Source: Ophiocordyceps camponoti-saundersi (nom. inval.) (taxonomy: Eukaryota > Ascomycota > Sordariomycetes > Hypocreales > Ophiocordycipitaceae). From it: a DNA stretch of 64,000 bases. Of the stretch, positions 1 through 64,000 are shown piece by piece; within the stretch, counting starts at the first letter, position 1, and every line of letters starts with the position of its first letter. The stretch lies in NCBI GenBank assembly GCA_003339415.1, contig PDHQ01000047.1, positions 62,001 to 126,000 on the forward strand. The letters are read 5' to 3'. The notes beneath the pieces were generated by a model. The model was not told the origin of the DNA. It made no database searches and was given only the letters and a program-made list of their open reading frames with translations. Position numbers and translations under genes: made by a program.

Positions 1-426
1 TAAACTGATGTCGCAGTATAGGGTAGGACGAATTATGACGTGCTTGCCGTCCTCTCTGGCTTGTACGACTGGTTCGACCATAGATGGAAATAGGTGGTCT
101 CTCCGAACCCGTCCTCAGACGGTGGCAGCGTCTTAGCAAGCGCCTGGTGGAGCTGGCAGGCTGATCCTTGGTAAAGATGGGTGGGTGAGCGTAGTTTATC
201 ATGGTTACATCATTGTTTGTGTGCACGATTGCAGTCGAGGGCTTCTGATGAACGGCTAAGGGTCCGGTTCGCCGAAGCTCTTGAACATACTCGTACATGT
301 AGTGAATGGAAGTATGTGTAAATATATATGTATGTATGTGGTTCATGTGAAAATTGCGTACATACATAGGTACATACATGTGCATGCTTGTGTGGGTTTA
401 TTTCGTATGCGATCTGTGTGAGTGTT

Positions 427-457
<31 letters not shown>

Positions 458-597
458 GCTTGCGTGCATGTTTACAGGTATGTACATACAATACAGACTT
501 ATAGCGTGCCACGAGACTCCGACATCTTTTCTTTGAACAAGGATGCCTTGAGTATGGATTACCTATCCATGATCATACCACCTACCTATTCGCGCGC

Positions 598-643
<46 letters not shown>

Positions 644-2371
644 CAGCCACGAAGGATCCGGATCAGCGTCCAGTTTGCGATCCCCTTCCCGACTGGGCTG
701 CTAGCGGCGAACGTGCCTAAAGCGGCCGATGGCACCGAAGCCTTATGTTGCATGCTAGGTAGGTACGGATAGATAGAAACCACTTCCTGGCCCTCGCCGC
801 AAAGCCGTGGCAAGCAGAGACAATCTATCTGCCGTGAGATGGCATGCGACAGGCGAAATGAATGATGTGCACGTTTTCCATACCCTTTCCCTTTCCCTTT
901 CCCCTTCCATCTGTCACCCCTTTCTCAATGTCTGATCTTGAAGCCTCCGTCCCACCTTTTACCCGTAACTCTGCCCCTTTCACGCCATCCCTCTCCCTCT
1001 TTCAATGGGGCGGGCGGCGGCTCACTCTCCACCCCTCCGCCGCCCCCACACTCCACTCTGCTCCGTACCACTAGAGTCTACCGAGTATGGGTGATGCTGA
1101 TAGTAAGCTCCTAGCAGGCTAGCACTGTAGGTAGTGGGTAGGTACTAGGTAGTAGTAATTGGTAGAGCCCAGCCTCCGGCTACGATCCAATTTTCCCCTC
1201 TGTGGTTAAAAATATCATGGGCAGGTAGGCAGGTGCCTAAGAGGCTAGGTCACTAACAGCCCGAGTACCAAGGAAAAGGACGGATCGTGGAAATGATCGG
1301 ATAGGGACAGAATCGGCGCTGCCCGTCGCCTCTGCACTGTCAGATGGCTTCAGTACGCGTCTGAGGCTCATAAAGGAGAAACAAACACTGATAAACAATT
1401 ACCACATACAACGAAGGGTAAGGCAGGCGCAACTACAGTCTACCTGTAGTTCCAGGCGGAGCAAGGAGGTTGTATTGTAGTACAAAAGTACAGGCAACCC
1501 TGGGAGCTGGTACCTCAGCCCGTCCCCCCCCCCACACCCGCCCCCGCCCCCTTACCTACGAGGTGGGCACTACCTGCGTAATGGGCGGGCCCCTCAGCGA
1601 TTCAGTAGGTATCGAGCAGACGCCGTCCCCCCTTTGCAAGTGAGCTGGAGGCGCCGAGTTCCATCCCCCAGCGTCGCTGAAAGGCCGCTGAGAGGCCGCT
1701 GAGAGGCCGCTGAGAGGCTACTGCTGGCTCCAGTATTCGTACAAGCCAGTACAGCGAGGCTCGGTACGGAGTACATGTCTTCGCTTGGACAGTGAGGAAT
1801 TATCCCACCTCTCTCCACCTCCCCCTTGTTCAACCTCCTCCTCAACCTCCTCGACAGACATTCATCTCGACCTCCTCGACTCCCCTTCCATCTCAAACGG
1901 GCTTCTCCCGCCCCTCAGCGTCACTCGTCGAGGCCAGGCTGTCCGCGGTCCGTTGGCGGCATCTGAGACTTCATTCCATTCGCTTCTATTGAGGCTCCCC
2001 CCCCCCTCGCCGCTCGTTCTCTCGATGCTCACCACATCCTGCTAGTACGACGTACATGCCTTACCATACATGCATACATCCATGCAGAGTAGCGCACGTT
2101 GCACTACCGCTACCGCTACCGCTACCCATCATCCGGCGCCGCCGTTGACGCAGGCTTGTTGCCGTCGACTGCCTGCATAAGACTTAAGCCTTTCTTGCGT
2201 CCCTCGAGCCGCCACATAACAAAGGGCGATACAGCCAGCCGTTGGCAACCAGCGCCCGCGGAAGACATACACGACGAGAGAAAAACACACGCATAAAAAC
2301 AACAAAAAAAAATATCCTTCTTGAAGGAAGGGGGAGGGGAAGCGTCCAACGACCTCCCGTCACCTCCCACA
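1..2371. other. Intergenic region with microsatellites, upstream of the SKT5-like gene
   Basis: No convincing gene is seen. The stretch holds a (GT)n run near 430-456, a (CA)n run at about 599-641, several GGTAG/TATGTA words and pyrimidine-rich tracts at 880-1060 and 1780-2040. The short open frames here encode low-complexity sequence and follow the microsatellites. The last few hundred bases presumably hold the promoter and leader of the gene starting at 2372. Confidence 0.6.
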
Positions 2372-4704
2372 ATGGCCGCCTCGCCAGTCAGCGACAGTCG
2401 GAATCATGGCGCTCTGCTCGCCAGACCGGCCGGCAGCAGGCCCATCCCAGACGCTCCCCGGAAGCCTCTTCTCCTCCCAAATCTGCCCCCCAACAGCGTC
2501 AGGCTCCGCGAAGCCCCCATCTCACCTGTTCGTGTCAACGTTCAGCGAGAGGTCTGGCCTCAACCGTCCAACGTCGACATCGAGCTGGCCCAGGCCCAGG
2601 CCTCCCGCCTCAGCATGGTCGATGACGCTCGCGAACCCTACGAACTTCCTACCGCAGCCTCGCCCGAGCGTAGGACACCGACTTCGTCAACGTCGACCGA
2701 ACAACCGTCCCGCACACCCGACGCCACAAGTCCCTCGTCCGCTATTGAGTTCACAAAGACATCTTTAGACCTCGATCTAAACCCAACGTCACCTTCAACC
2801 GTCGCTGGCTCCAAGGGCCCCGCAAAAAGCCAGGGAGACTCACGAAACAGTCGCGAGTCGGACCTGTCGACCAGCAGCGGCCGACAGCGTGACTCCGAAT
2901 CGCCATCGGTGCCCACGAGCGCGAGCTCCCTGTCCGGCGCCAACGACAATGCCGAGTGTCCACCCAGTCAGGACGATTCCCCGACTCGCTCGGCCGTTGA
3001 GGGTAGCGCAGCCCGAGACTACGCCGTGCCCCTTTTTCAGTATCATCATCAGCAAACACAGGACCTGCCGCCGCGGGTCAGCAGCGTACCTAGCGAGCCT
3101 GTGCGCTCCGTGTCGAACCCGGACCACAGCGAAAACAGTTCGGCGCCCCCAAGACGCCACCTGACGCCGACGTCGGGCTACTGGGGGAGAGGATCCTCCT
3201 CGCGTCCGCAGTCGTCGTACTCGTCTCTGTCGGACATGGGGCCCCGCGGTCGATCTCCCAATCTACTCCCCGGATCGGGCTCTCACATGCGTGCTCCGTC
3301 GACGCAGTCTCGCAAGTCGCCAGATGCCAGACCGTCGTCGTACGCCGAGCTCCTCAACGTACCCTACCCCCAGCAGGCGCCTCCGGCGGCGCTGTCAATG
3401 GACAACTCGAACCTGCGCAACGTGGTGGGCAACAACGCATCGCTCCTCAGCGTCGACAAGACGCTCGAGATGTACCGGCAAAACGTCAAGAAGACCAACG
3501 ACTGTTCCATCCAGTACTCGTTTGCCGTCTTCTTGGTCTCGCTAGCGCAGGAACAGGGCTTCGACCTGTCGGACCTGAAGCCGCGCAAGGGCGGGCGTGG
3601 AGACGGCGACGTGTCGGACGTGGAGAGCCCGGTGGCGCACAGCACATACGAGCTGGTACGCGAGGCGCGGCAGATCTTGCAGCGGCTCGCCAACGGCGGC
3701 TACCCATTCGCCCAGTACTACCTCGCTGACGGGCATGCGTCGGGCCTGTTCAGCAAAGGCAAGGAAGACCATAATTCGGCCTTTCCCCTCTTTGTACTCG
3801 CGGCCAAGCACGGGCACGCCGAGTCGGCCTACCGCACGGCTCTCTGCTACGAGTTCGGCTGGGGCTGCCGCAAGGACCCGGCCAAGGCAGTGCAGTTCCT
3901 CCGGTCTGCGGCGTCGAAGCGGCACCCGGGTGCGATGACGCGACTGGGCAAGGCGTGTCTGTCGGGCGACCTGGGCGAGAAGCGATACCGCGAAGGCATC
4001 AAATGGATGAAGCTGGCGGCGGAGGCGGCGGACGCGCAATACAACGCGGCTCCATACCAGCTGGGCTGCCTCTACGAGACGGGATACGGCGACGACATCT
4101 TCCAGGACCTCGGATACGCCGCCGAGCTCTTCACGCAGGCGGCGGAGCTGGGCCACCCGGAGGCCAACTTCCGGATGGGCGAGGCGTACGAGCATGGGCG
4201 GCTCAACTGCCCGCGCGACCCGGCGCTGAGCGTCCACTTCTACACGGGGGCGGCGGAAGGCGGACACGCGGCGGCGATGATGGGCCTCTGCGCGTGGTAC
4301 ATGGTGGGAGCGGCGCCGATCCTCGACAAGGACGAAGAAGAGGCGTACGAGTGGGCACGGCGGTCGGCAGAGTTGGGTAAGTCTTGGGCCTTGCACTGGG
4401 GATGAAGGCGAGAGGGAGGGGGAGAGAGAGAGAGAGAGATGCTGACTGGGAAGAAATAGGCTTCGCCAAGGCTCAGTACGCGGTCGGTTATTTTACCGAG
4501 TCCGGGATAGGCTGCCGACGAGACATGCTGGAGGCCAACGTGTGGTACGTCAAGGCAGCGGACGCGGGAGACGAGCGGGCCAAGCAGCGGTTGTCGGTGA
4601 TCCAGGCAGCGGCGAGCGGCAAAGGGGTTCCGATGGAGGTTGCGAGTCCCCGAAGCGGGAAGCTGGCGAAGGGGGCCAACGACAAGGAGTGCGTGGTGAT
4701 GTGA
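2372..4704 (+). CDS. SKT5: SKT5/CHS4-like chitin synthase regulator with Sel1 repeats and a C-terminal CaaX box
   Basis: The two exons are 2372-4376 and 4460-4704, with an 83-bp GTAAGT...ATAG intron, giving 749 aa. The intron joins two halves of one Sel1 repeat without loss (...AEL/GFAKAQYAVGYF). Residues 1 to about 360 are Ser/Pro/Arg-rich and disordered. The remainder is a series of Sel1/TPR-like repeats with the A-x-(Y/F)-x-LG and G-x-G patterns. The protein ends in CVVM, a CaaX prenylation box of the kind found at the end of yeast Skt5/Chs4, which recruits and activates chitin synthase III at the bud neck or septum. I chose the ATG at 2372 for its CACAATGGCC context. An in-frame ATG at 2321 would add 17 atypical residues. 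Function is inferred from domain order plus the CaaX box. Confidence 0.88.
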
Positions 4705-5234
4705 TTTGCCGACACTGGATAGGTTGGTTACGGCGCGTACAAAAGGGACAGCAGAGGAGAGGTTTCTCCTTTCCCTTGATTTCTGCTACTTTTTATCGTT
4801 TTCCCTTTTGTTTCTCTCTCTTTCTGTTATTCGGCATCTTTCTTCCCCTCTCCCCTACTCGACTTGACATGGGTGCTTCTTTGTTAACTTTCTTTCTTTC
4901 TCTTTCATCAGTCGATGGGAATCTTGGAGATGTGTCGATTCTGTCATGGATTGTCTGGTGGCAGATTGAGAGTCGTCTTGACCTTTTTTTTCTCTTCGTT
5001 TTTTTTTTCTTTCTTTGCCAGGGGATGTTTATGGATGGATGGATGGATGGATAGGGTGTGGTGATGGGAAACAATCACTGAAGCAAGTGAAGAAGCGGGC
5101 GAGCCGAGGTTGAAAGGAAAAATCACTTAGTAGGCAGAGGCACAGCCAAACTGAAAGAAAAGAAAAAGGAAAAAAAAAAGACTAAAACAGAATGATCAAG
5201 AGCAAAGAAGAAACAGAAAAAAAAAGGACAATAA

Positions 5235-5271
<37 letters not shown>

Positions 5272-7400
5272 TGTGACGAGGGAGGAGGACGGCAGGATGG
5301 GGGATGATGGCGAAGGCGGTGGTGATAATGTGAAGGAAAGGAAATATTCTCTGGTTGCTTGGCGCGCATTACATATAGCCGCATTACAGCGACTCAGGGC
5401 GTCTCTTTTTGCGCTGCTGTTCTTTTTTTTTTCCCCTTTCATTATTGAGCGGGATGCGTCCGGCTTGGATAGCATCTATCAATCATTATTTCCATTCACC
5501 TATTCGTCCTTTTTTTTTCCCCCTCGTTGACGATGTACATATGTATGTATGTATGGACAGTATAGCAAGTGCTTAAGTAGTATAGTAGTATGTAGGTGTT
5601 CACCTTGGCAGATGAACGGGTTAGGAGACGGAGGGGGGAGGGGGAGTGAAGTGAGTATTCGTACTATGTATGTAAAGAGTGAGAGTGAGGGCGAGAGTGA
5701 GAGTGAGAGATGCGAGTATCCGTACACTCGACGCTGAGGCAGTACGGATAGAGGACAGTATGTAATCCGTATACGGATACAGATATAAATATGTTTATCC
5801 GTATATCCGTACGAGAATATAATTTATATTTACCTATATATCGTATAGATGTATATGTAAATAAACGGACTATGCGGTTATTACGAATAGAGGATTCTTT
5901 AAGATTTTAAATATATCGGCTTATTCCGTCTCTGCTGCTTCCTTCTCTTCTCTTCATCTTCATCTTCATCTTCCTCATTTCTTCTTCTATGCCAGGTACA
6001 ACACATGTGACATAACATACCCCGCGCATGTCACTTGCATTCCAGAGATGACAATGACATGTTTCATGTTTCAAGTTTCGTTTGTTTTTTTTTCCCCTTC
6101 TTCTTTGCTTTAATCATCATGACTATCCGCACTCACTCTGTTGTGGGTAAAATCTTCCTTTTACGTCCCCTTCCCCCCCTCCTTTCTCCCTTCTCCCCCC
6201 CTTTTTTGAATGAAGGGTTCAATTATGTGTCGAGGAAAGGAGAGTGTTGGTTGGCTGGTTGGTTCTTATTTGTTCCGTTTTCCTCGAGACTTGGACCCTT
6301 CATACCTACATATGTATGTATGTATCTGCCTACCGTCCTACGTGTCTAGGATGATTGATACTCCCTTACACACACACACAAACATACAAACATAGTTGTA
6401 CATTCCCATTCACATCTGTTTCTTCCATCTTTACCCCCAACAACAAAGAGGAGAGAGCTGGTCCCCCTTTCCACTTAGATGAGATGAGGTGAGTTGGGGG
6501 GGATGTGAGGGTCTTTTTGCCCCGGGCCCCTCTTTCTTCTTCCTTTCTGGTGGAACTTGCCTTTGCGGGGTTTTCTTTTCCTTCTCCGGTGGTTTTGATG
6601 TTGCTCCTTTTCCTTTTCAAGAACCTTTTCTTCTTCTCTTTAAGAAGAAGAAGTGATGGGTATCTATGTATATCTATTCACGATTGCTGCTGCTGCTGCT
6701 GCTGACTCGCCATCCTTATCCTTATCAAGGCGCGGCGGACAGGTCATCAGATGAAATGGCCGCCTGTGTTGTATGTATGTACTTTCTTTCCTCCCAAGTG
6801 TGGCCCCTCCCATGTTTCAGCGCCTCGGCCCCTGTCCCTTAGACACTCCTCTCCCCTAGTATGTACACACGTACAACAGTTAGAGCTCCCTAGATTTTAG
6901 CGGGCTCACCCATCCCACCCCCCCTTGTCAAAGTGTCTGTGATCCACTAACAGAGACGGAACCTATTCTCAAGGTCTAGAGGGGTCCCTACAGACTTCGG
7001 CTTCTACACCCAGCTAATAGAATGAAGTCGAGTGAGAGAGAGAGAGAGAGAGAAAGAGACAGACAGACAGACAGAGAGTGCAACACAACAGGGCGGGGGG
7101 CGCCGACGCCGGAGGTGCGGAGGAGGAGGAAGCGGCAAGTTTAAACACCCCCTTCCTTCCCTGCCTCTTCTTCATTCCACAACCCACATCCGGATGCAGA
7201 GTCTCTTCCATTAAACCCTGTTTCTTTAATTCCCACCCTTTTTTCCCCTTCCTTTCCTTTCCCTGACCCTCACTCAATCTTGCTTCCTCTCTCTCTCTCC
7301 TCTTACACTCCTCTTCCTCTCCTCTTGCCCCTTCCTTTACGGATACTACTCTATCCTATCGAATCACGTCATTGAATCCATCACCACCACCACCATCATC
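4705..7400. other. 2.7-kb intergenic region, low complexity
   Basis: I see no supportable gene. The region contains T-rich and (GA)n tracts (5236-5270, 7034-7055), (GGAT)n near 5034-5052, and an AT-rich patch at 5730-5915 with five copies of TACGGATA/TATCCGTA. A (TGC)n run lies near 6686-6702. It presumably includes the 3' end of the SKT5-like transcript and the leader of the gene at 7401. Confidence 0.5.
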
Positions 7401-8177
7401 ATGATCAAAAAAAGAAACATGCTCCTCCCGTCAGCACTAGAGTGCGAATCCGCTCGACCAACATCATACACCGTCGTATCACCCCCCGCGAGTCCCCCTC
7501 CGCTATCAAGAGTGCACGGGGGAGCCTGTCGATCGCTGCAGATGCTGGTCGCCGCGGCGACGACGGATGTGACGACCAATGCGACGACGACTTCTTCCTT
7601 CTTGCCTACGCCTCCGCCCCCTGCTCCCCCTTCCTACAGACCATGGGTCCCTTCTTCAACTTCATCCTTCAAGGTCGTCGACGCTACGACGCAGGGGAGC
7701 TCGCTAGCCGCCCGGCGACGTTTCGCCAACAAGAAGCGCAAGGCGACGGACCGGGAAGGGGAAGAAGACGATGACGACACAAGTCCAGAGATGCAACTGC
7801 GACTACAATTGCCACCACCACAACATCAACAACATCTACAACAACTCCAACCCTCTACCCCAAAACGACAATGCCGTCTTCCCCCCGAAACCGCCCCCCT
7901 CGGCCTAACCCGCTCCGACTTCCTCATCAACGACGACGTCGACCATGACAACCCCCCTTCACAAGAAGACGAAGACGCAGAATGGTCTCCCCAAAACGAT
8001 CGCATCCTCGTCGACCTCGTCCTCGAAAAACTACGCCTCACGAAAGCCGAATGGCACCACTGCGCCCGATCCCTCGGCCTGCCCCGTCGCGCCGTCGCCC
8101 GCAGGTGGAAGACGCTCCTGGATAGGGGTGACGTCGGTTTCAAGCCCAGGCCTGGAATGCATCCTACATGCACATGA
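7401..8177 (+). CDS. Hypothetical nuclear protein with a C-terminal Myb/SANT-like segment
   Basis: A single exon encodes 258 aa. Residues 1 to about 175 are Ser/Pro/Thr- and Gln-rich. They contain a basic cluster (ARRRFANKKRKA, a likely nuclear localisation signal) followed by an acidic run. The last 70 residues are the most protein-like: an EWSPQND start, then helices around ILVDLVLEKLRLTKAEWHHCARSLG and RRAVARRWKTLLDRG. This resembles the Trp-spaced helix-turn-helix of Myb/SANT-like fungal proteins, a fold call made by eye. I do not recognise a named family. The ATG at 7401 follows a CACCATCATC leader, and a second in-frame Met lies six codons downstream. Function is unknown; a DNA- or chromatin-associated role is only an inference. 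Confidence 0.55.
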   Translation: MIKKRNMLLPSALECESARPTSYTVVSPPASPPPLSRVHGGACRSLQMLVAAATTDVTTNATTTSSFLPTPPPPAPPSYRPWVPSSTSSFKVVDATTQGSSLAARRRFANKKRKATDREGEEDDDDTSPEMQLRLQLPPPQHQQHLQQLQPSTPKRQCRLPPETAPLGLTRSDFLINDDVDHDNPPSQEDEDAEWSPQNDRILVDLVLEKLRLTKAEWHHCARSLGLPRRAVARRWKTLLDRGDVGFKPRPGMHPTCT

Positions 8178-8951
8178 GAATTCTGGGGGAGAGACGGGGG
8201 AGACGGGGGGAGAGGACACTTGGCTTTCGTCCACCCTCCTCTTTTTTTTTCTCTTTCCCTCCCTCCCTTTTCCCTCCCTTCTCATCCCTTCCCCTCCCCA
8301 CAACGGGGCCCCTCCCTTTTATGTTTTTGATCTTCGCCCACATTATACCCTCCCTCCCTCTCACGTCGCTTGAAACAAAACCTTTCTTCCTCCGTCAATG
8401 CTCGAGGCAAGGGAGGGGAATTGAAAGGTGGAAAAAAAAGGGGGGGAAATGGGATGAAAAAAAAAGATGAAGCCCGTTCTTTTCTTGTATTCATTTTGAT
8501 TTCTCACACAGCGGTTTGAGTCTTCTTTCCCTTCCCGTTAAATCATCGTCATCCACCCTTTTTCTTCCCCCCTCACTTCCCCTTGTTCGCTTCTCTGTCG
8601 CATAGAAGTTGATCATGTACATGTATAGATGATATATCCCCAACCGGCCGAGACCAACACACTTACACATGTATGTATGCACATATATTGAAGATTAGAA
8701 TAGAAGATCAGGGACAGCCCCTAGAATAGATCAATACTCTATCTCTATCGTATCATGTTGCCATCTATGTATGTATGCTACCCATCCTCTCATGCTACTC
8801 TCATCTATCACTCGTCTATCTGATCCATCACATCTATAGACCATGCCTCTAACAAAACCACACCTCATCTCAACGAGATGACGAAAAACAAGCGATGACC
8901 GCTATGCAAAGCGCAACAAACAACGCGCGACACACGCAAAGATAATCACTC
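8178..8951. other. Intergenic region between convergent genes
   Basis: This 770-bp stretch lies between the stop at 8177 and the stop of the Fun30-like gene on the other strand. It contains homopurine/homopyrimidine tracts (8240-8300, 8400-8470) and a TATGTATG-rich part near 8670-8775. No gene or RNA is recognised. It probably serves as 3' untranslated and termination sequence for both genes. Confidence 0.5.
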
Positions 8952-11749
8952 TCAACTCGAACCAGGCGTCATCTCCAGCCCCATCATCTTCCGTACCTCC
9001 ACCTCCAACCTCTCGCCACCAGCACAGTCGTCCACCTCCGCCGAGGCCGCGCCGGTGACCTTTTCGGCGAGCTCAATCTTCTTTCGGCAGGCCTTCAGCA
9101 TGAGCTCCTCCATCGTGTCGGAAGAGATGAGGCGGACGACCTCGACGTCCCTCGTCTGACCGAGGCGGTGCGCCCGGTTCTCCGCCTGGATGTCGTCCTG
9201 CGGGTTCTCCGACTGGTCGAAGATGATGACCTTGTTGGCGGCCGTGAGGTTGATGCCCGTCCCGCCCGCGCCCGTCGTCAGGAGAAAGACGGCGATGGCC
9301 GGGTCCGAGTTGAACTCGTCGATCAGCGCCTGCCGCTCCGTCACCTTGGTGTTGCCCATCAGGACCCGGTGGTCGATGCCTCGTAGCGCCAGCACCTCCT
9401 GGAGCAGCTCGATGATGCGCGAGAACTTGCTGAAGACGAGGGCCCGGTCGCCCCTGGCCTGATACCCCTCCACCAGCTCGAGGAGCTTCTTGACCTTGCC
9501 GCTGTCCATCTCCGCCGACGCCGGCAAGTCGAACTGCCGCAGAAGTCGCGGGTAGTCGCGGCACCAGAGGTGAAGCTCAAAGTCGGACGAATTCCTGAGT
9601 TCCTCTATCAGGTGCCCGAGATCCGGCTGGTGAAGCTCCGACTGCGGCACCCCGTCCATCAGCAGCTTGCCCATCTTCTTCGTGACGGCGTCCGTAAAGT
9701 GTCGCCGGAAGAGCAAGGGGTGCAAGGCCGCCTTCCGGAGCTGCATCCACACGTTGTTCTGGTCGTTTTGCCGCGCCCGCCGCGCCGCCTCGACGGCCCC
9801 TCGCTGCCGGGGCTCCATCTTGAAGAGCTTCTCGTATTCGTCGTAGACCGACCGCTGCGTCTCGCTCATCTCGCAACGCACCACCGTGCTGTACTTGGCC
9901 GGCATATTCGACAGCACCTGGTCCTTGCGTCGCTGGAGGATGAAGGGCTCGAGGATGGTGCGAGCCCGCCGCACACGTTCGTTGTAGAGAAAAGCTCCGT
10001 TGGACACGTCTCGAATGCTTATCTTTTGGCTGAAGATGTATTGGACGTGCTCCATGCAACCCTCGAACATACGGGGGTTGATGAAGCTCAGCAGCGACGT
10101 CATCTCCATCAGGTTGTTCTGCACCGGCGTCCCTAAAGATGGAAAACGGCTCAGCATATCACCTTAGAATTAAGGGCCTAATGCCGTTTCTCACCTGTCA
10201 ACAGCATCTTCCACGACGCTGGGATCCTTCGGAGATCTTGGTATATCTTGGTTTCGGGATTCTTCATCTTGTGACCCTCGTCGAAGATGGCGGCGTTGAG
10301 ACGAAACGATTGCATGGCCTCGACGTCCGTGTCGGAGTTGATCTGCGAATAGGTCGCCAGCACCACGTGGTAGGCCTCCGGCTGCTCTCTGACGTCGTAA
10401 GCAATATCGGCCCGTTCCGACTGCGAGCCCCGATAGCCGATGACGGAGAGGTCCGGGGCGAATCTCTCCAGCTCCATCAGCCAGTTGTTGTACGTGCTGG
10501 GAGGTACCACTATCAGGTTGGGCCACGGCCGCCGGCCTGCCCGGCTCTTTCGCTCGTGCTCCTCCACCAGGTGGCAGATGAAGGAGATGACCTGGCACGT
10601 CTTGCCCAGCCCCATTTCGTCGGCGAGGATGCAGCCAATGTCGTAGTTGTAGAGCAGCGCCAGCCAATTGAGGCCGAAAAGCTGAAAGGGCTTCATCTTG
10701 CAGTGGCCGTCCATGAGACGCGGCTGTTGAGGAACGAGGGGCCGCTTGTATCGCGAGCTGCCGGCGGGGAGGCTCGAGGGGGTCGGGGGCAGGTCTTGGT
10801 CAGGTGTCGCGCGGCGGCCGCTGTTTTTGTTGAAACCGAAGGAATCGAGCTCCCAGGCGTCGACGACGGTCTTGACCATCTGTGCCTTGACCTCGCACTT
10901 TGCGACGACGTCGTCGATGGCCGAGACGGAGCGGAGAAAGACGCCGACGGCCTCGACGACGGATTCGCCGACGCTGACCTTTGCCGCCTTACGAGAACCG
11001 GATTTTTTATTGGTGCCGCTGACCCTCCTCGCCTGGTCGAGGTCGAGGAAAGGACGCTTATCGACCAGAGGCTCGATCATGTTCTCCTTGAGACCCGTCA
11101 TGGCCACCAGTTCGGCGAGGGGGCTCGAATTAATACAGGCCAGGACGCGAGCCTGCGCATGGTCGTGAGCAGCAGGTTCGGGCGAGTCTTGGATCAGAAA
11201 GGCGTCCTTGTCGTTGTCAACGAGATCGACGGTCAGCGGATCGTCGCTTGAAGGCGCGTCCGCCGCCGGTCTTCGTAAGCCCTGTACCAGTCGACGCTTC
11301 TGTCGTTTCGGAGGGCTCTTATGAGGGCTGGTGAGTGGCGAAGACAGTGAGGCAGACTTGTTGCCCGCCTCTTGCTTCAGCCTGCCTTTCGAAATCAAAC
11401 GACGAGATGGGGGTGGCGGCGGCGGCGGCGACGGCTTTCGCGAGGTTCGGGTATCAAGCCACTCGGCGGCATCATCCGGGTCGTTGTGACAATTCCTCAA
11501 AGCTTCGCGGATCGTGTTGATCGAGTACCTGGCACCGAAGACGTCGATGATTTGCCTTACCCTCTTCTTCGTCTCGGCATCCTCCATGATTTGTTCTTCC
11601 GGTTTGTAGGTGTAGGAGGCTAGTTTGGCCTTGAACGAGGTAGGACGGATATTCAGCCGAGTAGAGTCTTTTTCATCGTCGGAGAGGATGATGATTGGGT
11701 CTTCGGGGGGAGCGGATCGTTTTGTGACGCGCTGCTGTTGCTGCCGTTG

Positions 11750-11780
<31 letters not shown>

Positions 11781-11956
11781 CGATGCTTCTGGAAGGGCGA
11801 CGAGGCCGGAACCTCAATGACGGTGGGCGGAGGAGAAGAAGAAGAAGGGGAAGAAGGGGAAGAGAAAGGAGAAGAAGGAAATGATGATGATAATGATGAT
11901 GATGATGGCTTCTTCGGCTTAACGCGCCCCGGGGGGAGCGTCGAAGCAAACGCCAT
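8952..11956 (-). CDS. FUN30: Fun30/SMARCAD1-type SNF2 chromatin-remodelling ATPase
   Basis: Two exons, 11956-10195 and 10132-8952, are separated by a 62-bp GTGAGA...TTTAG intron that restores LLTG/TPVQNNL, helicase motif III; total 980 aa. N-terminal residues include a Gln run (around 11740-11790 on the DNA) and a CUE-like ubiquitin-binding segment (KKRVRQIIDVFGARYSINTI, then DDAAEWL). The ATPase core shows motif I DEMGLGKTCQ and motif II DEGH, the form used by Fun30 rather than DEAH. The C-terminal helicase lobe has TTGAGGTGINL and DQSENPQDDIQAENRAHRLGQ. Fun30-family proteins act in silencing and in long-range DNA-end resection. The start was taken at MAFASTLPPG; an upstream in-frame stretch is encoded by simple repeats. 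Family assignment is firm. The exact orthologue (several Fft paralogues exist in fission yeast) is less certain. Confidence 0.88.
11738..11781 (-). repeat. CAG/CTG repeat encoding a polyglutamine run
   Basis: A trinucleotide run, slightly interrupted, encodes a stretch of about 16 Gln with an Arg interruption in the disordered N-terminus of the Fun30-like protein. Such runs vary in length between strains, so the exact count depends on assembly quality. Confidence 0.75.
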
Positions 11957-12005
11957 TGAATACTTGTCTCTCTCTCTCTCTGTCTGTCTCTCTCTCTGTG
12001 TGCGG

Positions 12006-12036
<31 letters not shown>

Positions 12037-12522
12037 CGAGGGTGAAGGAGTGTGTGTGTGTGTGTGTCCCGGGTTGGTGCACGAACGAGGTTCTCGCCAC
12101 TCTCCACCTTCCCTCTCCCCCTTGCCGTGATTTTTCGTGACGGGGTTTAGACGAGACGCGCTTCGGACCACTAGGCGCGCGGTCACGTGATCCACTTTAT
12201 CTTCCATCATCATCATCTTCTTCTTCTTCTTCGTCATAACCCTCTGCTCTGCTCGTCTCTTCTATTCTCTTCTCCCTCTCTCTCCCCCTCTCAAATATTC
12301 GCTTCGATTACATATATATGCCTCTTATATATGTATACTATCTCATCCATAGATACCTAGATGAATACATGTGATTCATCTCCTTCATCACAAACATATT
12401 TTCTACTATCCGTGATACCTCTGCCAAGGCGAGCCTTGAGCAATGTACATACAGACTGACTCGAGCTCTTATGTATGCTCTTAGACATGAACTCAAGAGC
12501 CCGCATAATCCAGCTTCTCCCC
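11957..12522. other. Fun30-like gene leader and promoter, with a hexanucleotide G-rich repeat and CACGTG
   Basis: This 570-bp region is upstream of the Fun30-like gene (-) and downstream of the secreted-protein gene (-). It contains a (CT)n/(GT)n stretch at 11970-12000, about six tandem GGTGAG units at 12003-12042, a (GT)n run at 12050-12067 and a CACGTG palindrome at 12184-12189. The CACGTG is a plausible bHLH site. No additional gene is recognised. Confidence 0.5.
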
Positions 12523-12915
12523 TTATTCCCCATCGTCATACTGCCACTTCGAGACGGTATAGCCAAGCGCCTTATATATCGTATTTAGTTGACAGATCCC
12601 TCTCGTCTGACCCTGTGGGATCTTGCAATGCTGAATGCCCTTGCAGCAGTGAGAGTCATCCAGGCAAGCGGCTACGGATGGCAGCAAGCTCGCTGTCAGC
12701 CAGTTGCGTTTGGGCTTGCGAGGGAGACAACCGGGCAGCTTACATCTTCTATCTCTGCAGTCCCTGATGCTCACCGAATCGTCCTTTTCCGGTGTCGGCT
12801 TCGGTGCCGGCGAGTCAGAATCAGAACCTGGTTCTGGGGGAAGCCAGGCAGCCAGGGATGTCCCTATGGTGGCAAAGCCCAGAGCGAGGGAGGCGAGAGC
12901 AGCAGTAATCTTCAT
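12523..12915 (-). CDS. Small secreted cysteine-rich protein, family member A
   Basis: A single exon encodes 130 aa. Residues 1 to about 22 form a classic signal peptide (MKITAALASLALGFATIGTSLA). An acidic/Pro-rich linker follows, then a domain with eight cysteines. The core motif is D-S-H-C-C-K-G-I-Q-H-C and then a last Cys in GIC, giving the spacing C-x5-CC-x4-C-xn-C. Two related sequences lie next to it on the same strand (12.5-14.3 kb), sharing the signal peptide, a (I/R)xDCRD segment and the CCxGIQxC core. The paired cysteines recall compact disulfide-rich folds such as knottins, but no fold can be proven by eye. I recognise no named family. A secreted effector or antimicrobial role is only a guess. 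Confidence 0.7.
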   Translation of the reverse strand: MKITAALASLALGFATIGTSLAAWLPPEPGSDSDSPAPKPTPEKDDSVSIRDCRDRRCKLPGCLPRKPKRNWLTASLLPSVAACLDDSHCCKGIQHCKIPQGQTRGICQLNTIYKALGYTVSKWQYDDGE

Positions 12916-13666
12916 TCTTCAATCTTCGTCTTCGTCTTCTTCTTCTTCCGGAACCCGCTGCGTATGCTGTGAATGGCTGGATGCTGATCCCCTTCTCAAA
13001 CGAGGAGACCAAGGTCGTTTTATATACTTGTAGGTATAACCTTGAGCATCATCGCCTTGGATGGGCAGAGATGAATCAGGTGCTTGTCCTTGCTACCACT
13101 ACTCACCTACCTACCTATCCAGATACCTACGCAAATGTGTGAATGCCTACCTACTTACCTACTAGGTTGGATTAGTAGTTTCTCCATAACCAGGCTGTAT
13201 CATCTTCAGGCTTCACTATGCGTAGACGTTCACCGTAAATGTGCGGATACGCAGCATATGTACAACACACAACACACACACACGCATGAGCTTGACCCCT
13301 GATAATAACTCCTCGCTTCGAAATCAGTCAAGCTGAAACAAGTCAAAACTCGTCTCCTATTTCAAGGTTCTATCATAAACCGTCTTTATCCAAGCAAACT
13401 ATGCTACCGTCCATGTCGACCCTTATACATACATTATATATCCAGTCTCAAGCTCAAGCGTCCGACTCTCTTAAGCAGGGTCACCAACAACAAGACTCAT
13501 ACATACTTCAACTTCTCCCCCTGATGCCATCCCCAGCATTTAAACGTAAACTAGAGACTTCAAGCCCTCTTATAACAGGTTCCTTCCCCTGTAAAAAACC
13601 CAATCGGTGAGAAGTAGCAGTACTGAATTCTCGGGCAACAATCCGAGTTTTCTTTGCAAGGACCTA
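12916..13666. other. Intergenic region within the secreted-protein array
   Basis: This 750-bp spacer lies between family members A and B. A (TTC)n run lies at 12915-12950, just 5' of member A, and a (CA)n run near 13264-13285. Near 13617-13653, read on the minus strand, a degraded CC..IQ.C segment resembles the core of members A and C. It is out of frame with member B upstream and is best explained as its lost C-terminal part. Confidence 0.5.
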
Positions 13667-13888
13667 TCACGCCTCTCTATTAGCCCAGTTGATTTGCCTG
13701 ACGACGAGACAGCTGCGAAGCTTACCCGTCTTATCACGACAGTCTCGGATGGTCACCGAGTCGTCCTTTGGTTGCGGTGCCGAGGCTGGCGCAGTGTTTT
13801 CTCCTCGGTCGGGCACGGCAGCCAGGGCTTGTCCAAAAAGGGTGGCAGAGCCGACGGCCAGGGTGAGGAGAGTAGCTGTGATCCTCAT
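13617..13888 (-). pseudogene. Broken secreted cysteine-rich protein, family member B
   Basis: The open part (13667-13888) encodes 73 aa with an intact signal peptide (MRITATLLTLAVGSATLFGQ...) and the family segment SVTIRDCRDKTGKL. It then runs into a stop after WANREA, before the CC core seen in members A and C. About 15-50 bp further on, in another frame, a CC..IQ.C remnant is visible. No intron with acceptable splice sites and length joins the two parts, so a frameshift or nonsense change is more likely than splicing. A sequencing error remains possible because the region is close to an assembly gap. A truncated secreted product may still be made. Confidence 0.55.
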
Positions 13889-13921
13889 CTTGTCTGTCGT
13901 TCAGCGTGAATCCGGAGTTGG

Positions 13922-14296
13922 CTAGGGCTGGAGGAACAGGTTAAGAAAAGGGATGCCCTCTCTTGCACACTTTCCTCTGAAGAACGGTATCGGGATGTTA
14001 ATCCCCAGTTTCCGGAGTAGTTCCGTCTTATAGCAAACCTGAATGCCCTTGCAGCAACCTTCATCGCTCCAGCAAGAGACTAGAATCTTCTCGGTTAGCC
14101 GGTGGTAATTTGGCCTGCATACGAAAGGGCACATCAACTTGCCCATGCCATCCCTGCAGTCCTGGATGATTGGGGGTTTGTTCGGCCTGTCCTTGGTAGT
14201 AGAAGTGCCTGTTCCTCGGGGCGGCACGTAAGCCAGGGATGTCCCACAGGTAGCAAGACCCACGGCCAGGGTGACGAGGGCGGTCTTGAGCTTCAT
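13922..14296 (-). CDS. Small secreted cysteine-rich protein, family member C
   Basis: A single exon encodes 124 aa from the ATG at 14296. Upstream in-frame codons start in poly-G and lack a signal peptide, so they were excluded. The signal peptide is MKLKTALVTLAVGLATCGTSLA. The mature part shows IQDCRDGMGKLMC, then FVC, then C-x5-CC-x4-C (motif DEGCCKGIQVC), and a last Cys in GKC. With the signal-peptide Cys removed, eight cysteines remain, as in member A. Shared residues and same-strand tandem placement show that the three genes arose by local duplication. Function is unknown. Members A and C have diverged strongly outside the cysteine framework, as is common for secreted proteins under diversifying selection. 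Confidence 0.7.
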   Translation of the reverse strand: MKLKTALVTLAVGLATCGTSLAYVPPRGTGTSTTKDRPNKPPIIQDCRDGMGKLMCPFVCRPNYHRLTEKILVSCWSDEGCCKGIQVCYKTELLRKLGINIPIPFFRGKCAREGIPFLNLFLQP

Positions 14297-14509
14297 CTCC
14301 TTCGTCTCGTGATTCTTTCCATACATACATACGCGTCTGGATATTGAGCCTTTTCTCGCAACAGAGGGGGGGGGGGGGGGCAAAAAAAAAAAAAAAAAAA
14401 AATAAATATAAATGATACGTGTATGTTTATTACAACAAGACGAGGGAAAAGAATGANNNNNNNNNNTTGATGGGGGGGCGGGCGGGGTGGCGTGCGCGGG
14501 GTTGGCGTC

Positions 14510-14545
<36 letters not shown>

Positions 14546-15970
14546 ACGTGTATGTTTATTACAGCAAGCAGAGTGAAGAGAATGAATCAGATGCTTCCCT
14601 CACCATGATCCAGTCGCAAAGCTCTGTCTGCCTTACGGATGTTTTCAGCCCCGAAGCGAGCAGGCCTGATCCCTGACTCTGGGGGCTCGCCCGCTACCAA
14701 TCACCAGAAGTTGTACGGCTGGCTGATTTCCCATGGCTGTCCAGATGAACAGGGTTGTGCAGGCATTCTGTATGTAAGTCGTCCGTTTAGACTACGCCGT
14801 ATAGCTTCATCATGCGCCGTCCATCCACCGGCGTTTCGTGCCGGAAATGCCTTGTTTATGCAAAGACGACCTCCGTTGGGCTGCCTGCTTCGTCGCCTGA
14901 CACGATAGAGCTCGAGTTCTAGCTCAAGGCAGAGAGAACAAGAGTCATGCTCAACCCCATACATGGGCTGACTTTAGCAGGGCCAGCATGACTGTCTCTA
15001 GAAAAGAACCATGACTTGGCCTCATCACCACTGGCTGTCTGAGGCTTGACTCGAGATCACGATGGCCACGAGTAGTTTCCGTCTCCAGAATCTCTCTCCA
15101 ACCCCGTCATCGACTCAATCACTCCCAGCTCTCATTCTTCTCCACCATGACGTCCGTCAAGTGCAACCGCAGGAGCCAGTGTCATATAATCAGGTCATAA
15201 CGCGCCTCCTCGACCTATTTTCCCAAATGTTTCTGCGTAAAGCCCTGGCTTCTGTTTGCAAATCCGACCAGCTTCATTTTATAGTCAAACAGCATATCAG
15301 CAGTGAAAAGAGAGCAAACTTATGCGTCTGTATATGGCAAAAGGGTCCTATCCCATTCCCATTCACCCCTTCCATGTTTCTTTGTCGAGGAAGAAGCGAA
15401 GCTCAGGAAAGTTGCACCACTTTTGTAGCAAAAGGTGTGAAGCTATATCGGTAGTGAGATTCCCAGTAGCAAACGCTTAGTAGCAAGCCTTTCCATAGGT
15501 ATGTAACCCATTTGAATCGCTGTTCAACAACGAGCCCGTGTCCGGAAGCTTGGACCCCTTATCCAACAACCCCATTCGCCGTAGCCCATCCTCTGAACCG
15601 ACCTCTCCATCCCTAACCCCCCCCCTGGCGTAGGCAGCCTACCCGACGTACAAGTCTCATCACCACGGCACGCGACCGATTGCAAGCCGAAGGAAATAGG
15701 TAGCAAGCATGTAGGGCACAAGGGATAAAGAACAATGCGGACAAGAGATGTTCGCAAAGAGACGGCATCATCGCCGACGGGACGGAACATCTTAACCAGT
15801 GAATATCTCAACAAGCCTCACTCGCTGAGAAAATCACAGCCAATGTAATTTCAGACAAACAAGGGTTATGAAGCTCCCCCTTACAAACGAAAGCCCATCC
15901 TCATCCACACAACTTTATATCAGAGCCACGAAGAAACAAGACGAAAATCAAAAAGACCAAAGCATCGAAA
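14297..15970. other. Intergenic region with an assembly gap
   Basis: The region contains poly-G and poly-A runs (14366-14401), ten Ns (14457-14466), an (AT)n tract (14514-14541) and a duplicated block of about 45 bp flanking the gap. Open frames at 14639-14908 (+), 14701-14964 (-) and 15062-15454 (+) have no recognisable domain or convincing context. A TATA-like TTTATATC lies about 57 bp upstream of the ATG at 15971. Confidence 0.5.
14412..14585. repeat. Near-identical 45-bp direct repeat on either side of an N gap
   Basis: The block beginning ATGATACGTGTATGTTTATT at 14412-14456 recurs at 14541-14585 with a few differences near its 3' end. Between the copies are ten Ns, a G-rich segment and an (AT)n run. 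The arrangement is most simply a scaffolding artefact (overlapping contig ends not merged), although a real local duplication is possible. Confidence 0.7.
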
Positions 15971-18013
15971 ATGTCTAGACAAGCAACGACGATCTTGTCT
16001 TGCCCTCCAGACTACAGCCCCCTATACGGCCTGGAAGACGATGATCTCATCCCGTCCGAATCCGCCATCAGCCGCGTCTTCAGCGTCGGGCAGACAACAT
16101 GGATCTACTTCTTCCAATCGGCACTCAAGATGCCTGCAGGCCTCTGGCCGGTTCCATCGTTGAACCCGTACCTGACAATCGTTGACGTTCCAAGCTTGCC
16201 CGACAAAGTTCCCCGGAGTCTCTTCCTGTATGGAACGCCATCTTGGCACGCCTCCAAGCCGATACCGAACCAAGACATGATCAAGAAGGACGGAAAATCA
16301 AAACCGGACTCCTTTCTCTACTCCGGCCGTGAAATCATCATCATTCTGGAGGGCTTGAGCCCTGTCATGTGTGACTTCTCGGAAGAACATCTCCAGCCTT
16401 CCTCCATCTTCGCCAACAGTCCCAAAGCAGCCGGGAGTTTCGGAGTGCTGACCATGGCATGGTGTTACATCTTTTCCGCCCGCTTGCTCGAGATGCAGGG
16501 TCGAAACGTCGTGTATTCGGATCAGAACCGGCTTTGGCCCAACCACCGTCCCGGCGACGACGACGACGAGGGGGAAACAACGCATCTTGTCCATGTCTGC
16601 CTGGACGGGGCATCGCCGGCACTCGTCAGGTGGCTTTGCTCTCTGCTGTGCCCCCAACTGGGATGGTTGTCGAGCGAGGGGGGAATCCCACCGTGGTCCG
16701 TTGATCTGTATAGAAGTAACATCGTCCTCACCACCGACACGCAGGGAACAGACGCGTTAAAGGCACCCAGCTCTTCCGAGGCCCTCAACCTTCTAGTCGA
16801 GCTTTGCCGTCTGTTCGACCTCGGAAGCGAAGGAGACGAAGACGGCATGCATGAAAAATTGTCTCCATATAGGGAGTCTTTCTTCGCCGCACTCCTGGTG
16901 CCATATTATCGGGAATTCGTCTTATACCCGAATTTTCCCCCGGTTTGCCTCGAGAGATCCGACGGCACTTCTTTCACCGACGCCGACGAAGACCTGATCC
17001 GCAGCTACGACAAAGACTTGAGGTATTTCATGACCATCAGCATCAGTCCTTCCACCGTCAATGCCATACTCTGGAGCATCTTCTGGCAGCCCGACGTCGA
17101 CTGCAACCTGGCGAGCCCCTGGCTCTCAGCCACGCTTGATATACTTGAGCCCGTCATCGAGGCGAGAAATCTTGAGATACTGGTCAAGATGTTCATACTC
17201 CGTCGACCCCGGGTGGCACCTTGGTGGCTGGCCGTCTTTCTGCTCGGCGATGAGTCGATCTTCGAGCGAATCAAGGAATATCTGGAACCAGGGGACCCCG
17301 ATGTCTACGACTGGACCATTCACCGTCCCGACCCGGTCATCTCCGCCTGGACCGGTTCGGCTCAGACGTTCATAGAACACGCAGGCAAGGCAGACCGTCT
17401 AGAGCCCGGCTTGATCTCCAGGGCGGACCTCGCCCGTTGCATTGTCATCAACCAGCAAAGGATACCAGCTTCGATGCCCCTATCCTGGCGTCCCTTCGGC
17501 AACGTACAATGGCGAGACGTCGCGCCCGAGATTCGTCCTTACCTTGCAACCAAGCCCCGTTTCCACTACTGGCACGTCACCTGGGACCTCCTGACTGAAG
17601 AGTCCTTTCCGAGCTTGGGCTTCAGGAGAGAAACAGGGAGATGTATCGAGGGAGTAATAGATGATCTGGACCTCCGCTCTTCGGAAATCGGTTACTATCA
17701 TGGAAACTGCTCACGGCTGATCAGCAGCTTCCAGTCCAAGAAGGCCACGCTACGAATGATGGCCATCCTGATGAGAGGCATCGACGGAAGGCGCAACTGG
17801 AGAAACACCACGATGCCAGACAGTGTCAAGATCCACGACTGGCTTTTCGCTTGGAAGGGCCTCGATGTGAAAGGCGAAGGACTTCCGGGGCCTGAAGTCC
17901 AAGTCGTGAGGAGAGAACCCTCTTGGTTCCTGATGGAGTGGATAGACGGAAAGCACGAAGGGAAGGACGAGATGATGGGCATGATTGAGGAATTTGATGC
18001 CATGCGATTGTAG
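15971..18013 (+). CDS. Hypothetical protein, 680 aa, no recognised domain
   Basis: One uninterrupted exon encodes 680 aa with normal composition and globular character, including many Trp, Tyr and Pro residues. The start ATG follows a CATCGAAAATG context and no upstream in-frame ATG competes. I see no signal peptide, transmembrane segment or catalytic motif. An acidic insertion (GDDDDEGE) lies near residue 197. Segments such as SPYRESFFAALLVPYYREFVLYPNFPPVC are typical of uncharacterised fungal proteins that occur in lineage-specific families, but I cannot name one. The single long exon in an intron-containing genome could reflect a recent duplicate or a fast-evolving family. Function is unknown. 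Confidence 0.7.
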   Translation: MSRQATTILSCPPDYSPLYGLEDDDLIPSESAISRVFSVGQTTWIYFFQSALKMPAGLWPVPSLNPYLTIVDVPSLPDKVPRSLFLYGTPSWHASKPIPNQDMIKKDGKSKPDSFLYSGREIIIILEGLSPVMCDFSEEHLQPSSIFANSPKAAGSFGVLTMAWCYIFSARLLEMQGRNVVYSDQNRLWPNHRPGDDDDEGETTHLVHVCLDGASPALVRWLCSLLCPQLGWLSSEGGIPPWSVDLYRSNIVLTTDTQGTDALKAPSSSEALNLLVELCRLFDLGSEGDEDGMHEKLSPYRESFFAALLVPYYREFVLYPNFPPVCLERSDGTSFTDADEDLIRSYDKDLRYFMTISISPSTVNAILWSIFWQPDVDCNLASPWLSATLDILEPVIEARNLEILVKMFILRRPRVAPWWLAVFLLGDESIFERIKEYLEPGDPDVYDWTIHRPDPVISAWTGSAQTFIEHAGKADRLEPGLISRADLARCIVINQQRIPASMPLSWRPFGNVQWRDVAPEIRPYLATKPRFHYWHVTWDLLTEESFPSLGFRRETGRCIEGVIDDLDLRSSEIGYYHGNCSRLISSFQSKKATLRMMAILMRGIDGRRNWRNTTMPDSVKIHDWLFAWKGLDVKGEGLPGPEVQVVRREPSWFLMEWIDGKHEGKDEMMGMIEEFDAMRL

Positions 18014-18427
18014 ATTATCGCGAGGCCAGTTTGCGTCTGATCGATGGAGAGACGGACAGACGGACAGAAGAGCAACCCATTGTTGAGGGGACAAAGAGGC
18101 AATAGCATGACCGAGATAGACGGTATATAACTCAGTATATAATATCACCATTAATGAGCCGCAGGAAGCAGAACAATGAATAGGAAGATGGATGAATGAA
18201 TATCCATATGATAATCATAGACGATGAAGACAAAAGCCCTCATCACCCATCACGTGCTCGACCAAATCACGTGCCCCTCTCCATCAAACCATCAACGACC
18301 TCACCCAAAACCTCACCACTCTGGCACCGACTCACCAACTCACCAACTCACCAGCCCAACTCCCACACTGACTCGCTCATCCACCCTTCCCCCCCCCTCC
18401 ACCACAAAGAAGAACCAAGCCCCCAAA
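18014..18427. promoter_or_regulatory. VMA21 upstream region with paired CACGTG sites
   Basis: The 410-bp spacer holds two CACGTG palindromes (18251-18256 and 18268-18273), 160-180 bp upstream of the VMA21 start. Both sit in a TCACGTGC context, and the second is preceded by CCAAAT. CACGTG is the core bound by bHLH factors. That these sites control VMA21 is an inference. Confidence 0.45.
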
Positions 18428-18991
18428 ATGACAACCCGCCGCATCCTCTCCTCCGAATCCGACCCGACGCCAACCATCTTCGGAAAGGAACCCGACGAAC
18501 CGTCAAACATCACCCCGGCCGTTCCCAAGTACATATAAAGACAAAACAAACCAAAAGACTAAGAGACCCCCCGGTCGATCACGAGGCCCGATCACTGACT
18601 CGGGGGAAAAAACAACAACAACAACCTTCCATTAGACATGTCATCGTCAAGCTCCTCGCCTTCAGCTTCGCCATGATCGTCCTCCCCATCGGCTCCTACT
18701 TTGTCTCCGTCGACACCATCTTCAAAGGCAGGGTCCCTGCCCACCTCTTCCTCCCCCTTATTCCTTCACTCCCTGCTTCTCGTTAGCTTCTTCATCGTTT
18801 CACCATCTTCCTCCTCCCCCCCTCAACCCCTCCCGAGCTGACTGACCCTTCAAGGCAACTCTTCTTACGCTGGCGCATTCGCCGCCTTACTTGCCAACGT
18901 CGTCCTCATCGCCTACGTCATTGTCGCTATGAACGAGGATGCCTCCGACAGGACGGCGGCCAGGAAATCCGAGGGCAAAAAGGACCAATAG
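18428..18991 (+). CDS. VMA21: VMA21-type V-ATPase assembly factor, three exons with a GC-AG intron
   Basis: Exons 18428-18528, 18636-18727 and 18855-18991 give 109 aa. Vma21 is a small ER membrane protein that helps assemble the proton-translocating Vo sector of the vacuolar ATPase. The joined protein shows the two predicted membrane helices of the family (VIVKLLAFSFAMIVLPIGSYF and YAGAFAALLANVVLIAYVIVA) linked by VDTIFKGNSS. It ends in KKDQ, a dilysine ER-retrieval signal at positions -4/-3. Intron 1 begins with GTACAT. Intron 2 (18728-18854) needs a GC donor (AAAG/GCAGGG), because no GT site gives the phase required by exon 3. Its 3' end has a CTGAC branch-like motif and CAAG. The family match is strong; the GC donor is inferred from phase. 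Confidence 0.9.
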
Positions 18992-19578
18992 TTCTTATTC
19001 ATCCCACACCCCTTTCACGCTGTCATCACACGCTTCGCCAAAACGTAGGTACATTTATGTATAGTCACAGTAGCGAGGAACAGGGTGCGTCGCCGTCTCG
19101 TCGTCATCTTATTGCCGTTTCCCATCCCCAGCCTCTCCTCATGAAAATGATAAAATTGCCCCTGAGCCAGTCCAACGGGCACTCGCCCGTTGCCGCATCC
19201 TCATCTATATGCAACGTAAAACCTGGTCGGTAGTTCATGATGATGATTAACAGTCCTCACACTTCGACAGATTTTTCCGTCTGTCCTCGTCTCCGATGGT
19301 CCAGCACTCTTGAAACCCTCGCTCAGAGCAAACACAACCGGCGCCTCATACACCCACTTGTCATGAACGTACATCAAATTTCCCGACTGAATCCTTGAGG
19401 CGCCTCGTTTTTTTCTCCCTATCCTTCTGGTCGGTGCCGTGCTCGTCTCGTCGTCGTGAAAAGGCCATCATCCCCGTTGCGCGCCACTGGACGCGGTACC
19501 ATGACGTCTCAGCCTGGCGCGTCCCGAAACGCATCCTGCAGGTCGACGGACAAATGAGAGTCGAGAGCTGGCCGTGAC
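18992..19578. other. Intergenic region between convergent genes
   Basis: 590 bp separate the VMA21 stop from the DUF2406 gene stop on the opposite strand. No gene is seen; the region likely contains both 3' untranslated regions. Confidence 0.5.
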
Positions 19579-20884
19579 CTAGGCGTCCCTGCTAAAACGA
19601 CGACTGAACCAACTCTTCCGTCCCTCAGGAGCACCATGTCCCGGCGGCGACACCTGCCTACGCTCCGCCAGCGATTGCGGGCCGGACTCGGCATCGTAGT
19701 AGCGCGGTTCCATGTGTGCAGGCGACAGGATTTGATCCTGGTGGTTGTGAAACCTGTCTGCAGGTGACTGGGGCGCATGGTAGGCTTGGCCTGGATTGAA
19801 ACCAACAGCATACTCGTTGGTCGCCTTCCGGCGTCTAACGGGGGAGACTCGGTCAACGGAGCTGTTGTCGCTGCTGGTCGGGTCCGTCATATAACCGGCG
19901 GGGTCGGAGTTGCCACTGGGAGCGGCCGACGTGACGGTCTCGTAGGACCGGTCCTTGTGTGGTAGGGGGTAGACGTTTTGCTCATGCCCGTACACCTGAT
20001 AGTGTGGCTCGGCGTGCATTCTTGGGCCGCGATCGCGCGGACCTTGGCGACCGTAACCATGCTGGGAATCCATGTAGCTGCTTCGCGTTGTCGCAGACCC
20101 GTGGTATGTGTCGGTTCGTACCGAGGACGGCCTGTAGTAACTGTCCTGCGGGAATCGTGGCTGGCTCTGCGGATGTGAGTGACCTCGTTGGTTCCACGTG
20201 CCAGACGAGTCCGTCTCTGGAGCAACAAAAGGGTCAGCAACTTGGGGATGTGGACACTGTCTTGATTCATCGTACCTGAGCGAGGCATGGCCTTGCGTGA
20301 GTAACCGCCATCTATAGCGGCCTCAAAGCCTCGGATCGTGTCGAGTGGTCGTTCCCAACGGTTGCGGGTGGGGTTGGACTTGTCGGGATCCGCTGTGAAG
20401 AAGGATATCAGCCAGCTGTCCCGTGTAAAAAAAAAAAAAAAAACCAGGACGAGGGCTGCAGATGGGCGACTTACTGATGGGGTTGCCCCAAACATCTTTG
20501 TGCTGCAGCGATCGAAGCGGAGTATGAGTCGACTGGGCGTTCATGGCCACCGTAGCTATCCAACGTTTGAGCAAATCGGACAGTCAAGAGCGGGAGAGGG
20601 GTAAGGCGGGGTGCGAGACAAACAGCAGAGACATGAAATATTGAAGACTTACAAGGCTCTGCTTCGTTGATGGCTAGGGTAGGATCGGCTTTGCTTTGCA
20701 GACGGTTCGATTCCTTCTCCTCATGCGTCTCATTTTTGCTAATGGCGCTGCGATGTGATTTATCGGACCGTATGCTGAAGCTGCGAGGCTTCGCTTGAGA
20801 CCTCGACATCTGCTGATGATGCTGCGGCTGCGGCTGGTGACGCTGCTGCGGAAGCAGATCATAGTGCTCTGCTGGAGTTGCCAT
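19579..20884 (-). CDS. DUF2406-family protein
   Basis: Four exons on the minus strand (20884-20653, 20555-20475, 20392-20276, 20216-19579) give 355 aa. All introns fit GTAAGT/GTACGA donors and phase 1 junctions. The N-terminal half carries the conserved block of the fungal DUF2406 family: ESNRLQSKADPTLAINEAEP, then PLRSLQHKDVWGNPI, then DPDKSNPTRNRWERPLDTIR and GFEAAID. The C-terminal half is low-complexity, Ser/Pro/Tyr/His-rich, ending in a basic patch (RKSWFSRRFSRDA). Members are uncharacterised proteins of yeasts and filamentous fungi. I know no established biochemical function. The intron positions within the conserved block support the model. Confidence 0.85.
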
Positions 20885-23800
20885 GGTTGGATTATTTGGG
20901 ACGACAGGACGGGCTGGCGGCGAGAGAGTGGAGAGAGTTTTGAGAGAGAGAGTGAATGTGTGTGTGTGAGAAGGGAGAGAGGGGGAGAGAAGAGGGACGG
21001 ACGGGGGGGGGGGTAAAGGGTGCGAGAGAGATAGAGAAAGAGAGATAAGGAAGGGTGTGTGCAGGCGGGGTACTTTGTTCTTTTTTTCGGGAGGGGTGGA
21101 AGGGAGGGAGGGGAGCGAAGGGGAAGGGCCCTTTCTAAGGCTTTCTTAGAGGTGACAGCCGCCTGAAAGGCTGGCAAGCAGGCCAGCGGGAGGCACGGAT
21201 AGAGCTGACGCGCAAGGGCGATGCTGGGACTGAGACTGAAAGAGTCGTCCTCGATGTAAAAAGAGCGCGCGTCTTGCTTGGCTTCTGCTGTTGATGCCGA
21301 GCGGTCCTTGCCCGAAGCGGCTGCTTTTGGAGGTAGGTTGAGTATTAGACTGTTAGTTAGCAGGTGCTGGTGCCTGTACTATTTTGTCTGCTTCTACCGG
21401 GCCGTTACTACCAGTAGTAGCAGGAACAGTAAAAATACAGTGCAGTAGTGTATGTATGTATGTACATATGCCAGTACACATAGAGCCGGGGCGGTGCAGG
21501 CCGAGCCCACTGGACGCTTCTGGCCGACAGGGGCTGGGGGGGTGGTGTGGGGGGGGGGGGGGGGAATGCTAGGGAGATGGGGAGCGGGACTTACCTTAAA
21601 AGAGGCACAATGGAGATCAAGTTCCTCAGCTGTATGTACGAGTAGTATTTTTTAAAGTACCTAGGTACATACAGATATACGGACACACATGCACAGTCGC
21701 TTCGTTGTGGGGGATTGATAGCCGGACTGCATGTGCATTCATACAACGAATATGTAGAGGTGTGTCTGTGAAAATGTACGGATACTATGCAGGTTTGCAT
21801 GTAAACATATGTGTACGGACGTTTATGTATATATGTATGTACGCTCTTGGAAGGCAATAAGCCAACAGTGTGACGACGCTATCTTTTATTTTGTCGTGAT
21901 GAAGAGACGGCGAACAGCAGACGTTGTTGGCGGGTGAGGGAGAGTACATATGTACCTACATATGTACATCGGTAGGAGTAGGGAGGGGAGGGATGGGGAA
22001 AGGCCTGATCCCGGTACCTGGACGGGAATAATGAGACGAAAGGAAAAAAAGAGAGAAGGAGAAGAAGAAAAATACCGAAATAAACCTTAAACCCGCGCTC
22101 TGCTAACGGGGCTGCGCAACTCTGCACGCTTCTCCTCTCTCGTTTTTCCGGCGGCTCGGCCCCTGACGTCAGCCCGTCCGTGCAGCCTCTGGACTGAGAC
22201 AAGCTCAGACAGGAGAGGTCCGATATTCCTGACTCTGCCTTCTCTCCCTTCCTTGGAATTGACGACGAAAAGGAACCCTGCGCTGCTGCCTCTTTCATGG
22301 ATGCATGTCGCAGGGATTGATATTGTAGGGGCCGGGTGTATGTACATATGTATGTATGTATCGAGGTTGGGAGGGCAAGGGGAAGGGCCCCCGGAGGAGG
22401 GGGGGAAATCTTTCCAGGGACGTACGTATGTGTGTGTGTTTGTATGACGACTGACGAATCGACGGGCGAAAGAGGGGACCTAAGTGGCTGGCTATGCGTT
22501 CAAATATGCGCAAATACGAGGTAGGAGGCGGCGTCGATAAACCGTCGTATAACAGTATATGCATACATACCTACATACAACTGTACGTTCAAGAGTGCGA
22601 ATGGGCTGTAGCAGTCGAGAAAACAGAGATCGCAAATAGATGCGATGGATAAATATAAATAGCTAAGGACCTAGGTAATTAGTAGCTGGCTAAGGTCGAA
22701 AGCTGGTGTATGTAAACTCCTCGTTAGCCTCGTGGATTACGGCCCTAGAAAAGCTGAGCCAAATACGGAAGATATTTGTAAAGGTGCCTCTACCCAGGTA
22801 AACAGGCTATCGTATAGCTCGATGCTGGCTGGTAGCGTTACGCGGCCCAGTCACTATTCGCATGTTGATATAAACCAGGTGCCTCATAACGGATATACAT
22901 ATAAGCTGCGAAGTAGCAGTAAAGAGGGACGGATAGTAGGTTATATGCGCGCGAATTCGTATTCACGTCTGTGTGAGTGAAATGATAACATATGTACGGA
23001 GTGAGTATGTATGTACGCATATGTATGCACACGTCCATCTACAAGCTACCGTCCCTCTCGGTCGCCGTTGGGGGAAGAGTTTGACGAGGCACATGGCTGA
23101 GCCGGATGCAGACTCGAAGGCCGAGTTGCGCAGCGTCCGACGATGGCCCTTCTAGCCGGAAGACGCGGTACGTAGAGAGTGGCTTTTTTTTTATGTCTCT
23201 CTCGGTGTCACTCGCAGGCGCATATGTACATACATTGTAGGAAAATGCGGATACAGATGGTGAAATGCACGCATGACGGTAATGCTGGCTCCAATCGAGG
23301 TTTTATAGCAAGGGGGGGGGGTTGTTGAGCTGGCGAGACGGATCTGGTTGCACATGGCTGGCGCCGATCCACTGCATGCTTTCTTGGAATGAAGCTGGCT
23401 GGCAACGACAGGGGGACTCCTTGTTTAATGTTGTGTCATTTTGTCTGTAATCCGTACCTGTTGGCAAAGATCGGCTGGAATCGTCGATTTGGGGGCCGCG
23501 CCGTCTTAGAACCGAAGCAGAGGAGAAAACAGGAGGTTACTTGCCAAGTCCAAGGTTCCCCGGAAGCACATGCTTGTCCACTGACGAGGTCAATTGCCCA
23601 CAGACGTGAGAATGGAAGGGCAACACAGACAGACAGGACGATAAGGCAGTGCTGCTTTGCTGCGTCTGTTGGGCACCTGCTGAAGGGAGGGAGGGGCTGG
23701 TTGTGCGTGCAAATATGTATGGTAGGTAGGTACGGATAAACAACGATGCATACAAGGTGCGTTGATGTGCATGCGTGTGCGGATAGAGATAGGTAGGTAG

Positions 23801-24952
23801 GGGAGGTTAGGTACGTAATGTTGATGGCGAAGCACTTGCAGCTGCAGCTAACGAGCAACAAGGCACGGCATCCCATCCCCATCCCATCGTCGTCTCAAGG
23901 AAGGCTGGGGATTCGAAACAAAGGGACCGAACGGGCTGTCGACCTTGTCCCTTGCCGTACATACGTCCGTATAGCTGATGAAGATGCGCGTGAACCAACA
24001 AGTGAAGCAACGGTGCAAGCGGGAAAAAAAAACAAAGCAATTAGGTATGTCAATGTAATATACGGATAATCCGTACAGTCTATCGTTTTCATCGTTGATG
24101 AATGACGAGGCATTTGAGCGGTAAGATTTGCATCAATGCTGACAGTGCCGTAGCCGGCGAAAATGCACTGTTAAGAGAAAGGGACCAGGGGGGGGGAGGG
24201 GTGGCTGATTCAGCTTTGGTTACCGAAGAAGATGTCAATCAATGGCTCAGTACGGAGAGATGGTGTCTCTTTTTGTTTTCTTTTCCTTCTTTTCTTTCTT
24301 TCATTCATGCCTGGTAAGCAGATGCGGTTTGAAGCACGTGCATGATCATGATGATGACGACGACGCGATGCTGATGCTGGTGCTGATGCTGATGATGTTT
24401 GTAATATCCGTATCCGTATTCGTACAACATCACGGTCCTTTGTTTTTCCCCTCTCTCTGCGAAATTCGTAGGTTAATGTCCGTCAACAGACCGACTCAGA
24501 ATATGCTCTACTCTCTATCCGTATGTTAGTCTACGATCACTGACCCCCCTACAAACTGAGGCTACAGTTTTCAAGTACAGATATATATCCGTATATATGT
24601 ACGCTAAGAATCGTAAATATGTCGTCTGCCAAGGACAGCGCGGGCTGTTTTACACATGTACGCAGACACGAGGCAAGAATCCTGTCCGGAACAGGCGTGC
24701 AGATCACTTTCTAGAGAGTACGGAGGCACTTTTGAACACCAGACGTATGTATGTATGTACGGATACACACACACACACGAGGTAATGGCCGAGGCGGATA
24801 ATCAGCATGTCCATTGCCAGGTAGTACATACACATACATACCCATGTATGTATAAGCGTTGTGACGCCCTTGGTGATACACCGATACTGTTATCACACCA
24901 GATACCAAGGCCTTGACGGAACCGCAGACTTTACTCCCCCTCCCGTGAGGAA
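20885..24952. other. 4.1-kb region without a recognisable gene
   Basis: The part nearest 20885 is purine-rich and presumably the promoter and leader of the DUF2406 gene. The rest is filled with short words: TATGTATG/CATACATA, GTAGGTAGG, and TACGGATA/TATCCGTA at about eight places between 21.7 and 24.8 kb. It also has (CA)n near 24767-24778 and poly-G at 21550-21563 and 23312-23320. None of the short open frames has a domain or codon pattern that persuades me. No tRNA-like T-arm sequence was noticed. It separates the left housekeeping block from the putative metabolite cluster. Confidence 0.55.
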
Positions 24953-27105
24953 ATGAGACTGTCGTGCGCTTTCGCCGCCTTCACTTGTGCCGCGGCACGC
25001 TCCATCAACCGCGTCCCCCTCTTCGACTATGAGACGAAGCATCTAGAACACACCTGCTTAGAATATGGACGCCTGCTCGCCTTTGACACCGAGGGGCCGA
25101 CGCCGCTCCCGAGAGAATGCAAGCCGGGCCCGGGCGACGCCGGCTGGCCTTCCCGGGTAACATGGGCCGCCTTGAACAGGACACTCGACGGCGCTCTGAT
25201 CCGGACGGTGCCGCTGGCGGCTCCATGCTATAAGAGCTGGGGCGTCTACGATGCTGAAAAGTGTCACTCCGTCACCGTCAACTGGACCAAGCCAGCCTTG
25301 CAGTGAGTGGGCAATCGACGAGAGATCCACCGTAGATAGATAGATACAGGGCCGACTGACGTGGGTAGGCAGCGATTCTGATGCAACTTCCGTCATGTGG
25401 CCGCTCTGGCAGGGCCGCTCATGTCTCCCCACGGGCTCGACATGCACGCTCGGCGCGTATCCGGCCTACGCCGTCAACGCCACCACCGTGAAGCAGATCC
25501 AGCTGGCCGTCAACTTCGCCCGCAACCTCGGGCTACGGATCGTCGTCAAGAACACGGGCCATGACTATCAGGGTAGGTCGTCGGGGGCCGGAGCGCTCAG
25601 CATATGGACGCACAACCTGCAACAGCTGAGGCACATGCCCGACTTCGTCCTCGGCGGCTTTGCCGGCCAGGCCTTGCATGTCGGAGCCGGTGTGCAGACG
25701 CGGGCTATTGCAGAGGCGGCCGAGGAGCACGGCGCCTCCGTCGTTGGGGGAATGTGCGCCGTGAGTTGTGCCTCTCCGTTGCTGACCGTTTTCTTGCCCC
25801 GATATATACTGACGACGAACCCTGCTGCCAAGAGCGTCGGCTATGCTGGCGGATACTTTGCCGGCGGCGGGCACTCGCCCTTGTCTGGCCTGTTCGGTCT
25901 GGCGGCAGACCACGTCCTCGCCATCAACGTCGTGACGCCCGACGGCAGATTCACCACCGCCACCGCCGACAGGAACGCCGACCTCTACTGGGCGCTGCGA
26001 GGTGGCGGCGGAGGAACCTTTGGAGTGACAACGTCTGGTATGTATGAGCAAGAGGACGAGGATCAACCGTGCCCCCTGACTGACGAGGGAGGTTGATGGA
26101 AGTTGTCGTGCGACTACTCCCCAGAGTCCACACCACGACACTGCAGCTTTCCTTCCAGACGTCTGCTGGAGTCGGTGATGAGACCTTCTGGCAGGGCGTG
26201 CGGGCGTACTTTGCCAACTTTGATCGGATGACGCGGGCGGGAATATACGCCTACACCAACCTGCGGCGCAACTCTCCGCTCTTCCAGAACGCTTCGTACA
26301 GCCTGGCCCTTGAGCCCATAGTATGTTCCCACTTCCACGCGGTCACCGTTTCAGATTGCGGTTACTGATTTGATCCTCCTCGACTGGTTGATGTCAGGTG
26401 GCGCCGAACATCTCCATCGAGTCTCTCACTCGAGTCATGGAACCCGTCCTAGACGACCTCACGAAGCTCGGCATCCCCTACAAGTCCAGCGCAAAGCACT
26501 TTACATCCTACAACTCAGCATGGGCTGACGCCTGGCCCCCGGAGCAGGGACAGGTCGCGGAGCCCAACAGCGTCGACGGCAGCCGGCTCTTCCCGCGGGG
26601 CGTGTGGAACGACCCGGCAGGCTTCGAGGCCTCATTCAAAGCCATCCGGGGCGTCGTGGAAGCCGGATACGACATCACGGCCTTTGCCATGGCGCCTCGG
26701 AACCCATTCGGAGCCGACAACGCAGCCAACCCGGCCCTGCGTCACTGCATCGCCTTTTTCACCACGAGCATCCTCCTCCCCTCGAGCCCGACGCCAAAGC
26801 AGCTCGAGGCCGCGCAGAACACGATGCTAAACGACATCCTGTCGTCGTGGAGGCAGGCGGCGCCGTTTGACAAGCTCGGAGGCTCGTACGCCAACGAGGG
26901 CAACGTGGGGGAACCCAACTGGCAGCAGGACTTCTACGGCGACAACTACGGAAGGCTTCTGCGCATCAAGCGGAGATGGGACCCCAGCGGCCTCTTCTAC
27001 GTCCCGGCTGGTGTCGGCAGCGAGGCGTGGGAGGTGCGGACGGAGGGACAGGGTATACAGACGCAGAACGGGCCGCTGTGCCGGCGCCGAACGAGGCATG
27101 GATGA
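24953..27105 (+). CDS. Secreted FAD-linked oxidase with FAD_binding_4 and BBE domains
   Basis: Exons 24953-25302, 25373-25760, 25833-26037, 26103-26320 and 26398-27105 give 622 aa. An N-terminal signal peptide ([15 protein letters not shown]) is followed by a linker, then the PCMH/VAO-type FAD domain. [10 protein letters not shown] supplies the His that usually binds FAD covalently. [20 protein letters not shown] supplies the Cys typical of bicovalent flavinylation. [15 protein letters not shown] also fits. The C-terminus has the berberine-bridge signature [23 protein letters not shown]. Family members oxidise alcohols, sugars or alkaloid-like substrates and are frequent in fungal metabolite clusters. 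The gene is convergent with the phosphatase 175 bp downstream. The exon 1/2 junction has an alternative acceptor 7 bp upstream that would break the frame. Substrate is unknown. Confidence 0.85.
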
Positions 27106-27280
27106 CAGATTGTCATATATAAGCGTTTCTCCATTTCTGCTTGTGGCCAGCCCTGGAGTTTGAGGTATAGAGAATCGTTCTGAATGATAACATCAAGTCC
27201 CAAACTGCGGTGACATGAAGGTGCTGCGTACACATACGTTCTCCATCTTTCACTTACACCATCTAATTGCGCGTTAATTA

Positions 27281-29203
27281 TCATAAATTCGATATGCTCA
27301 CCACCTTGATCCTATCCTCCAGCACCGGGCTCACAACCGGCAGCCCGTCGACGTCATCATGGCGACAGACGATGGTCCTCCGCGCCCTGTGAATGCCCTC
27401 GGTGTGGCCGTCGTCAATCTCATCGACGCTCTTCTTATCCTCTCTGTCTGCCTCGAATATCTCCAGCAGCATGCTCGTGTCAGTTATAGCCTGCTCAGCG
27501 TCGATGAGCGTCCGCGCCGCCTGAAAACAGGTATAGCCATCGAAGCCCGAAGCGATAAAGTCTACCATGGCAACGGCGTACTCGCGGCCGCTCTCTAGGG
27601 GACGGCGCGACCCCCGCGGCGGATGAAAGACTATGTCGCTGACCCTCTGGCCCTCGGGCCGCCTCCAATCCAGCGTCATGCTCAGACCGGAGAGCTGAAG
27701 GAAGCGGCCGTCGGTGTGGGCGTCAGACACGGAGTTCTCCAGCGCCTCGGCCAGCACACGGCCGCTGACGGACTTGACGACGAGGGCGTTGCCAAAGGGG
27801 CTGATGTCGATGACGTCGCGGATGCAAAGCGGGGAGCCGTCGACGATGGCATCGCACCGCACGGCGCCGCTGTTGACCAGCGCCATGTCGGTGTCGTAAA
27901 AGGCGCGCAGGGCGTCGGCAAGCATGTTACCGAGGTTGGTCTCCTGGCTGCGGATGAGGCGACTCCGTCCCTCGAGGGGGACGTCGGTATGCAGGAGAGG
28001 CCGCGTCACCATGGCCTCGATCCTTTTGTGGGTGGCCTGAATGATGTCGAGTATTACAGGGGAGGGTGCTATGTCATTGTAGCCGGGCAGGCGCTCAAGA
28101 TGAGATATTTGCCTGACTGTGTATGCCGGCTGTGTAAGTGACGAGGCCTGAAGCCGGAAAAGGGGGGGGGGGGATGATGATGGCTCTCACCCAACATCTT
28201 GGAGATGATGGCATTTCCATCACCACCCCTTCTTGTAAGGCTTAAGCGGACGAGAGAGAGCCCGTGCCAGTCAGAACCGCTCTTGATAATCCTCGCGTGT
28301 CCCTCAAAGTCAGTCACCGGCGCTCCGCAATCGTCAAAGGCCGACTGCAGCACCTCGGGGTTAGGGTTAGCGTCGGCCGCGTCTCGCCGAAGGACGTGGT
28401 GATCGTGGCCTCCGAGAACAAGGTCGACGCTCTCACTACCGCCGCTAATACCGGCAACGGCGAGGTCCTCGACCAGCCGCATGTGGGTGACGGCAATGAC
28501 CAAGTCGCACTTTTCGACGAGACGTAGATGAGAGGCCACTCTCCTGGCAACGGCACTCGGATCCAAGATGACGCAGTCGGGGAGGTGCTGGCAGTTTGAC
28601 GGCCAGTCGCTGCCGAGTCCATTCAGCACAATATTTATGAAAACATGACAGCTCTCACTCACGTCCCGGCAAGACCAAAGAAACCTATCCTGTACCCTCC
28701 AGCCTCGCGGACGACATACTCTTGCGCCCCGGCAAGGAGACGAGGCCCGTGAGCGGAGCCGACGACATTAGCAAGGGTCCAAGGGAAGCTCGTCTGGCCG
28801 GCCAGCTCGACCAGCCGGGCCTCACCAAAGTCGAAGTCGTGGTTTCCATAGCAGGCGACGTCGATGTTCAGGCCTTGGAGCACCGACGTCATGTGCTCGC
28901 CTCGGAGGACGGCGGCCTCGAGCGAGGGCGAGAAGACATCGCCGCTGAAGACGCGGAGGGTGGGCCGGCGGGAATGTCTTTGGCTGACGAGGCTCGGGTC
29001 TGCGAAGGCTGCGCCGAAGCGGGCTACTAGATTGGCGTTGGACACATGATACTGGGGATGGAGACTGAGGTGAGTGTGTGCTACGAGTAGGGAGGAGTGG
29101 GTGGGTGTGAATGAGTTTGCAGGCGCGAATGGAGAGAGAGAGAGAGGCTGAGACGCACCACGTCGTTGAAGTGCAAGATGGTGATTTCTTGTTCCCTGTC
29201 CAT
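27281..29203 (-). CDS. 5'-nucleotidase-type metallophosphatase
   Basis: Four exons (29203-29159, 29051-28663, 28609-28191, 28116-27281) give 562 aa. Exon 1 is only 45 bp and encodes MDREQEITILHFNDV, the first metal-binding D-x-H region of the UshA/YfkN-like superfamily. Further ligands are visible: FSGDV, YGNHDFDFG, VTHMR and LGGHDHH. The C-terminal 5'-nucleotidase domain starts around QISHLERLPGYNDIAPSP and contains SQETNLGNMLADALR, VNSGAVR and DISPFGNALV. No signal peptide is present, so the enzyme is likely cytosolic. It could hydrolyse nucleotides or sugar/cyclitol phosphates. A role in the neighbouring cluster is inferred from position only. A TTAGGG-like stretch at 28357-28371 lies inside exon 3 and is coding. 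Confidence 0.85.
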
Positions 29204-30098
29204 GGTTAGAGGACGATACCTAGTAGGTTAGGGTCGATGAGCTGGCTGCATGTGAATATGTATAAGGTACTCGGGTATGAAGGGGAGGATGCTGTCCATG
29301 AACCGTGTAAGTTGGATATCGACTTCCAGTCTCGACATCAAGGCCACCCTGGTGGTGGTAGTAGTAGTGGTAGTAGTAGTAGTGCCTGGGTAGGTTGGTT
29401 GGTTGGTTGACCGATGCAGATGCTAGTAACACATCAACTGACTGCATACATACATACATACCTGCGGCCACCCGCTCGCATGGTGGTGGTGCATATTTAG
29501 GTACGGACACATGTATGAAGGTATGCAGTCATGCCGACCGCCGACCACCGACATGCATGCCGCGTAGCGAATCCGGACATGCGTCCGTTCACATGCAACG
29601 CAACCTTTGCTCTGGATGCTCCTCAAGAAAGTATCCGTGCCGCTAAAATAACCCCTGTGAGGCAGGGTTAGGGTTAGTAGGGTAAGGGTTATCAGTATAT
29701 AGTATGGTAGTGGAAAGAGTCAAGCAAGGATAAAACACACTCTAGAAACAACTATAGGCTCTGATCTGTATGTACTGTAAACGTTCTGTCTTGCTATTAG
29801 CCACACGGATACTTTCTTAATATAGACGTACTATGATTTGACTCATCAGCAACACGTAGGTATGCAGATATATGTATGCCTCGGTTCAAGGCATTCTGCA
29901 GTCCATGGATACCTAGGTAGATACTAGGTATATACATAGGCAGGCAAGGCAAGGCAAGATGCCTATCGTCTCCAGATACTAGATTGTACTTCCATCATCC
30001 CTCTAGAGAGTACGGAGTAGCTAGGCAATCACATCTCTATACTAAGCTCCAGGACAGGTATCACATCGACTCAAACATCACCACCCCTCTACAGAGTT
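29204..30098. other. Intergenic region with TTAGGG-like repeats
   Basis: The 900-bp spacer lies between the phosphatase start and the ABC1 stop. It contains a (GTA)n run near 29350-29382, (GGTT)n at 29394-29408 and CATACATA words. GGTTAGGGTTAG plus GGTAAGGGTT lie within 29661-29692. No gene is recognised. Confidence 0.5.
29661..29692 (+). repeat. Interstitial telomere-like TTAGGG repeat
   Basis: The segment holds two adjacent GGGTTA units followed by imperfect copies (TAGTAGGGTAAGGGTTA). TTAGGG is the standard telomere unit of filamentous ascomycetes. A similar stretch in the opposite orientation lies at 34839-34866, on the other side of the first ABC transporter. Short copies can also be binding sites for Tbf1-like factors. 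Confidence 0.55.
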
Positions 30099-33000
30099 CT
30101 ACAGAGTCTGCCCGCCCTTACTCGCAGTATACAACCCAAAATAGCTGCCCCTAAGCGCCATAAGCTGCGCATGCGTCCCAGCCTCGACAACGCGGCCCTC
30201 ACCCATAACATAGATACGATCCGCCTTGACGATGGTGCTAAGCCGATGGGCGACCGTGACCGTCGTCCGGCCCTGCTTGGCCTTCTCGAGCGCCTGCTGG
30301 ATGCTAGACTCTGACTGCGAGTCCAGCGCCGACGTGGCCTCGTCCAGCAGCAGGATCTTGGGCCGTCGGAGGAGGGCCCGGGCGAGGACGATGCGCTGCT
30401 TCTGGCCGACGCTGAGCTGGCTGCCCCTGCTCCCGACTTGGGTGTCGAAGCCGTCCCTTGAGCGAGTTTGTTAGATGGGATATGACACTCACGGAAAAAA
30501 GAATAGCAGCGAGACTTACGGAAGACTGATGATAAAGTCGTAGATGTTGGCCTCCTGACACGCCTTCTTGATATCTTCGTCCGTAGGCGTCGCGTTCGTC
30601 GCGTTCGTCGTGTCGTCGTCGTCGTCGTCTTCAAGCCCGATGGTCAAGTTCATCTTGAGCGTCCCGCTATACAGGTTCGGCTCCTGGCTCACCAGCCCGA
30701 CGCACTTCCGATAGTCGGCTAAGCGAAGCGACCTGATAGGTTTCGAGTCGACGAGGACCGAACCGCTGCTGGCGTCGTAGAAGCGCTCGATCAGCGAGAT
30801 GATGGTACTCTTCCCGGATCCCGTCGCTCCTACAAAGGCGACGTTGGCGCCGGCCGGGATCGTCAAGCTGACCTTGTCCAGGGCGAGATGGTCCGGTCGC
30901 GAAGGATACGCGAAGCTGACCGAGTCAAACTCGATCAGGCCCTTCAAATCGCCAGGGCTCGTGCCGTCTGAGGACGAAGGGTCGATGGCGGACTTGCGGG
31001 CCAGCAGACGCTGTAGAGACGCCGCCGACTGCTTGGCTTTGGCCATGTTGGGCGTCCAGGAGAAGACCAGGCCGGCCGAGTAGGCGCTGAGCAGCATGGC
31101 GGACTGGACCGCTAGGGCCTGGAAAAGGCTGTACTCGCCGCGGAGGATGAGCCGGCCGCCGTACCAGAAGCTCAATGCCATGCAGGCGTAGTAGGCCGAC
31201 TGCGTCAGCGCGTACATGAAAGAGGCCTGGAGGTTGGAGACCAGGGCTTCCCTCTTGGTGCTGCCCAGTATCGTCTCGAATTCGTCGACCGCCGTCCTCT
31301 CCATGGTCAGAGCGGCGATGGTCTGAATACCGCTCAGCGTCTCGCCCGCGAATCCAGCCGCATCGTTGGCAAACTGCTCGTTCTTCTTCTCGAAGTCGCC
31401 CACGAGCCAGACGCCAAAGTATCCGCCCCCCATCATCAAAGGTATCACCGAGAGGCAGACGAGCGCCAGCTTCCAACCGAGAGCAAGCGAGACGACGATG
31501 CCCGTGATAAGCGTAGAGAGGCAGATGAGAATGATGCCCAACGCGCTGCCACTCAGACCAGTCAGGTCGCCGGCCGAGTTGGATAGAAAGCTGGAAAGAA
31601 CAGCGGCCGAGTTACCCTTTGCGTCGAAGAAGGAAACGTCCATGCTGAGGTAGTGCTGCAGTGCCAGGCTGCGCACTCGGTTGGTGAGGGTCTCCGAGCT
31701 GAAGGAAAAGGCGATGCCCTGGCCGGCGCAGCTGAAGAGCATGACGAAGGCGAGCGCGAAGAACATCCACGAGTAAAAGGCTGCATCTACGCGTATGCTC
31801 TGTGGCTGGGAGATGGCCGTGATGGCTTTGCCGAAGAGGACGGCCGATACGGGCTCTTCGCCGCCTGCGACGATGCAGCAGACGAGTCCTATCAATAGCC
31901 AATGCGTCTCTCCCCAGTTAAGCTTGAAGATGAACTTGGCCAGGGCGAATAGAGACGACGAAACACCGTCCGAGGAGGAGGCGTCCGCGGATAACACGCT
32001 CTCTAGTGCTGCACCTTTTTCTTCCTCTCGAGCAGACTTCTCTTGAGGCATTTCGAGTGAGAGAGATGACGCCTCCTCCATCTCTTGCTCGTCACCCTCT
32101 TCCACCTCCTGGGCCTTGACCAGGTGGTGGTAGGAGGATTGCGCGGCCATCAGATCAGCGTGCTTGCCACTCTCGACGACGCGCCCCGTCTCCAGAACGA
32201 CGATGTTGTCGGCGCTGCGAATCGTCGACAGCCGATGGGCGATCACAATCGTGGCCCGCTGACTGTCTTGCTGGGCCATGCTCGAGAGCAGCTTGGCCTC
32301 CGTCTCGCTGTCCAGTGCAGACGTCGCCTCGTCCAGGATGAGGATCCGCGGCTTCCCCACAAGGGCCCTTGCGATGGCGATCCGTTGAAGCTGTCCGCCC
32401 GAGAGCCTGGAGCCGCGCGTGCCGACGATGGTGTCATATCCCATGGGAAGCTTGCTGATGAAGTCGCTAGCCTGGGCCATCTCGGCGGCCTTGTATACGG
32501 CACTGCGTCGCTCATCGTCCGAGACTTTATCCCACTGCGGTCCGGTGAATCCAACTTGGATGTTGTGATACACCGACTTGTTAAACATGAACGACTCCTG
32601 CTTGACGACTGCGATTTGCTGTCGAAGCCAGCCGAGTTGATAGTCAGCCAGGTCCTTGCCGTCAAGCAGAATCCGGCCGTCTAGAGGATCGTAGAAGCGA
32701 AGGAGTAAATTCGATATCGAACTCTTGCCTGAGCCGGAATGGCCGACTATGGCCGTGGTCCTCCCCATGGGAAACTCGATGGTGACGTCGTCTAAGACGG
32801 TAACGTTTGGGCGACAAGGGTAGACGTGCTTCACGTTACGCAGCTCCATGGTGCTGTTGAACTGAGCCGGAGCGCATCCGTCTTTGGACGCCGAGTCGAT
32901 GGGCGACACTCGTCGAATCATGCGGGTAAGACGGCGAGCCCCCGAAACGGCCGCGGCAAAGGCTTCCATGTTGGAGCCGACGCCCAAGACGCAGAAGGCG

Positions 33001-34049
33001 GCCGACTTGGTCACCATGGAGATGGCCACGACGGCCGTAAACGACGTCTTGCCCTCGACGAGGCGACGCGACCCTTGCCAAAACGCCAAGGCAACGTTCA
33101 GGTAGCCACTCGCGACGCAGATGGCGATCAGCGTAGAGCTGAGGGAGCTCAGGATGAATCCGTTCTTGGCGGCCTTGCGCAAGAAGCTCATGTACCTGTT
33201 ATGGATGTGGCGCTGTATGCCGAGCGACGTGGTCGTCTTGATGGAGCCCAGAGCCTCCTCGACAAGAGCGGAACCGGTCGAGGAGGCCTCTATGCTGCGA
33301 CTGCTATATCGGACCGTCAACTTGCCGCCGAGATAGAGGACGACGTAGCCGAGGGCGAGAGACCAGATCAGCTCAAACATGAGGATCCAGTCGAGGGCAA
33401 AGCACACGACGACAGTAGCAACGAGGGTGCCGAGGGCGCTGATAGTCTGCGACAGCTTGGAAGAGATGGCGCTCTGTATCGCCTTTGCGTCGTCGGTGAG
33501 GTGCGAGAGCATATCGCCCGCGCCCTTGTCGTCGAAGACGGCCATGTTCTGCCTAAGGAGGGCGGCGAAATAGCGCATCTTGATGGTGCGCGTGATCCTC
33601 GCTCCCGTGTAATTGAAGCCTGCGGTCGAGACGAACCACGTCACCAGGGCGACGACGAGGATGTAGACATAATAGACGGTGAATTGGTTCAGGAGCGGTT
33701 CAACCTGTCTGCCCTCCGTCTCGGCCCTGGAGAAGGCGAGGATGATGCGCGAGCTGATGACCTGGGAGGACCGTCAACCCGGAACAGATGCACTCAGGGG
33801 GGAGGGAAGACGAAGAAATCGTACGGGAGTGACGGGGACCAGGGCGCCGGCGATGACGGCGCAGACGGCACTGACGGCGACGAGAGCCAGGTCGAGCCAG
33901 GTGGCGTACCTGTAGATGCCGAGGAAGGACAGGTCGACGGCATCGATGCGAAGCTGCTCCTTCAGCAAGGCCTGCTCGGTGGCCGTCGTCGACGGGCCAT
34001 CTGTTGCGGCAGCTTTGGCTTTCTCGTCGGGCGGCGAGAGGGCTTTCAT
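30099..34049 (-). CDS. ABC-B (multidrug-resistance type) full transporter 1
   Basis: Three exons (34049-33825, 33761-30520, 30456-30099) give 1274 aa, normal for a fungal P-glycoprotein-like exporter with TMD-NBD-TMD-NBD order. NBD1 has Walker [10 protein letters not shown], signature RLSGGQLQR and Walker [18 protein letters not shown]2 has Walker [10 protein letters not shown], a variant signature LSVGQKQR and [13 protein letters not shown]. The N-terminus up to the first helix (around [17 protein letters not shown]) is cytosolic. I chose [10 protein letters not shown] because upstream in-frame codons are simple Leu/Ser repeats. The start faces the YCII gene at 34981. Both intron positions are the same as in ABC transporter 2. 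Such pumps export hydrophobic metabolites and often confer self-protection next to NRPS genes. Confidence 0.9.
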
Positions 34050-34977
34050 GGCAGCGGCCCAGGCCAGTAGAGTCGGAGGAGCAGTCCTGTCCGACGATGA
34101 TGATGATGACGACGACGACGTTGACGATGACGACGACGGCAACAACAACAACAACAACAACAACTTGACGAGGTTCTACCCCTCGACCGCGTTGGAAAGA
34201 TGGCTGGCTGGCTGCGAAAACACGTGGGATTGGAAACCCCGTCAACTCCTCCGGGTCGAGTGCCAACCAGGGAGTCAGATGGGGAAACAATCCCGCCTGG
34301 CTTGTTGCATGGGTCCCGTTTTCGGCGATTGGATGGCTTGTTGGTGTGAACGTGCGTTTCCAGGTAACGGTAACACGGCAGGGGTGCCGAGGATGATGGA
34401 TGGAGAGCCGTCTGTTGGACCGGACCAACACGATTCAATCCAATCCGGTAGGCGGTTAATCCTTCCGATTCGTCGCCCAACAAGTCGATGATCTTTTGAC
34501 ATCTATCCGTCCTACTCCTCCGCATGTATGTGCTTATCCATCGTCAATGCCATGGAGTCTGTAAAGGTCGGATGTCATCCGAGCGTGGGCAGACGGATGG
34601 TGGCGGCTGACTATCATTCGTACATGCATCAACAACATCAGAGGCACACGCCAGTCAGCTTATCACACCTAGTCCTACCTACATATGCATATCTGCATCC
34701 GTATACTTATACATATGCATATCTGCTAAGGGGGTGAGTTTAGTATGCATCCAGTCATCCCTCCTCGCCGGCTGGTCTGTCACATCCTGATCTCTCTCTT
34801 CTTCGGCTCTCTAAACACATGTAGAAAACACCGAGCCACCTACCTAACCCTGCTAACCCTAACCTACTACCGAGCCAGACATCATCTTACAGGAATCTTA
34901 CATATGTATGTAACCAGGTCGACTCGCTCCCGGATCGCCCTCTCCGTAGCATCAATCTTTGACATCAGACAGCTTCC
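34050..34977. promoter_or_regulatory. Divergent spacer between ABC transporter 1 and the YCII gene
   Basis: The 930-bp region separates two divergently read genes. It begins with (GAT/GAC)n and (AAC)n runs (34097-34163) that lie in the ABC leader. It also contains ATATGCATATC words at 34683-34725 and the telomere-like CCCTAA stretch at 34839-34866. No further gene is seen. Individual promoter elements could not be assigned. Confidence 0.4.
34839..34866 (-). repeat. Interstitial telomere-like CCCTAA repeat
   Basis: The sequence CTAACCCTGCTAACCCTAACC is three imperfect CCCTAA units, reversed relative to the TTAGGG stretch at 29661-29692. The pair brackets ABC transporter 1. Confidence 0.55.
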
Positions 34978-34980
34978 ATG

Positions 34981-35519
34981 ATGAGCCCCCTTTCGTCTCG
35001 TCCCTTTGCGCTGCCCAGGATCCTAGCACTGGCACAGCAGCAGCTTCGCTCCGCCTCCTCGGGCAGCAGCAGGACACGCCGGTCTGAATAGTATGTACGG
35101 TCCTCAGACATGGTCACGACCACTTGGCACCAGACATGATGGGCCTTACATCTCGACTCGTAGCTTCGTCAACGTCTGGGACAGGCCGGGCGTCGACCGA
35201 AGCGCCATTGCCGGCGCGTCAGGCATCCCCGAGTCCTTTCGTTTCGTGGGAGAGATGCTCGACGAGAAGACGCTCGACGTCCGCGGCAACTGTCTCGCAT
35301 GCGTCTGCGGCTCCAAGGAAGAGGTGATGCGTCTGCTACGTCTCACGCCGCACTTTCAGCAGGTGTGTAGTTTTATCGGTCCATCTACCCAAGTTGGAGA
35401 TTTGTTGGATTAATGTACTGTCAAAGGGAGTCTGGGACATGTCGACGGCCAAGATAAGCGCACTGGAAACTGTCCATACCAGCAATCTGATAACCCACGA
35501 TGAGAAGATGAAGCCCTGA
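34981..35519 (+). CDS. YCII-domain protein, possibly mitochondrial; 5' structure uncertain
   Basis: Best model: exons 34981-35081, 35134-35362 and 35427-35519, 140 aa. Exon 1 encodes an Arg/Ser/Ala-rich presequence-like stretch (FALPRILALAQQQLRSASSG). Exons 2-3 give FVNVWDRPGV, FRFVGEMLDEKTLDVRGN, CVCGSKEEVMRLL and GVWDMSTAKI, which follow the YCII pattern (DKPG, G-ML, SKEEV, VWD). The second intron is clean (GTGTGT...CAAAG, phase 0). The first is a problem. The better donor, GTATGT at 35091, would create an in-frame TAA codon, so the model uses a weak GTCTGA at 35082. The gene may therefore be damaged at its 5' end. An in-frame ATG also lies at 34978. YCII proteins are small ferredoxin-like folds, some of them lyases or dehalogenases. 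Confidence 0.55.
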
Positions 35520-35634
35520 ATATGCACTGAACTTGCTTCGTAAGGCTGGTTAAAGTCAAGAAAGCAGAATATAAGCAAAGATATATACGGCTAGAGTGTA
35601 GTCCATAAGGCATACATATCAACATCAATATCAA

Positions 35635-36092
35635 TCACACAACACACCGTCTCAGCGTTCGAAAAGGAACAATAAGCGCATTCTCCAAGTCCCATACTCG
35701 CTCTTTAACATAGACATCCTCAGAAAGCCGGCTCAAAATACTATCTCTGTCTCGATCGTTGAGCGCAATAGCCGATCCTTTAAACGGCCGCGTCTGGCTG
35801 GCTTCCACGTGCTTGGTAAACAGCGGCCCTGGCGAGACATCAGCCAGATTTCCATCGAATAGCACGCACATACACACCCGCCCAGGAAACGTAGCCCTCC
35901 TGGTGAAGCTTGACAAAGTTGGGAGAGTGCCGAGGTCGTACGGTAATGCGGCGTGCGAGCTGTCGGCTGTGAGCATTCGATAGGCAGACTTGGGGATAGC
36001 AGACGACTCACCACGCCGGCGTGATCTGGGATGACGACGAGCCATTCTCGTGTCTTTGAGGTGGCAGAGCTTGCAAGTCTGACTGACGACAT
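35635..36092 (-). CDS. YCII-domain protein
   Basis: Three exons (36092-36012, 35959-35878, 35828-35635) give 118 aa. The joined protein shows EWLVVIPDHAGVLARRITVR, then RHSPNFVKLHQEGYVSWAG, KGSAIALN, LSEDVYVKERVWDLENALIVPF. This matches the full YCII-related layout (IPD-PG start, RP-H, G/AG middle, S..D-Y...VWD...I.PF end). All three exons lie in different frames and join in phase, which makes chance unlikely. The gene is convergent with the YCII gene at 34981-35519 (115 bp between stops), and both sit between the two ABC transporters. It is probably cytosolic; no signal or transit peptide is evident. The reaction is unknown. Confidence 0.82.
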
Positions 36093-36584
36093 GATGAAGG
36101 TGGTGGTGGGAGAGGAGCTGGAAGGGGAGGCCAGCTTCGGTATGGGAAAGCAGCCATTAATGACGACCCTGTCGAATCGGTGTAATACATTTGTATGTAT
36201 ATCTGCGTCGTACGATATGAATCTGACTCTCATATTACATGCATACATGTATATATATCACTATAAGAGGCGGTGTTCCTGCGAAAGCTCCCCTGCGAAA
36301 GGCCCTAGAGACCGCCGTCAGACGGCGTCATCGTAAGTGAGTCCTTTATACCGGGATATACGGATAGTACGCATAAAATATAACCGGAAGCGGAAATAAC
36401 CAGCCGACGCTACTGCATAACCTGCTGCATAATAACCTGCAGAGCGCTTATGTTGACGTTCCTCGTCTGTCGCCCGGATGCTTCAACGGAGCGACGCTTA
36501 ATCACTCTCAACCAGCATTCAGCACTGCTCAGTCGACAAGTCAGGCGAGGCCTTGAGTATTCCCTGCTCATCTTTCACTACTGA
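36093..36584. other. Intergenic spacer downstream of ABC transporter 2
   Basis: The 490-bp region lies between the YCII gene start and the ABC2 stop, both on the minus strand. It is moderately AT-rich, with one TACGGATA at about 36359. It probably contains the YCII promoter and the ABC2 3' untranslated region. No gene is seen. Confidence 0.45.
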
Positions 36585-39500
36585 CTATTCAATACCCATC
36601 GCTTCCTCACCACCATTCCCCGCGACAAATAGGCTGTAATATCGCCCCCTCCGCGCCATGAGCTCCGAATGGGTGCCCTCCTCGGCAATAGAGCCTCCGT
36701 CTAAGAAGTAGATACGATCCGCCTCGGTAATAGTGCTCATTCTGTGTGTGACGATGATCGTCGTCCGACTCTTCTTAGTTCTTTTCAAGGCATGATGGAT
36801 ACGCGCCTCAGACTGCGAGTCGAGTGCTGATGTGGCTTCATCTAAGAGGAGGATGGCAGGCTGACGGATCAGCGCCCTGGCCAAGGCAAGTCGCTGCTTC
36901 TGCCCAACGCTGAGCTGCGTGCCTCTATTTCCAACCGTAGTATCGAAGCCGTCTCTGTTAAGCTATTTAGCAAGATGGTCTTCTGTCGGTAACGGCTATC
37001 AACACTCACGGCAGAGACTGGATGAAGGTGTAGATGTTGGCTTGTCTACACGCCTTCTCCATAGAGCTTCTCAGCCCCTCTTCATTGTCGTCGTCATCGT
37101 CAAGTCCGGCCAACAGATTCGTCGCAATCGTACCACTATAAAGGGTAGTGTCTTGACTGACGAGACCGATACGCTGACGGTGTTTGGCCAATTGGACCGA
37201 GGGAAGAGGCTCCTCGTCAAATCGTATCTGGCCTCGCTGAGGGTCGTAGAACCTTTCAATCATGGAAATGATAGTGCTTTTGCCTGAGCCCGAAGGTCCA
37301 ACAAAGGCAACGCTTGAGCCGGCATGGATGCTGAAACTGATGTCCTTTAACGCCGCGCGGTTTGGCCGTGAGGGATAGAAGAATGTAACCGAGTCGAAAT
37401 CGATTCGGCCTTTTCCCGTGGCCCCAGTGGTGACTCCGTCGAGGCCGTCCAGGGGGTCTATTTCAGATTCTCGGGAGAGGAGATGTTGCAACCTAACCGA
37501 TGCTCGCTTCGCCTTGCCTAAACTCGGGGTCCAGGAGAAGACGAGACCTGTGGAGTAGGCGCCCATGAGCATCGACGACTGCACGATAATAAACTGATCA
37601 AGCGAGTATTCATGCCGTATAATCAGCTTTCCCCCATACCAGAAAGTCAAAGCCATGCCGGCATAGTATATCGCTTGAGCTACAGCGTAAAGGAGAGACG
37701 TCTGTAGGTTGGTCTTTAGAGCTAGCAGTGCAGTGTCGTTAAGAGCCGTGTTAAACTGGCTCGACACCTCGTCCTCTCTCGTCATCGCTGCAATTGCACG
37801 GATTCCTGACAAGCTTTCGCCGGCCAGCTCTGCCGCCTTATCGTTAAATAGCTCGGTGTGAGTCTGAAATTCACCCATAAGCCACTCGCTAAAGTAGCCC
37901 GAAGCTGCCAGTGCAGGGTATAAAAGCAGACATATAAGGGTGAGTTTCCAGCCGAATACCGTGGCGGTGATACAGCTGCAAACCGCGGTAGACACACATA
38001 GAAGGGTGATACTCAGGGCGGAACCGCTGATGCCGGCAAGGTCGTTTATCGAGTTAGACAGGAATCCGGATATTGCCCTCGCCGAGTTCTTTTCCTTGTC
38101 GAAGAAGGCGATTTCCATCCTGAGTATCTTTTCCAGAGTCATGCTCCGGACCCGGTTCAGCATCTTCTCGGAGCACCAGGCGAAGATGATGCCTTCAGCC
38201 CCGAGAACAATGAACATGACAATGGCCAGGGTGAGGAAGAGCAAGGAATAAGTCTCTGTTTCCCATAGAATCTTTTCCTTCTCGGATGATGGCTGAGAGA
38301 GGGATACAATGGACTTGGCAAACAAGATGGCAGAAGCCGGCTCCTCGAAGCCGGCAACGAGGGAGCATACCAGACCTAGAATCACCCATTTGAGCTCAGG
38401 GCGGTTCAACATCCATCCGAGCCTGATGAGGGTTAATGTTGACGATGACGGCTCATCCTTCTTGTCCATCTCCAGGCTGGCCGAAAACGACACATCATCG
38501 TCGCCATCGTCCGTCTGCGCCTCGGAGCTACCCAAGTCCGACTTCCGCATCTCATCCGACAAAGGCCCGTCGGTGACGAGTCCCTGAGCATGAACCAGAT
38601 CGAAATAGACGGAACGTGACTCCATGAGCTCCTCATGGGAGCCCTCTTCAGCCACGTGCCCCGAGTTCAGGACGACAATCTTATCAGCGTCGCGGATGGT
38701 CGAAAGACGATGTGCGATGACGATCTTCGTCGAGCTCTCGCAGCTCCTGCTAAGAGAATGCAGAAGCCGCGTCTCCGTTTCGCTATCGAGTGCCGATGTC
38801 GCCTCGTCCAGTATAAGAACCCGAGGTCGGCCGACGATGGCCCTCGCGATCGCTACTCTCTGTGCCTGCCCGCCGGAAAGTCGCGACCCTCTTGAGCCGA
38901 CGACGGTGTCATAACCTTGAGGCAGCGCCTCGATAAAGTCATGCGCCTGCGCCACCTGAGCCGCGTCGCGCACGAGTTGCCGCTTCTTGTCCTCCGATAT
39001 GCCTTCACATTGCGCTCCAACGAGACCGAACTCGATGTTCTGACATATCGTCGTGTTGAAGAGAAATGGCTCCTGACTGACAAGGTGAATCTGTCGGCGT
39101 AGCCACCGCAGATTAAAGCTGGATAGCTCCCTACCATCTAACGTTATGCTTCCTGCGACGGGGCGATAGAATTGCAATATCAAGCTCGCGATAGTACTCT
39201 TTCCTGACCCCGACGGTCCGACAAGAGCCGTCGTCTTTCCGGCCGGGAACGTTATGTTCAAACCTTCCAGAAGGGTAACGGTCTGACGATGGGGATAGAT
39301 ATGCTTGACCTCGTGCAAGACTATGGTCCCATGACTTTCGTCTTCTTCGAGAATACAGCCCTGATCAGAGGAAGAGTCTATAGGCGACTCCCGTTCAGTT
39401 ATGTCGTAGACGCGATTCAATGCCGCAATAGCCATGTTGAATGCCTCCAAGTTCGACCCGACATTGAGAACGACGAAGGCGGCCGACTTGAGCACGATAG

Positions 39501-40569
39501 TGGTAGCTACAACGCTTATAAAGGGCGTTATACCGTCTATAAGCCGCCTCGAGCCCTGCCAGAAGCCTATCGCCACATTGATATAGCCGCTAGCAGCACA
39601 GAGACTTATCATGGACGAGTTCAACGTCTTGAGAATAAAGCCGTCCTTGGACGCCCTCTGGAGGTGATCCATATAAGCCTTGTGCACGCCTCTCTGCAGT
39701 CCGAGCGCCGCCGTGCTCTTGACGTCCCCGAGGGCTTCGTCAACGACGGCAGCGGCGTCTGAGGAGGCGTCCAGCGATCGGGTGCTGAAGCGCGCCGTCG
39801 CCTTGCCACTGAGGACCAGCACCAGAGTGCCGACGACCAAAGACCACGAGAGAATACAGGCCAGCGTCCAGTCCAAGGCGAAGCACACGGCCATGGTCCC
39901 CGTCAAGTTGCCAACGGCCGCGATGCTGACGGCGAGCTTCGACGATAGGGCGTCCTGTATCGTGTTGGTCGTGAGGTGGGACAGGATATCTCGGGTGCCG
40001 TCGCCATCAAAGACGGCCATGTTCTGCCTCAGAACGGCAGCAAAGTACTGCGTCTTGATCCGGCCAACGATCCGGCCGGCCGCGTGAGTGAAGCCGCAGG
40101 TAGCAATGGTCCATGAGGCTAAAGACAGGAAGAAGATGTAAACATAGTAGAGCGTGAACTGGTTGATGGACCCAGACAGGGCATCACCCTCTGTCCGGGC
40201 TCTGGCCAGGAACTCGAGCAGGTATGCATTGACAATCTGTGCAGGCCCATCAGCGAACCTGGGGGACGATGGAGAGGCCGGCATGTGACCACCTACCGGC
40301 GCCGTGGGATGCAACGCGCCGGCGACGATGGCGGCGACGGCACTGACAGCAACCAGCACCAGTTCCGAAAGCGTCGCATGCCTGTAGAGGCCGACGAAAG
40401 ACGCCTTGACGGTGTCTCGCAGCAGCAGCTGTTGGTCCAAGATGTGCTTTTCTGCCGGAGCAATCTTTGGCTCGAGTTTTCCGTCGACGTCTTTGTTGTC
40501 TGAGACGGCCGAGGTTGTTTTCGAACATGCTGCTTGGTTCGTATGATGGTTCGTTTGAGAGCCACCCAT
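36585..40569 (-). CDS. ABC-B (multidrug-resistance type) full transporter 2
   Basis: Three exons (40569-40297, 40236-37010, 36954-36585) give 1289 aa. The first intron (60 bp, GTAGGT...CACAG) is a multiple of three and open, so it could be read through. It is taken as spliced because the paralogue has an intron at the same site (after ALxPxxP). NBD1 shows [18 protein letters not shown] and [17 protein letters not shown]2 shows [18 protein letters not shown] and [13 protein letters not shown]. The N-terminus ([28 protein letters not shown]) aligns with transporter 1 ([28 protein letters not shown]). The two are clearly duplicates but well diverged. The gene starts back-to-back with the NRPS gene, with a 1-kb shared upstream region, which favours a role in exporting its product. 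Confidence 0.9.
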
Positions 40570-41589
40570 GGCGACGACTGCGAGACCTGGAGACGATCAA
40601 CAAGCACCGGATAGCGATGGCTTAGAAAGAAAGAGATGGCTACAGGAGTTGAAGATGCTCGCAGTGATGAGCCTGAAAGCGAATCTACCTCCTCTACCGG
40701 ACTTTGAGATGAGAGACCAAGAGTTGCTCTGCATACCTACGTGCATACATCCATATCCGTACATCCATATGCATTTGCCTCTTCATGAATAACACAAATA
40801 TACTATCCGTGTATGTATGTATGTATGTATGTGCATCTCGAATGCATCTCCCCAGTCATCCGCTCGCACTCCCCCTGTGTATTTAGCGACCGACACGCGA
40901 TTGTCAGCATCGTGAGATTTCATCTACATACACGGGCGCCACTGCTTTCTGAGTCGGCGAAGAGACGCTGACTTACATACATAACTAGGAAGGGTGGTTC
41001 GATCTGTTGCTGCCGGGCCACGCGGTTCCCGGTAAGGATCCGAAACAATGATACGGCTCGGTTGGACAGAGCCGGCTCATCATCCAAAGATGCAGCCAAC
41101 GGACCAGCTATGTATGTCAGCCTGCCTGAATACCAGGGGGAGAGGGGGGGTATGTATATACGGATAGAATAGGTGGCAGCTTACTTTCCATGTTCCAATG
41201 ATCAGCATGGTGGTTATACTCACATGCAGTTCCACGCGTCTGTATCCGCAGATTGCTCCGTTGTTACATACCGCCTATGTGTCACCACGTCGCGGCCACA
41301 CTCGACGTGATGGCTGCTTTCTTGTGTGCAACTGTGACTGGAGACTCCAAAACGAAACGCCAAGAGAGAGATCGCCCGGTGTAGTGACAGTAGGTATATG
41401 CAGGTGTCCGTGTAAGCGGACCTCGTCGACGACGTCGTCATCTAGGTAGGCCACTGCAAGTAATACGATAAGAGATCAGCGGGAAAAGGCAGCACAGAGA
41501 GAGAGAGAGACAGAGACAGAGAGAGAGCCAATTTCATCTTCAGTAACAACAACTATTTTCATCCCTTGGCCTTGCTCATCTCCCTGGCC
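40570..41589. promoter_or_regulatory. Shared divergent upstream region of ABC transporter 2 and the NRPS
   Basis: The 1.0-kb region separates two divergently transcribed cluster genes and so should contain both promoters. Visible features are (GTAT)n at 40814-40832, TATCCGTA/TACGGATA at about 40756 and 41159, and a (GA)n run at 41498-41526 close to the NRPS start. No pathway-specific binding site can be named from sequence alone. Confidence 0.45.
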
Positions 41590-44500
41590 ATGGCAGCATC
41601 CCCATCCGAGACGAGTCCGCCATGGCAGAGCTGGGACAGCTGTTGCATCTTGAGCGCCAAGGAGGATGGCTCAATCAAGCGGGAATCTGTCTTGCTTCCA
41701 GACGCATTCAACAAGGATTCCATCACCTCATTCTGCCGGGACCGTCAGGTTTCCGAGGCTGCCGTGGTCAAGTTGGCCTGGTGCATTGCCGTGGGCGCCT
41801 ACGCCGGCGTCCAGCATGTCTGCGTGGGCATCAGGGCAGAGGGCGGCCAGGGATTACTACGTTGTCGATTAGATCCGCAACAAACGGCTGCTCATCATCT
41901 CGTTTCCTCGTTGGAGGAGGTTGCCTTGGGTGCCGACGAGCTGGTTGACGCCGTCTCCAGCGGGCTACTGGACACGATACTGGATATTCGGCGCCGCGGC
42001 TCTCAAACGAGCAGTGTAAGCTGGACTGTTTTTTCCTGACCGAGTATCGCCCTTGGCTGACACGAGAATATGGCCAGAAGCTGTCCAGCTCGAGCCATGT
42101 CGTCGAGGCCGAGGTAGATTTAGACAAGGGATCCGTCGCCATCCGCTATCCCTTCAACACAGTCAACGGCGCCTCATGGGGCATGCGAGCGGCCAGGCTG
42201 CTGTCGACGAGCATCACCGACATCGTGAAGCATGCCGACGAGCGTCTGACCGACCTGGACCTGCTTCCGACTGCCGATGCTGCCGAGGTGGAGGAATGGA
42301 ACGGCAAAGACCTGGGCACATACGACGCCTGTCTACACCAAGTCATTCATCAACGGGCCGAGGAGACGCCCGACGACGTGGCCGTGTGCGCCTGGGACGG
42401 GGACTTGACATACCGCGAGCTGGACCGTCTCTCGTCGCACGTTGCTTGGAGGCTGCACCGCCTCGGCGTCGACAGGGGTGCTGTTGTTGCCTTCTTGTTC
42501 CGCAAGTCTAGGTGGACGATTGTGTCGATGCTGGGCATCATGAAGACAGGCGGCGCTGCCGTTGCGCTCAACGCCGATTTCCCGGTCGAATGGTCCAAGC
42601 ATGTGGTACAGTCTACGAGAGCCGGCGTGCTTGTTGTCGGCCGGGGCTTGGAGGAGGTGCTTGATCTGTCGACGGAGGGAATCGTCACAATGATCGTGGA
42701 CGAGGCTTCATTCCCCGACAGAGACGCACCTGATGGCTTCACTTCGTCGACAGTCAGGCCGGACGACGTGGCCTACATCCAGTTCACGTCCGGAAGCACC
42801 GGCCGGCCCAAGGGCATCATGCTGGAGCATAGGACATACTTGGCCAGCGCAATGTCGCAACTGGAGTCGTGCCACGTCGGAAAGCAATCGAGAGTTCTCC
42901 AATTTGCCAGCCACAGCTTCGACGCCATCCTCGTCGAGGTGATAACTCCGCTGCTGGCCGGCGGCTGCGTCTGCGTCCCTTCAGATGAGCGGCGGACAGA
43001 CGACCTCTCAGGGGTTATAAGGGACTACCGGGTGAACTGGATGGGGCTGACGCCGACGCTGGCGAGGGTCATCAAGCCCGAAGACGTTCCTGGTCTGCGG
43101 ACGCTGTGCTCATGGGGCGAGGCGGCCACGAGCGACATGATCGAGGCTTGGGCCGACGCCGTCGAGCTCATCAACATCTACGGCCCGTCCGAGAACTCGG
43201 TCGAGTCGACATGGCATTCGTGGTCGACCGGCGTCCGAGACGCGTCTCATCTGGGCAAGACCATGAGGGCCGTCAATGCCTGGATCGTCCGCATCGACAA
43301 CAGGGATAAGCTCGCGCCGATAGGAGCCGTCGGCGAGCTGGCTCTTCAGGGGCCGACCGTGGCCAGGGGCTACCTTGACGACGATGACGACAGCAGTACC
43401 ACCTCGTCCTTCAGCCACTTCGTGCCGTGGCTGCCGCCAGGAGCCAGGAACCAGCGCATCTACTACTCGGGCGATCTCGTCCGCTATACTGACGACGGAG
43501 AGCTAGACTTCTGCGGCCGTCGTGACACGCAGGTCAAGATCAGGGGTCACCGCATCGAGCTCGGCGAGATAGAGCATCACATCAACCGGAACCTGCCCCT
43601 CGCAGCATCAACGTCAATCGTGGAGGTGATCCGTCCCGTCCATCGCCCGACGCAGAAGATACTCGTTGCCTTCATCGGCGAGAAGCGCGATGCTGCGTGT
43701 TCGACCGGGCCCCTATTCCAGCCGCCTTCCACCGCCTCCAGGGATAAGGCGGTCGTGATAGAGAAGCGACTGTCGCAATGCCTGCCGCCGCACTCGGTTC
43801 CGTCGCTATACCTGCCTCTCGGATATCTTCCCACCACCGCCTCGGGTAAAGCAGATCGGCGGAGACTGAGGACGGTGGCTGAGTCGCTCCCAGAGCCGGA
43901 ACTGCTGAGCTACTCGTCTCAGGCAAGGGAACGACGAAAGCCGCAGACGGAGACGGAGACGCGGCTGGCCGACCTCTGGGCCGATATCCTAGGCGTAGAC
44001 GTCCGGAACGTCGGCCTTGATGACAGCTTCTTCTGGCTCGGGGGGGATTCAATTCTCGCCATGAAGCTCGCCGTAACGGCCCGCGGACAGGGGATGCAGC
44101 TCACCGTCGCCCAGGTTCTCAACAACCCGCGGCTGGGGCAGCTCTCGACCGTCGTCTCGACGGGCGTCTTCAAGCATGACGATGCTCAAGGCTGCGTGTA
44201 TATGCCCTTCTCCTCTCTCCCCAGAGACGTGGAAGCGGGCGACTTCGTGTCGAGCGTCGTAGCGCCGCGACTGGGCGTCGAGGCCTCTGATATACAGGAC
44301 GCGGCCCTGGCAACCGACTACCAGATCGAGAACCTTGCGTGGTCGTCGCTGAAGACACGCGGAGGAACAAACTACATCACGTTTGAATTCTCCGACGCTG
44401 GCCTTGACGCCGCTCGACTGCAGACGGCCATTGAGAGGCTCATCTCGCATCACGCCATCCTCCGCACCGTCTATCTCGTCCACCAACGACGCGTCTATCA

Positions 44501-45875
44501 AGTTACTCTCCGAACGCTACCGATCGAGTTCATCCATTGCCTGTACACGAGAGATGTGGCAAAGACCACCTCCGAACTGGTCGACACCGATTCTCGTCAG
44601 CCTGTTGACATTACTCGGGCCCTCATCAAGTTCTGGCTCGTCCGAGACGACGCCGGCCCTGGTCGGGTAAAATGCCTCGTTCTCCGCGCCTCGCACTTAC
44701 AATACGACGGCGTCAGTCTCATCCGGCTATGCAAGGAACTCGGCCTGGCCCTGACCGGCCTGGATCTGCCCCCGACGACATCGTACTTCGGCTACATGCA
44801 TTTCGCGGCCAACCACGACGAGCAGGGAGCCCGCGACTTCTGGCGCAAGACCCTGGCAGGATCTCGCATGACAAACGTCTTCAACCACACGAGCATCCCC
44901 TGGAGACACGTCTTGGACGGACAGGTCGAGACCGTCGTCGATACCGCCGTCGTCCGTTCCAACTCGGACACGACCATCGGCACGACTATCAAGGCGGCCT
45001 GGGCTCTAGTTATGGCGGAAATGTCCGGCAATGACGACATCGTCTTCGGCTCCGTCGTCTGGGGCCGTAACGCCATGTATCCCGGCGTCGAGCAGGTAAC
45101 GGGAGCGTGCATAGACAACATACCCGTACGCGTACGTCTCGGGCCCGGCATGACGCTCCGAGAGCTCCTGGGACAGGTTCAGAGACAATACTTCGAGGCC
45201 GTCAGCTTCGAGAGCTTCCGGTACAAGCGCATCGTTGAAGAGTGCACCGAATGGCGGCCGTGGGAGCGGCTGAGCACATTGGTCGAGTACGAGAACCTTG
45301 GAGAGGAGACTTCGAGCTTCCAGCTGGATCAGGAGACGGACTTTACCGTCAAGGAGATCAGACCGCCGGCTGATCGTCACGATATCACCATCTTCAGCAC
45401 TCCGCTGGGCGCGGAACAGACTTTCATCGCCCTCGACTTCTGCGAGGCCGTCGTTCCAAAGTCAATGGCACAGGGCATGCTAGACCGCCTGGTACATCAC
45501 ATACGAGAGTTTCACGACAACATCGACAAGCCCGTGCAAGACGCCATGACTCGTGACACGGGGCTTCCTCGTATCCCCATGGAATTGGCTGCCGTCAATG
45601 GCTGTCACTACGTTGCTGACGGGCTGGTCAAGCCGCACTTCAGACAGATGGTTGAGAGAGCCTGGGTCAGCGTCCTCGAGTCTCGACACGAGGATCTTGG
45701 CGCGTACTGGACGGATAGGGTTCCGTTCTACGAGGTCTGGGGGAATCTCATCGCATCGTATGGCCTTGCAAGGTGCTACGCTGACGAGGGAATCGTCGTC
45801 AGCATGGAGGATGTCTTGGAAAACGCAGATATGCAGTCTCAAGCGGGATTGCTGCAGAACAGGGGGGATCAGTAG
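41590..45875 (+). CDS. Nonribosomal peptide synthetase, (partial C)-A-T-C
   Basis: Two exons, 41590-42015 and 42078-45875, give 1407 aa. The 62-bp intron has GTAAGC, a CTGAC branch motif and GCCAG, and joins two frames in phase. Residues 1-220 resemble only the C-terminal half of a condensation domain (VVKLAWCIAVGAYAGVQHVCVG) and lack its active-site motif. The adenylation domain follows with TSGSTGRPKG (about 379), NIYGPSENS, YYSGDLVRY, GRRDTQVKIRGHRIELGEIE and TASGKADRR. The thiolation domain has LGGDSI with Ser at about 800. The final condensation domain has HHAILRTVY and SHLQYDG (catalytic His at about 1015), as in chain-releasing or amide-forming terminal C domains. Specificity residues read by eye start D-A-V-G; the substrate cannot be predicted. 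No thioesterase or reductase is present. Confidence 0.88.
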
Positions 45876-46665
45876 ATGGATAGTCGTCATCGTAAGCATG
45901 CGTCTCTACAGATTCGTACACGAATATCGATTGATATACAGTGGACAAGGGAGGCTCACGCTACCTGAACCCATGACATTCTACGGATAGAGGACCTTTG
46001 GTGTGTTCCTTTGGCGGAGATGACAACCATATTGGGCCCATACCACTGTTCGGTGCCTTGATGTAGTGCCTTGATGCAGCCAACGCTCACTGCATGGAGA
46101 GACAATACCGGTCTTCAGATATGGTGTCTCAAGCCCATCTGGAACATCGATGTTTGCTTCGACGGACGACCAACAAGCTCACCTCCGATCAAGTATCAGC
46201 ATATCCATGCATATGCAAACGTGCATACAATAAGCCTCTCCGGCACACCGGGGAGTCAGTCCATCAAGACGTGCCCGGCGGCCATGTGCCGGGTGAGACG
46301 ATGACAGCGTCAACCCCGAACGACTGCCTACGCATATAGCCCCGTACGGGGGTTCCTCCGCCGGTCCCCCAGCATGCAGGACAGGCGAGGTATGCTGCAT
46401 TCTCCTTCGAGGCATATACATGAACGTAGTAAGAATGGATGTATGTAAGTGGTAGGTAGGTAGGTATGCATGTACGTACGCGCTCGTCTTACATGTGTTC
46501 GACCTGCCTTGAAGCCTGAAGCCCTCGTCACCTGTTCCATTGCTGACATTGAAGCCATCGCCAAGAGGAGTGTATTAAGCCGTAAGGGTCAGCCTTTCTC
46601 CCTCCCGGATAGGCATCGAACAGACTCTAGTCGTCCATTGGTAAACCGTTTGAACACTCTCAACC
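45876..46665. other. Intergenic spacer between the NRPS and the fusion enzyme
   Basis: 790 bp lie between two same-strand cluster genes. One TACGGATA occurs at about 45983. TATGTAAG/GTAGGTAGG words lie near 46440-46475. No other gene is recognised; the region presumably contains the fusion-gene promoter. Confidence 0.45.
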
Positions 46666-47224
46666 ATGGAGGCAAAAGGCAAGAAATCACCCCTAAAGGT
46701 CGCCATCATCGGGATAGGCCACCGAGGCTATAACACGCACTTCCTCTCTCTGCTCGAGAACTCTCGAGCATGGATCGTCGTGTCCGTCTGCGACACAGAG
46801 CAAGAAGCCCGTCTCCGCTTCTCCAGCAAGCATCCGGACATCAACACATACGGAAGCCTGGACAACTTGCTGAACAAGCACAAGGCCGAGTTGGACTTTG
46901 CCATTGTATGCGTGCCGCACCAGTTCCATTATGAGTGCTGCGAGAAGCTGGCTCGTGCCGGCGTTCCCATCTTGAAGGAGAAGCCGGTGGCCGAGTCGAC
47001 GGAGGAGTATCAACGACTCCTCAGGCTGCCCGTCAAGATGGGCGTCACCTTTCAGAAGCGCTTCGAGCCGCGCTATCTCGCTGTACGCGACCTCTTGCCT
47101 CAGGTCGGTCAAGTTGCGTCCTTTACGGCGACGCTGAGCGCGAGCATCGTCGCTCTGGACGCCACGTGGAGAGCGAGAAGCGATGTCGGAGTTACGGTAA
47201 GCGGTGTTCTTTCCTTCGAATGAT

Positions 47225-47277
<53 letters not shown>

Positions 47278-49309
47278 CGCCCCGCCCCCCCCCCCCCCCC
47301 GCACGCANNNNNNNNNNCTTTGTTCTTTGGCCTCCTCTTGGGGGGGGGAAAGTCGGTTTCGGTTTTTGGGTAGTGGGTGTTTTTTCCTTCCAGGGTCCCC
47401 CCCCCCCCCCCCCCCCCCCGCCTGGGGATTCATCCATCTGATGACGATCCGTTGCTCTTTTCCCTCGGCTCTCTATATAGGAAGACCTGGGCTGCCACAT
47501 GCTGGACATGATCGTCTCTCTCTTCGGCAGACCGACTCTGGTTACCGCCCAGAGTGCCAAGGGGATCAGGGTCGAGCAGGCGTACGGGGGAGACGACACC
47601 TGCGACGTCATCATGAAGTTCGGACAGGGTTCAAGGCCCAGCATCATGGGCCACGTCCATCTCTCGCGCGTGGCCCATCGAGAGGAAGAGTCTCTGGTCA
47701 TGACCGGCACAAAGGGCACCTTCGCCCTGGAGGGCAGAGACGTCCGACTACGGGACAGCGCCGGGAACGAGACGTTTCACCTCCATGACACCTCGGCAAA
47801 GAGGTATGTCGTCTGTTCGATGCTTCACAAGTTCTCGGGTTGGATCACCGGCGCAGAGCCAGACTTTCCTGCCTCACTAGCCAATCTCCGGGAAACAGTT
47901 AGCCTCATGGAAACCATCCGCCGGTCCTACGGCAAGCCCCGGCTCGAGGCCTCACTGCATGGCGCGCACCATGTATGGCCGCTGCTCGGGCCCGAGTCAG
48001 AAGAGGCCGTCGTGCGCCAGATGCACTCTTCGCTGTCCATCTACAACCGGTCCGACGTGTACGAGACGTTCGAGGACCGGTGGTGTAAGATGCACGGCCT
48101 CAAGCATGCGCTGGTCTGCAGCTCTGGCACCGTCGCCATCCTCCACATGTTTGAGGCCCTCGATCTGCGGCCGGGGGATCAGGTTCTGTGCCCGGTATAT
48201 ACCTTCTTCGCCACGGCCTCTCCGCTGCTTCAGTATGGGGCCGTCCCCGTCTTCTGCGACGCCCTGGAGGACGGAAACCTGGACCCGGCCGAGGTTGCGA
48301 AGCGGACGACGGCCAAGACGAGGGCCGTCATCGTCACTCACATGTGGGGGTTGCCTTGTCGCATGCGAGAGATTGTAGACAAGGCCCGAGAGGTCGGCAT
48401 CAAGGTCCTCGAAGACTGCTCTCACGCTCACGGCGCCGTCGTAGAGGACAGGGTGGTGGGATCCTGGGGAGACATGGCCGCCTGGTCTCTGCAGGCCAAG
48501 AAGAACATCATGGGCGGGCAGGCGGGCGTCATGGCGACCAACTCGACCGACTACTATTCTCGCGCCATCCTCCACGGCCACTTCAACAAGCGGGCCAAGC
48601 AGGAAGTGCCGGGCAACCATCCCCTGCGGAAGTTCTGGCGTCAGTCCTCCGTCGCTCCTCTGTTATGCTCAAACTTTATTCCCCTGGAAGGCAGGCTAAC
48701 ACGTCCAGTCTCGCAGTCACCGGCCTCGGCCTTAACTTACGTGCCCATCCGCTGGCCATCGCCTTGGCAAACCAGCAGCTAGATCTCGCCCCGTCCCACG
48801 ACGCCCACAGACAAGCCTACGCCGCCTACGTGGAGAGCCGGCTCGGGGTGATCCCCTTCCTCAAGATGCCATCAGTGCGCGACAGGAAGCACGACAAGCA
48901 CGCATGGTACGCCTTCGTCATGCAATTCGACCCATCCAAGGCGCCGGCCGGCCTTACGCGCGACGACTTTGTCCGGAAGCTCGTCGAGGATCACGGGCTC
49001 CAAGAGGTAGACATACCCCGGTCGACGGGGCTGTTGAACGAACTACCGCTATTTACGCACTCGCACGAGGCCGTTCCGAGATTCGGGGACCGGCCGTGGT
49101 GCGAGATGCAGCCAACTTCCGAGTTCCCCAGGGCACAAGGCTTTTATAAGGCCGCCATCAAGTTGCCCATGTGGGCGACGGAAGGCGACAGACCCATCGT
49201 GGAGCATTACGTTAACAAGTTCTTGCTGGTTGCCCGGGAGGTTCTCGTGGATTCGTCGAGAGTGGGTGAGAGGAGTCGCGACAGCGGACTTGCACAAGCC
49301 AGGTTATAG
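46666..49309 (+). CDS. Bifunctional Gfo/Idh/MocA dehydrogenase - DegT/DnrJ/EryC1 aminotransferase
   Basis: Exons 46666-47196, 47481-48639 and 48717-49309 give 760 aa. Residues 1 to about 335 are a Gfo/Idh/MocA oxidoreductase: NAD(P)-binding VAIIGIGHRGYNTH, the EKPVAES motif, and the D-x3-H active-site block DLGCHMLD right after intron 1. Residues from about 341 are a PLP-dependent DegT-family sugar aminotransferase: SSGTVAI, EDCSHAHGA (Asp about 489 for the pyridine nitrogen) and WSLQAKKN with the Schiff-base Lys at about 518. In bacteria these activities are separate partners, for example StrI with StsC, RifL with RifK, or NtdC with NtdA. Together they oxidise a sugar or cyclitol hydroxyl and aminate the ketone. 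Intron 1 is unusually long (284 bp) because it contains poly-C runs and an N gap. Confidence 0.87.
47226..47420. repeat. Poly-C tracts flanking a 10-N gap inside an intron
   Basis: C runs of about 50, 20 and 20 bases (47226-47276, 47281-47300, 47398-47419) surround ten Ns at 47308-47317. Homopolymers of this size next to a fixed-length gap suggest an assembly or sequencing artefact. The flanking splice sites (GTAAGC at 47197, TATAG before 47481) are intact, so the coding model is not affected. Confidence 0.75.
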
Positions 49310-50079
49310 TTAGACGGGTTATATCCGTACATAAACGTACAGTTCTACATACATACATACATGTGTATATCCTCCTTTAAGCTGAAGGTTAATCGAGTTG
49401 AGGCTAAAAAGGGGGGAGAAGATCTGAGGAATATCCTTTCTTCACGTCAACTCATCGCCACTGTTGCATCCATGGTCCGAATGACACGATCCTCCTACCT
49501 AGAGAGCACTTTTGCATCTTGGCCAACGGCGAATCCAGAGTAGACTCCCGTTCGTCGGTCATCCGGCCGAGGGTTGATGACTCGGCCCTCTGCTTCTATG
49601 GGAAGTAGTCCGAGCATCGCCTGCGGGTAGGACTTACAGAGACAAGCATTGCATGAAACATTCGAGATCCAGGGGTGTTACTGCAACAGGCACACCCCGT
49701 GCCCTTGCTGTTCCCCGACGCACGGTATAAGCGGTTGGTGATCAATGCATTCTCGACTGTAGCATCACCCCAATGGAGAGGCTTGGCGCGGTGCAACTCG
49801 AACCCGGCCGCGGAACAGAACCCATCGAGAGCTTACATGTAGGCAGGCAGTCAGCTTAGATGCATCGAGCCCGGATCGTATTCATGATGATCCCGCATAT
49901 ATGTGTGGGTATGTCATGTAGTAGTAGGTGGTGGACGGACGGCAGTGGCCCGACGTCTTCCCTACCTACTGAAGCCCAACTTGTAGAAGCAAGGGCCTAT
50001 AAAGATACGCGCTTCGACTTCAAACAAGGCACAGCTCGATAGAAGAATAGCATACATCATAACCCCCCCCCCTTCAACC
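49310..50079. other. Intergenic spacer upstream of the methyltransferase
   Basis: This 770-bp region contains TATCCGTA at about 49321, a CATACATACATA run just after it, and a C-rich stretch (50062-50071) immediately 5' of the methyltransferase start. No gene is recognised. Confidence 0.45.
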
Positions 50080-50847
50080 ATGGCTAGCTTCACCCAAGTA
50101 AAGGACGACTACGACACCCAAGCCCAAGGGTACAATGAAGCCTCCCACCTGCCCTGCGGCATTCTCCAGAGGGAGCTCCTAGAGGTGGCACTGGGCGACT
50201 GCACGGGCCTAAGCGTCCTCGACTTCGGCGGCGGCTCCGGCCTCCACGCTCGCCAAGCCGTCGACGCCGGAGCCGCCGCCGTGGACATAATCGACCTCTC
50301 GCCCGGCATGCTACGGATTGCCGAAGAGACGGAGAAGCAGCTCGGCCGAGTCGGGAAGATCCGCTGCTTCGAGGCCGACGCCACCCAACCGCTCGACCAC
50401 CTGGGCCTACGAGACCAGTACGACGTCGTCATGTGCAACTTTTGCTTCGATCACGCGACGACGAGGGAGCAGCTCGAGGCCATGTGGCGCAACGTCACCT
50501 CTCTCCTCAAGCCGGCCGGCCGCTTCGTCGGCGCCAGGGTAGGCAACATGAAGAGCAAGGCCTGCGCCGACGGCAAGTACGGCGTCAGCTACAAGGACTT
50601 CCAGGACATACCCGGCGGCGTCCGATACCGCTACCGCGTCCACCTCAAGGAACCCGTCGAGTTCGAGGCCTGCTCCCTGGCTCTCAGCTATTCCGGAGAC
50701 ACCGAGATGCATAGAAAGTATGGCCTCGTCGATATCCAGGAGGTGCCCCTGACGAGCTCCAAGGCAGTTCGAGACGACCCTGGCTTCTGGAAGTTACTTG
50801 TCGATGACCCGAGCATTGCTGTCGTTACGGCGAGAAAGGCGTCTTGA
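50080..50847 (+). CDS. SAM-dependent class I methyltransferase
   Basis: A single exon encodes 255 aa. The Rossmann-type SAM site is clear: motif I VLDFGGGSGLHARQAVDAG, the acidic position after beta-2 (DIIDLSPGML), the motif II region IRCFEADATQP, and motif IV YDVVMCNFCFDH. The N-terminus (DDYDTQAQGYNEASHLP) resembles the cap of small-molecule methyltransferases. No targeting signal is visible. The ATG at 50080 sits in CAACCATGGCTAGC, a good fungal start context. It is the last recognisable gene of the putative cluster on this side and reads in the same direction as the NRPS and fusion genes. O- or N-methylation of the cluster product is a reasonable inference; the substrate is unknown. Confidence 0.85.
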   Translation: MASFTQVKDDYDTQAQGYNEASHLPCGILQRELLEVALGDCTGLSVLDFGGGSGLHARQAVDAGAAAVDIIDLSPGMLRIAEETEKQLGRVGKIRCFEADATQPLDHLGLRDQYDVVMCNFCFDHATTREQLEAMWRNVTSLLKPAGRFVGARVGNMKSKACADGKYGVSYKDFQDIPGGVRYRYRVHLKEPVEFEACSLALSYSGDTEMHRKYGLVDIQEVPLTSSKAVRDDPGFWKLLVDDPSIAVVTARKAS

Positions 50848-51145
50848 TAAGGTCGGGGAAACTGCCTTTTGGTCCTTCTGGCTGTTATTATCTCGACCTC
50901 GGTATCCTCTACGGAGGGATCGAGTTATTGTGGTTGCCCAATGCGTATTCTAGATGTGCTTAGTTGCATTTGCTGAAGCCAACGAGATGATATATGTATG
51001 TATGTATATAGTATATACAAAGGGCGCCGACTACGGCGAAGCCTTCAATGTGATTCGTTTCTCATTCTATCTAAAGTATAGTCGAAATTCTATATACTCT
51101 CTGCTCAAGTCTCGGTTGCTGGAACTTCAGCACCTAAGTACTAAG

Positions 51146-51152
51146 TAACTAC
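51146..51152. other. Target-site duplication, left copy (TAACTAC)
   Basis: The seven bases TAACTAC directly precede the left LTR and recur directly after the right LTR (57078-57084). Copia elements usually duplicate 5 bp, so one or two of the seven may match by chance. Confidence 0.75.
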
Positions 51153-51300
51153 TGTTGAGGGGGTTCACGTGACCAGCCCCGCTAGACCTCGCCCACCGGC
51201 ACACAACCTAGCCTAGCCATCCTAGCCTAGACCTAGCACACACATAATACACACATATCAGTGCACCCACCCGATAGCCTATGCCCACCTTATATCACCA
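51153..51300 (+). repeat. Left LTR of a copia element (148 bp)
   Basis: The LTR starts TGTTGAGGGGG and ends ATCACCA (TG...CA). It matches the right LTR (56930-57077) over its full length with five differences, all transitions of the CpA/TpG-to-TpA type and all in the last 45 bp, next to the internal region. The first 100 bp are identical in both copies. A CACGTG palindrome lies at 51166-51171. Confidence 0.9.
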
Positions 51301-54300
51301 TAGGTTATAAGCGCCTTCTAATACGCTTCCGCTACGCTAAAGTTCACGATACCTTTATTTTCCTACTTTTAGGCTTCTTTAATTAATTCGGAACGCTATA
51401 GTATAACGGAAAATTCTATACGTAAAATAAAAACGAAGAAAATTATTTTGCACTAATTTTAGCAGCGAAAAATTTAACTAGCCTTCTCGATCCGGAGGCA
51501 TAATATAAAATAATAAGAAAAAGCGCAAAATACGACGAATAATAGAATAAGATATCTTCGTCTTTTAGTAGTATAAAGCTTAAGGGCGCCGTAAGCTATA
51601 TTAAGTAGTATAGATCTCTTATAGCGGTAGCCTAAATTAATAAGGTAAAACTATTTATCTTCGATAATAAGGTTCCGACCCGACCTATCGATAAAGACGA
51701 AGCTATTAAATATAACGATAAAATAGAAATTGCTATAGGAATCGTCTTATAGTCCCTTTCCGGTAAAGCTATTAGTAGCATTACCCGGCTTAGCTAGGAT
51801 AAAAATACTATAGTATACGATATCTATCTTTTAGCTAAGAAATAGGCTAAAATATTAACGAAGATATAACCTCGATATATTCTTTAATATTAGTATTAGC
51901 TTAAGCTAAAAGATAATATAATTAAAGGTTAGAGAGCCTTTAAGAAAAACCTTTAAGGCCTTTAGAACTAGATTATTACGGATAAAGATATAAGGGCTAA
52001 TTTTAAAGAGATACTATATATCTACGCTTAGAAAGCTATTAATATTATCTAAACCCTATGCCCCGTTATCGCTAAGAAGTAGGATTACGATATAGATAGC
52101 CCTTTTAGGTTATCTTTTAACGATATTAATATATATATTTTATTACGAATCGCTAACTTCGAGATAAGCTGCGACTTATCGAGTAGAAAGGCACTTTCCG
52201 TAACCTAAGGTTAACCTTAGAAGAAGAAGCCGGAGAATAAGGGTAACGGTAATAACGGTAATAATAATAATAAGCCGAAGCTATCGTTATTAAACTCGGA
52301 GATACGTATCGTGCCTTATATACCGAAGCGTACGAATATAACGAACGAGATTATAACCCTCTCTTACTACGGCTATAACGTCTATCTAGGAGGTTATATT
52401 TACTTAAAGGAATAATACTAGGTTCTCTACCCTAAGCTCCGGCCGCCACCTATTCCTAGGTAACGTAGGAATAGTAACGCGAGTTCTATAGGTAGTAGCG
52501 CGGATATAATATCGGCAGGGAAAAGCACCGTAGCTTATATTATTAATACTACCCTTAAAGGTTACGATAGCCCTATTTTATAGAACGCTATAGTTATCGA
52601 TACTAGCTATACCTTATACCTCTTTAATAATAAGGGATAGTTTAATTAATACGAAGAATTTAATAGCCCTTAATGCTTTATAGCGTCGAATAGCAAGCCC
52701 TTATTCTACTACGGCTAAGGCAGCGTTATAATTATAGCTTCTAACGGCTATTCGATTACCTTTAAAGAGGTATTTTATAGTATAGATATCCTAGTTAATC
52801 TCGTCTCCGCTAATTAGCTTAATCGTAAGGAAATCCGTATTAATAGCGAAGGTATACGCTTTTAATAACGAGGACGCACCGTCTGCTACCTCTCTTAGAT
52901 CGGCGGCGTTACTAATATTACGGGAGCTAAGGCTCTAAAGCTTCTTATAATAGCTACCTTACCTATAAAAGAAAAGGAAGTCGATTATATAATAATATAT
53001 CGACGCCTTAGGCACGTAAGTAAAGATAGGATCCTCGAGGCCTGCCGTAAATCCGGCCTCACGATTAAGAAGAATACCTTCGAATTATTCTACTACTAAG
53101 CTTGCTAACTTAGAAAAGTAGATACCGTAATTAGTTAAGATCCCGCTATTCTACCTATAAGTTTCCTATAATATATCTTCTAAGATTTTATCTAATATTC
53201 TCTAATAGCTTATAAGGGTTATCGGTATACGCTTTACGGAATCGATACTTATACTAACTATTACTAGGTTCTCTTTACGAAGACCCGTAATAAAGCCTTT
53301 AAACGGCTTAAAGCGTAGAAACGTAGCGTTAATACTATTATAGGAGGCTATTATATCTAAATTATAAGATTCGATAACGCCCTTAAATTTATATAATAGA
53401 AAATTAGAAATTAGGCCGTAAACGAAGGCTTTATTTTGCGAACTTATGCCCCTTATACCCTAGCTTAGAACGGCCGAGCCGAACGCGCTAAGCGCACTTT
53501 AATAAATACCGCGAGGGCTATATATATCGAGACGAAGCTGCCCGAGAAATTATAGCCGTTTTTTATCGATACTAGCGCCTACGTGCAAAATTTACTTCTA
53601 TCGTCGACTAACCCGAAGAATTAGAGCCCTATTAAGATAGTAATAGCCGCGATCCGTATACCCTATAAATATTCGATTAAATATATACGATTATAGGGTT
53701 ATAAGGTATACGTCGTTATCCCTCCTTAATATCGAATTTAGAGCGCTAAAATAGCCCCTCAAGCTAAGGAAGGCCGCCTCGTCGGTATAGAAGGCCTTCA
53801 CGGACATATCTATAAGATCTATCTGCCCGAAGAAGATAAGATTATTAGGGCTAGAGACGTTAGATTCTATAACCCGGCCGATATAAAGCTCGATTAAATA
53901 GTTAAATACGTTATAGAACCCGAGATTAAGGAAGATTAGGAAGATTAACTTAATAAAGACGAATTCTTCTAATTCGGACCTAACGATATTAATAATAATA
54001 ATAACGATAATAATTATAATCGTCCTAGCGATCGAGGCTTATAAGAGCTTGCTAGTAACCCTAAGGCGGGAAACGCACCTAATTTAGGTAATAAAACCGC
54101 AGGCCTTTCTTAATCCGAAGAGCCGGCTACGCCTCCTAATATAATATAATTCCTTATGCCTAATTAGACGCCCGGCGCCCGATTTAACGATTTGGCCGAT
54201 AAAGAAGCTCCTCCGTAAGCTAAGCTAAGGAATAGAGCTACGATACCTATAACTAATCGAAAGACCCGATTAGCGACGGTAGCTATAGCTAATTCTACTA

Positions 54301-56929
54301 CTAACGCCGTCTTCCGCGATATCGATAAAGAAGAGGTAGAGATTCCCGACTTCGTCCTTCTAATTAACGCCGTATTTAACGTTTTAATACTATTAACGCC
54401 TAAGGGCTAGTAGGATATCCGTAAGCGATCCGATTATCTCTCCTATTAGCGCCTAGCGATAAATACCGAAATTAAAGCTTTTTATAGTCGATAGACCTAA
54501 GATCTTATTAATCGACCTATCGGTAAGTAAGTTCTACCTAGTAAATAGGTATTTACGATAAAAACGCCCGAGAATAAAGCTATAATTACTAAGGCACGCT
54601 AGTACGTGAAAGGGGATAAAGAAAAGGCCTTACACTCTATCGAGGACCTCTACGCTACTATTATATACCTCTCTTCCGTTCGAGTCTTCTTATCGATCGT
54701 AGTATCTTAAGATCTCGAATAGTAATAATTTAACGTCGTAAACGCGTTCGTTAACGCCCCTTATTAGGAGGAATTTTTCGTCGATTAGCCGTATCTCTTC
54801 GAAGACGGCACGAATCGAGTATATAGGCTTAATCGAGCCCTATACGGCCTTAAGTTATCTCCCGCGATATAGTTTACCTACGCTAGCGAGGCCCTTAAAC
54901 GCTATAGATAGTAGTAACTTAAATCCGAGTTCTATATCTATATATACCCTAAGGGATTTATTATACTCCTTTACGTTAATAATACTATAATTATAGCGCC
55001 TATAGCCGCTCTTATAGATAAGGGAAAGGGCATTTTAAAGGAATTATAGGATTTACGTAACTTAAGCGAACTTACTACCTTCTTAGGCTTATAATTCCGT
55101 AGGAACCGTGCTACGTATATAATCTACGTGCACTAAGAGAAATATACTAGTAAAATACTCGAATTGTTCGGCGAAGGCGTTACGAACGCTATATAAACGC
55201 CCTAGCCGCTTAAGGTTAAAATACCCGCTAATTAGAAGATATAGCCGCTCGCGATACCTTAAAAAGAATAGCTAAAAAGGATAGGTAGCATAAATTATCT
55301 CTCTAATAGTATAAGGCCTAACTTAGCCTTTACGAATAGCAAATTATACGAAGGTAACCTTAATCCGACCGCCTCGCACTTTCTTATATAGAAGAATTTA
55401 ATACGATACCTTTACGGTACGAAGAGCCTAGGCCTTACGCTCGGAGGTACTTATAGCTCTTAAGATTTAAAACCTCGTATCTTTATAGATACCTCTTTTA
55501 TAGATAATTTATATATAAGATACTCGATAGCCGGATATATCGTTTTTATTAGCATAGGCCCCGTATACTAGAAATCGAAACGGCAGATACTTATAACGCT
55601 ATCGTTAACGGAGGCCGAATTTATTAATTTAACGCCTATAAGTATAAGCCTAATCTAGATAAACGAGATTCTTAAGAACTTAAAGCTACCGTAGTAATAG
55701 ACGCCTATACTTATATTTACCGATAGCCTTAACGCTAAAGCTATCGCCCTTAATAAGTTTAAAGTAGCCCGAATAAGGTATATTAATATACGATATAAAT
55801 AGATTATTAATCGCGTAGAAAAGCGATTCTTTACGATCTAGTATATCGGCATAGCCGATATAGCCGTAAATAGCCTTATAAAGCCTCTGCAGCGTCTCTA
55901 ATACGCTAAATTTATCTATATATTATATCTTTCTAACTTGAAGATTATAATCTTGCCCTCTAAGGCTAAAAATAATATAAAGGGCAGCCCTCGTGCGCTA
56001 TTAGATAAGCTTAGGGCGTCCGATAATAAAGCCCGCGATATACTTATACTACCCGATAACGAAGGCACTAATACCGAACGAACCGATCGATCGAATCGAC
56101 AACCTAATAAATAATATAGTATAAGATTTCTATTACCGGGGGATCCCGTACCTAAAGGGGGGATCTTAAGGAAGAAGAGTAATTAGCGTCGCGCTACGGC
56201 TATTAATTAAGACGGGACGGATCGTTCTAGAGAGGCAGGTATCGATTAAGAGAGGACGGATAAGGCATATCGCGATTATTAGCCTTATCGTTAGCCCGGC
56301 TTCGTGCCGCCACCGATCCCGCGATATATGCCCTTTAATACGCCTCTAAGCGATTATTACGGCCTTAAAAGTATTAATAGCAGGCACCTTTAGGCCCCTT
56401 ACTATTAGATATATTAACTCGCACGATTTTAGCGGCATTTCCCTGCTAAGCGATACGAATAACGATACCTCTCTCTATATATATATATACTACCGTGAGG
56501 CTTATAGCCTATCTTTAACCCCTAGCCTAAAGAGGAATTTTCCTTTAAATTAGGCCTCTTAATACTCTTTATATAAGCGTTTTAACCCCTCTTAACGGCT
56601 TAATTTAACCTTCTTAACGGCTTAATTTAACCTTCTTAACGGCTTAGATTAACCTATTCAAGGCCCCTTAAGAGTAGCTTAGAGAGGCCTATTCCTACTA
56701 TTTTCTACTATTTCCTTTACTAATCGACCGATCCGGAACGGAATAACCCTATCCGGGACCTAATTTAATCTCTCAGATCCTATTTTTTATTGCGTTTTTA
56801 AGCTATTTAAGCCCTTTGCCGGCCCTTTAAGAAAAGCCCAAAAACGCTATTTTTGCTGTTTTGTTGTTTTCCGCGCTTTGCGGCACGGGATGACTATTTT
56901 CCGCTCGTTTGAGCGGGCCTGAAGGGGGG
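51301..56929 (+). pseudogene. Degraded copia gag-pol coding region
   Basis: No frame stays open for more than a short distance. Stops are almost all TAG/TAA created from TGG, CAG or CAA by C-to-T (or G-to-A) change. Domain order is gag (52.2-52.5 kb, with a possible mutated zinc-knuckle-like stretch), pre-integrase, integrase, reverse transcriptase, RNase H. Mutation density falls off after about 56.8 kb, where CpA and TpG reappear. The description is of remnants only. Confidence 0.8.
56588..56655 (+). repeat. Short tandem repeat inside the retroelement
   Basis: The unit CTTAACGGCTTAATTTAACCTT is repeated about three times with small changes (the last copy has AGATTAACC). It lies in the non-coding 3' part of the element, before the polypurine tract. 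Confidence 0.75.
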
Positions 56930-57077
56930 TGTTGAGGGGGTTCACGTGACCAGCCCCGCTAGACCTCGCCCACCGGCACACAACCTAGCCTAGCCATCCT
57001 AGCCTAGACCTAGCACACACATAATACACACACATCAGTGCACCCACCCGATGGCCTGTGCCCACCTTGTGTCACCA
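56930..57077 (+). repeat. Right LTR of the copia element (148 bp)
   Basis: The LTR starts TGTTGAGGGGG immediately after the polypurine tract and ends GTCACCA. It keeps C and G at all five positions where the left copy carries T or A, so it appears essentially unmutated. Confidence 0.9.
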
Positions 57078-57084
57078 TAACTAC
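57078..57084. other. Target-site duplication, right copy (TAACTAC)
   Basis: Same seven bases as at 51146-51152, directly after the CA end of the right LTR. Confidence 0.75.
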
Positions 57085-58105
57085 TAACCTTGGGGTTCAG
57101 TCTACCTACCTATGCATAGGCCGCATACCGCACCTCGGGTTGTCCAATGATAGAGAGACCAGCCGGGTAGCGCAAATCTCTTTGGGAAGCGGCAAGATAG
57201 AGAGACTCTTCATAGAGAACTGTGACAGAACTCCCTCGCTACTCCTCCGTAGGTTACATGTCTAGGTAGGTAGGGGAGTGAGGCTTGTTTCCAGTAACTC
57301 GCGCGGCGCCTCGACGGCCTCGAAGTCGATGCTCACTCGATAACCAGGTTCTTCTCGACGAAGAAGAGACGCCAGGCAGCTACATCGACATGCACACATA
57401 CATACACTGTTTCCGTTGCGAAACGCTACCAGCATCGAGCCATACGATAGCCTGTTCACCTACCGTGAACAAACATCGTCCGTATCTGACTCAGCGTTCT
57501 GGGACCATAATCCACGACGATGCTCGTGAACGGGGCTGATGGTACTTTGTGCTCTGACCAATTTCACAGCGTTGCAGGAATCACCAGGTCCAAGCTTGCC
57601 TAACAATCGGCATCACCTCGACTCGACGCCGCTCAACAGCTGAACGTGGGTGGGACAGGGTTCAACTTCGTCGTCGTCCGCTCATCCATCATCTACTATG
57701 GAAAGGGCCCACAGACTAGCCCGTAGAGAAGCAAACGTCTTCGCCCGCCAGCAGCTATTTCTTTCACGAAGCTCTGTGAGTCCCGTTCCCAACTCCAATT
57801 GACCTGACGAGTCGCTCAAAACGCTATCGCCAGTCGCACTGTCGCATGAGCCAAGGCCGTAGTTCAAATCTTCTTTCGTAGAGCGCACATGAAGAACTTC
57901 ACGGTCGAACCCATGGACCGACGGTTTGCCCCTTTTTTTTTTCATTTTTTTTTTAAATTTCATTCAAGGCCTCAAGTTGAGGCAACATGAGTCGCCCTCG
58001 TCTCGATCAGTGCTGCCCAAGTCGAGGTGACGTGAGTCGCCCTTGTCTCGGCACATGCAGCCAAGTGATACCGCCCTCGCTACCAACTCCGTCCCGATTC
58101 CTCTT
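57085..58105. other. Intergenic region downstream of RPL33
   Basis: About 1 kb lies between the retroelement and the eL33 stop. It contains T-rich runs at 57930-57960 and a two-copy 45-bp tandem repeat. No gene is recognised; the open frame at 57682-57963 (-) begins in poly-Lys from a homopolymer and has no domain. Confidence 0.5.
57971..58061. repeat. Two-copy tandem repeat of 45 bp
   Basis: The segments 57971-58015 and 58016-58060 share the block CAAGTYGAGGYRACRTGAGT followed by CGCCCTYGTCTCG. They differ mainly by transitions in the shared part and more widely at the 3' end. The repeat lies in the presumed 3' untranslated or terminator region of RPL33. Confidence 0.6.
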
Positions 58106-58732
58106 TTATATCGACGAAGGGTACAGCATGACGCGAACGGAAGCACCAAACGACTTGGTCGGAAGTGGCGACGTGAATTTGGCCCGGACTACGCCGGAGT
58201 TGCCTGGAAGTCCCCGTTAGCATCCCGAAGAACACTTGCGGAGATGTTGAAGAGGAGCGTACCATGCGGCCGAGTCACCTTGCCCCAGATGACTCGAATC
58301 TTGGAGCCCCGAATCTCCCTGTGACCCCGATAGACGTACGCGACGCGCTTGCCAAGATAGAAGCTGCAACCACATGTCAGCAGCTAGAACGGTCAAGTAG
58401 CAAATGAAAGAGACGCACTTGGCCGCATTAGTATCATCAACTCCTTCGATTTTGATTAGGCTGGTGCCGGGGTTGGTGACGTGACGAGATCGTTGATAGC
58501 TCAGATGACGTCCCCTTCAGATATCCGTTAGCGCACGTCCAGGCTCGGTATCTCAGAGGGCACAGCGCGGCACAATCATCGACTCGTGATAGTGCATCGT
58601 ATTCAAGAGAAGAACTAGCGAGGCCGGCATCGCTACTCACTTGACGTATACTATCGAAACAATCAACGGCTGGACTTGTCTGCGTAGATCCTTGGGGAGA
58701 CACTTACATCTGTGGCCGCTCTCGGAAGGCAT
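58106..58732 (-). CDS. RPL33: 60S ribosomal protein eL33 (L35Ae), five exons including a 10-nt micro-exon
   Basis: Exons 58732-58708 (25 nt), 58650-58641 (10 nt), 58514-58419 (96 nt), 58363-58263 (101 nt) and 58203-58106 (98 nt) give 109 aa. The joined protein shows the eL33 signature from start to end: [91 protein letters not shown] and a terminal SSI. The protein is a component of the large ribosomal subunit. The micro-exon TATACGTCAA, flanked by GATAG and GTGAGT, is required to encode LYVK, which is conserved from yeast. All junctions fit GT...AG and phase. The gene is head-to-head with ZWF1. Gene finders would easily miss it because no exon exceeds 101 nt. Confidence 0.93.
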
Positions 58733-60380
58733 CGTAATGAGTTTCCGGCTTTCCCTTGATCTGATCAGACAAGGGATGTGGCAGATTCGAGGGAATCGTC
58801 TTATCTAAAAGACCTTGCCCTTGTTGCTGTGCGTCGTTGATGTCGGAAAGATGGGCGAGTGGAGAGAACGTTGATGTGCGGCAACAGTCCATTAGCTGGA
58901 GAAAAGTTGTGCCCTGCAGATCACGTGTCCTGTTAGGGTAGTGAGTCAGCCTGACTATGGGCTAGGTACCTATGTACATATGTGGCTTGTACAGCTGCGC
59001 GCCACCTGTGGCTTGGTACTCAGTGAGATGAGATAGGACCCGATGGGGAGGATGCGCGCCAAGACGAGGAGCTGTCTCCAACACTCCTTATCCCCCAGGT
59101 TCAGAAGTGTGGGTAGGTACCTACCTACACATAGCTCGAAGCTTCACGACTGGAACTGGGAGGCGATGCCGAATCGTCACGTCAGCCACTGGAGCTTTTC
59201 ACAAGCTACTCCTCCCGTCTGACACGTCCTTTGTTGTTCACATGAGTTGGAATGGGATGCTGCCCGTCTGATTGTGGACTTTTCGTAATATTGTACACAT
59301 TCGTACGTGCTGTATTGTGCGACTCCCGTGGCTGCCTGTCTTACAAGCTTATCCGTATGTATGTAACCCAGCAACGGACTGCTCATGCAGTGGGAAAGGG
59401 AAAGAAGCGAAAGGAACTTAAAACGACCACGAGGCTTTGGGGCGTCTCGTCAATCGCGGCGACACCGGAGAGCCCTCGTGGCGACTGCGGAAGCTGGTGA
59501 TGATTGGAATCACAGATACTGTCCGATGCCCCGGCAGTCCCTTCGTAGTAGGTCCGATAAAGACGTCTACCAGAGGGCAGAGGCTACCGCCTACAAGAGG
59601 CTAGGGCTAGCACTTAGCGCTCGCAACGCCAGTGCGTGGGTGTCAATCTTTACTTTGGGGGAGGAATTGGCAAGGCTATTCGCAGAGGGCTCCCAGCGGG
59701 TTAGCTCTGCGGATGGCCCGGGCGAGCTTCTGCCGGCTAGAGCTGCTTAGGGAACAGGTACTTCCGCGTTCTTTTGCTGAGAAAGTTAATGAAGGAAACA
59801 AACCTTTGCCTGTATGTAAGGATGAGCGATTCCTGTGCAATACGTGTGTTGTATGTATCCGTACCTGTGTTTGTGCATACCTCTGTACAGACGTAGGTAG
59901 ATGCACGAATAACAAGATGAAAGATGGCATCCGGAGTATTAGGTGAGATGATGCTTGGCAGCTTCTTTGTATGTACAAACACACAGACGTCAATCACCTA
60001 AGTCGAACACACCTCTGCTCCCGTCTCTGTTTCTGGTATACCTGCTGAACAGCGGACTCCCACACCCTAGACCATGTACCGGCTTAGGTAGGTAGCCGTA
60101 GTCGGTACCTCTGGAGCCTATAAGTGCTCGCGATGCTCTGCCGCCCCGCCCTGTGCATCTCCCCTTCGTCATACCCGCCAGTTCCAGCTCTTCCGCAGCT
60201 CAACTCTACATCCTCGCCGACCAACCTCAACTTCCTTGTTCTAGTCTCTTCTTCTCCATCTGCTTCCTTCTTCCCACTCCGACGAGACCACAGCACATCT
60301 GTCGTGGATTTCTGCAGCTTCCGTTCTTCCCATCCTCGAAAGCAGATCCCAGTGCCGTCTGGCTGCTTCCTCCGCCCGCC
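58733..60380. promoter_or_regulatory. Divergent upstream region of RPL33 and ZWF1
   Basis: The 1.65-kb region separates the two divergent housekeeping genes. About 190-210 bp upstream of the RPL33 start are a CACGTG (58922-58927) and a TTAGGGTA (58933-58940). The second resembles the telobox/Tbf1-type element known from fungal ribosomal-protein promoters. TATCCGTA occurs near 59351 and 59857. The ZWF1 leader (60124-60380) is pyrimidine-rich. The open frame at 59385-59750 has no recognisable domain. No other gene is supported. Confidence 0.5.
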
Positions 60381-62284
60381 ATGGACGTCATCCAGGACTC
60401 GTACGTTGTCCTACGATCTGTGCCATCTGCTTCTGCCGTGACTGACAGCTGCGGAAAGTAAAACGATGGAGCTAAAGGACAACACGATAATCATCGTGCT
60501 CGGTGCCTCTGGCGATCTCGCCAAGAAGAAGACGGTGAGCTTTCCTTACCCAGCAGCTCTAAAAGCGCCTGCTAACTGACGACTCGATAGTTCCCCGCGC
60601 TTTTTGGGCTGGTGAGCCAGATACTTTCCTTCATGATTGGGCTTCGGCTCCGAACGAGGACACGCAGCCTAACCGTCTGCAGTACCGAAACCAGTTTCTG
60701 CCCAAGGGCGTCAAAATCGTTGGGTATGCTCGCACGCAGATGGACCACGCCGAGTATCTGCGACGCGTCAGGTCCCACATGAAGACACCCACCAAGGAGA
60801 TCGAGCAGCAGCTCGACGAATTTTGCGGCCTGTGCTCCTACGTCGCCGGCTCTTACGATAAGGACGAGAGCTTCCAGGAGCTCAATAAGCATCTGGAAGA
60901 GCTGGAGAAGGGTCGGACAGAGACGAACCGGCTGTTCTACATGGCCCTTCCGCCCAGCGTCTTCACCACCGTTTCTCAGCATCTGAAGAGGTGCTGCTAT
61001 CCTAAGAACGGCATTGCTCGGGTCGTGGTGAGCATCTTCTTATCCTCCCCTTCTTTTCCCAAATATCACGCAGGACGCCGACTGATGGGCTTGGAAAGAT
61101 CGAGAAACCTTTCGGCAAGGATCTTGCCAGCTCGCGCGAGTTGCAAAAGTCGCTCCGGCCTGATTGGGACGAGTCGGAGCTCTTCCGCATCGACCACTAT
61201 CTTGGCAAGGAAATGGTCAAGAATATCTTGATCCTTCGCTTCGGCAACCTGTTCTTGGGTGCTACGTGGAACCGCCACCACATTGACAACGTCCAGATTT
61301 CCTTCAAGGAGCCCTTCGGCACTGAGGGTCGAGGAGGGTATTTTGACGAGTTCGGCATCATCCGCGACGTCATGCAGAACCACCTTCTCCAAGTGCTTAC
61401 CCTGCTCGCCATGGATCGGCCCATCTCGTTCGACGCCGAGGACATCCGCGACGAGAAAGTCCGTGTGCTCCGCGCCATTCCTGCCATCGAGCCCAAGAAC
61501 GTCATCATCGGTCAGTACGGAAAGTCGGTCGACGGCACCAAACCATCGTACAAGGAGGACAGCACCGTCCCCAGAGACTCGAGGTGTCCCACCTTTTGCG
61601 CTCTCGTGGCATACATCAAGAATGAGCGCTGGGACGGCGTCCCCTTCATCATGAAGGCGGGCAAGGCGCTCAACGAGCAGAAGACGGAGATCCGGGTGCA
61701 GTTCAAGGACGTATCGTCGGGCATCTTCAAGGATATCCCACGGAACGAGCTGGTCATGCGCATCCAGCCCAATGAGAGCGTCTACATCAAGATGAACTCC
61801 AAGCTGCCGGGACTGACGATGCAAACGGTCGTCACCGAGCTCGACCTCACCTACCGCCGACGGTTCTCTGATCTCAAGATCCCCGAGGCCTACGAGTCCC
61901 TGATCCTCGACTGCATCAAGGGCGATCACTCCAACTTTGTGCGCGATGATGAGCTCGACGCGAGCTGGCGCATCTTTACGCCGCTTCTCCACTATCTCGA
62001 CGACAATAAAGAAATCATCCCCATGGAGTACCCTTATGGTGAGGATACACGTCAAGCCTGAAACATTTCGTCTTTCCCGTATTTCTTATCCTGTTTCGCT
62101 CATCTCATTTTGTCATTCTTTCTGAGCGAAGCGACAACGGTTGTGGTTCTGACGATGGATGATAGGATCTCGCGGCCCTGCCGTCCTCGACGACTTTACA
62201 GCTTCGTACGGGTACAAGTTCAGCGACGCCGCCGGCTACCAGTGGCCGACTACTAATGCGGCCATCCCGACCAACAAGTTGTAA
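60381..62284 (+). CDS. ZWF1: Glucose-6-phosphate 1-dehydrogenase
   Basis: Six exons (60381-60400, 60459-60534, 60591-60611, 60683-61027, 61099-62038, 62166-62284) give 506 aa, the usual fungal length. The enzyme catalyses the first NADPH-forming step of the oxidative pentose phosphate pathway. Visible motifs are the NADP site VLGASGDLAKKKTFPALFGL, the substrate/catalytic block RIDHYLGKEMVKN, IEKPFGKDL and NVIIGQYG. Exon 3 is only 21 nt (FPALFGL), and exon 1 is 20 nt (MDVIQDS). The alternative is to start at the ATG at 60466 (MELKDNT), with no first intron. I prefer the upstream start because GTACGT...GAAAG joins it in frame and fungal homologues often have a short extension before MELKD. Gene identity is certain; the start is moderately certain. 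Confidence 0.92.
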
Positions 62285-63339
62285 GTCTTTTTCGGCGCCG
62301 AAGCCCATCAAGGGCGAGGCTGATTGATGGCCGTCACAGCTAGAGAAACTTTGTTGCTGGGACTCGGCAGTCAGCGAGACGCGATTAGAAAGAAAGGCAT
62401 CCTAGCTTTGTTGGTCATGCTGCGAGGAGGCAGCGGTGACAGACTAGATGTGGAACGAGGCCGTGTTTGGAACGGATGTATAGACAAGTCAGAAGGGTAT
62501 TTCTTAGTTAAGTCGATGCAGGCGATGAAAGAACGAGTGGTGTTGTGTCACTGTGTTGAGTTATGAGACGAGGAGTTGTTATCAGTACGTGTCGTGCTTG
62601 CATGTAGGAACATGCCGAGGTAGTGATTCTCACTTAGTTGAACTCTGTTAGCTGTGAATCGTGACGAAGATTTGCGTGTGTGGTAGGCCAAGGTAAGTAG
62701 AAACCTAGGGAGGTGGAGAGGGAGGCAAGATTTCTTCCTGAGGTTACATATCTGCTGCCAGCCTGCCATCTTTCCTACCCACCAATCAAGTTTGTGAATG
62801 CCTTCCTACAGAAAATCGAAAGAAATCAGTGACCATCGGCGCAGAAGCTCAAATTAGTCAGGATAAGAAATGTATTTCCCAAAAGGAGAGGGGGGGGGGA
62901 TGCCCATCTAGGTATGCCCATCCAGGTGGCCAACAGGATTCCCTCACACAAGCGCCCTGACTGCCCATCACCTACAGGCTAGCTGCGGGCTAGCTACAGG
63001 CTATAGACAGCACAAGGACAAATACAGTCAGTCAGGAGAAGAAACATGTGCAATGGATGAGGGGCCGTATCCGTATGCCGCGCATGCCTGCGGGCTACGA
63101 GCTTGTCGTCGTACCTTAGTCGATAGACTAAAAAGGAGAGGAGGTCAACATGCCCATTACATAAGCCCCGCGGACAAAGGCCGCGCACGTGCCCTTCCGT
63201 ACCTTTCCCTCTCTCTCTCTCTCTCTCCCCCCCCCCCAGATGACCACCCCAAAGCGTCTGCCCACCGTTCACAAAGGGAGTCGTCGATTCACACGGCAAT
63301 GGGCGCAGCTGGCCCTAAGCCGGCCTCGAGAGGGACAAG
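62285..63339. other. Intergenic region between ZWF1 and MED14
   Basis: The 1.05-kb region contains the ZWF1 3' end and the MED14 upstream region. It has one TATCCGTA at about 63069, a (CT)n run at 63209-63226 and a C run to 63238. No further gene is seen. Confidence 0.5.
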
Positions 63340-64000
63340 ATGGCGCTGGCCTCGAAGAACGGCGACGGCGCGTCGGAGCCCTTGTCGGCTCGGCCTCGAT
63401 CGCGAATGAACGACCTCCCGGACGAGATCATCCACATCACTCAGGGCTTCATCCCGCTGTCGCTACTGCTCACGCGCCTGGCCCAGACAACGCACAACTC
63501 GCTGCAAGAAAAGGTCGCTGAGCTGGCCAAGATGCCTCTGCCCGCAACGGCCGTCAACGGAAACGCGAGCAACAACGCGGCCCTCGCTCTGGACGACACC
63601 TCGGGCGAGAATCTACGCAAAAAGGGTAGCCTGGCCAGCTTCGCTCAGGATCTCCACGGAAAGTGGCTCAAAGCGCTGGTCATCACAGAGTGGAGCAGAA
63701 AATCCGAGATGGTCAGCAAGCTCATCGACCTCAAGTTCCACATTGACCAGCAGAGGATCCTCTACGACGCATGTCTCGACAACATCATCAACGTCAAGCG
63801 GGACTTGACATTCGCGCGCATGCCCAGCCCGGACTTGAAGACAGCCTTGCAAGTTCTATCCGCCGGCAGGGCGCCCTGGATGCCAGATGTAAGTGTAAAC
63901 GCGCGCGCCCGAGACAGACCAAAACACGCGTCGCTGATTGTTTTATTTTGTCTTTGTCGCCTCTAGCTCAACTACATCGAACCTCCCAAACTCACGCCGC
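63340..64000 (+). CDS. MED14: Mediator complex subunit 14 (Rgr1), 5' part only
   Basis: Exon 1 (63340-63888) and the first 34 nt of exon 2 (from 63967) are present; the gene continues beyond the window. The visible 194 residues match the N-terminus of Med14/Rgr1: a short disordered lead, then MNDLPDEIIHITQGFIPLSLLLTRLAQTTHNSL, KKGSLASFAQDLHGKWLKALVITEWSRK and LKFHIDQQRILYDACLDN. It then runs on through APWMPD/LNYIEPPKLTP across the intron. Med14 is the backbone subunit linking the head, middle and tail modules of Mediator in RNA polymerase II transcription. The intron has GTAAGT...CTCTAG. An in-frame ATG at the MNDLPD position (63406) is an alternative start. Confidence 0.9.

Follow-up and report, generated by a model that had tools for sequence, protein, structure and literature searches.

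The probable products of a gene cluster of Ophiocordyceps camponoti-saundersi are puromycin-like compounds, amino-sugar nucleosides to which an amino acid is attached. The core of the cluster, comprised of an NRPS, a Gfo/Idh-DegT fusion enzyme and a 5'-nucleotidase, is linked in several fungi. The reading as a fungal peptidyl-aminonucleoside cluster, with the steps described below, is drawn from sequence and is given a probability of about 0.7. The window, that is the whole stretch of DNA analysed, spans 64,000 nucleotides of contig PDHQ01000047.1, and a domain scan of its ORFs together with spliced models gave the following features.

24953..27105, plus strand: FAD-linked oxidase of the BBE/6-hydroxynicotine type (FAD_binding_4, 9e-16; BBE, 1.5e-13), with a signal-peptide-like N-terminus by eye; candidate member
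27281..29203, minus strand: 5'-nucleotidase-like protein of 562 aa (5_nucleotid_C, 1e-34), C-terminal SNL, no signal peptide by eye; exons of the spliced model 29159-29203, 28663-29051, 28191-28609 and 27281-28116
30099..34060, ends approximate, minus strand: ABC transporter 1; candidate member
34978..35519, plus strand: YCII-like protein 1, small, three exons, spliced model without a Pfam match; candidate member
35635..36092, minus strand: YCII-like protein 2, small, spliced model whose match to PF03795 (E 0.053) falls short of the cut-off; candidate member
36585..40596, ends approximate, minus strand: ABC transporter 2; candidate member
41590..45875, plus strand: NRPS of 1407 aa (AMP-binding, 2.7e-66; PP-binding, 1.1e-14; Condensation, 9e-31); exons 41590-42015 and 42078-45875
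46666..49309, plus strand: Gfo/Idh-DegT fusion of 760 aa (N- and C-terminal parts of Gfo/Idh, then DegT, 5.2e-48); exons 46666-47196, 47481-48639 and 48717-49309
47197..47480, plus strand: intron 1 of the fusion gene, with poly-C runs and an assembly gap (N) at 47308-47317
50080..50847, plus strand: class I SAM methyltransferase (methyltransferase domain, 1.7e-15); candidate member

The spliced models of the NRPS, the fusion and the nucleotidase are open throughout and their introns are GT-AG. Both ABC transporters carry membrane and ATPase domains in pairs. All nine genes of the initial annotation are thus present, the two YCII genes being the weaker ones, and its proposal of a metabolite cluster built on the NRPS and the fusion is supported by the domains and by recurrent linkage in several fungi. 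The flanking ORFs scanned include the housekeeping genes for an SNF2 helicase, G6PD and MED14.

In the proposed pathway, the Gfo/Idh half of the fusion would oxidize C3' of a purine nucleotide, AMP or ATP being likelier than GMP or GTP, and the DegT half would aminate the resulting 3'-ketone in a PLP-dependent reaction. The 5'-nucleotidase would remove the phosphate or phosphates from the 3'-amino nucleotide, in place of the bacterial NUDIX and monophosphatase enzymes. The NRPS would activate one amino acid, which its C domain would condense with the free 3'-amine. The expected product is an aminoacyl-3'-amino-3'-deoxynucleoside of the homocitrullyl-aminoadenosine or chryscandin type, which would mimic the tRNA 3'-end as puromycin does. 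A role for the ABC pumps in export is conjectural. Judging from the C-terminal tripeptides of the two enzymes, peroxisomes may house the first steps: the fusion ends in the PTS1-like ARL and the nucleotidase in SNL.

A scaffolding artefact is an unlikely origin of the fusion, since the Gfo/Idh halves fit together and fungal-named proteins with both domains occur elsewhere; the gap is intronic. The best 29 matches listed for the fusion have 51-77% identity, 25 of them are fungal-named, and 23 of these 25 contain both Gfo/Idh and DegT. In a tree, a single clade (SH-aLRT 100) unites the 17 fungal rows and groups with bacterial DegT proteins, some of them with NUDIX neighbours. The conserved positions are present in the fusion.

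The two halves of the fusion were compared with known families. The DegT half matches a Pur4-type aminotransferase, the comparator being a Pur4-like protein of a Streptomyces locus (L114) rather than true Pur4, with 194.6 bits and 33% identity over 418 aa; the solved chains listed all score below this, the best having 145.6 bits. The L114 proteins called Pur4-like and Pur10-like here were assigned by gene content, on what we take to be the pur gene order. By content L114 is puromycin-type, with a PAC of 280 bits to 7k09, and no NUDIX was seen among its ORFs kept. Higher scores, 259-380 bits, were obtained against five bacterial DegT enzymes whose genes have Gfo/Idh, NUDIX or both nearby; for the closest of them (L008) NUDIX is not among the neighbours. 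The Gfo half does not discriminate, since its 61 bits against the Pur10-like protein are on a par with those against solved Gfo/Idh proteins such as 3hnp (61.5) and an inositol dehydrogenase (59.8), so that C3' oxidation of a nucleotide is assigned from the DegT half and the gene context. A structure model of P0002 (pLDDT 82.8, pTM 0.56) gave a DegT fold in a fold search, with Fic25 at the top; the model and the search are not decisive as to the substrate.

The gene context of the bacterial relatives points to nucleotides. From 371 relatives 80 bacterial loci were retained, 79 of them with a recognised DegT; many are from Nocardia, so the loci are not independent. Within 3 kb of DegT, Gfo/Idh is found at 56 of the 79 loci, NUDIX at 57 and both at 43, which leaves 22 without NUDIX at this distance. 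Within 5 kb, an IMPase occurs at 8 of the 79 and a thymidylate-kinase-like gene at 8. Farther than 5 kb from DegT, over 576 kb in all, there are one NUDIX, two IMPase, no kinase and no Gfo genes. In Pantoea (L116) the order Gfo-DegT-NUDIX-IMPase equals that of adgB-E, the ADG operon of Photorhabdus luminescens, which when expressed in E. coli yields 3'-amino-3'-deoxyguanosine (PMC9239236). The likeness to adgB-E is drawn via this gene order in Pantoea relatives and not via Adg sequences. A published 25-base primer stretch of Photorhabdus adgB, with up to 3 mismatches, was found in 0 of 394 genomes, and a search of the order with the Pantoea DegT at E 1e-60 matched 2 of 394 genomes, one of which is the query's own source. 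A defence-system role for the bacterial operons was set aside. In PADLOC a NUDIX matched PDC-S07 (60 bits) and a DegT matched SspA and DndA (18-19 bits), while the matches of the thymidylate-kinase-like protein were VakA (40 bits), PDC-M51B (37) and PifA (20).

The NRPS is laid out as an N-terminal stretch followed by A, T, C and a degenerate T domain. The N-terminal stretch has no Pfam match and by eye resembles the end of a C domain. In the terminal T domain FYEVWGNL replaces GGDS by eye, and the serine is missing. The A, T and C domains and the linked genes are those of a fungal NRPS cluster. The A-domain codes vary among lineages, so products known from Cordyceps are not directly transferable to this NRPS.

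The nearest solved chains of the nucleotidase ortholog P0241 are 5'-nucleotidases, and some relatives of the nucleotidase are named UDP-sugar diphosphatase or hydrolase. These names are consistent with another route, in which the fusion would form a UDP-3-amino sugar, a UshA-like hydrolase would release an amino-sugar phosphate and the NRPS would acylate it. Nucleotide sugars are the substrates of many listed DegT enzymes of solved structure and could be those of DegT, Gfo and NUDIX sets as well, and the Gfo half has 65 bits to the NCBIfam UDP-GlcNAc 3-dehydrogenase (cut-off 450). However, neither a glycosyltransferase nor a sugar nucleotidyltransferase is present among the subset of window ORFs scanned, and the IMPase and thymidylate-kinase-like neighbours at some bacterial loci, together with the expressed adg operon, indicate nucleotides. 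The nucleotide-sugar route is therefore considered unlikely.

Linkage of the core is seen in neighbouring locus tags (CDD81_1760/1764/1765, HIM_02894/02895, H112_00033/00035, UA08_00560/00561, FQN54_005111/005113 and M1818_005594/005595). Elsewhere identical contig size was taken as a proxy for the same contig, for which chance agreement is possible among megabase contigs. By this measure 12 of the 29 fusion matches agree with one of the 120 listed nucleotidase matches, 7 of these 12 nucleotidases having only 43-47% identity and a C-terminus not of the SNL type. Five of the 29 agree with one of the best 20 listed NRPS matches and none with the other 100 listed. In C. militaris the fusion, nucleotidase and NRPS all have matches, the NRPS on a contig of different size. 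Basidiomycetes and some ascomycetes have the fusion and the nucleotidase on equal-sized contigs, with no NRPS ortholog among the matches listed. Conserved synteny in species lacking the NRPS had been named beforehand as evidence against the cluster; such pairing bears this out in part, and it is read as a two-enzyme core to which the NRPS is optional, not as absence of a cluster. The same pairing would fit a core that makes a free 3'-amino nucleoside beside an NRPS with an unrelated product, linked by chance or shared regulation. This is rather improbable: the NRPS and the fusion have consecutive tags in Ophiocordyceps and Claussenomyces and lie on equal-sized contigs in Epichloe, Neoarthrinium and one metagenome contig, and a single A domain with a late C domain would suit a free amine acceptor.

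Kanosamine pathways (NtdABC/KabABC) follow the same logic of Gfo/Idh, DegT and phosphatase as the fungal cluster, with hexose phosphate as the substrate. The initial annotation had guessed such a pathway or an aminocyclitol one; glucose-6-phosphate or inositol would then be the substrate, the phosphatase would free the amino sugar and the NRPS would aminoacylate it. Fold families are shared with NtdC/NtdA and BtrR, and the NCBIfam inositol 2-dehydrogenase has 66 bits to the Gfo half (cut-off 355), but the guess is very improbable, because among solved chains NtdA, BtrR and AHBA synthase reach only 60, 105 and 89 bits against the DegT half, far from the Pur4-like and operon proteins, more than 35 other listed DegT chains outscore NtdA, which is 48th in the P0002 fold search (NtdA and KabA, ranks 48-50), the phosphatase belongs to the 5'-nucleotidase family, and NUDIX genes accompany many of the bacterial loci and thymidylate-kinase-like genes some. 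NtdA/KabA-type and scyllo-inosose-type aminotransferases were both rejected on these scores. The broader suggestion of an aminoacylated amino sugar is near the mark provided that a nucleoside ribose is the sugar meant, but finds no support for kanosamine or an aminocyclitol.

The peptidyl-aminonucleoside reading can be set beside several known systems. In the ADG operon a Pur10-like dehydrogenase and a Pur4-like aminotransferase give a 3'-amino-3'-deoxy purine nucleoside, and phosphate is removed within the pathway; unlike the fungal cluster it is bacterial, with separate genes, NUDIX and monophosphatase, and no NRPS (PMC9239236). The puromycin (pur), cystocin and A201A clusters share the dehydrogenase, the aminotransferase, dephosphorylation and an amino acid on the 3'-amine, but employ a Pur6-type synthetase without an adenylation domain, the Pur7 NUDIX, the Pur3 monophosphatase and PAC (PMC11641026), in contrast to the NRPS and 5'-nucleotidase of the fungus. 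NUDIX (Pur7/AdgD), IMPase (Pur3/AdgE), Pur6-like and PAC proteins, searched for as the L114 or operon versions, had no match at E 0.01 among 946 six-frame ORFs of at least 40 aa in the window. The cns1-4 cluster of Cordyceps militaris is likewise a fungal purine nucleoside analogue cluster of a related group; its four genes give 3'-deoxyadenosine (cordycepin) and pentostatin, and the sections available mention neither a DegT nor an NRPS for it (PMC12648386). Of the dermatophyte NRPS loci in the available text of PMC3408471, VLB lies with porphyrin genes and VLC with other genes, and no match to the present cluster was seen.

In a metabolome table of Cordyceps nidus, 3'-amino-3'-deoxyadenosine appears together with its 3'-homocitrullyl derivative (PMC5479552), and a 2025 review counts the former as a purine nucleoside whose gene cluster has yet to be identified (PMC12648386). 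Literature listings on fungal aminonucleoside clusters, with subscription journals thinly covered, showed nothing on this gene set. The cluster may be the missing gene basis of such compounds from Cordyceps-type fungi, and three candidate genes are now named for 3'-amino-3'-deoxyadenosine. A wider reading, which stands at about even odds, is that fungi have their own puromycin-class pathway: a bacterial 3'-amination pair would have been transferred once, fused and made peroxisomal, with a 5'-nucleotidase for NUDIX and monophosphatase, an NRPS for Pur6 and a lineage-specific amino acid, and would be the gene basis of 3'-amino-3'-deoxyadenosine, its lysyl and homocitrullyl derivatives and chryscandin. 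The lineages named in it are Ophiocordyceps, Cordyceps, dermatophytes and Pseudogymnoascus. If the reading is true, the bacterial Gfo-DegT-NUDIX operons, which are widespread and occur in insect symbionts and Patescibacteria, would be candidate 3'-aminonucleotide pathways too, and fungi and bacteria would have arrived at the same class of ribosome mimics through coupling chemistries that differ, with an NRPS in the one and Pur6 in the other.

The phosphatase, oxidase, NRPS, dehydrogenase-aminotransferase fusion, methyltransferase and two ABC pumps claimed in the initial annotation are all present, as judged by their Pfam domains (FAD/BBE oxidase, 5_nucleotid_C, A-T-C NRPS, Gfo/Idh and DegT parts, methyltransferase; two ABC transporters in the domain scan). 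The two YCII genes that it listed can both be modelled with introns, but the first of them to be named here reaches PF03795 at no better than E 0.053, and its counterpart lacks a match altogether. The oxidase, YCII, ABC and methyltransferase genes are possible members of the cluster, the proposed core of which is the fusion, the NRPS and the 5_nucleotid_C protein (the nucleotidase). The spliced models of the NRPS (1407 aa), the fusion (760 aa) and the nucleotidase (562 aa) have an open frame throughout; the first intron of the fusion gene holds an N gap (47308-47317), adjoined by poly-C runs. Of the flanking ORFs that were scanned, those with housekeeping matches encode a SNF2 helicase, G6PD and MED14. 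The whole fusion gene was found once in the assembly of this 45.7 Mb genome, and a further contig matches a Gfo part at 32%. Other features are:

Window 14457-14466: second assembly gap, 10 N
Window 51500-56500: AT-rich block adjoining the cluster, 37% GC, strong RIP signature (TpA/ApT 1.49, (CpA+TpG)/(ApC+GpT) 0.17)
G000:C711:436921-437142 (-), another contig: 74-codon stretch, 52% identical to fusion residues 691-763, a possible relic second copy

The fusion protein search returned 199 matches, of which the best 120 were listed. Identity is 51-77% in the first 29 (P0001-P0029), with 48-100% of the query aligned. Twenty-five have fungal names, with both Gfo/Idh and DegT domains in 23 of them, and four are metagenome proteins; P0030-P0031 are shorter pieces. 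Ophiocordyceps australis is among the nearest named relatives listed (fusion 77%, NRPS 64%, nucleotidase 71%). In other fungi the three core genes are tied by equal longest-contig sizes and by the following locus tags:

O. australis: CDD81_1760 nucleotidase, CDD81_1764 fusion, CDD81_1765 NRPS
Hirsutella: HIM_02894 fusion, HIM_02895 nucleotidase
Trichophyton rubrum: H112_00033 NRPS, H112_00035 nucleotidase
Talaromyces: UA08_00560 (1031 residues, 64% over 39% of the NRPS), UA08_00561 nucleotidase
Arachnomyces: FQN54_005111 fusion, FQN54_005113 nucleotidase
Claussenomyces: M1818_005594 NRPS, M1818_005595 fusion

Exactly equal size of the longest contig between two matches served as a proxy for co-location. 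By this measure 12 of the 29 fusion matches pair with a nucleotidase match (best 120 of 827) and five with an NRPS match from the top 20; none pairs with the other 100 NRPS matches listed. Part of these pairings could be chance because some contigs are megabases long; chance is less easy for the matches on contigs of 25.8, 87 and 257 kb. Seven of the 12 fusion-nucleotidase pairings are in fungi with no NRPS ortholog among the listed matches (Leucogyrophana, Hygrophoropsis, Botryobasidium, Purpureocillium, Myriangium, Annulohypoxylon and Apiospora), and the nucleotidases of these seven are 43-47% identical to that of the window.

In an alignment of eight fungal and other fusions, the lysine of the Gfo EKP motif (K106), D179/H183 and the DegT lysine K518, which we take to be catalytic, are invariant. 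Among the matches listed, Gfo-DegT is joined with NUDIX in two single proteins (P0033, P0036), and in P0072-P0104 and P0116 (Aspergillus, Fusarium and others) a related Gfo domain is paired with an aldo-keto reductase domain. Among the first 29 fusion matches, 24 have a C-terminus of the form [SACP][KR]L (21 by the strict pattern [SAC][KRH][LM]); among the matches listed, the pattern occurs in 0/120 NRPSs, 3/120 nucleotidases and 0/84 further fusion-search matches. Of the 24 nucleotidases nearest to that of the window, 13 end in SNL, ANL or PNL, presumably a PTS1-like variant, which is absent from the seven distant co-located nucleotidases. On the basis of these tripeptides, 3'-amination is predicted to be peroxisomal. 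No signal peptide is visible by eye in the nucleotidase MDREQEITILHFNDVYHV; the nearest solved chains to its ortholog P0241 are 5'-nucleotidases (2z1a, 132 bits; CD73, about 75; UshA, about 51).

The NRPS consists of an N-terminal stretch without a Pfam match, which by eye appears to be the end of a C domain, followed by an A, a T and a C domain; at its end is a carrier-like stretch with WGNL in place of GGDS. Of 22 aligned rows (the 937-residue piece P0140 was excluded), all but one, a distant protein of 2373 residues, keep WGN, and the C domain motif SHLQYDG is kept in the window NRPS and P0121-P0139. A lone A domain followed by a C domain would suit the transfer of one amino acid to a free amine. 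At what we take to be the code positions, the alignment gives DAVGCWIVEK in the window, DADGCWVGTK in the C. militaris ortholog and DATGAWLVGK in T. rubrum and M. canis; as these codes differ, the amino acid probably varies by lineage.

Compounds of the proposed class, in which an amino acid is carried on the 3'-amine of a 3'-amino-3'-deoxynucleoside, are known from fungi. Lysyl- and homocitrullyl-aminoadenosine are made by C. militaris, and chryscandin, from Chrysosporium pannorum, carries aminoadenosine. The latter fungus is now named Pseudogymnoascus pannorum; its genus has an NRPS relative (P0139, 49%) and a nucleotidase relative (P0254, 57%), and no Pseudogymnoascus fusion is among the best 120 of 199 fusion matches. 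A title in a reference list calls chryscandin a peptidyl nucleoside antibiotic (PMC6924690). A metabolome table for Cordyceps nidus includes 3'-amino-3'-deoxyadenosine and 3'-homocitrullyl-amino-3'-deoxyadenosine (PMC5479552), and a 2025 review places the former among compounds without identified clusters (PMC12648386).

The genome scan found 371 relatives; the best 80, bacterial loci, were analysed. DegT was recognised in 79 of them, L033 being the one without, and these loci are non-independent, many being from Nocardia. Within 3 kb of DegT there is a Gfo/Idh gene at 56/79 loci, NUDIX at 57/79 and both at 43/79, NUDIX being absent at 22/79; at 52/79 NUDIX either follows DegT immediately on its strand or shares its ORF. 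Within 5 kb, IMPase occurs at 8/79 and a thymidylate-kinase-like gene at 8/79. More than 5 kb from DegT, 576 kb in total contain one NUDIX, two IMPase, no kinase and no Gfo. A DegT exon is matched in 153 of 392 Streptomyces genomes at E 1e-25, a threshold that admits many DegT kinds; at the 20 loci listed, Gfo/Idh adjoins 12 and NUDIX 10. In a quick, midpoint-rooted tree, which carries a long-branch warning, the 17 fungal rows make up a single clade (SH-aLRT 100) that groups on a long branch with the cyanobacterium Symploca (support 85), where an IMPase-NUDIX fusion ORF adjoins DegT. Both lie inside a 37-row set whose bacterial DegT include nine with and eight without NUDIX neighbours.

Gfo/Idh-DegT-NUDIX sets in Patescibacteria, Saccharibacteria, Nocardia and others, and DegT-NUDIX in Clostridia (loci L003-L082), are candidate aminonucleotide pathways. 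Three actinobacterial loci with Gfo/Idh and DegT apparently belong to another nucleoside pathway: L044:6597-21527 (radical SAM, tetrapyrrole-methylase-like, A-T protein, class III aminotransferase, IMPase), L060 (class III aminotransferase, NRPS-like) and L061 (pyrimidine-nucleoside phosphorylase, IMPase).

The Streptomyces locus L114 contains Gfo/Idh, an ORF of 858 residues that matches no Pfam family, DegT, IMPase and an acetyltransferase (280 bits with the solved puromycin N-acetyltransferase, PAC), with no NUDIX among the ORFs kept; its gene content fits a cluster of the puromycin type, as does its gene order, given the pur gene order that we assume. The fusion scores 194.6 bits with the Pur4-like protein of L114 and 259-380 bits with five other bacterial DegT (Pantoea, Dactylosporangium, Nocardia, Symploca and Saccharibacteria L008), of which four have a Gfo/Idh and three a NUDIX neighbour. 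Among solved DegT the best is 8gyh (Fic25, 145.6 bits); BtrR scores 105, AHBA synthase 89 and NtdA 60. The Gfo half cannot discriminate, with 61 bits for the Pur10-like protein and 59.8-61.5 for other solved Gfo/Idh.

Photorhabdus adgB-E are described as homologs of pur10, pur4, pur7 and pur3, and in E. coli they give 3'-amino-3'-deoxyguanosine (ADG) (PMC9239236). The adg search found none in 394 genomes. The order of adgB-E is that of Gfo, DegT, NUDIX and IMPase in Pantoea L116, a likeness of gene order, and recurs on the 6.3-kb plasmid pBMSBPS2 of Ca. Pantoea carbekii (L063:2351-5840); an adg-like set is likewise present in symbionts of Plautia stali and Euschistus servus (L028, L065).

NUDIX, IMPase, Pur6-like and PAC genes gave zero matches in the 64-kb window. 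Because these were sought and not found, the cluster falls outside the pur family; on the same grounds the nucleotidase is proposed as the lone dephosphorylating enzyme, which would do this step by itself. A further difference lies in aminoacylation genes: Pur6 has no known domain, and puromycin-like clusters showed no detectable adenylation domain (PMC11641026), whereas the window cluster has an NRPS with an A domain. The initial annotation had suggested an aminoacylated amino-sugar or aminocyclitol. We infer that the cluster acts like the puromycin and ADG pathways as far as the aminonucleoside, and it is best called a variant form of a known kind of aminonucleoside pathway.
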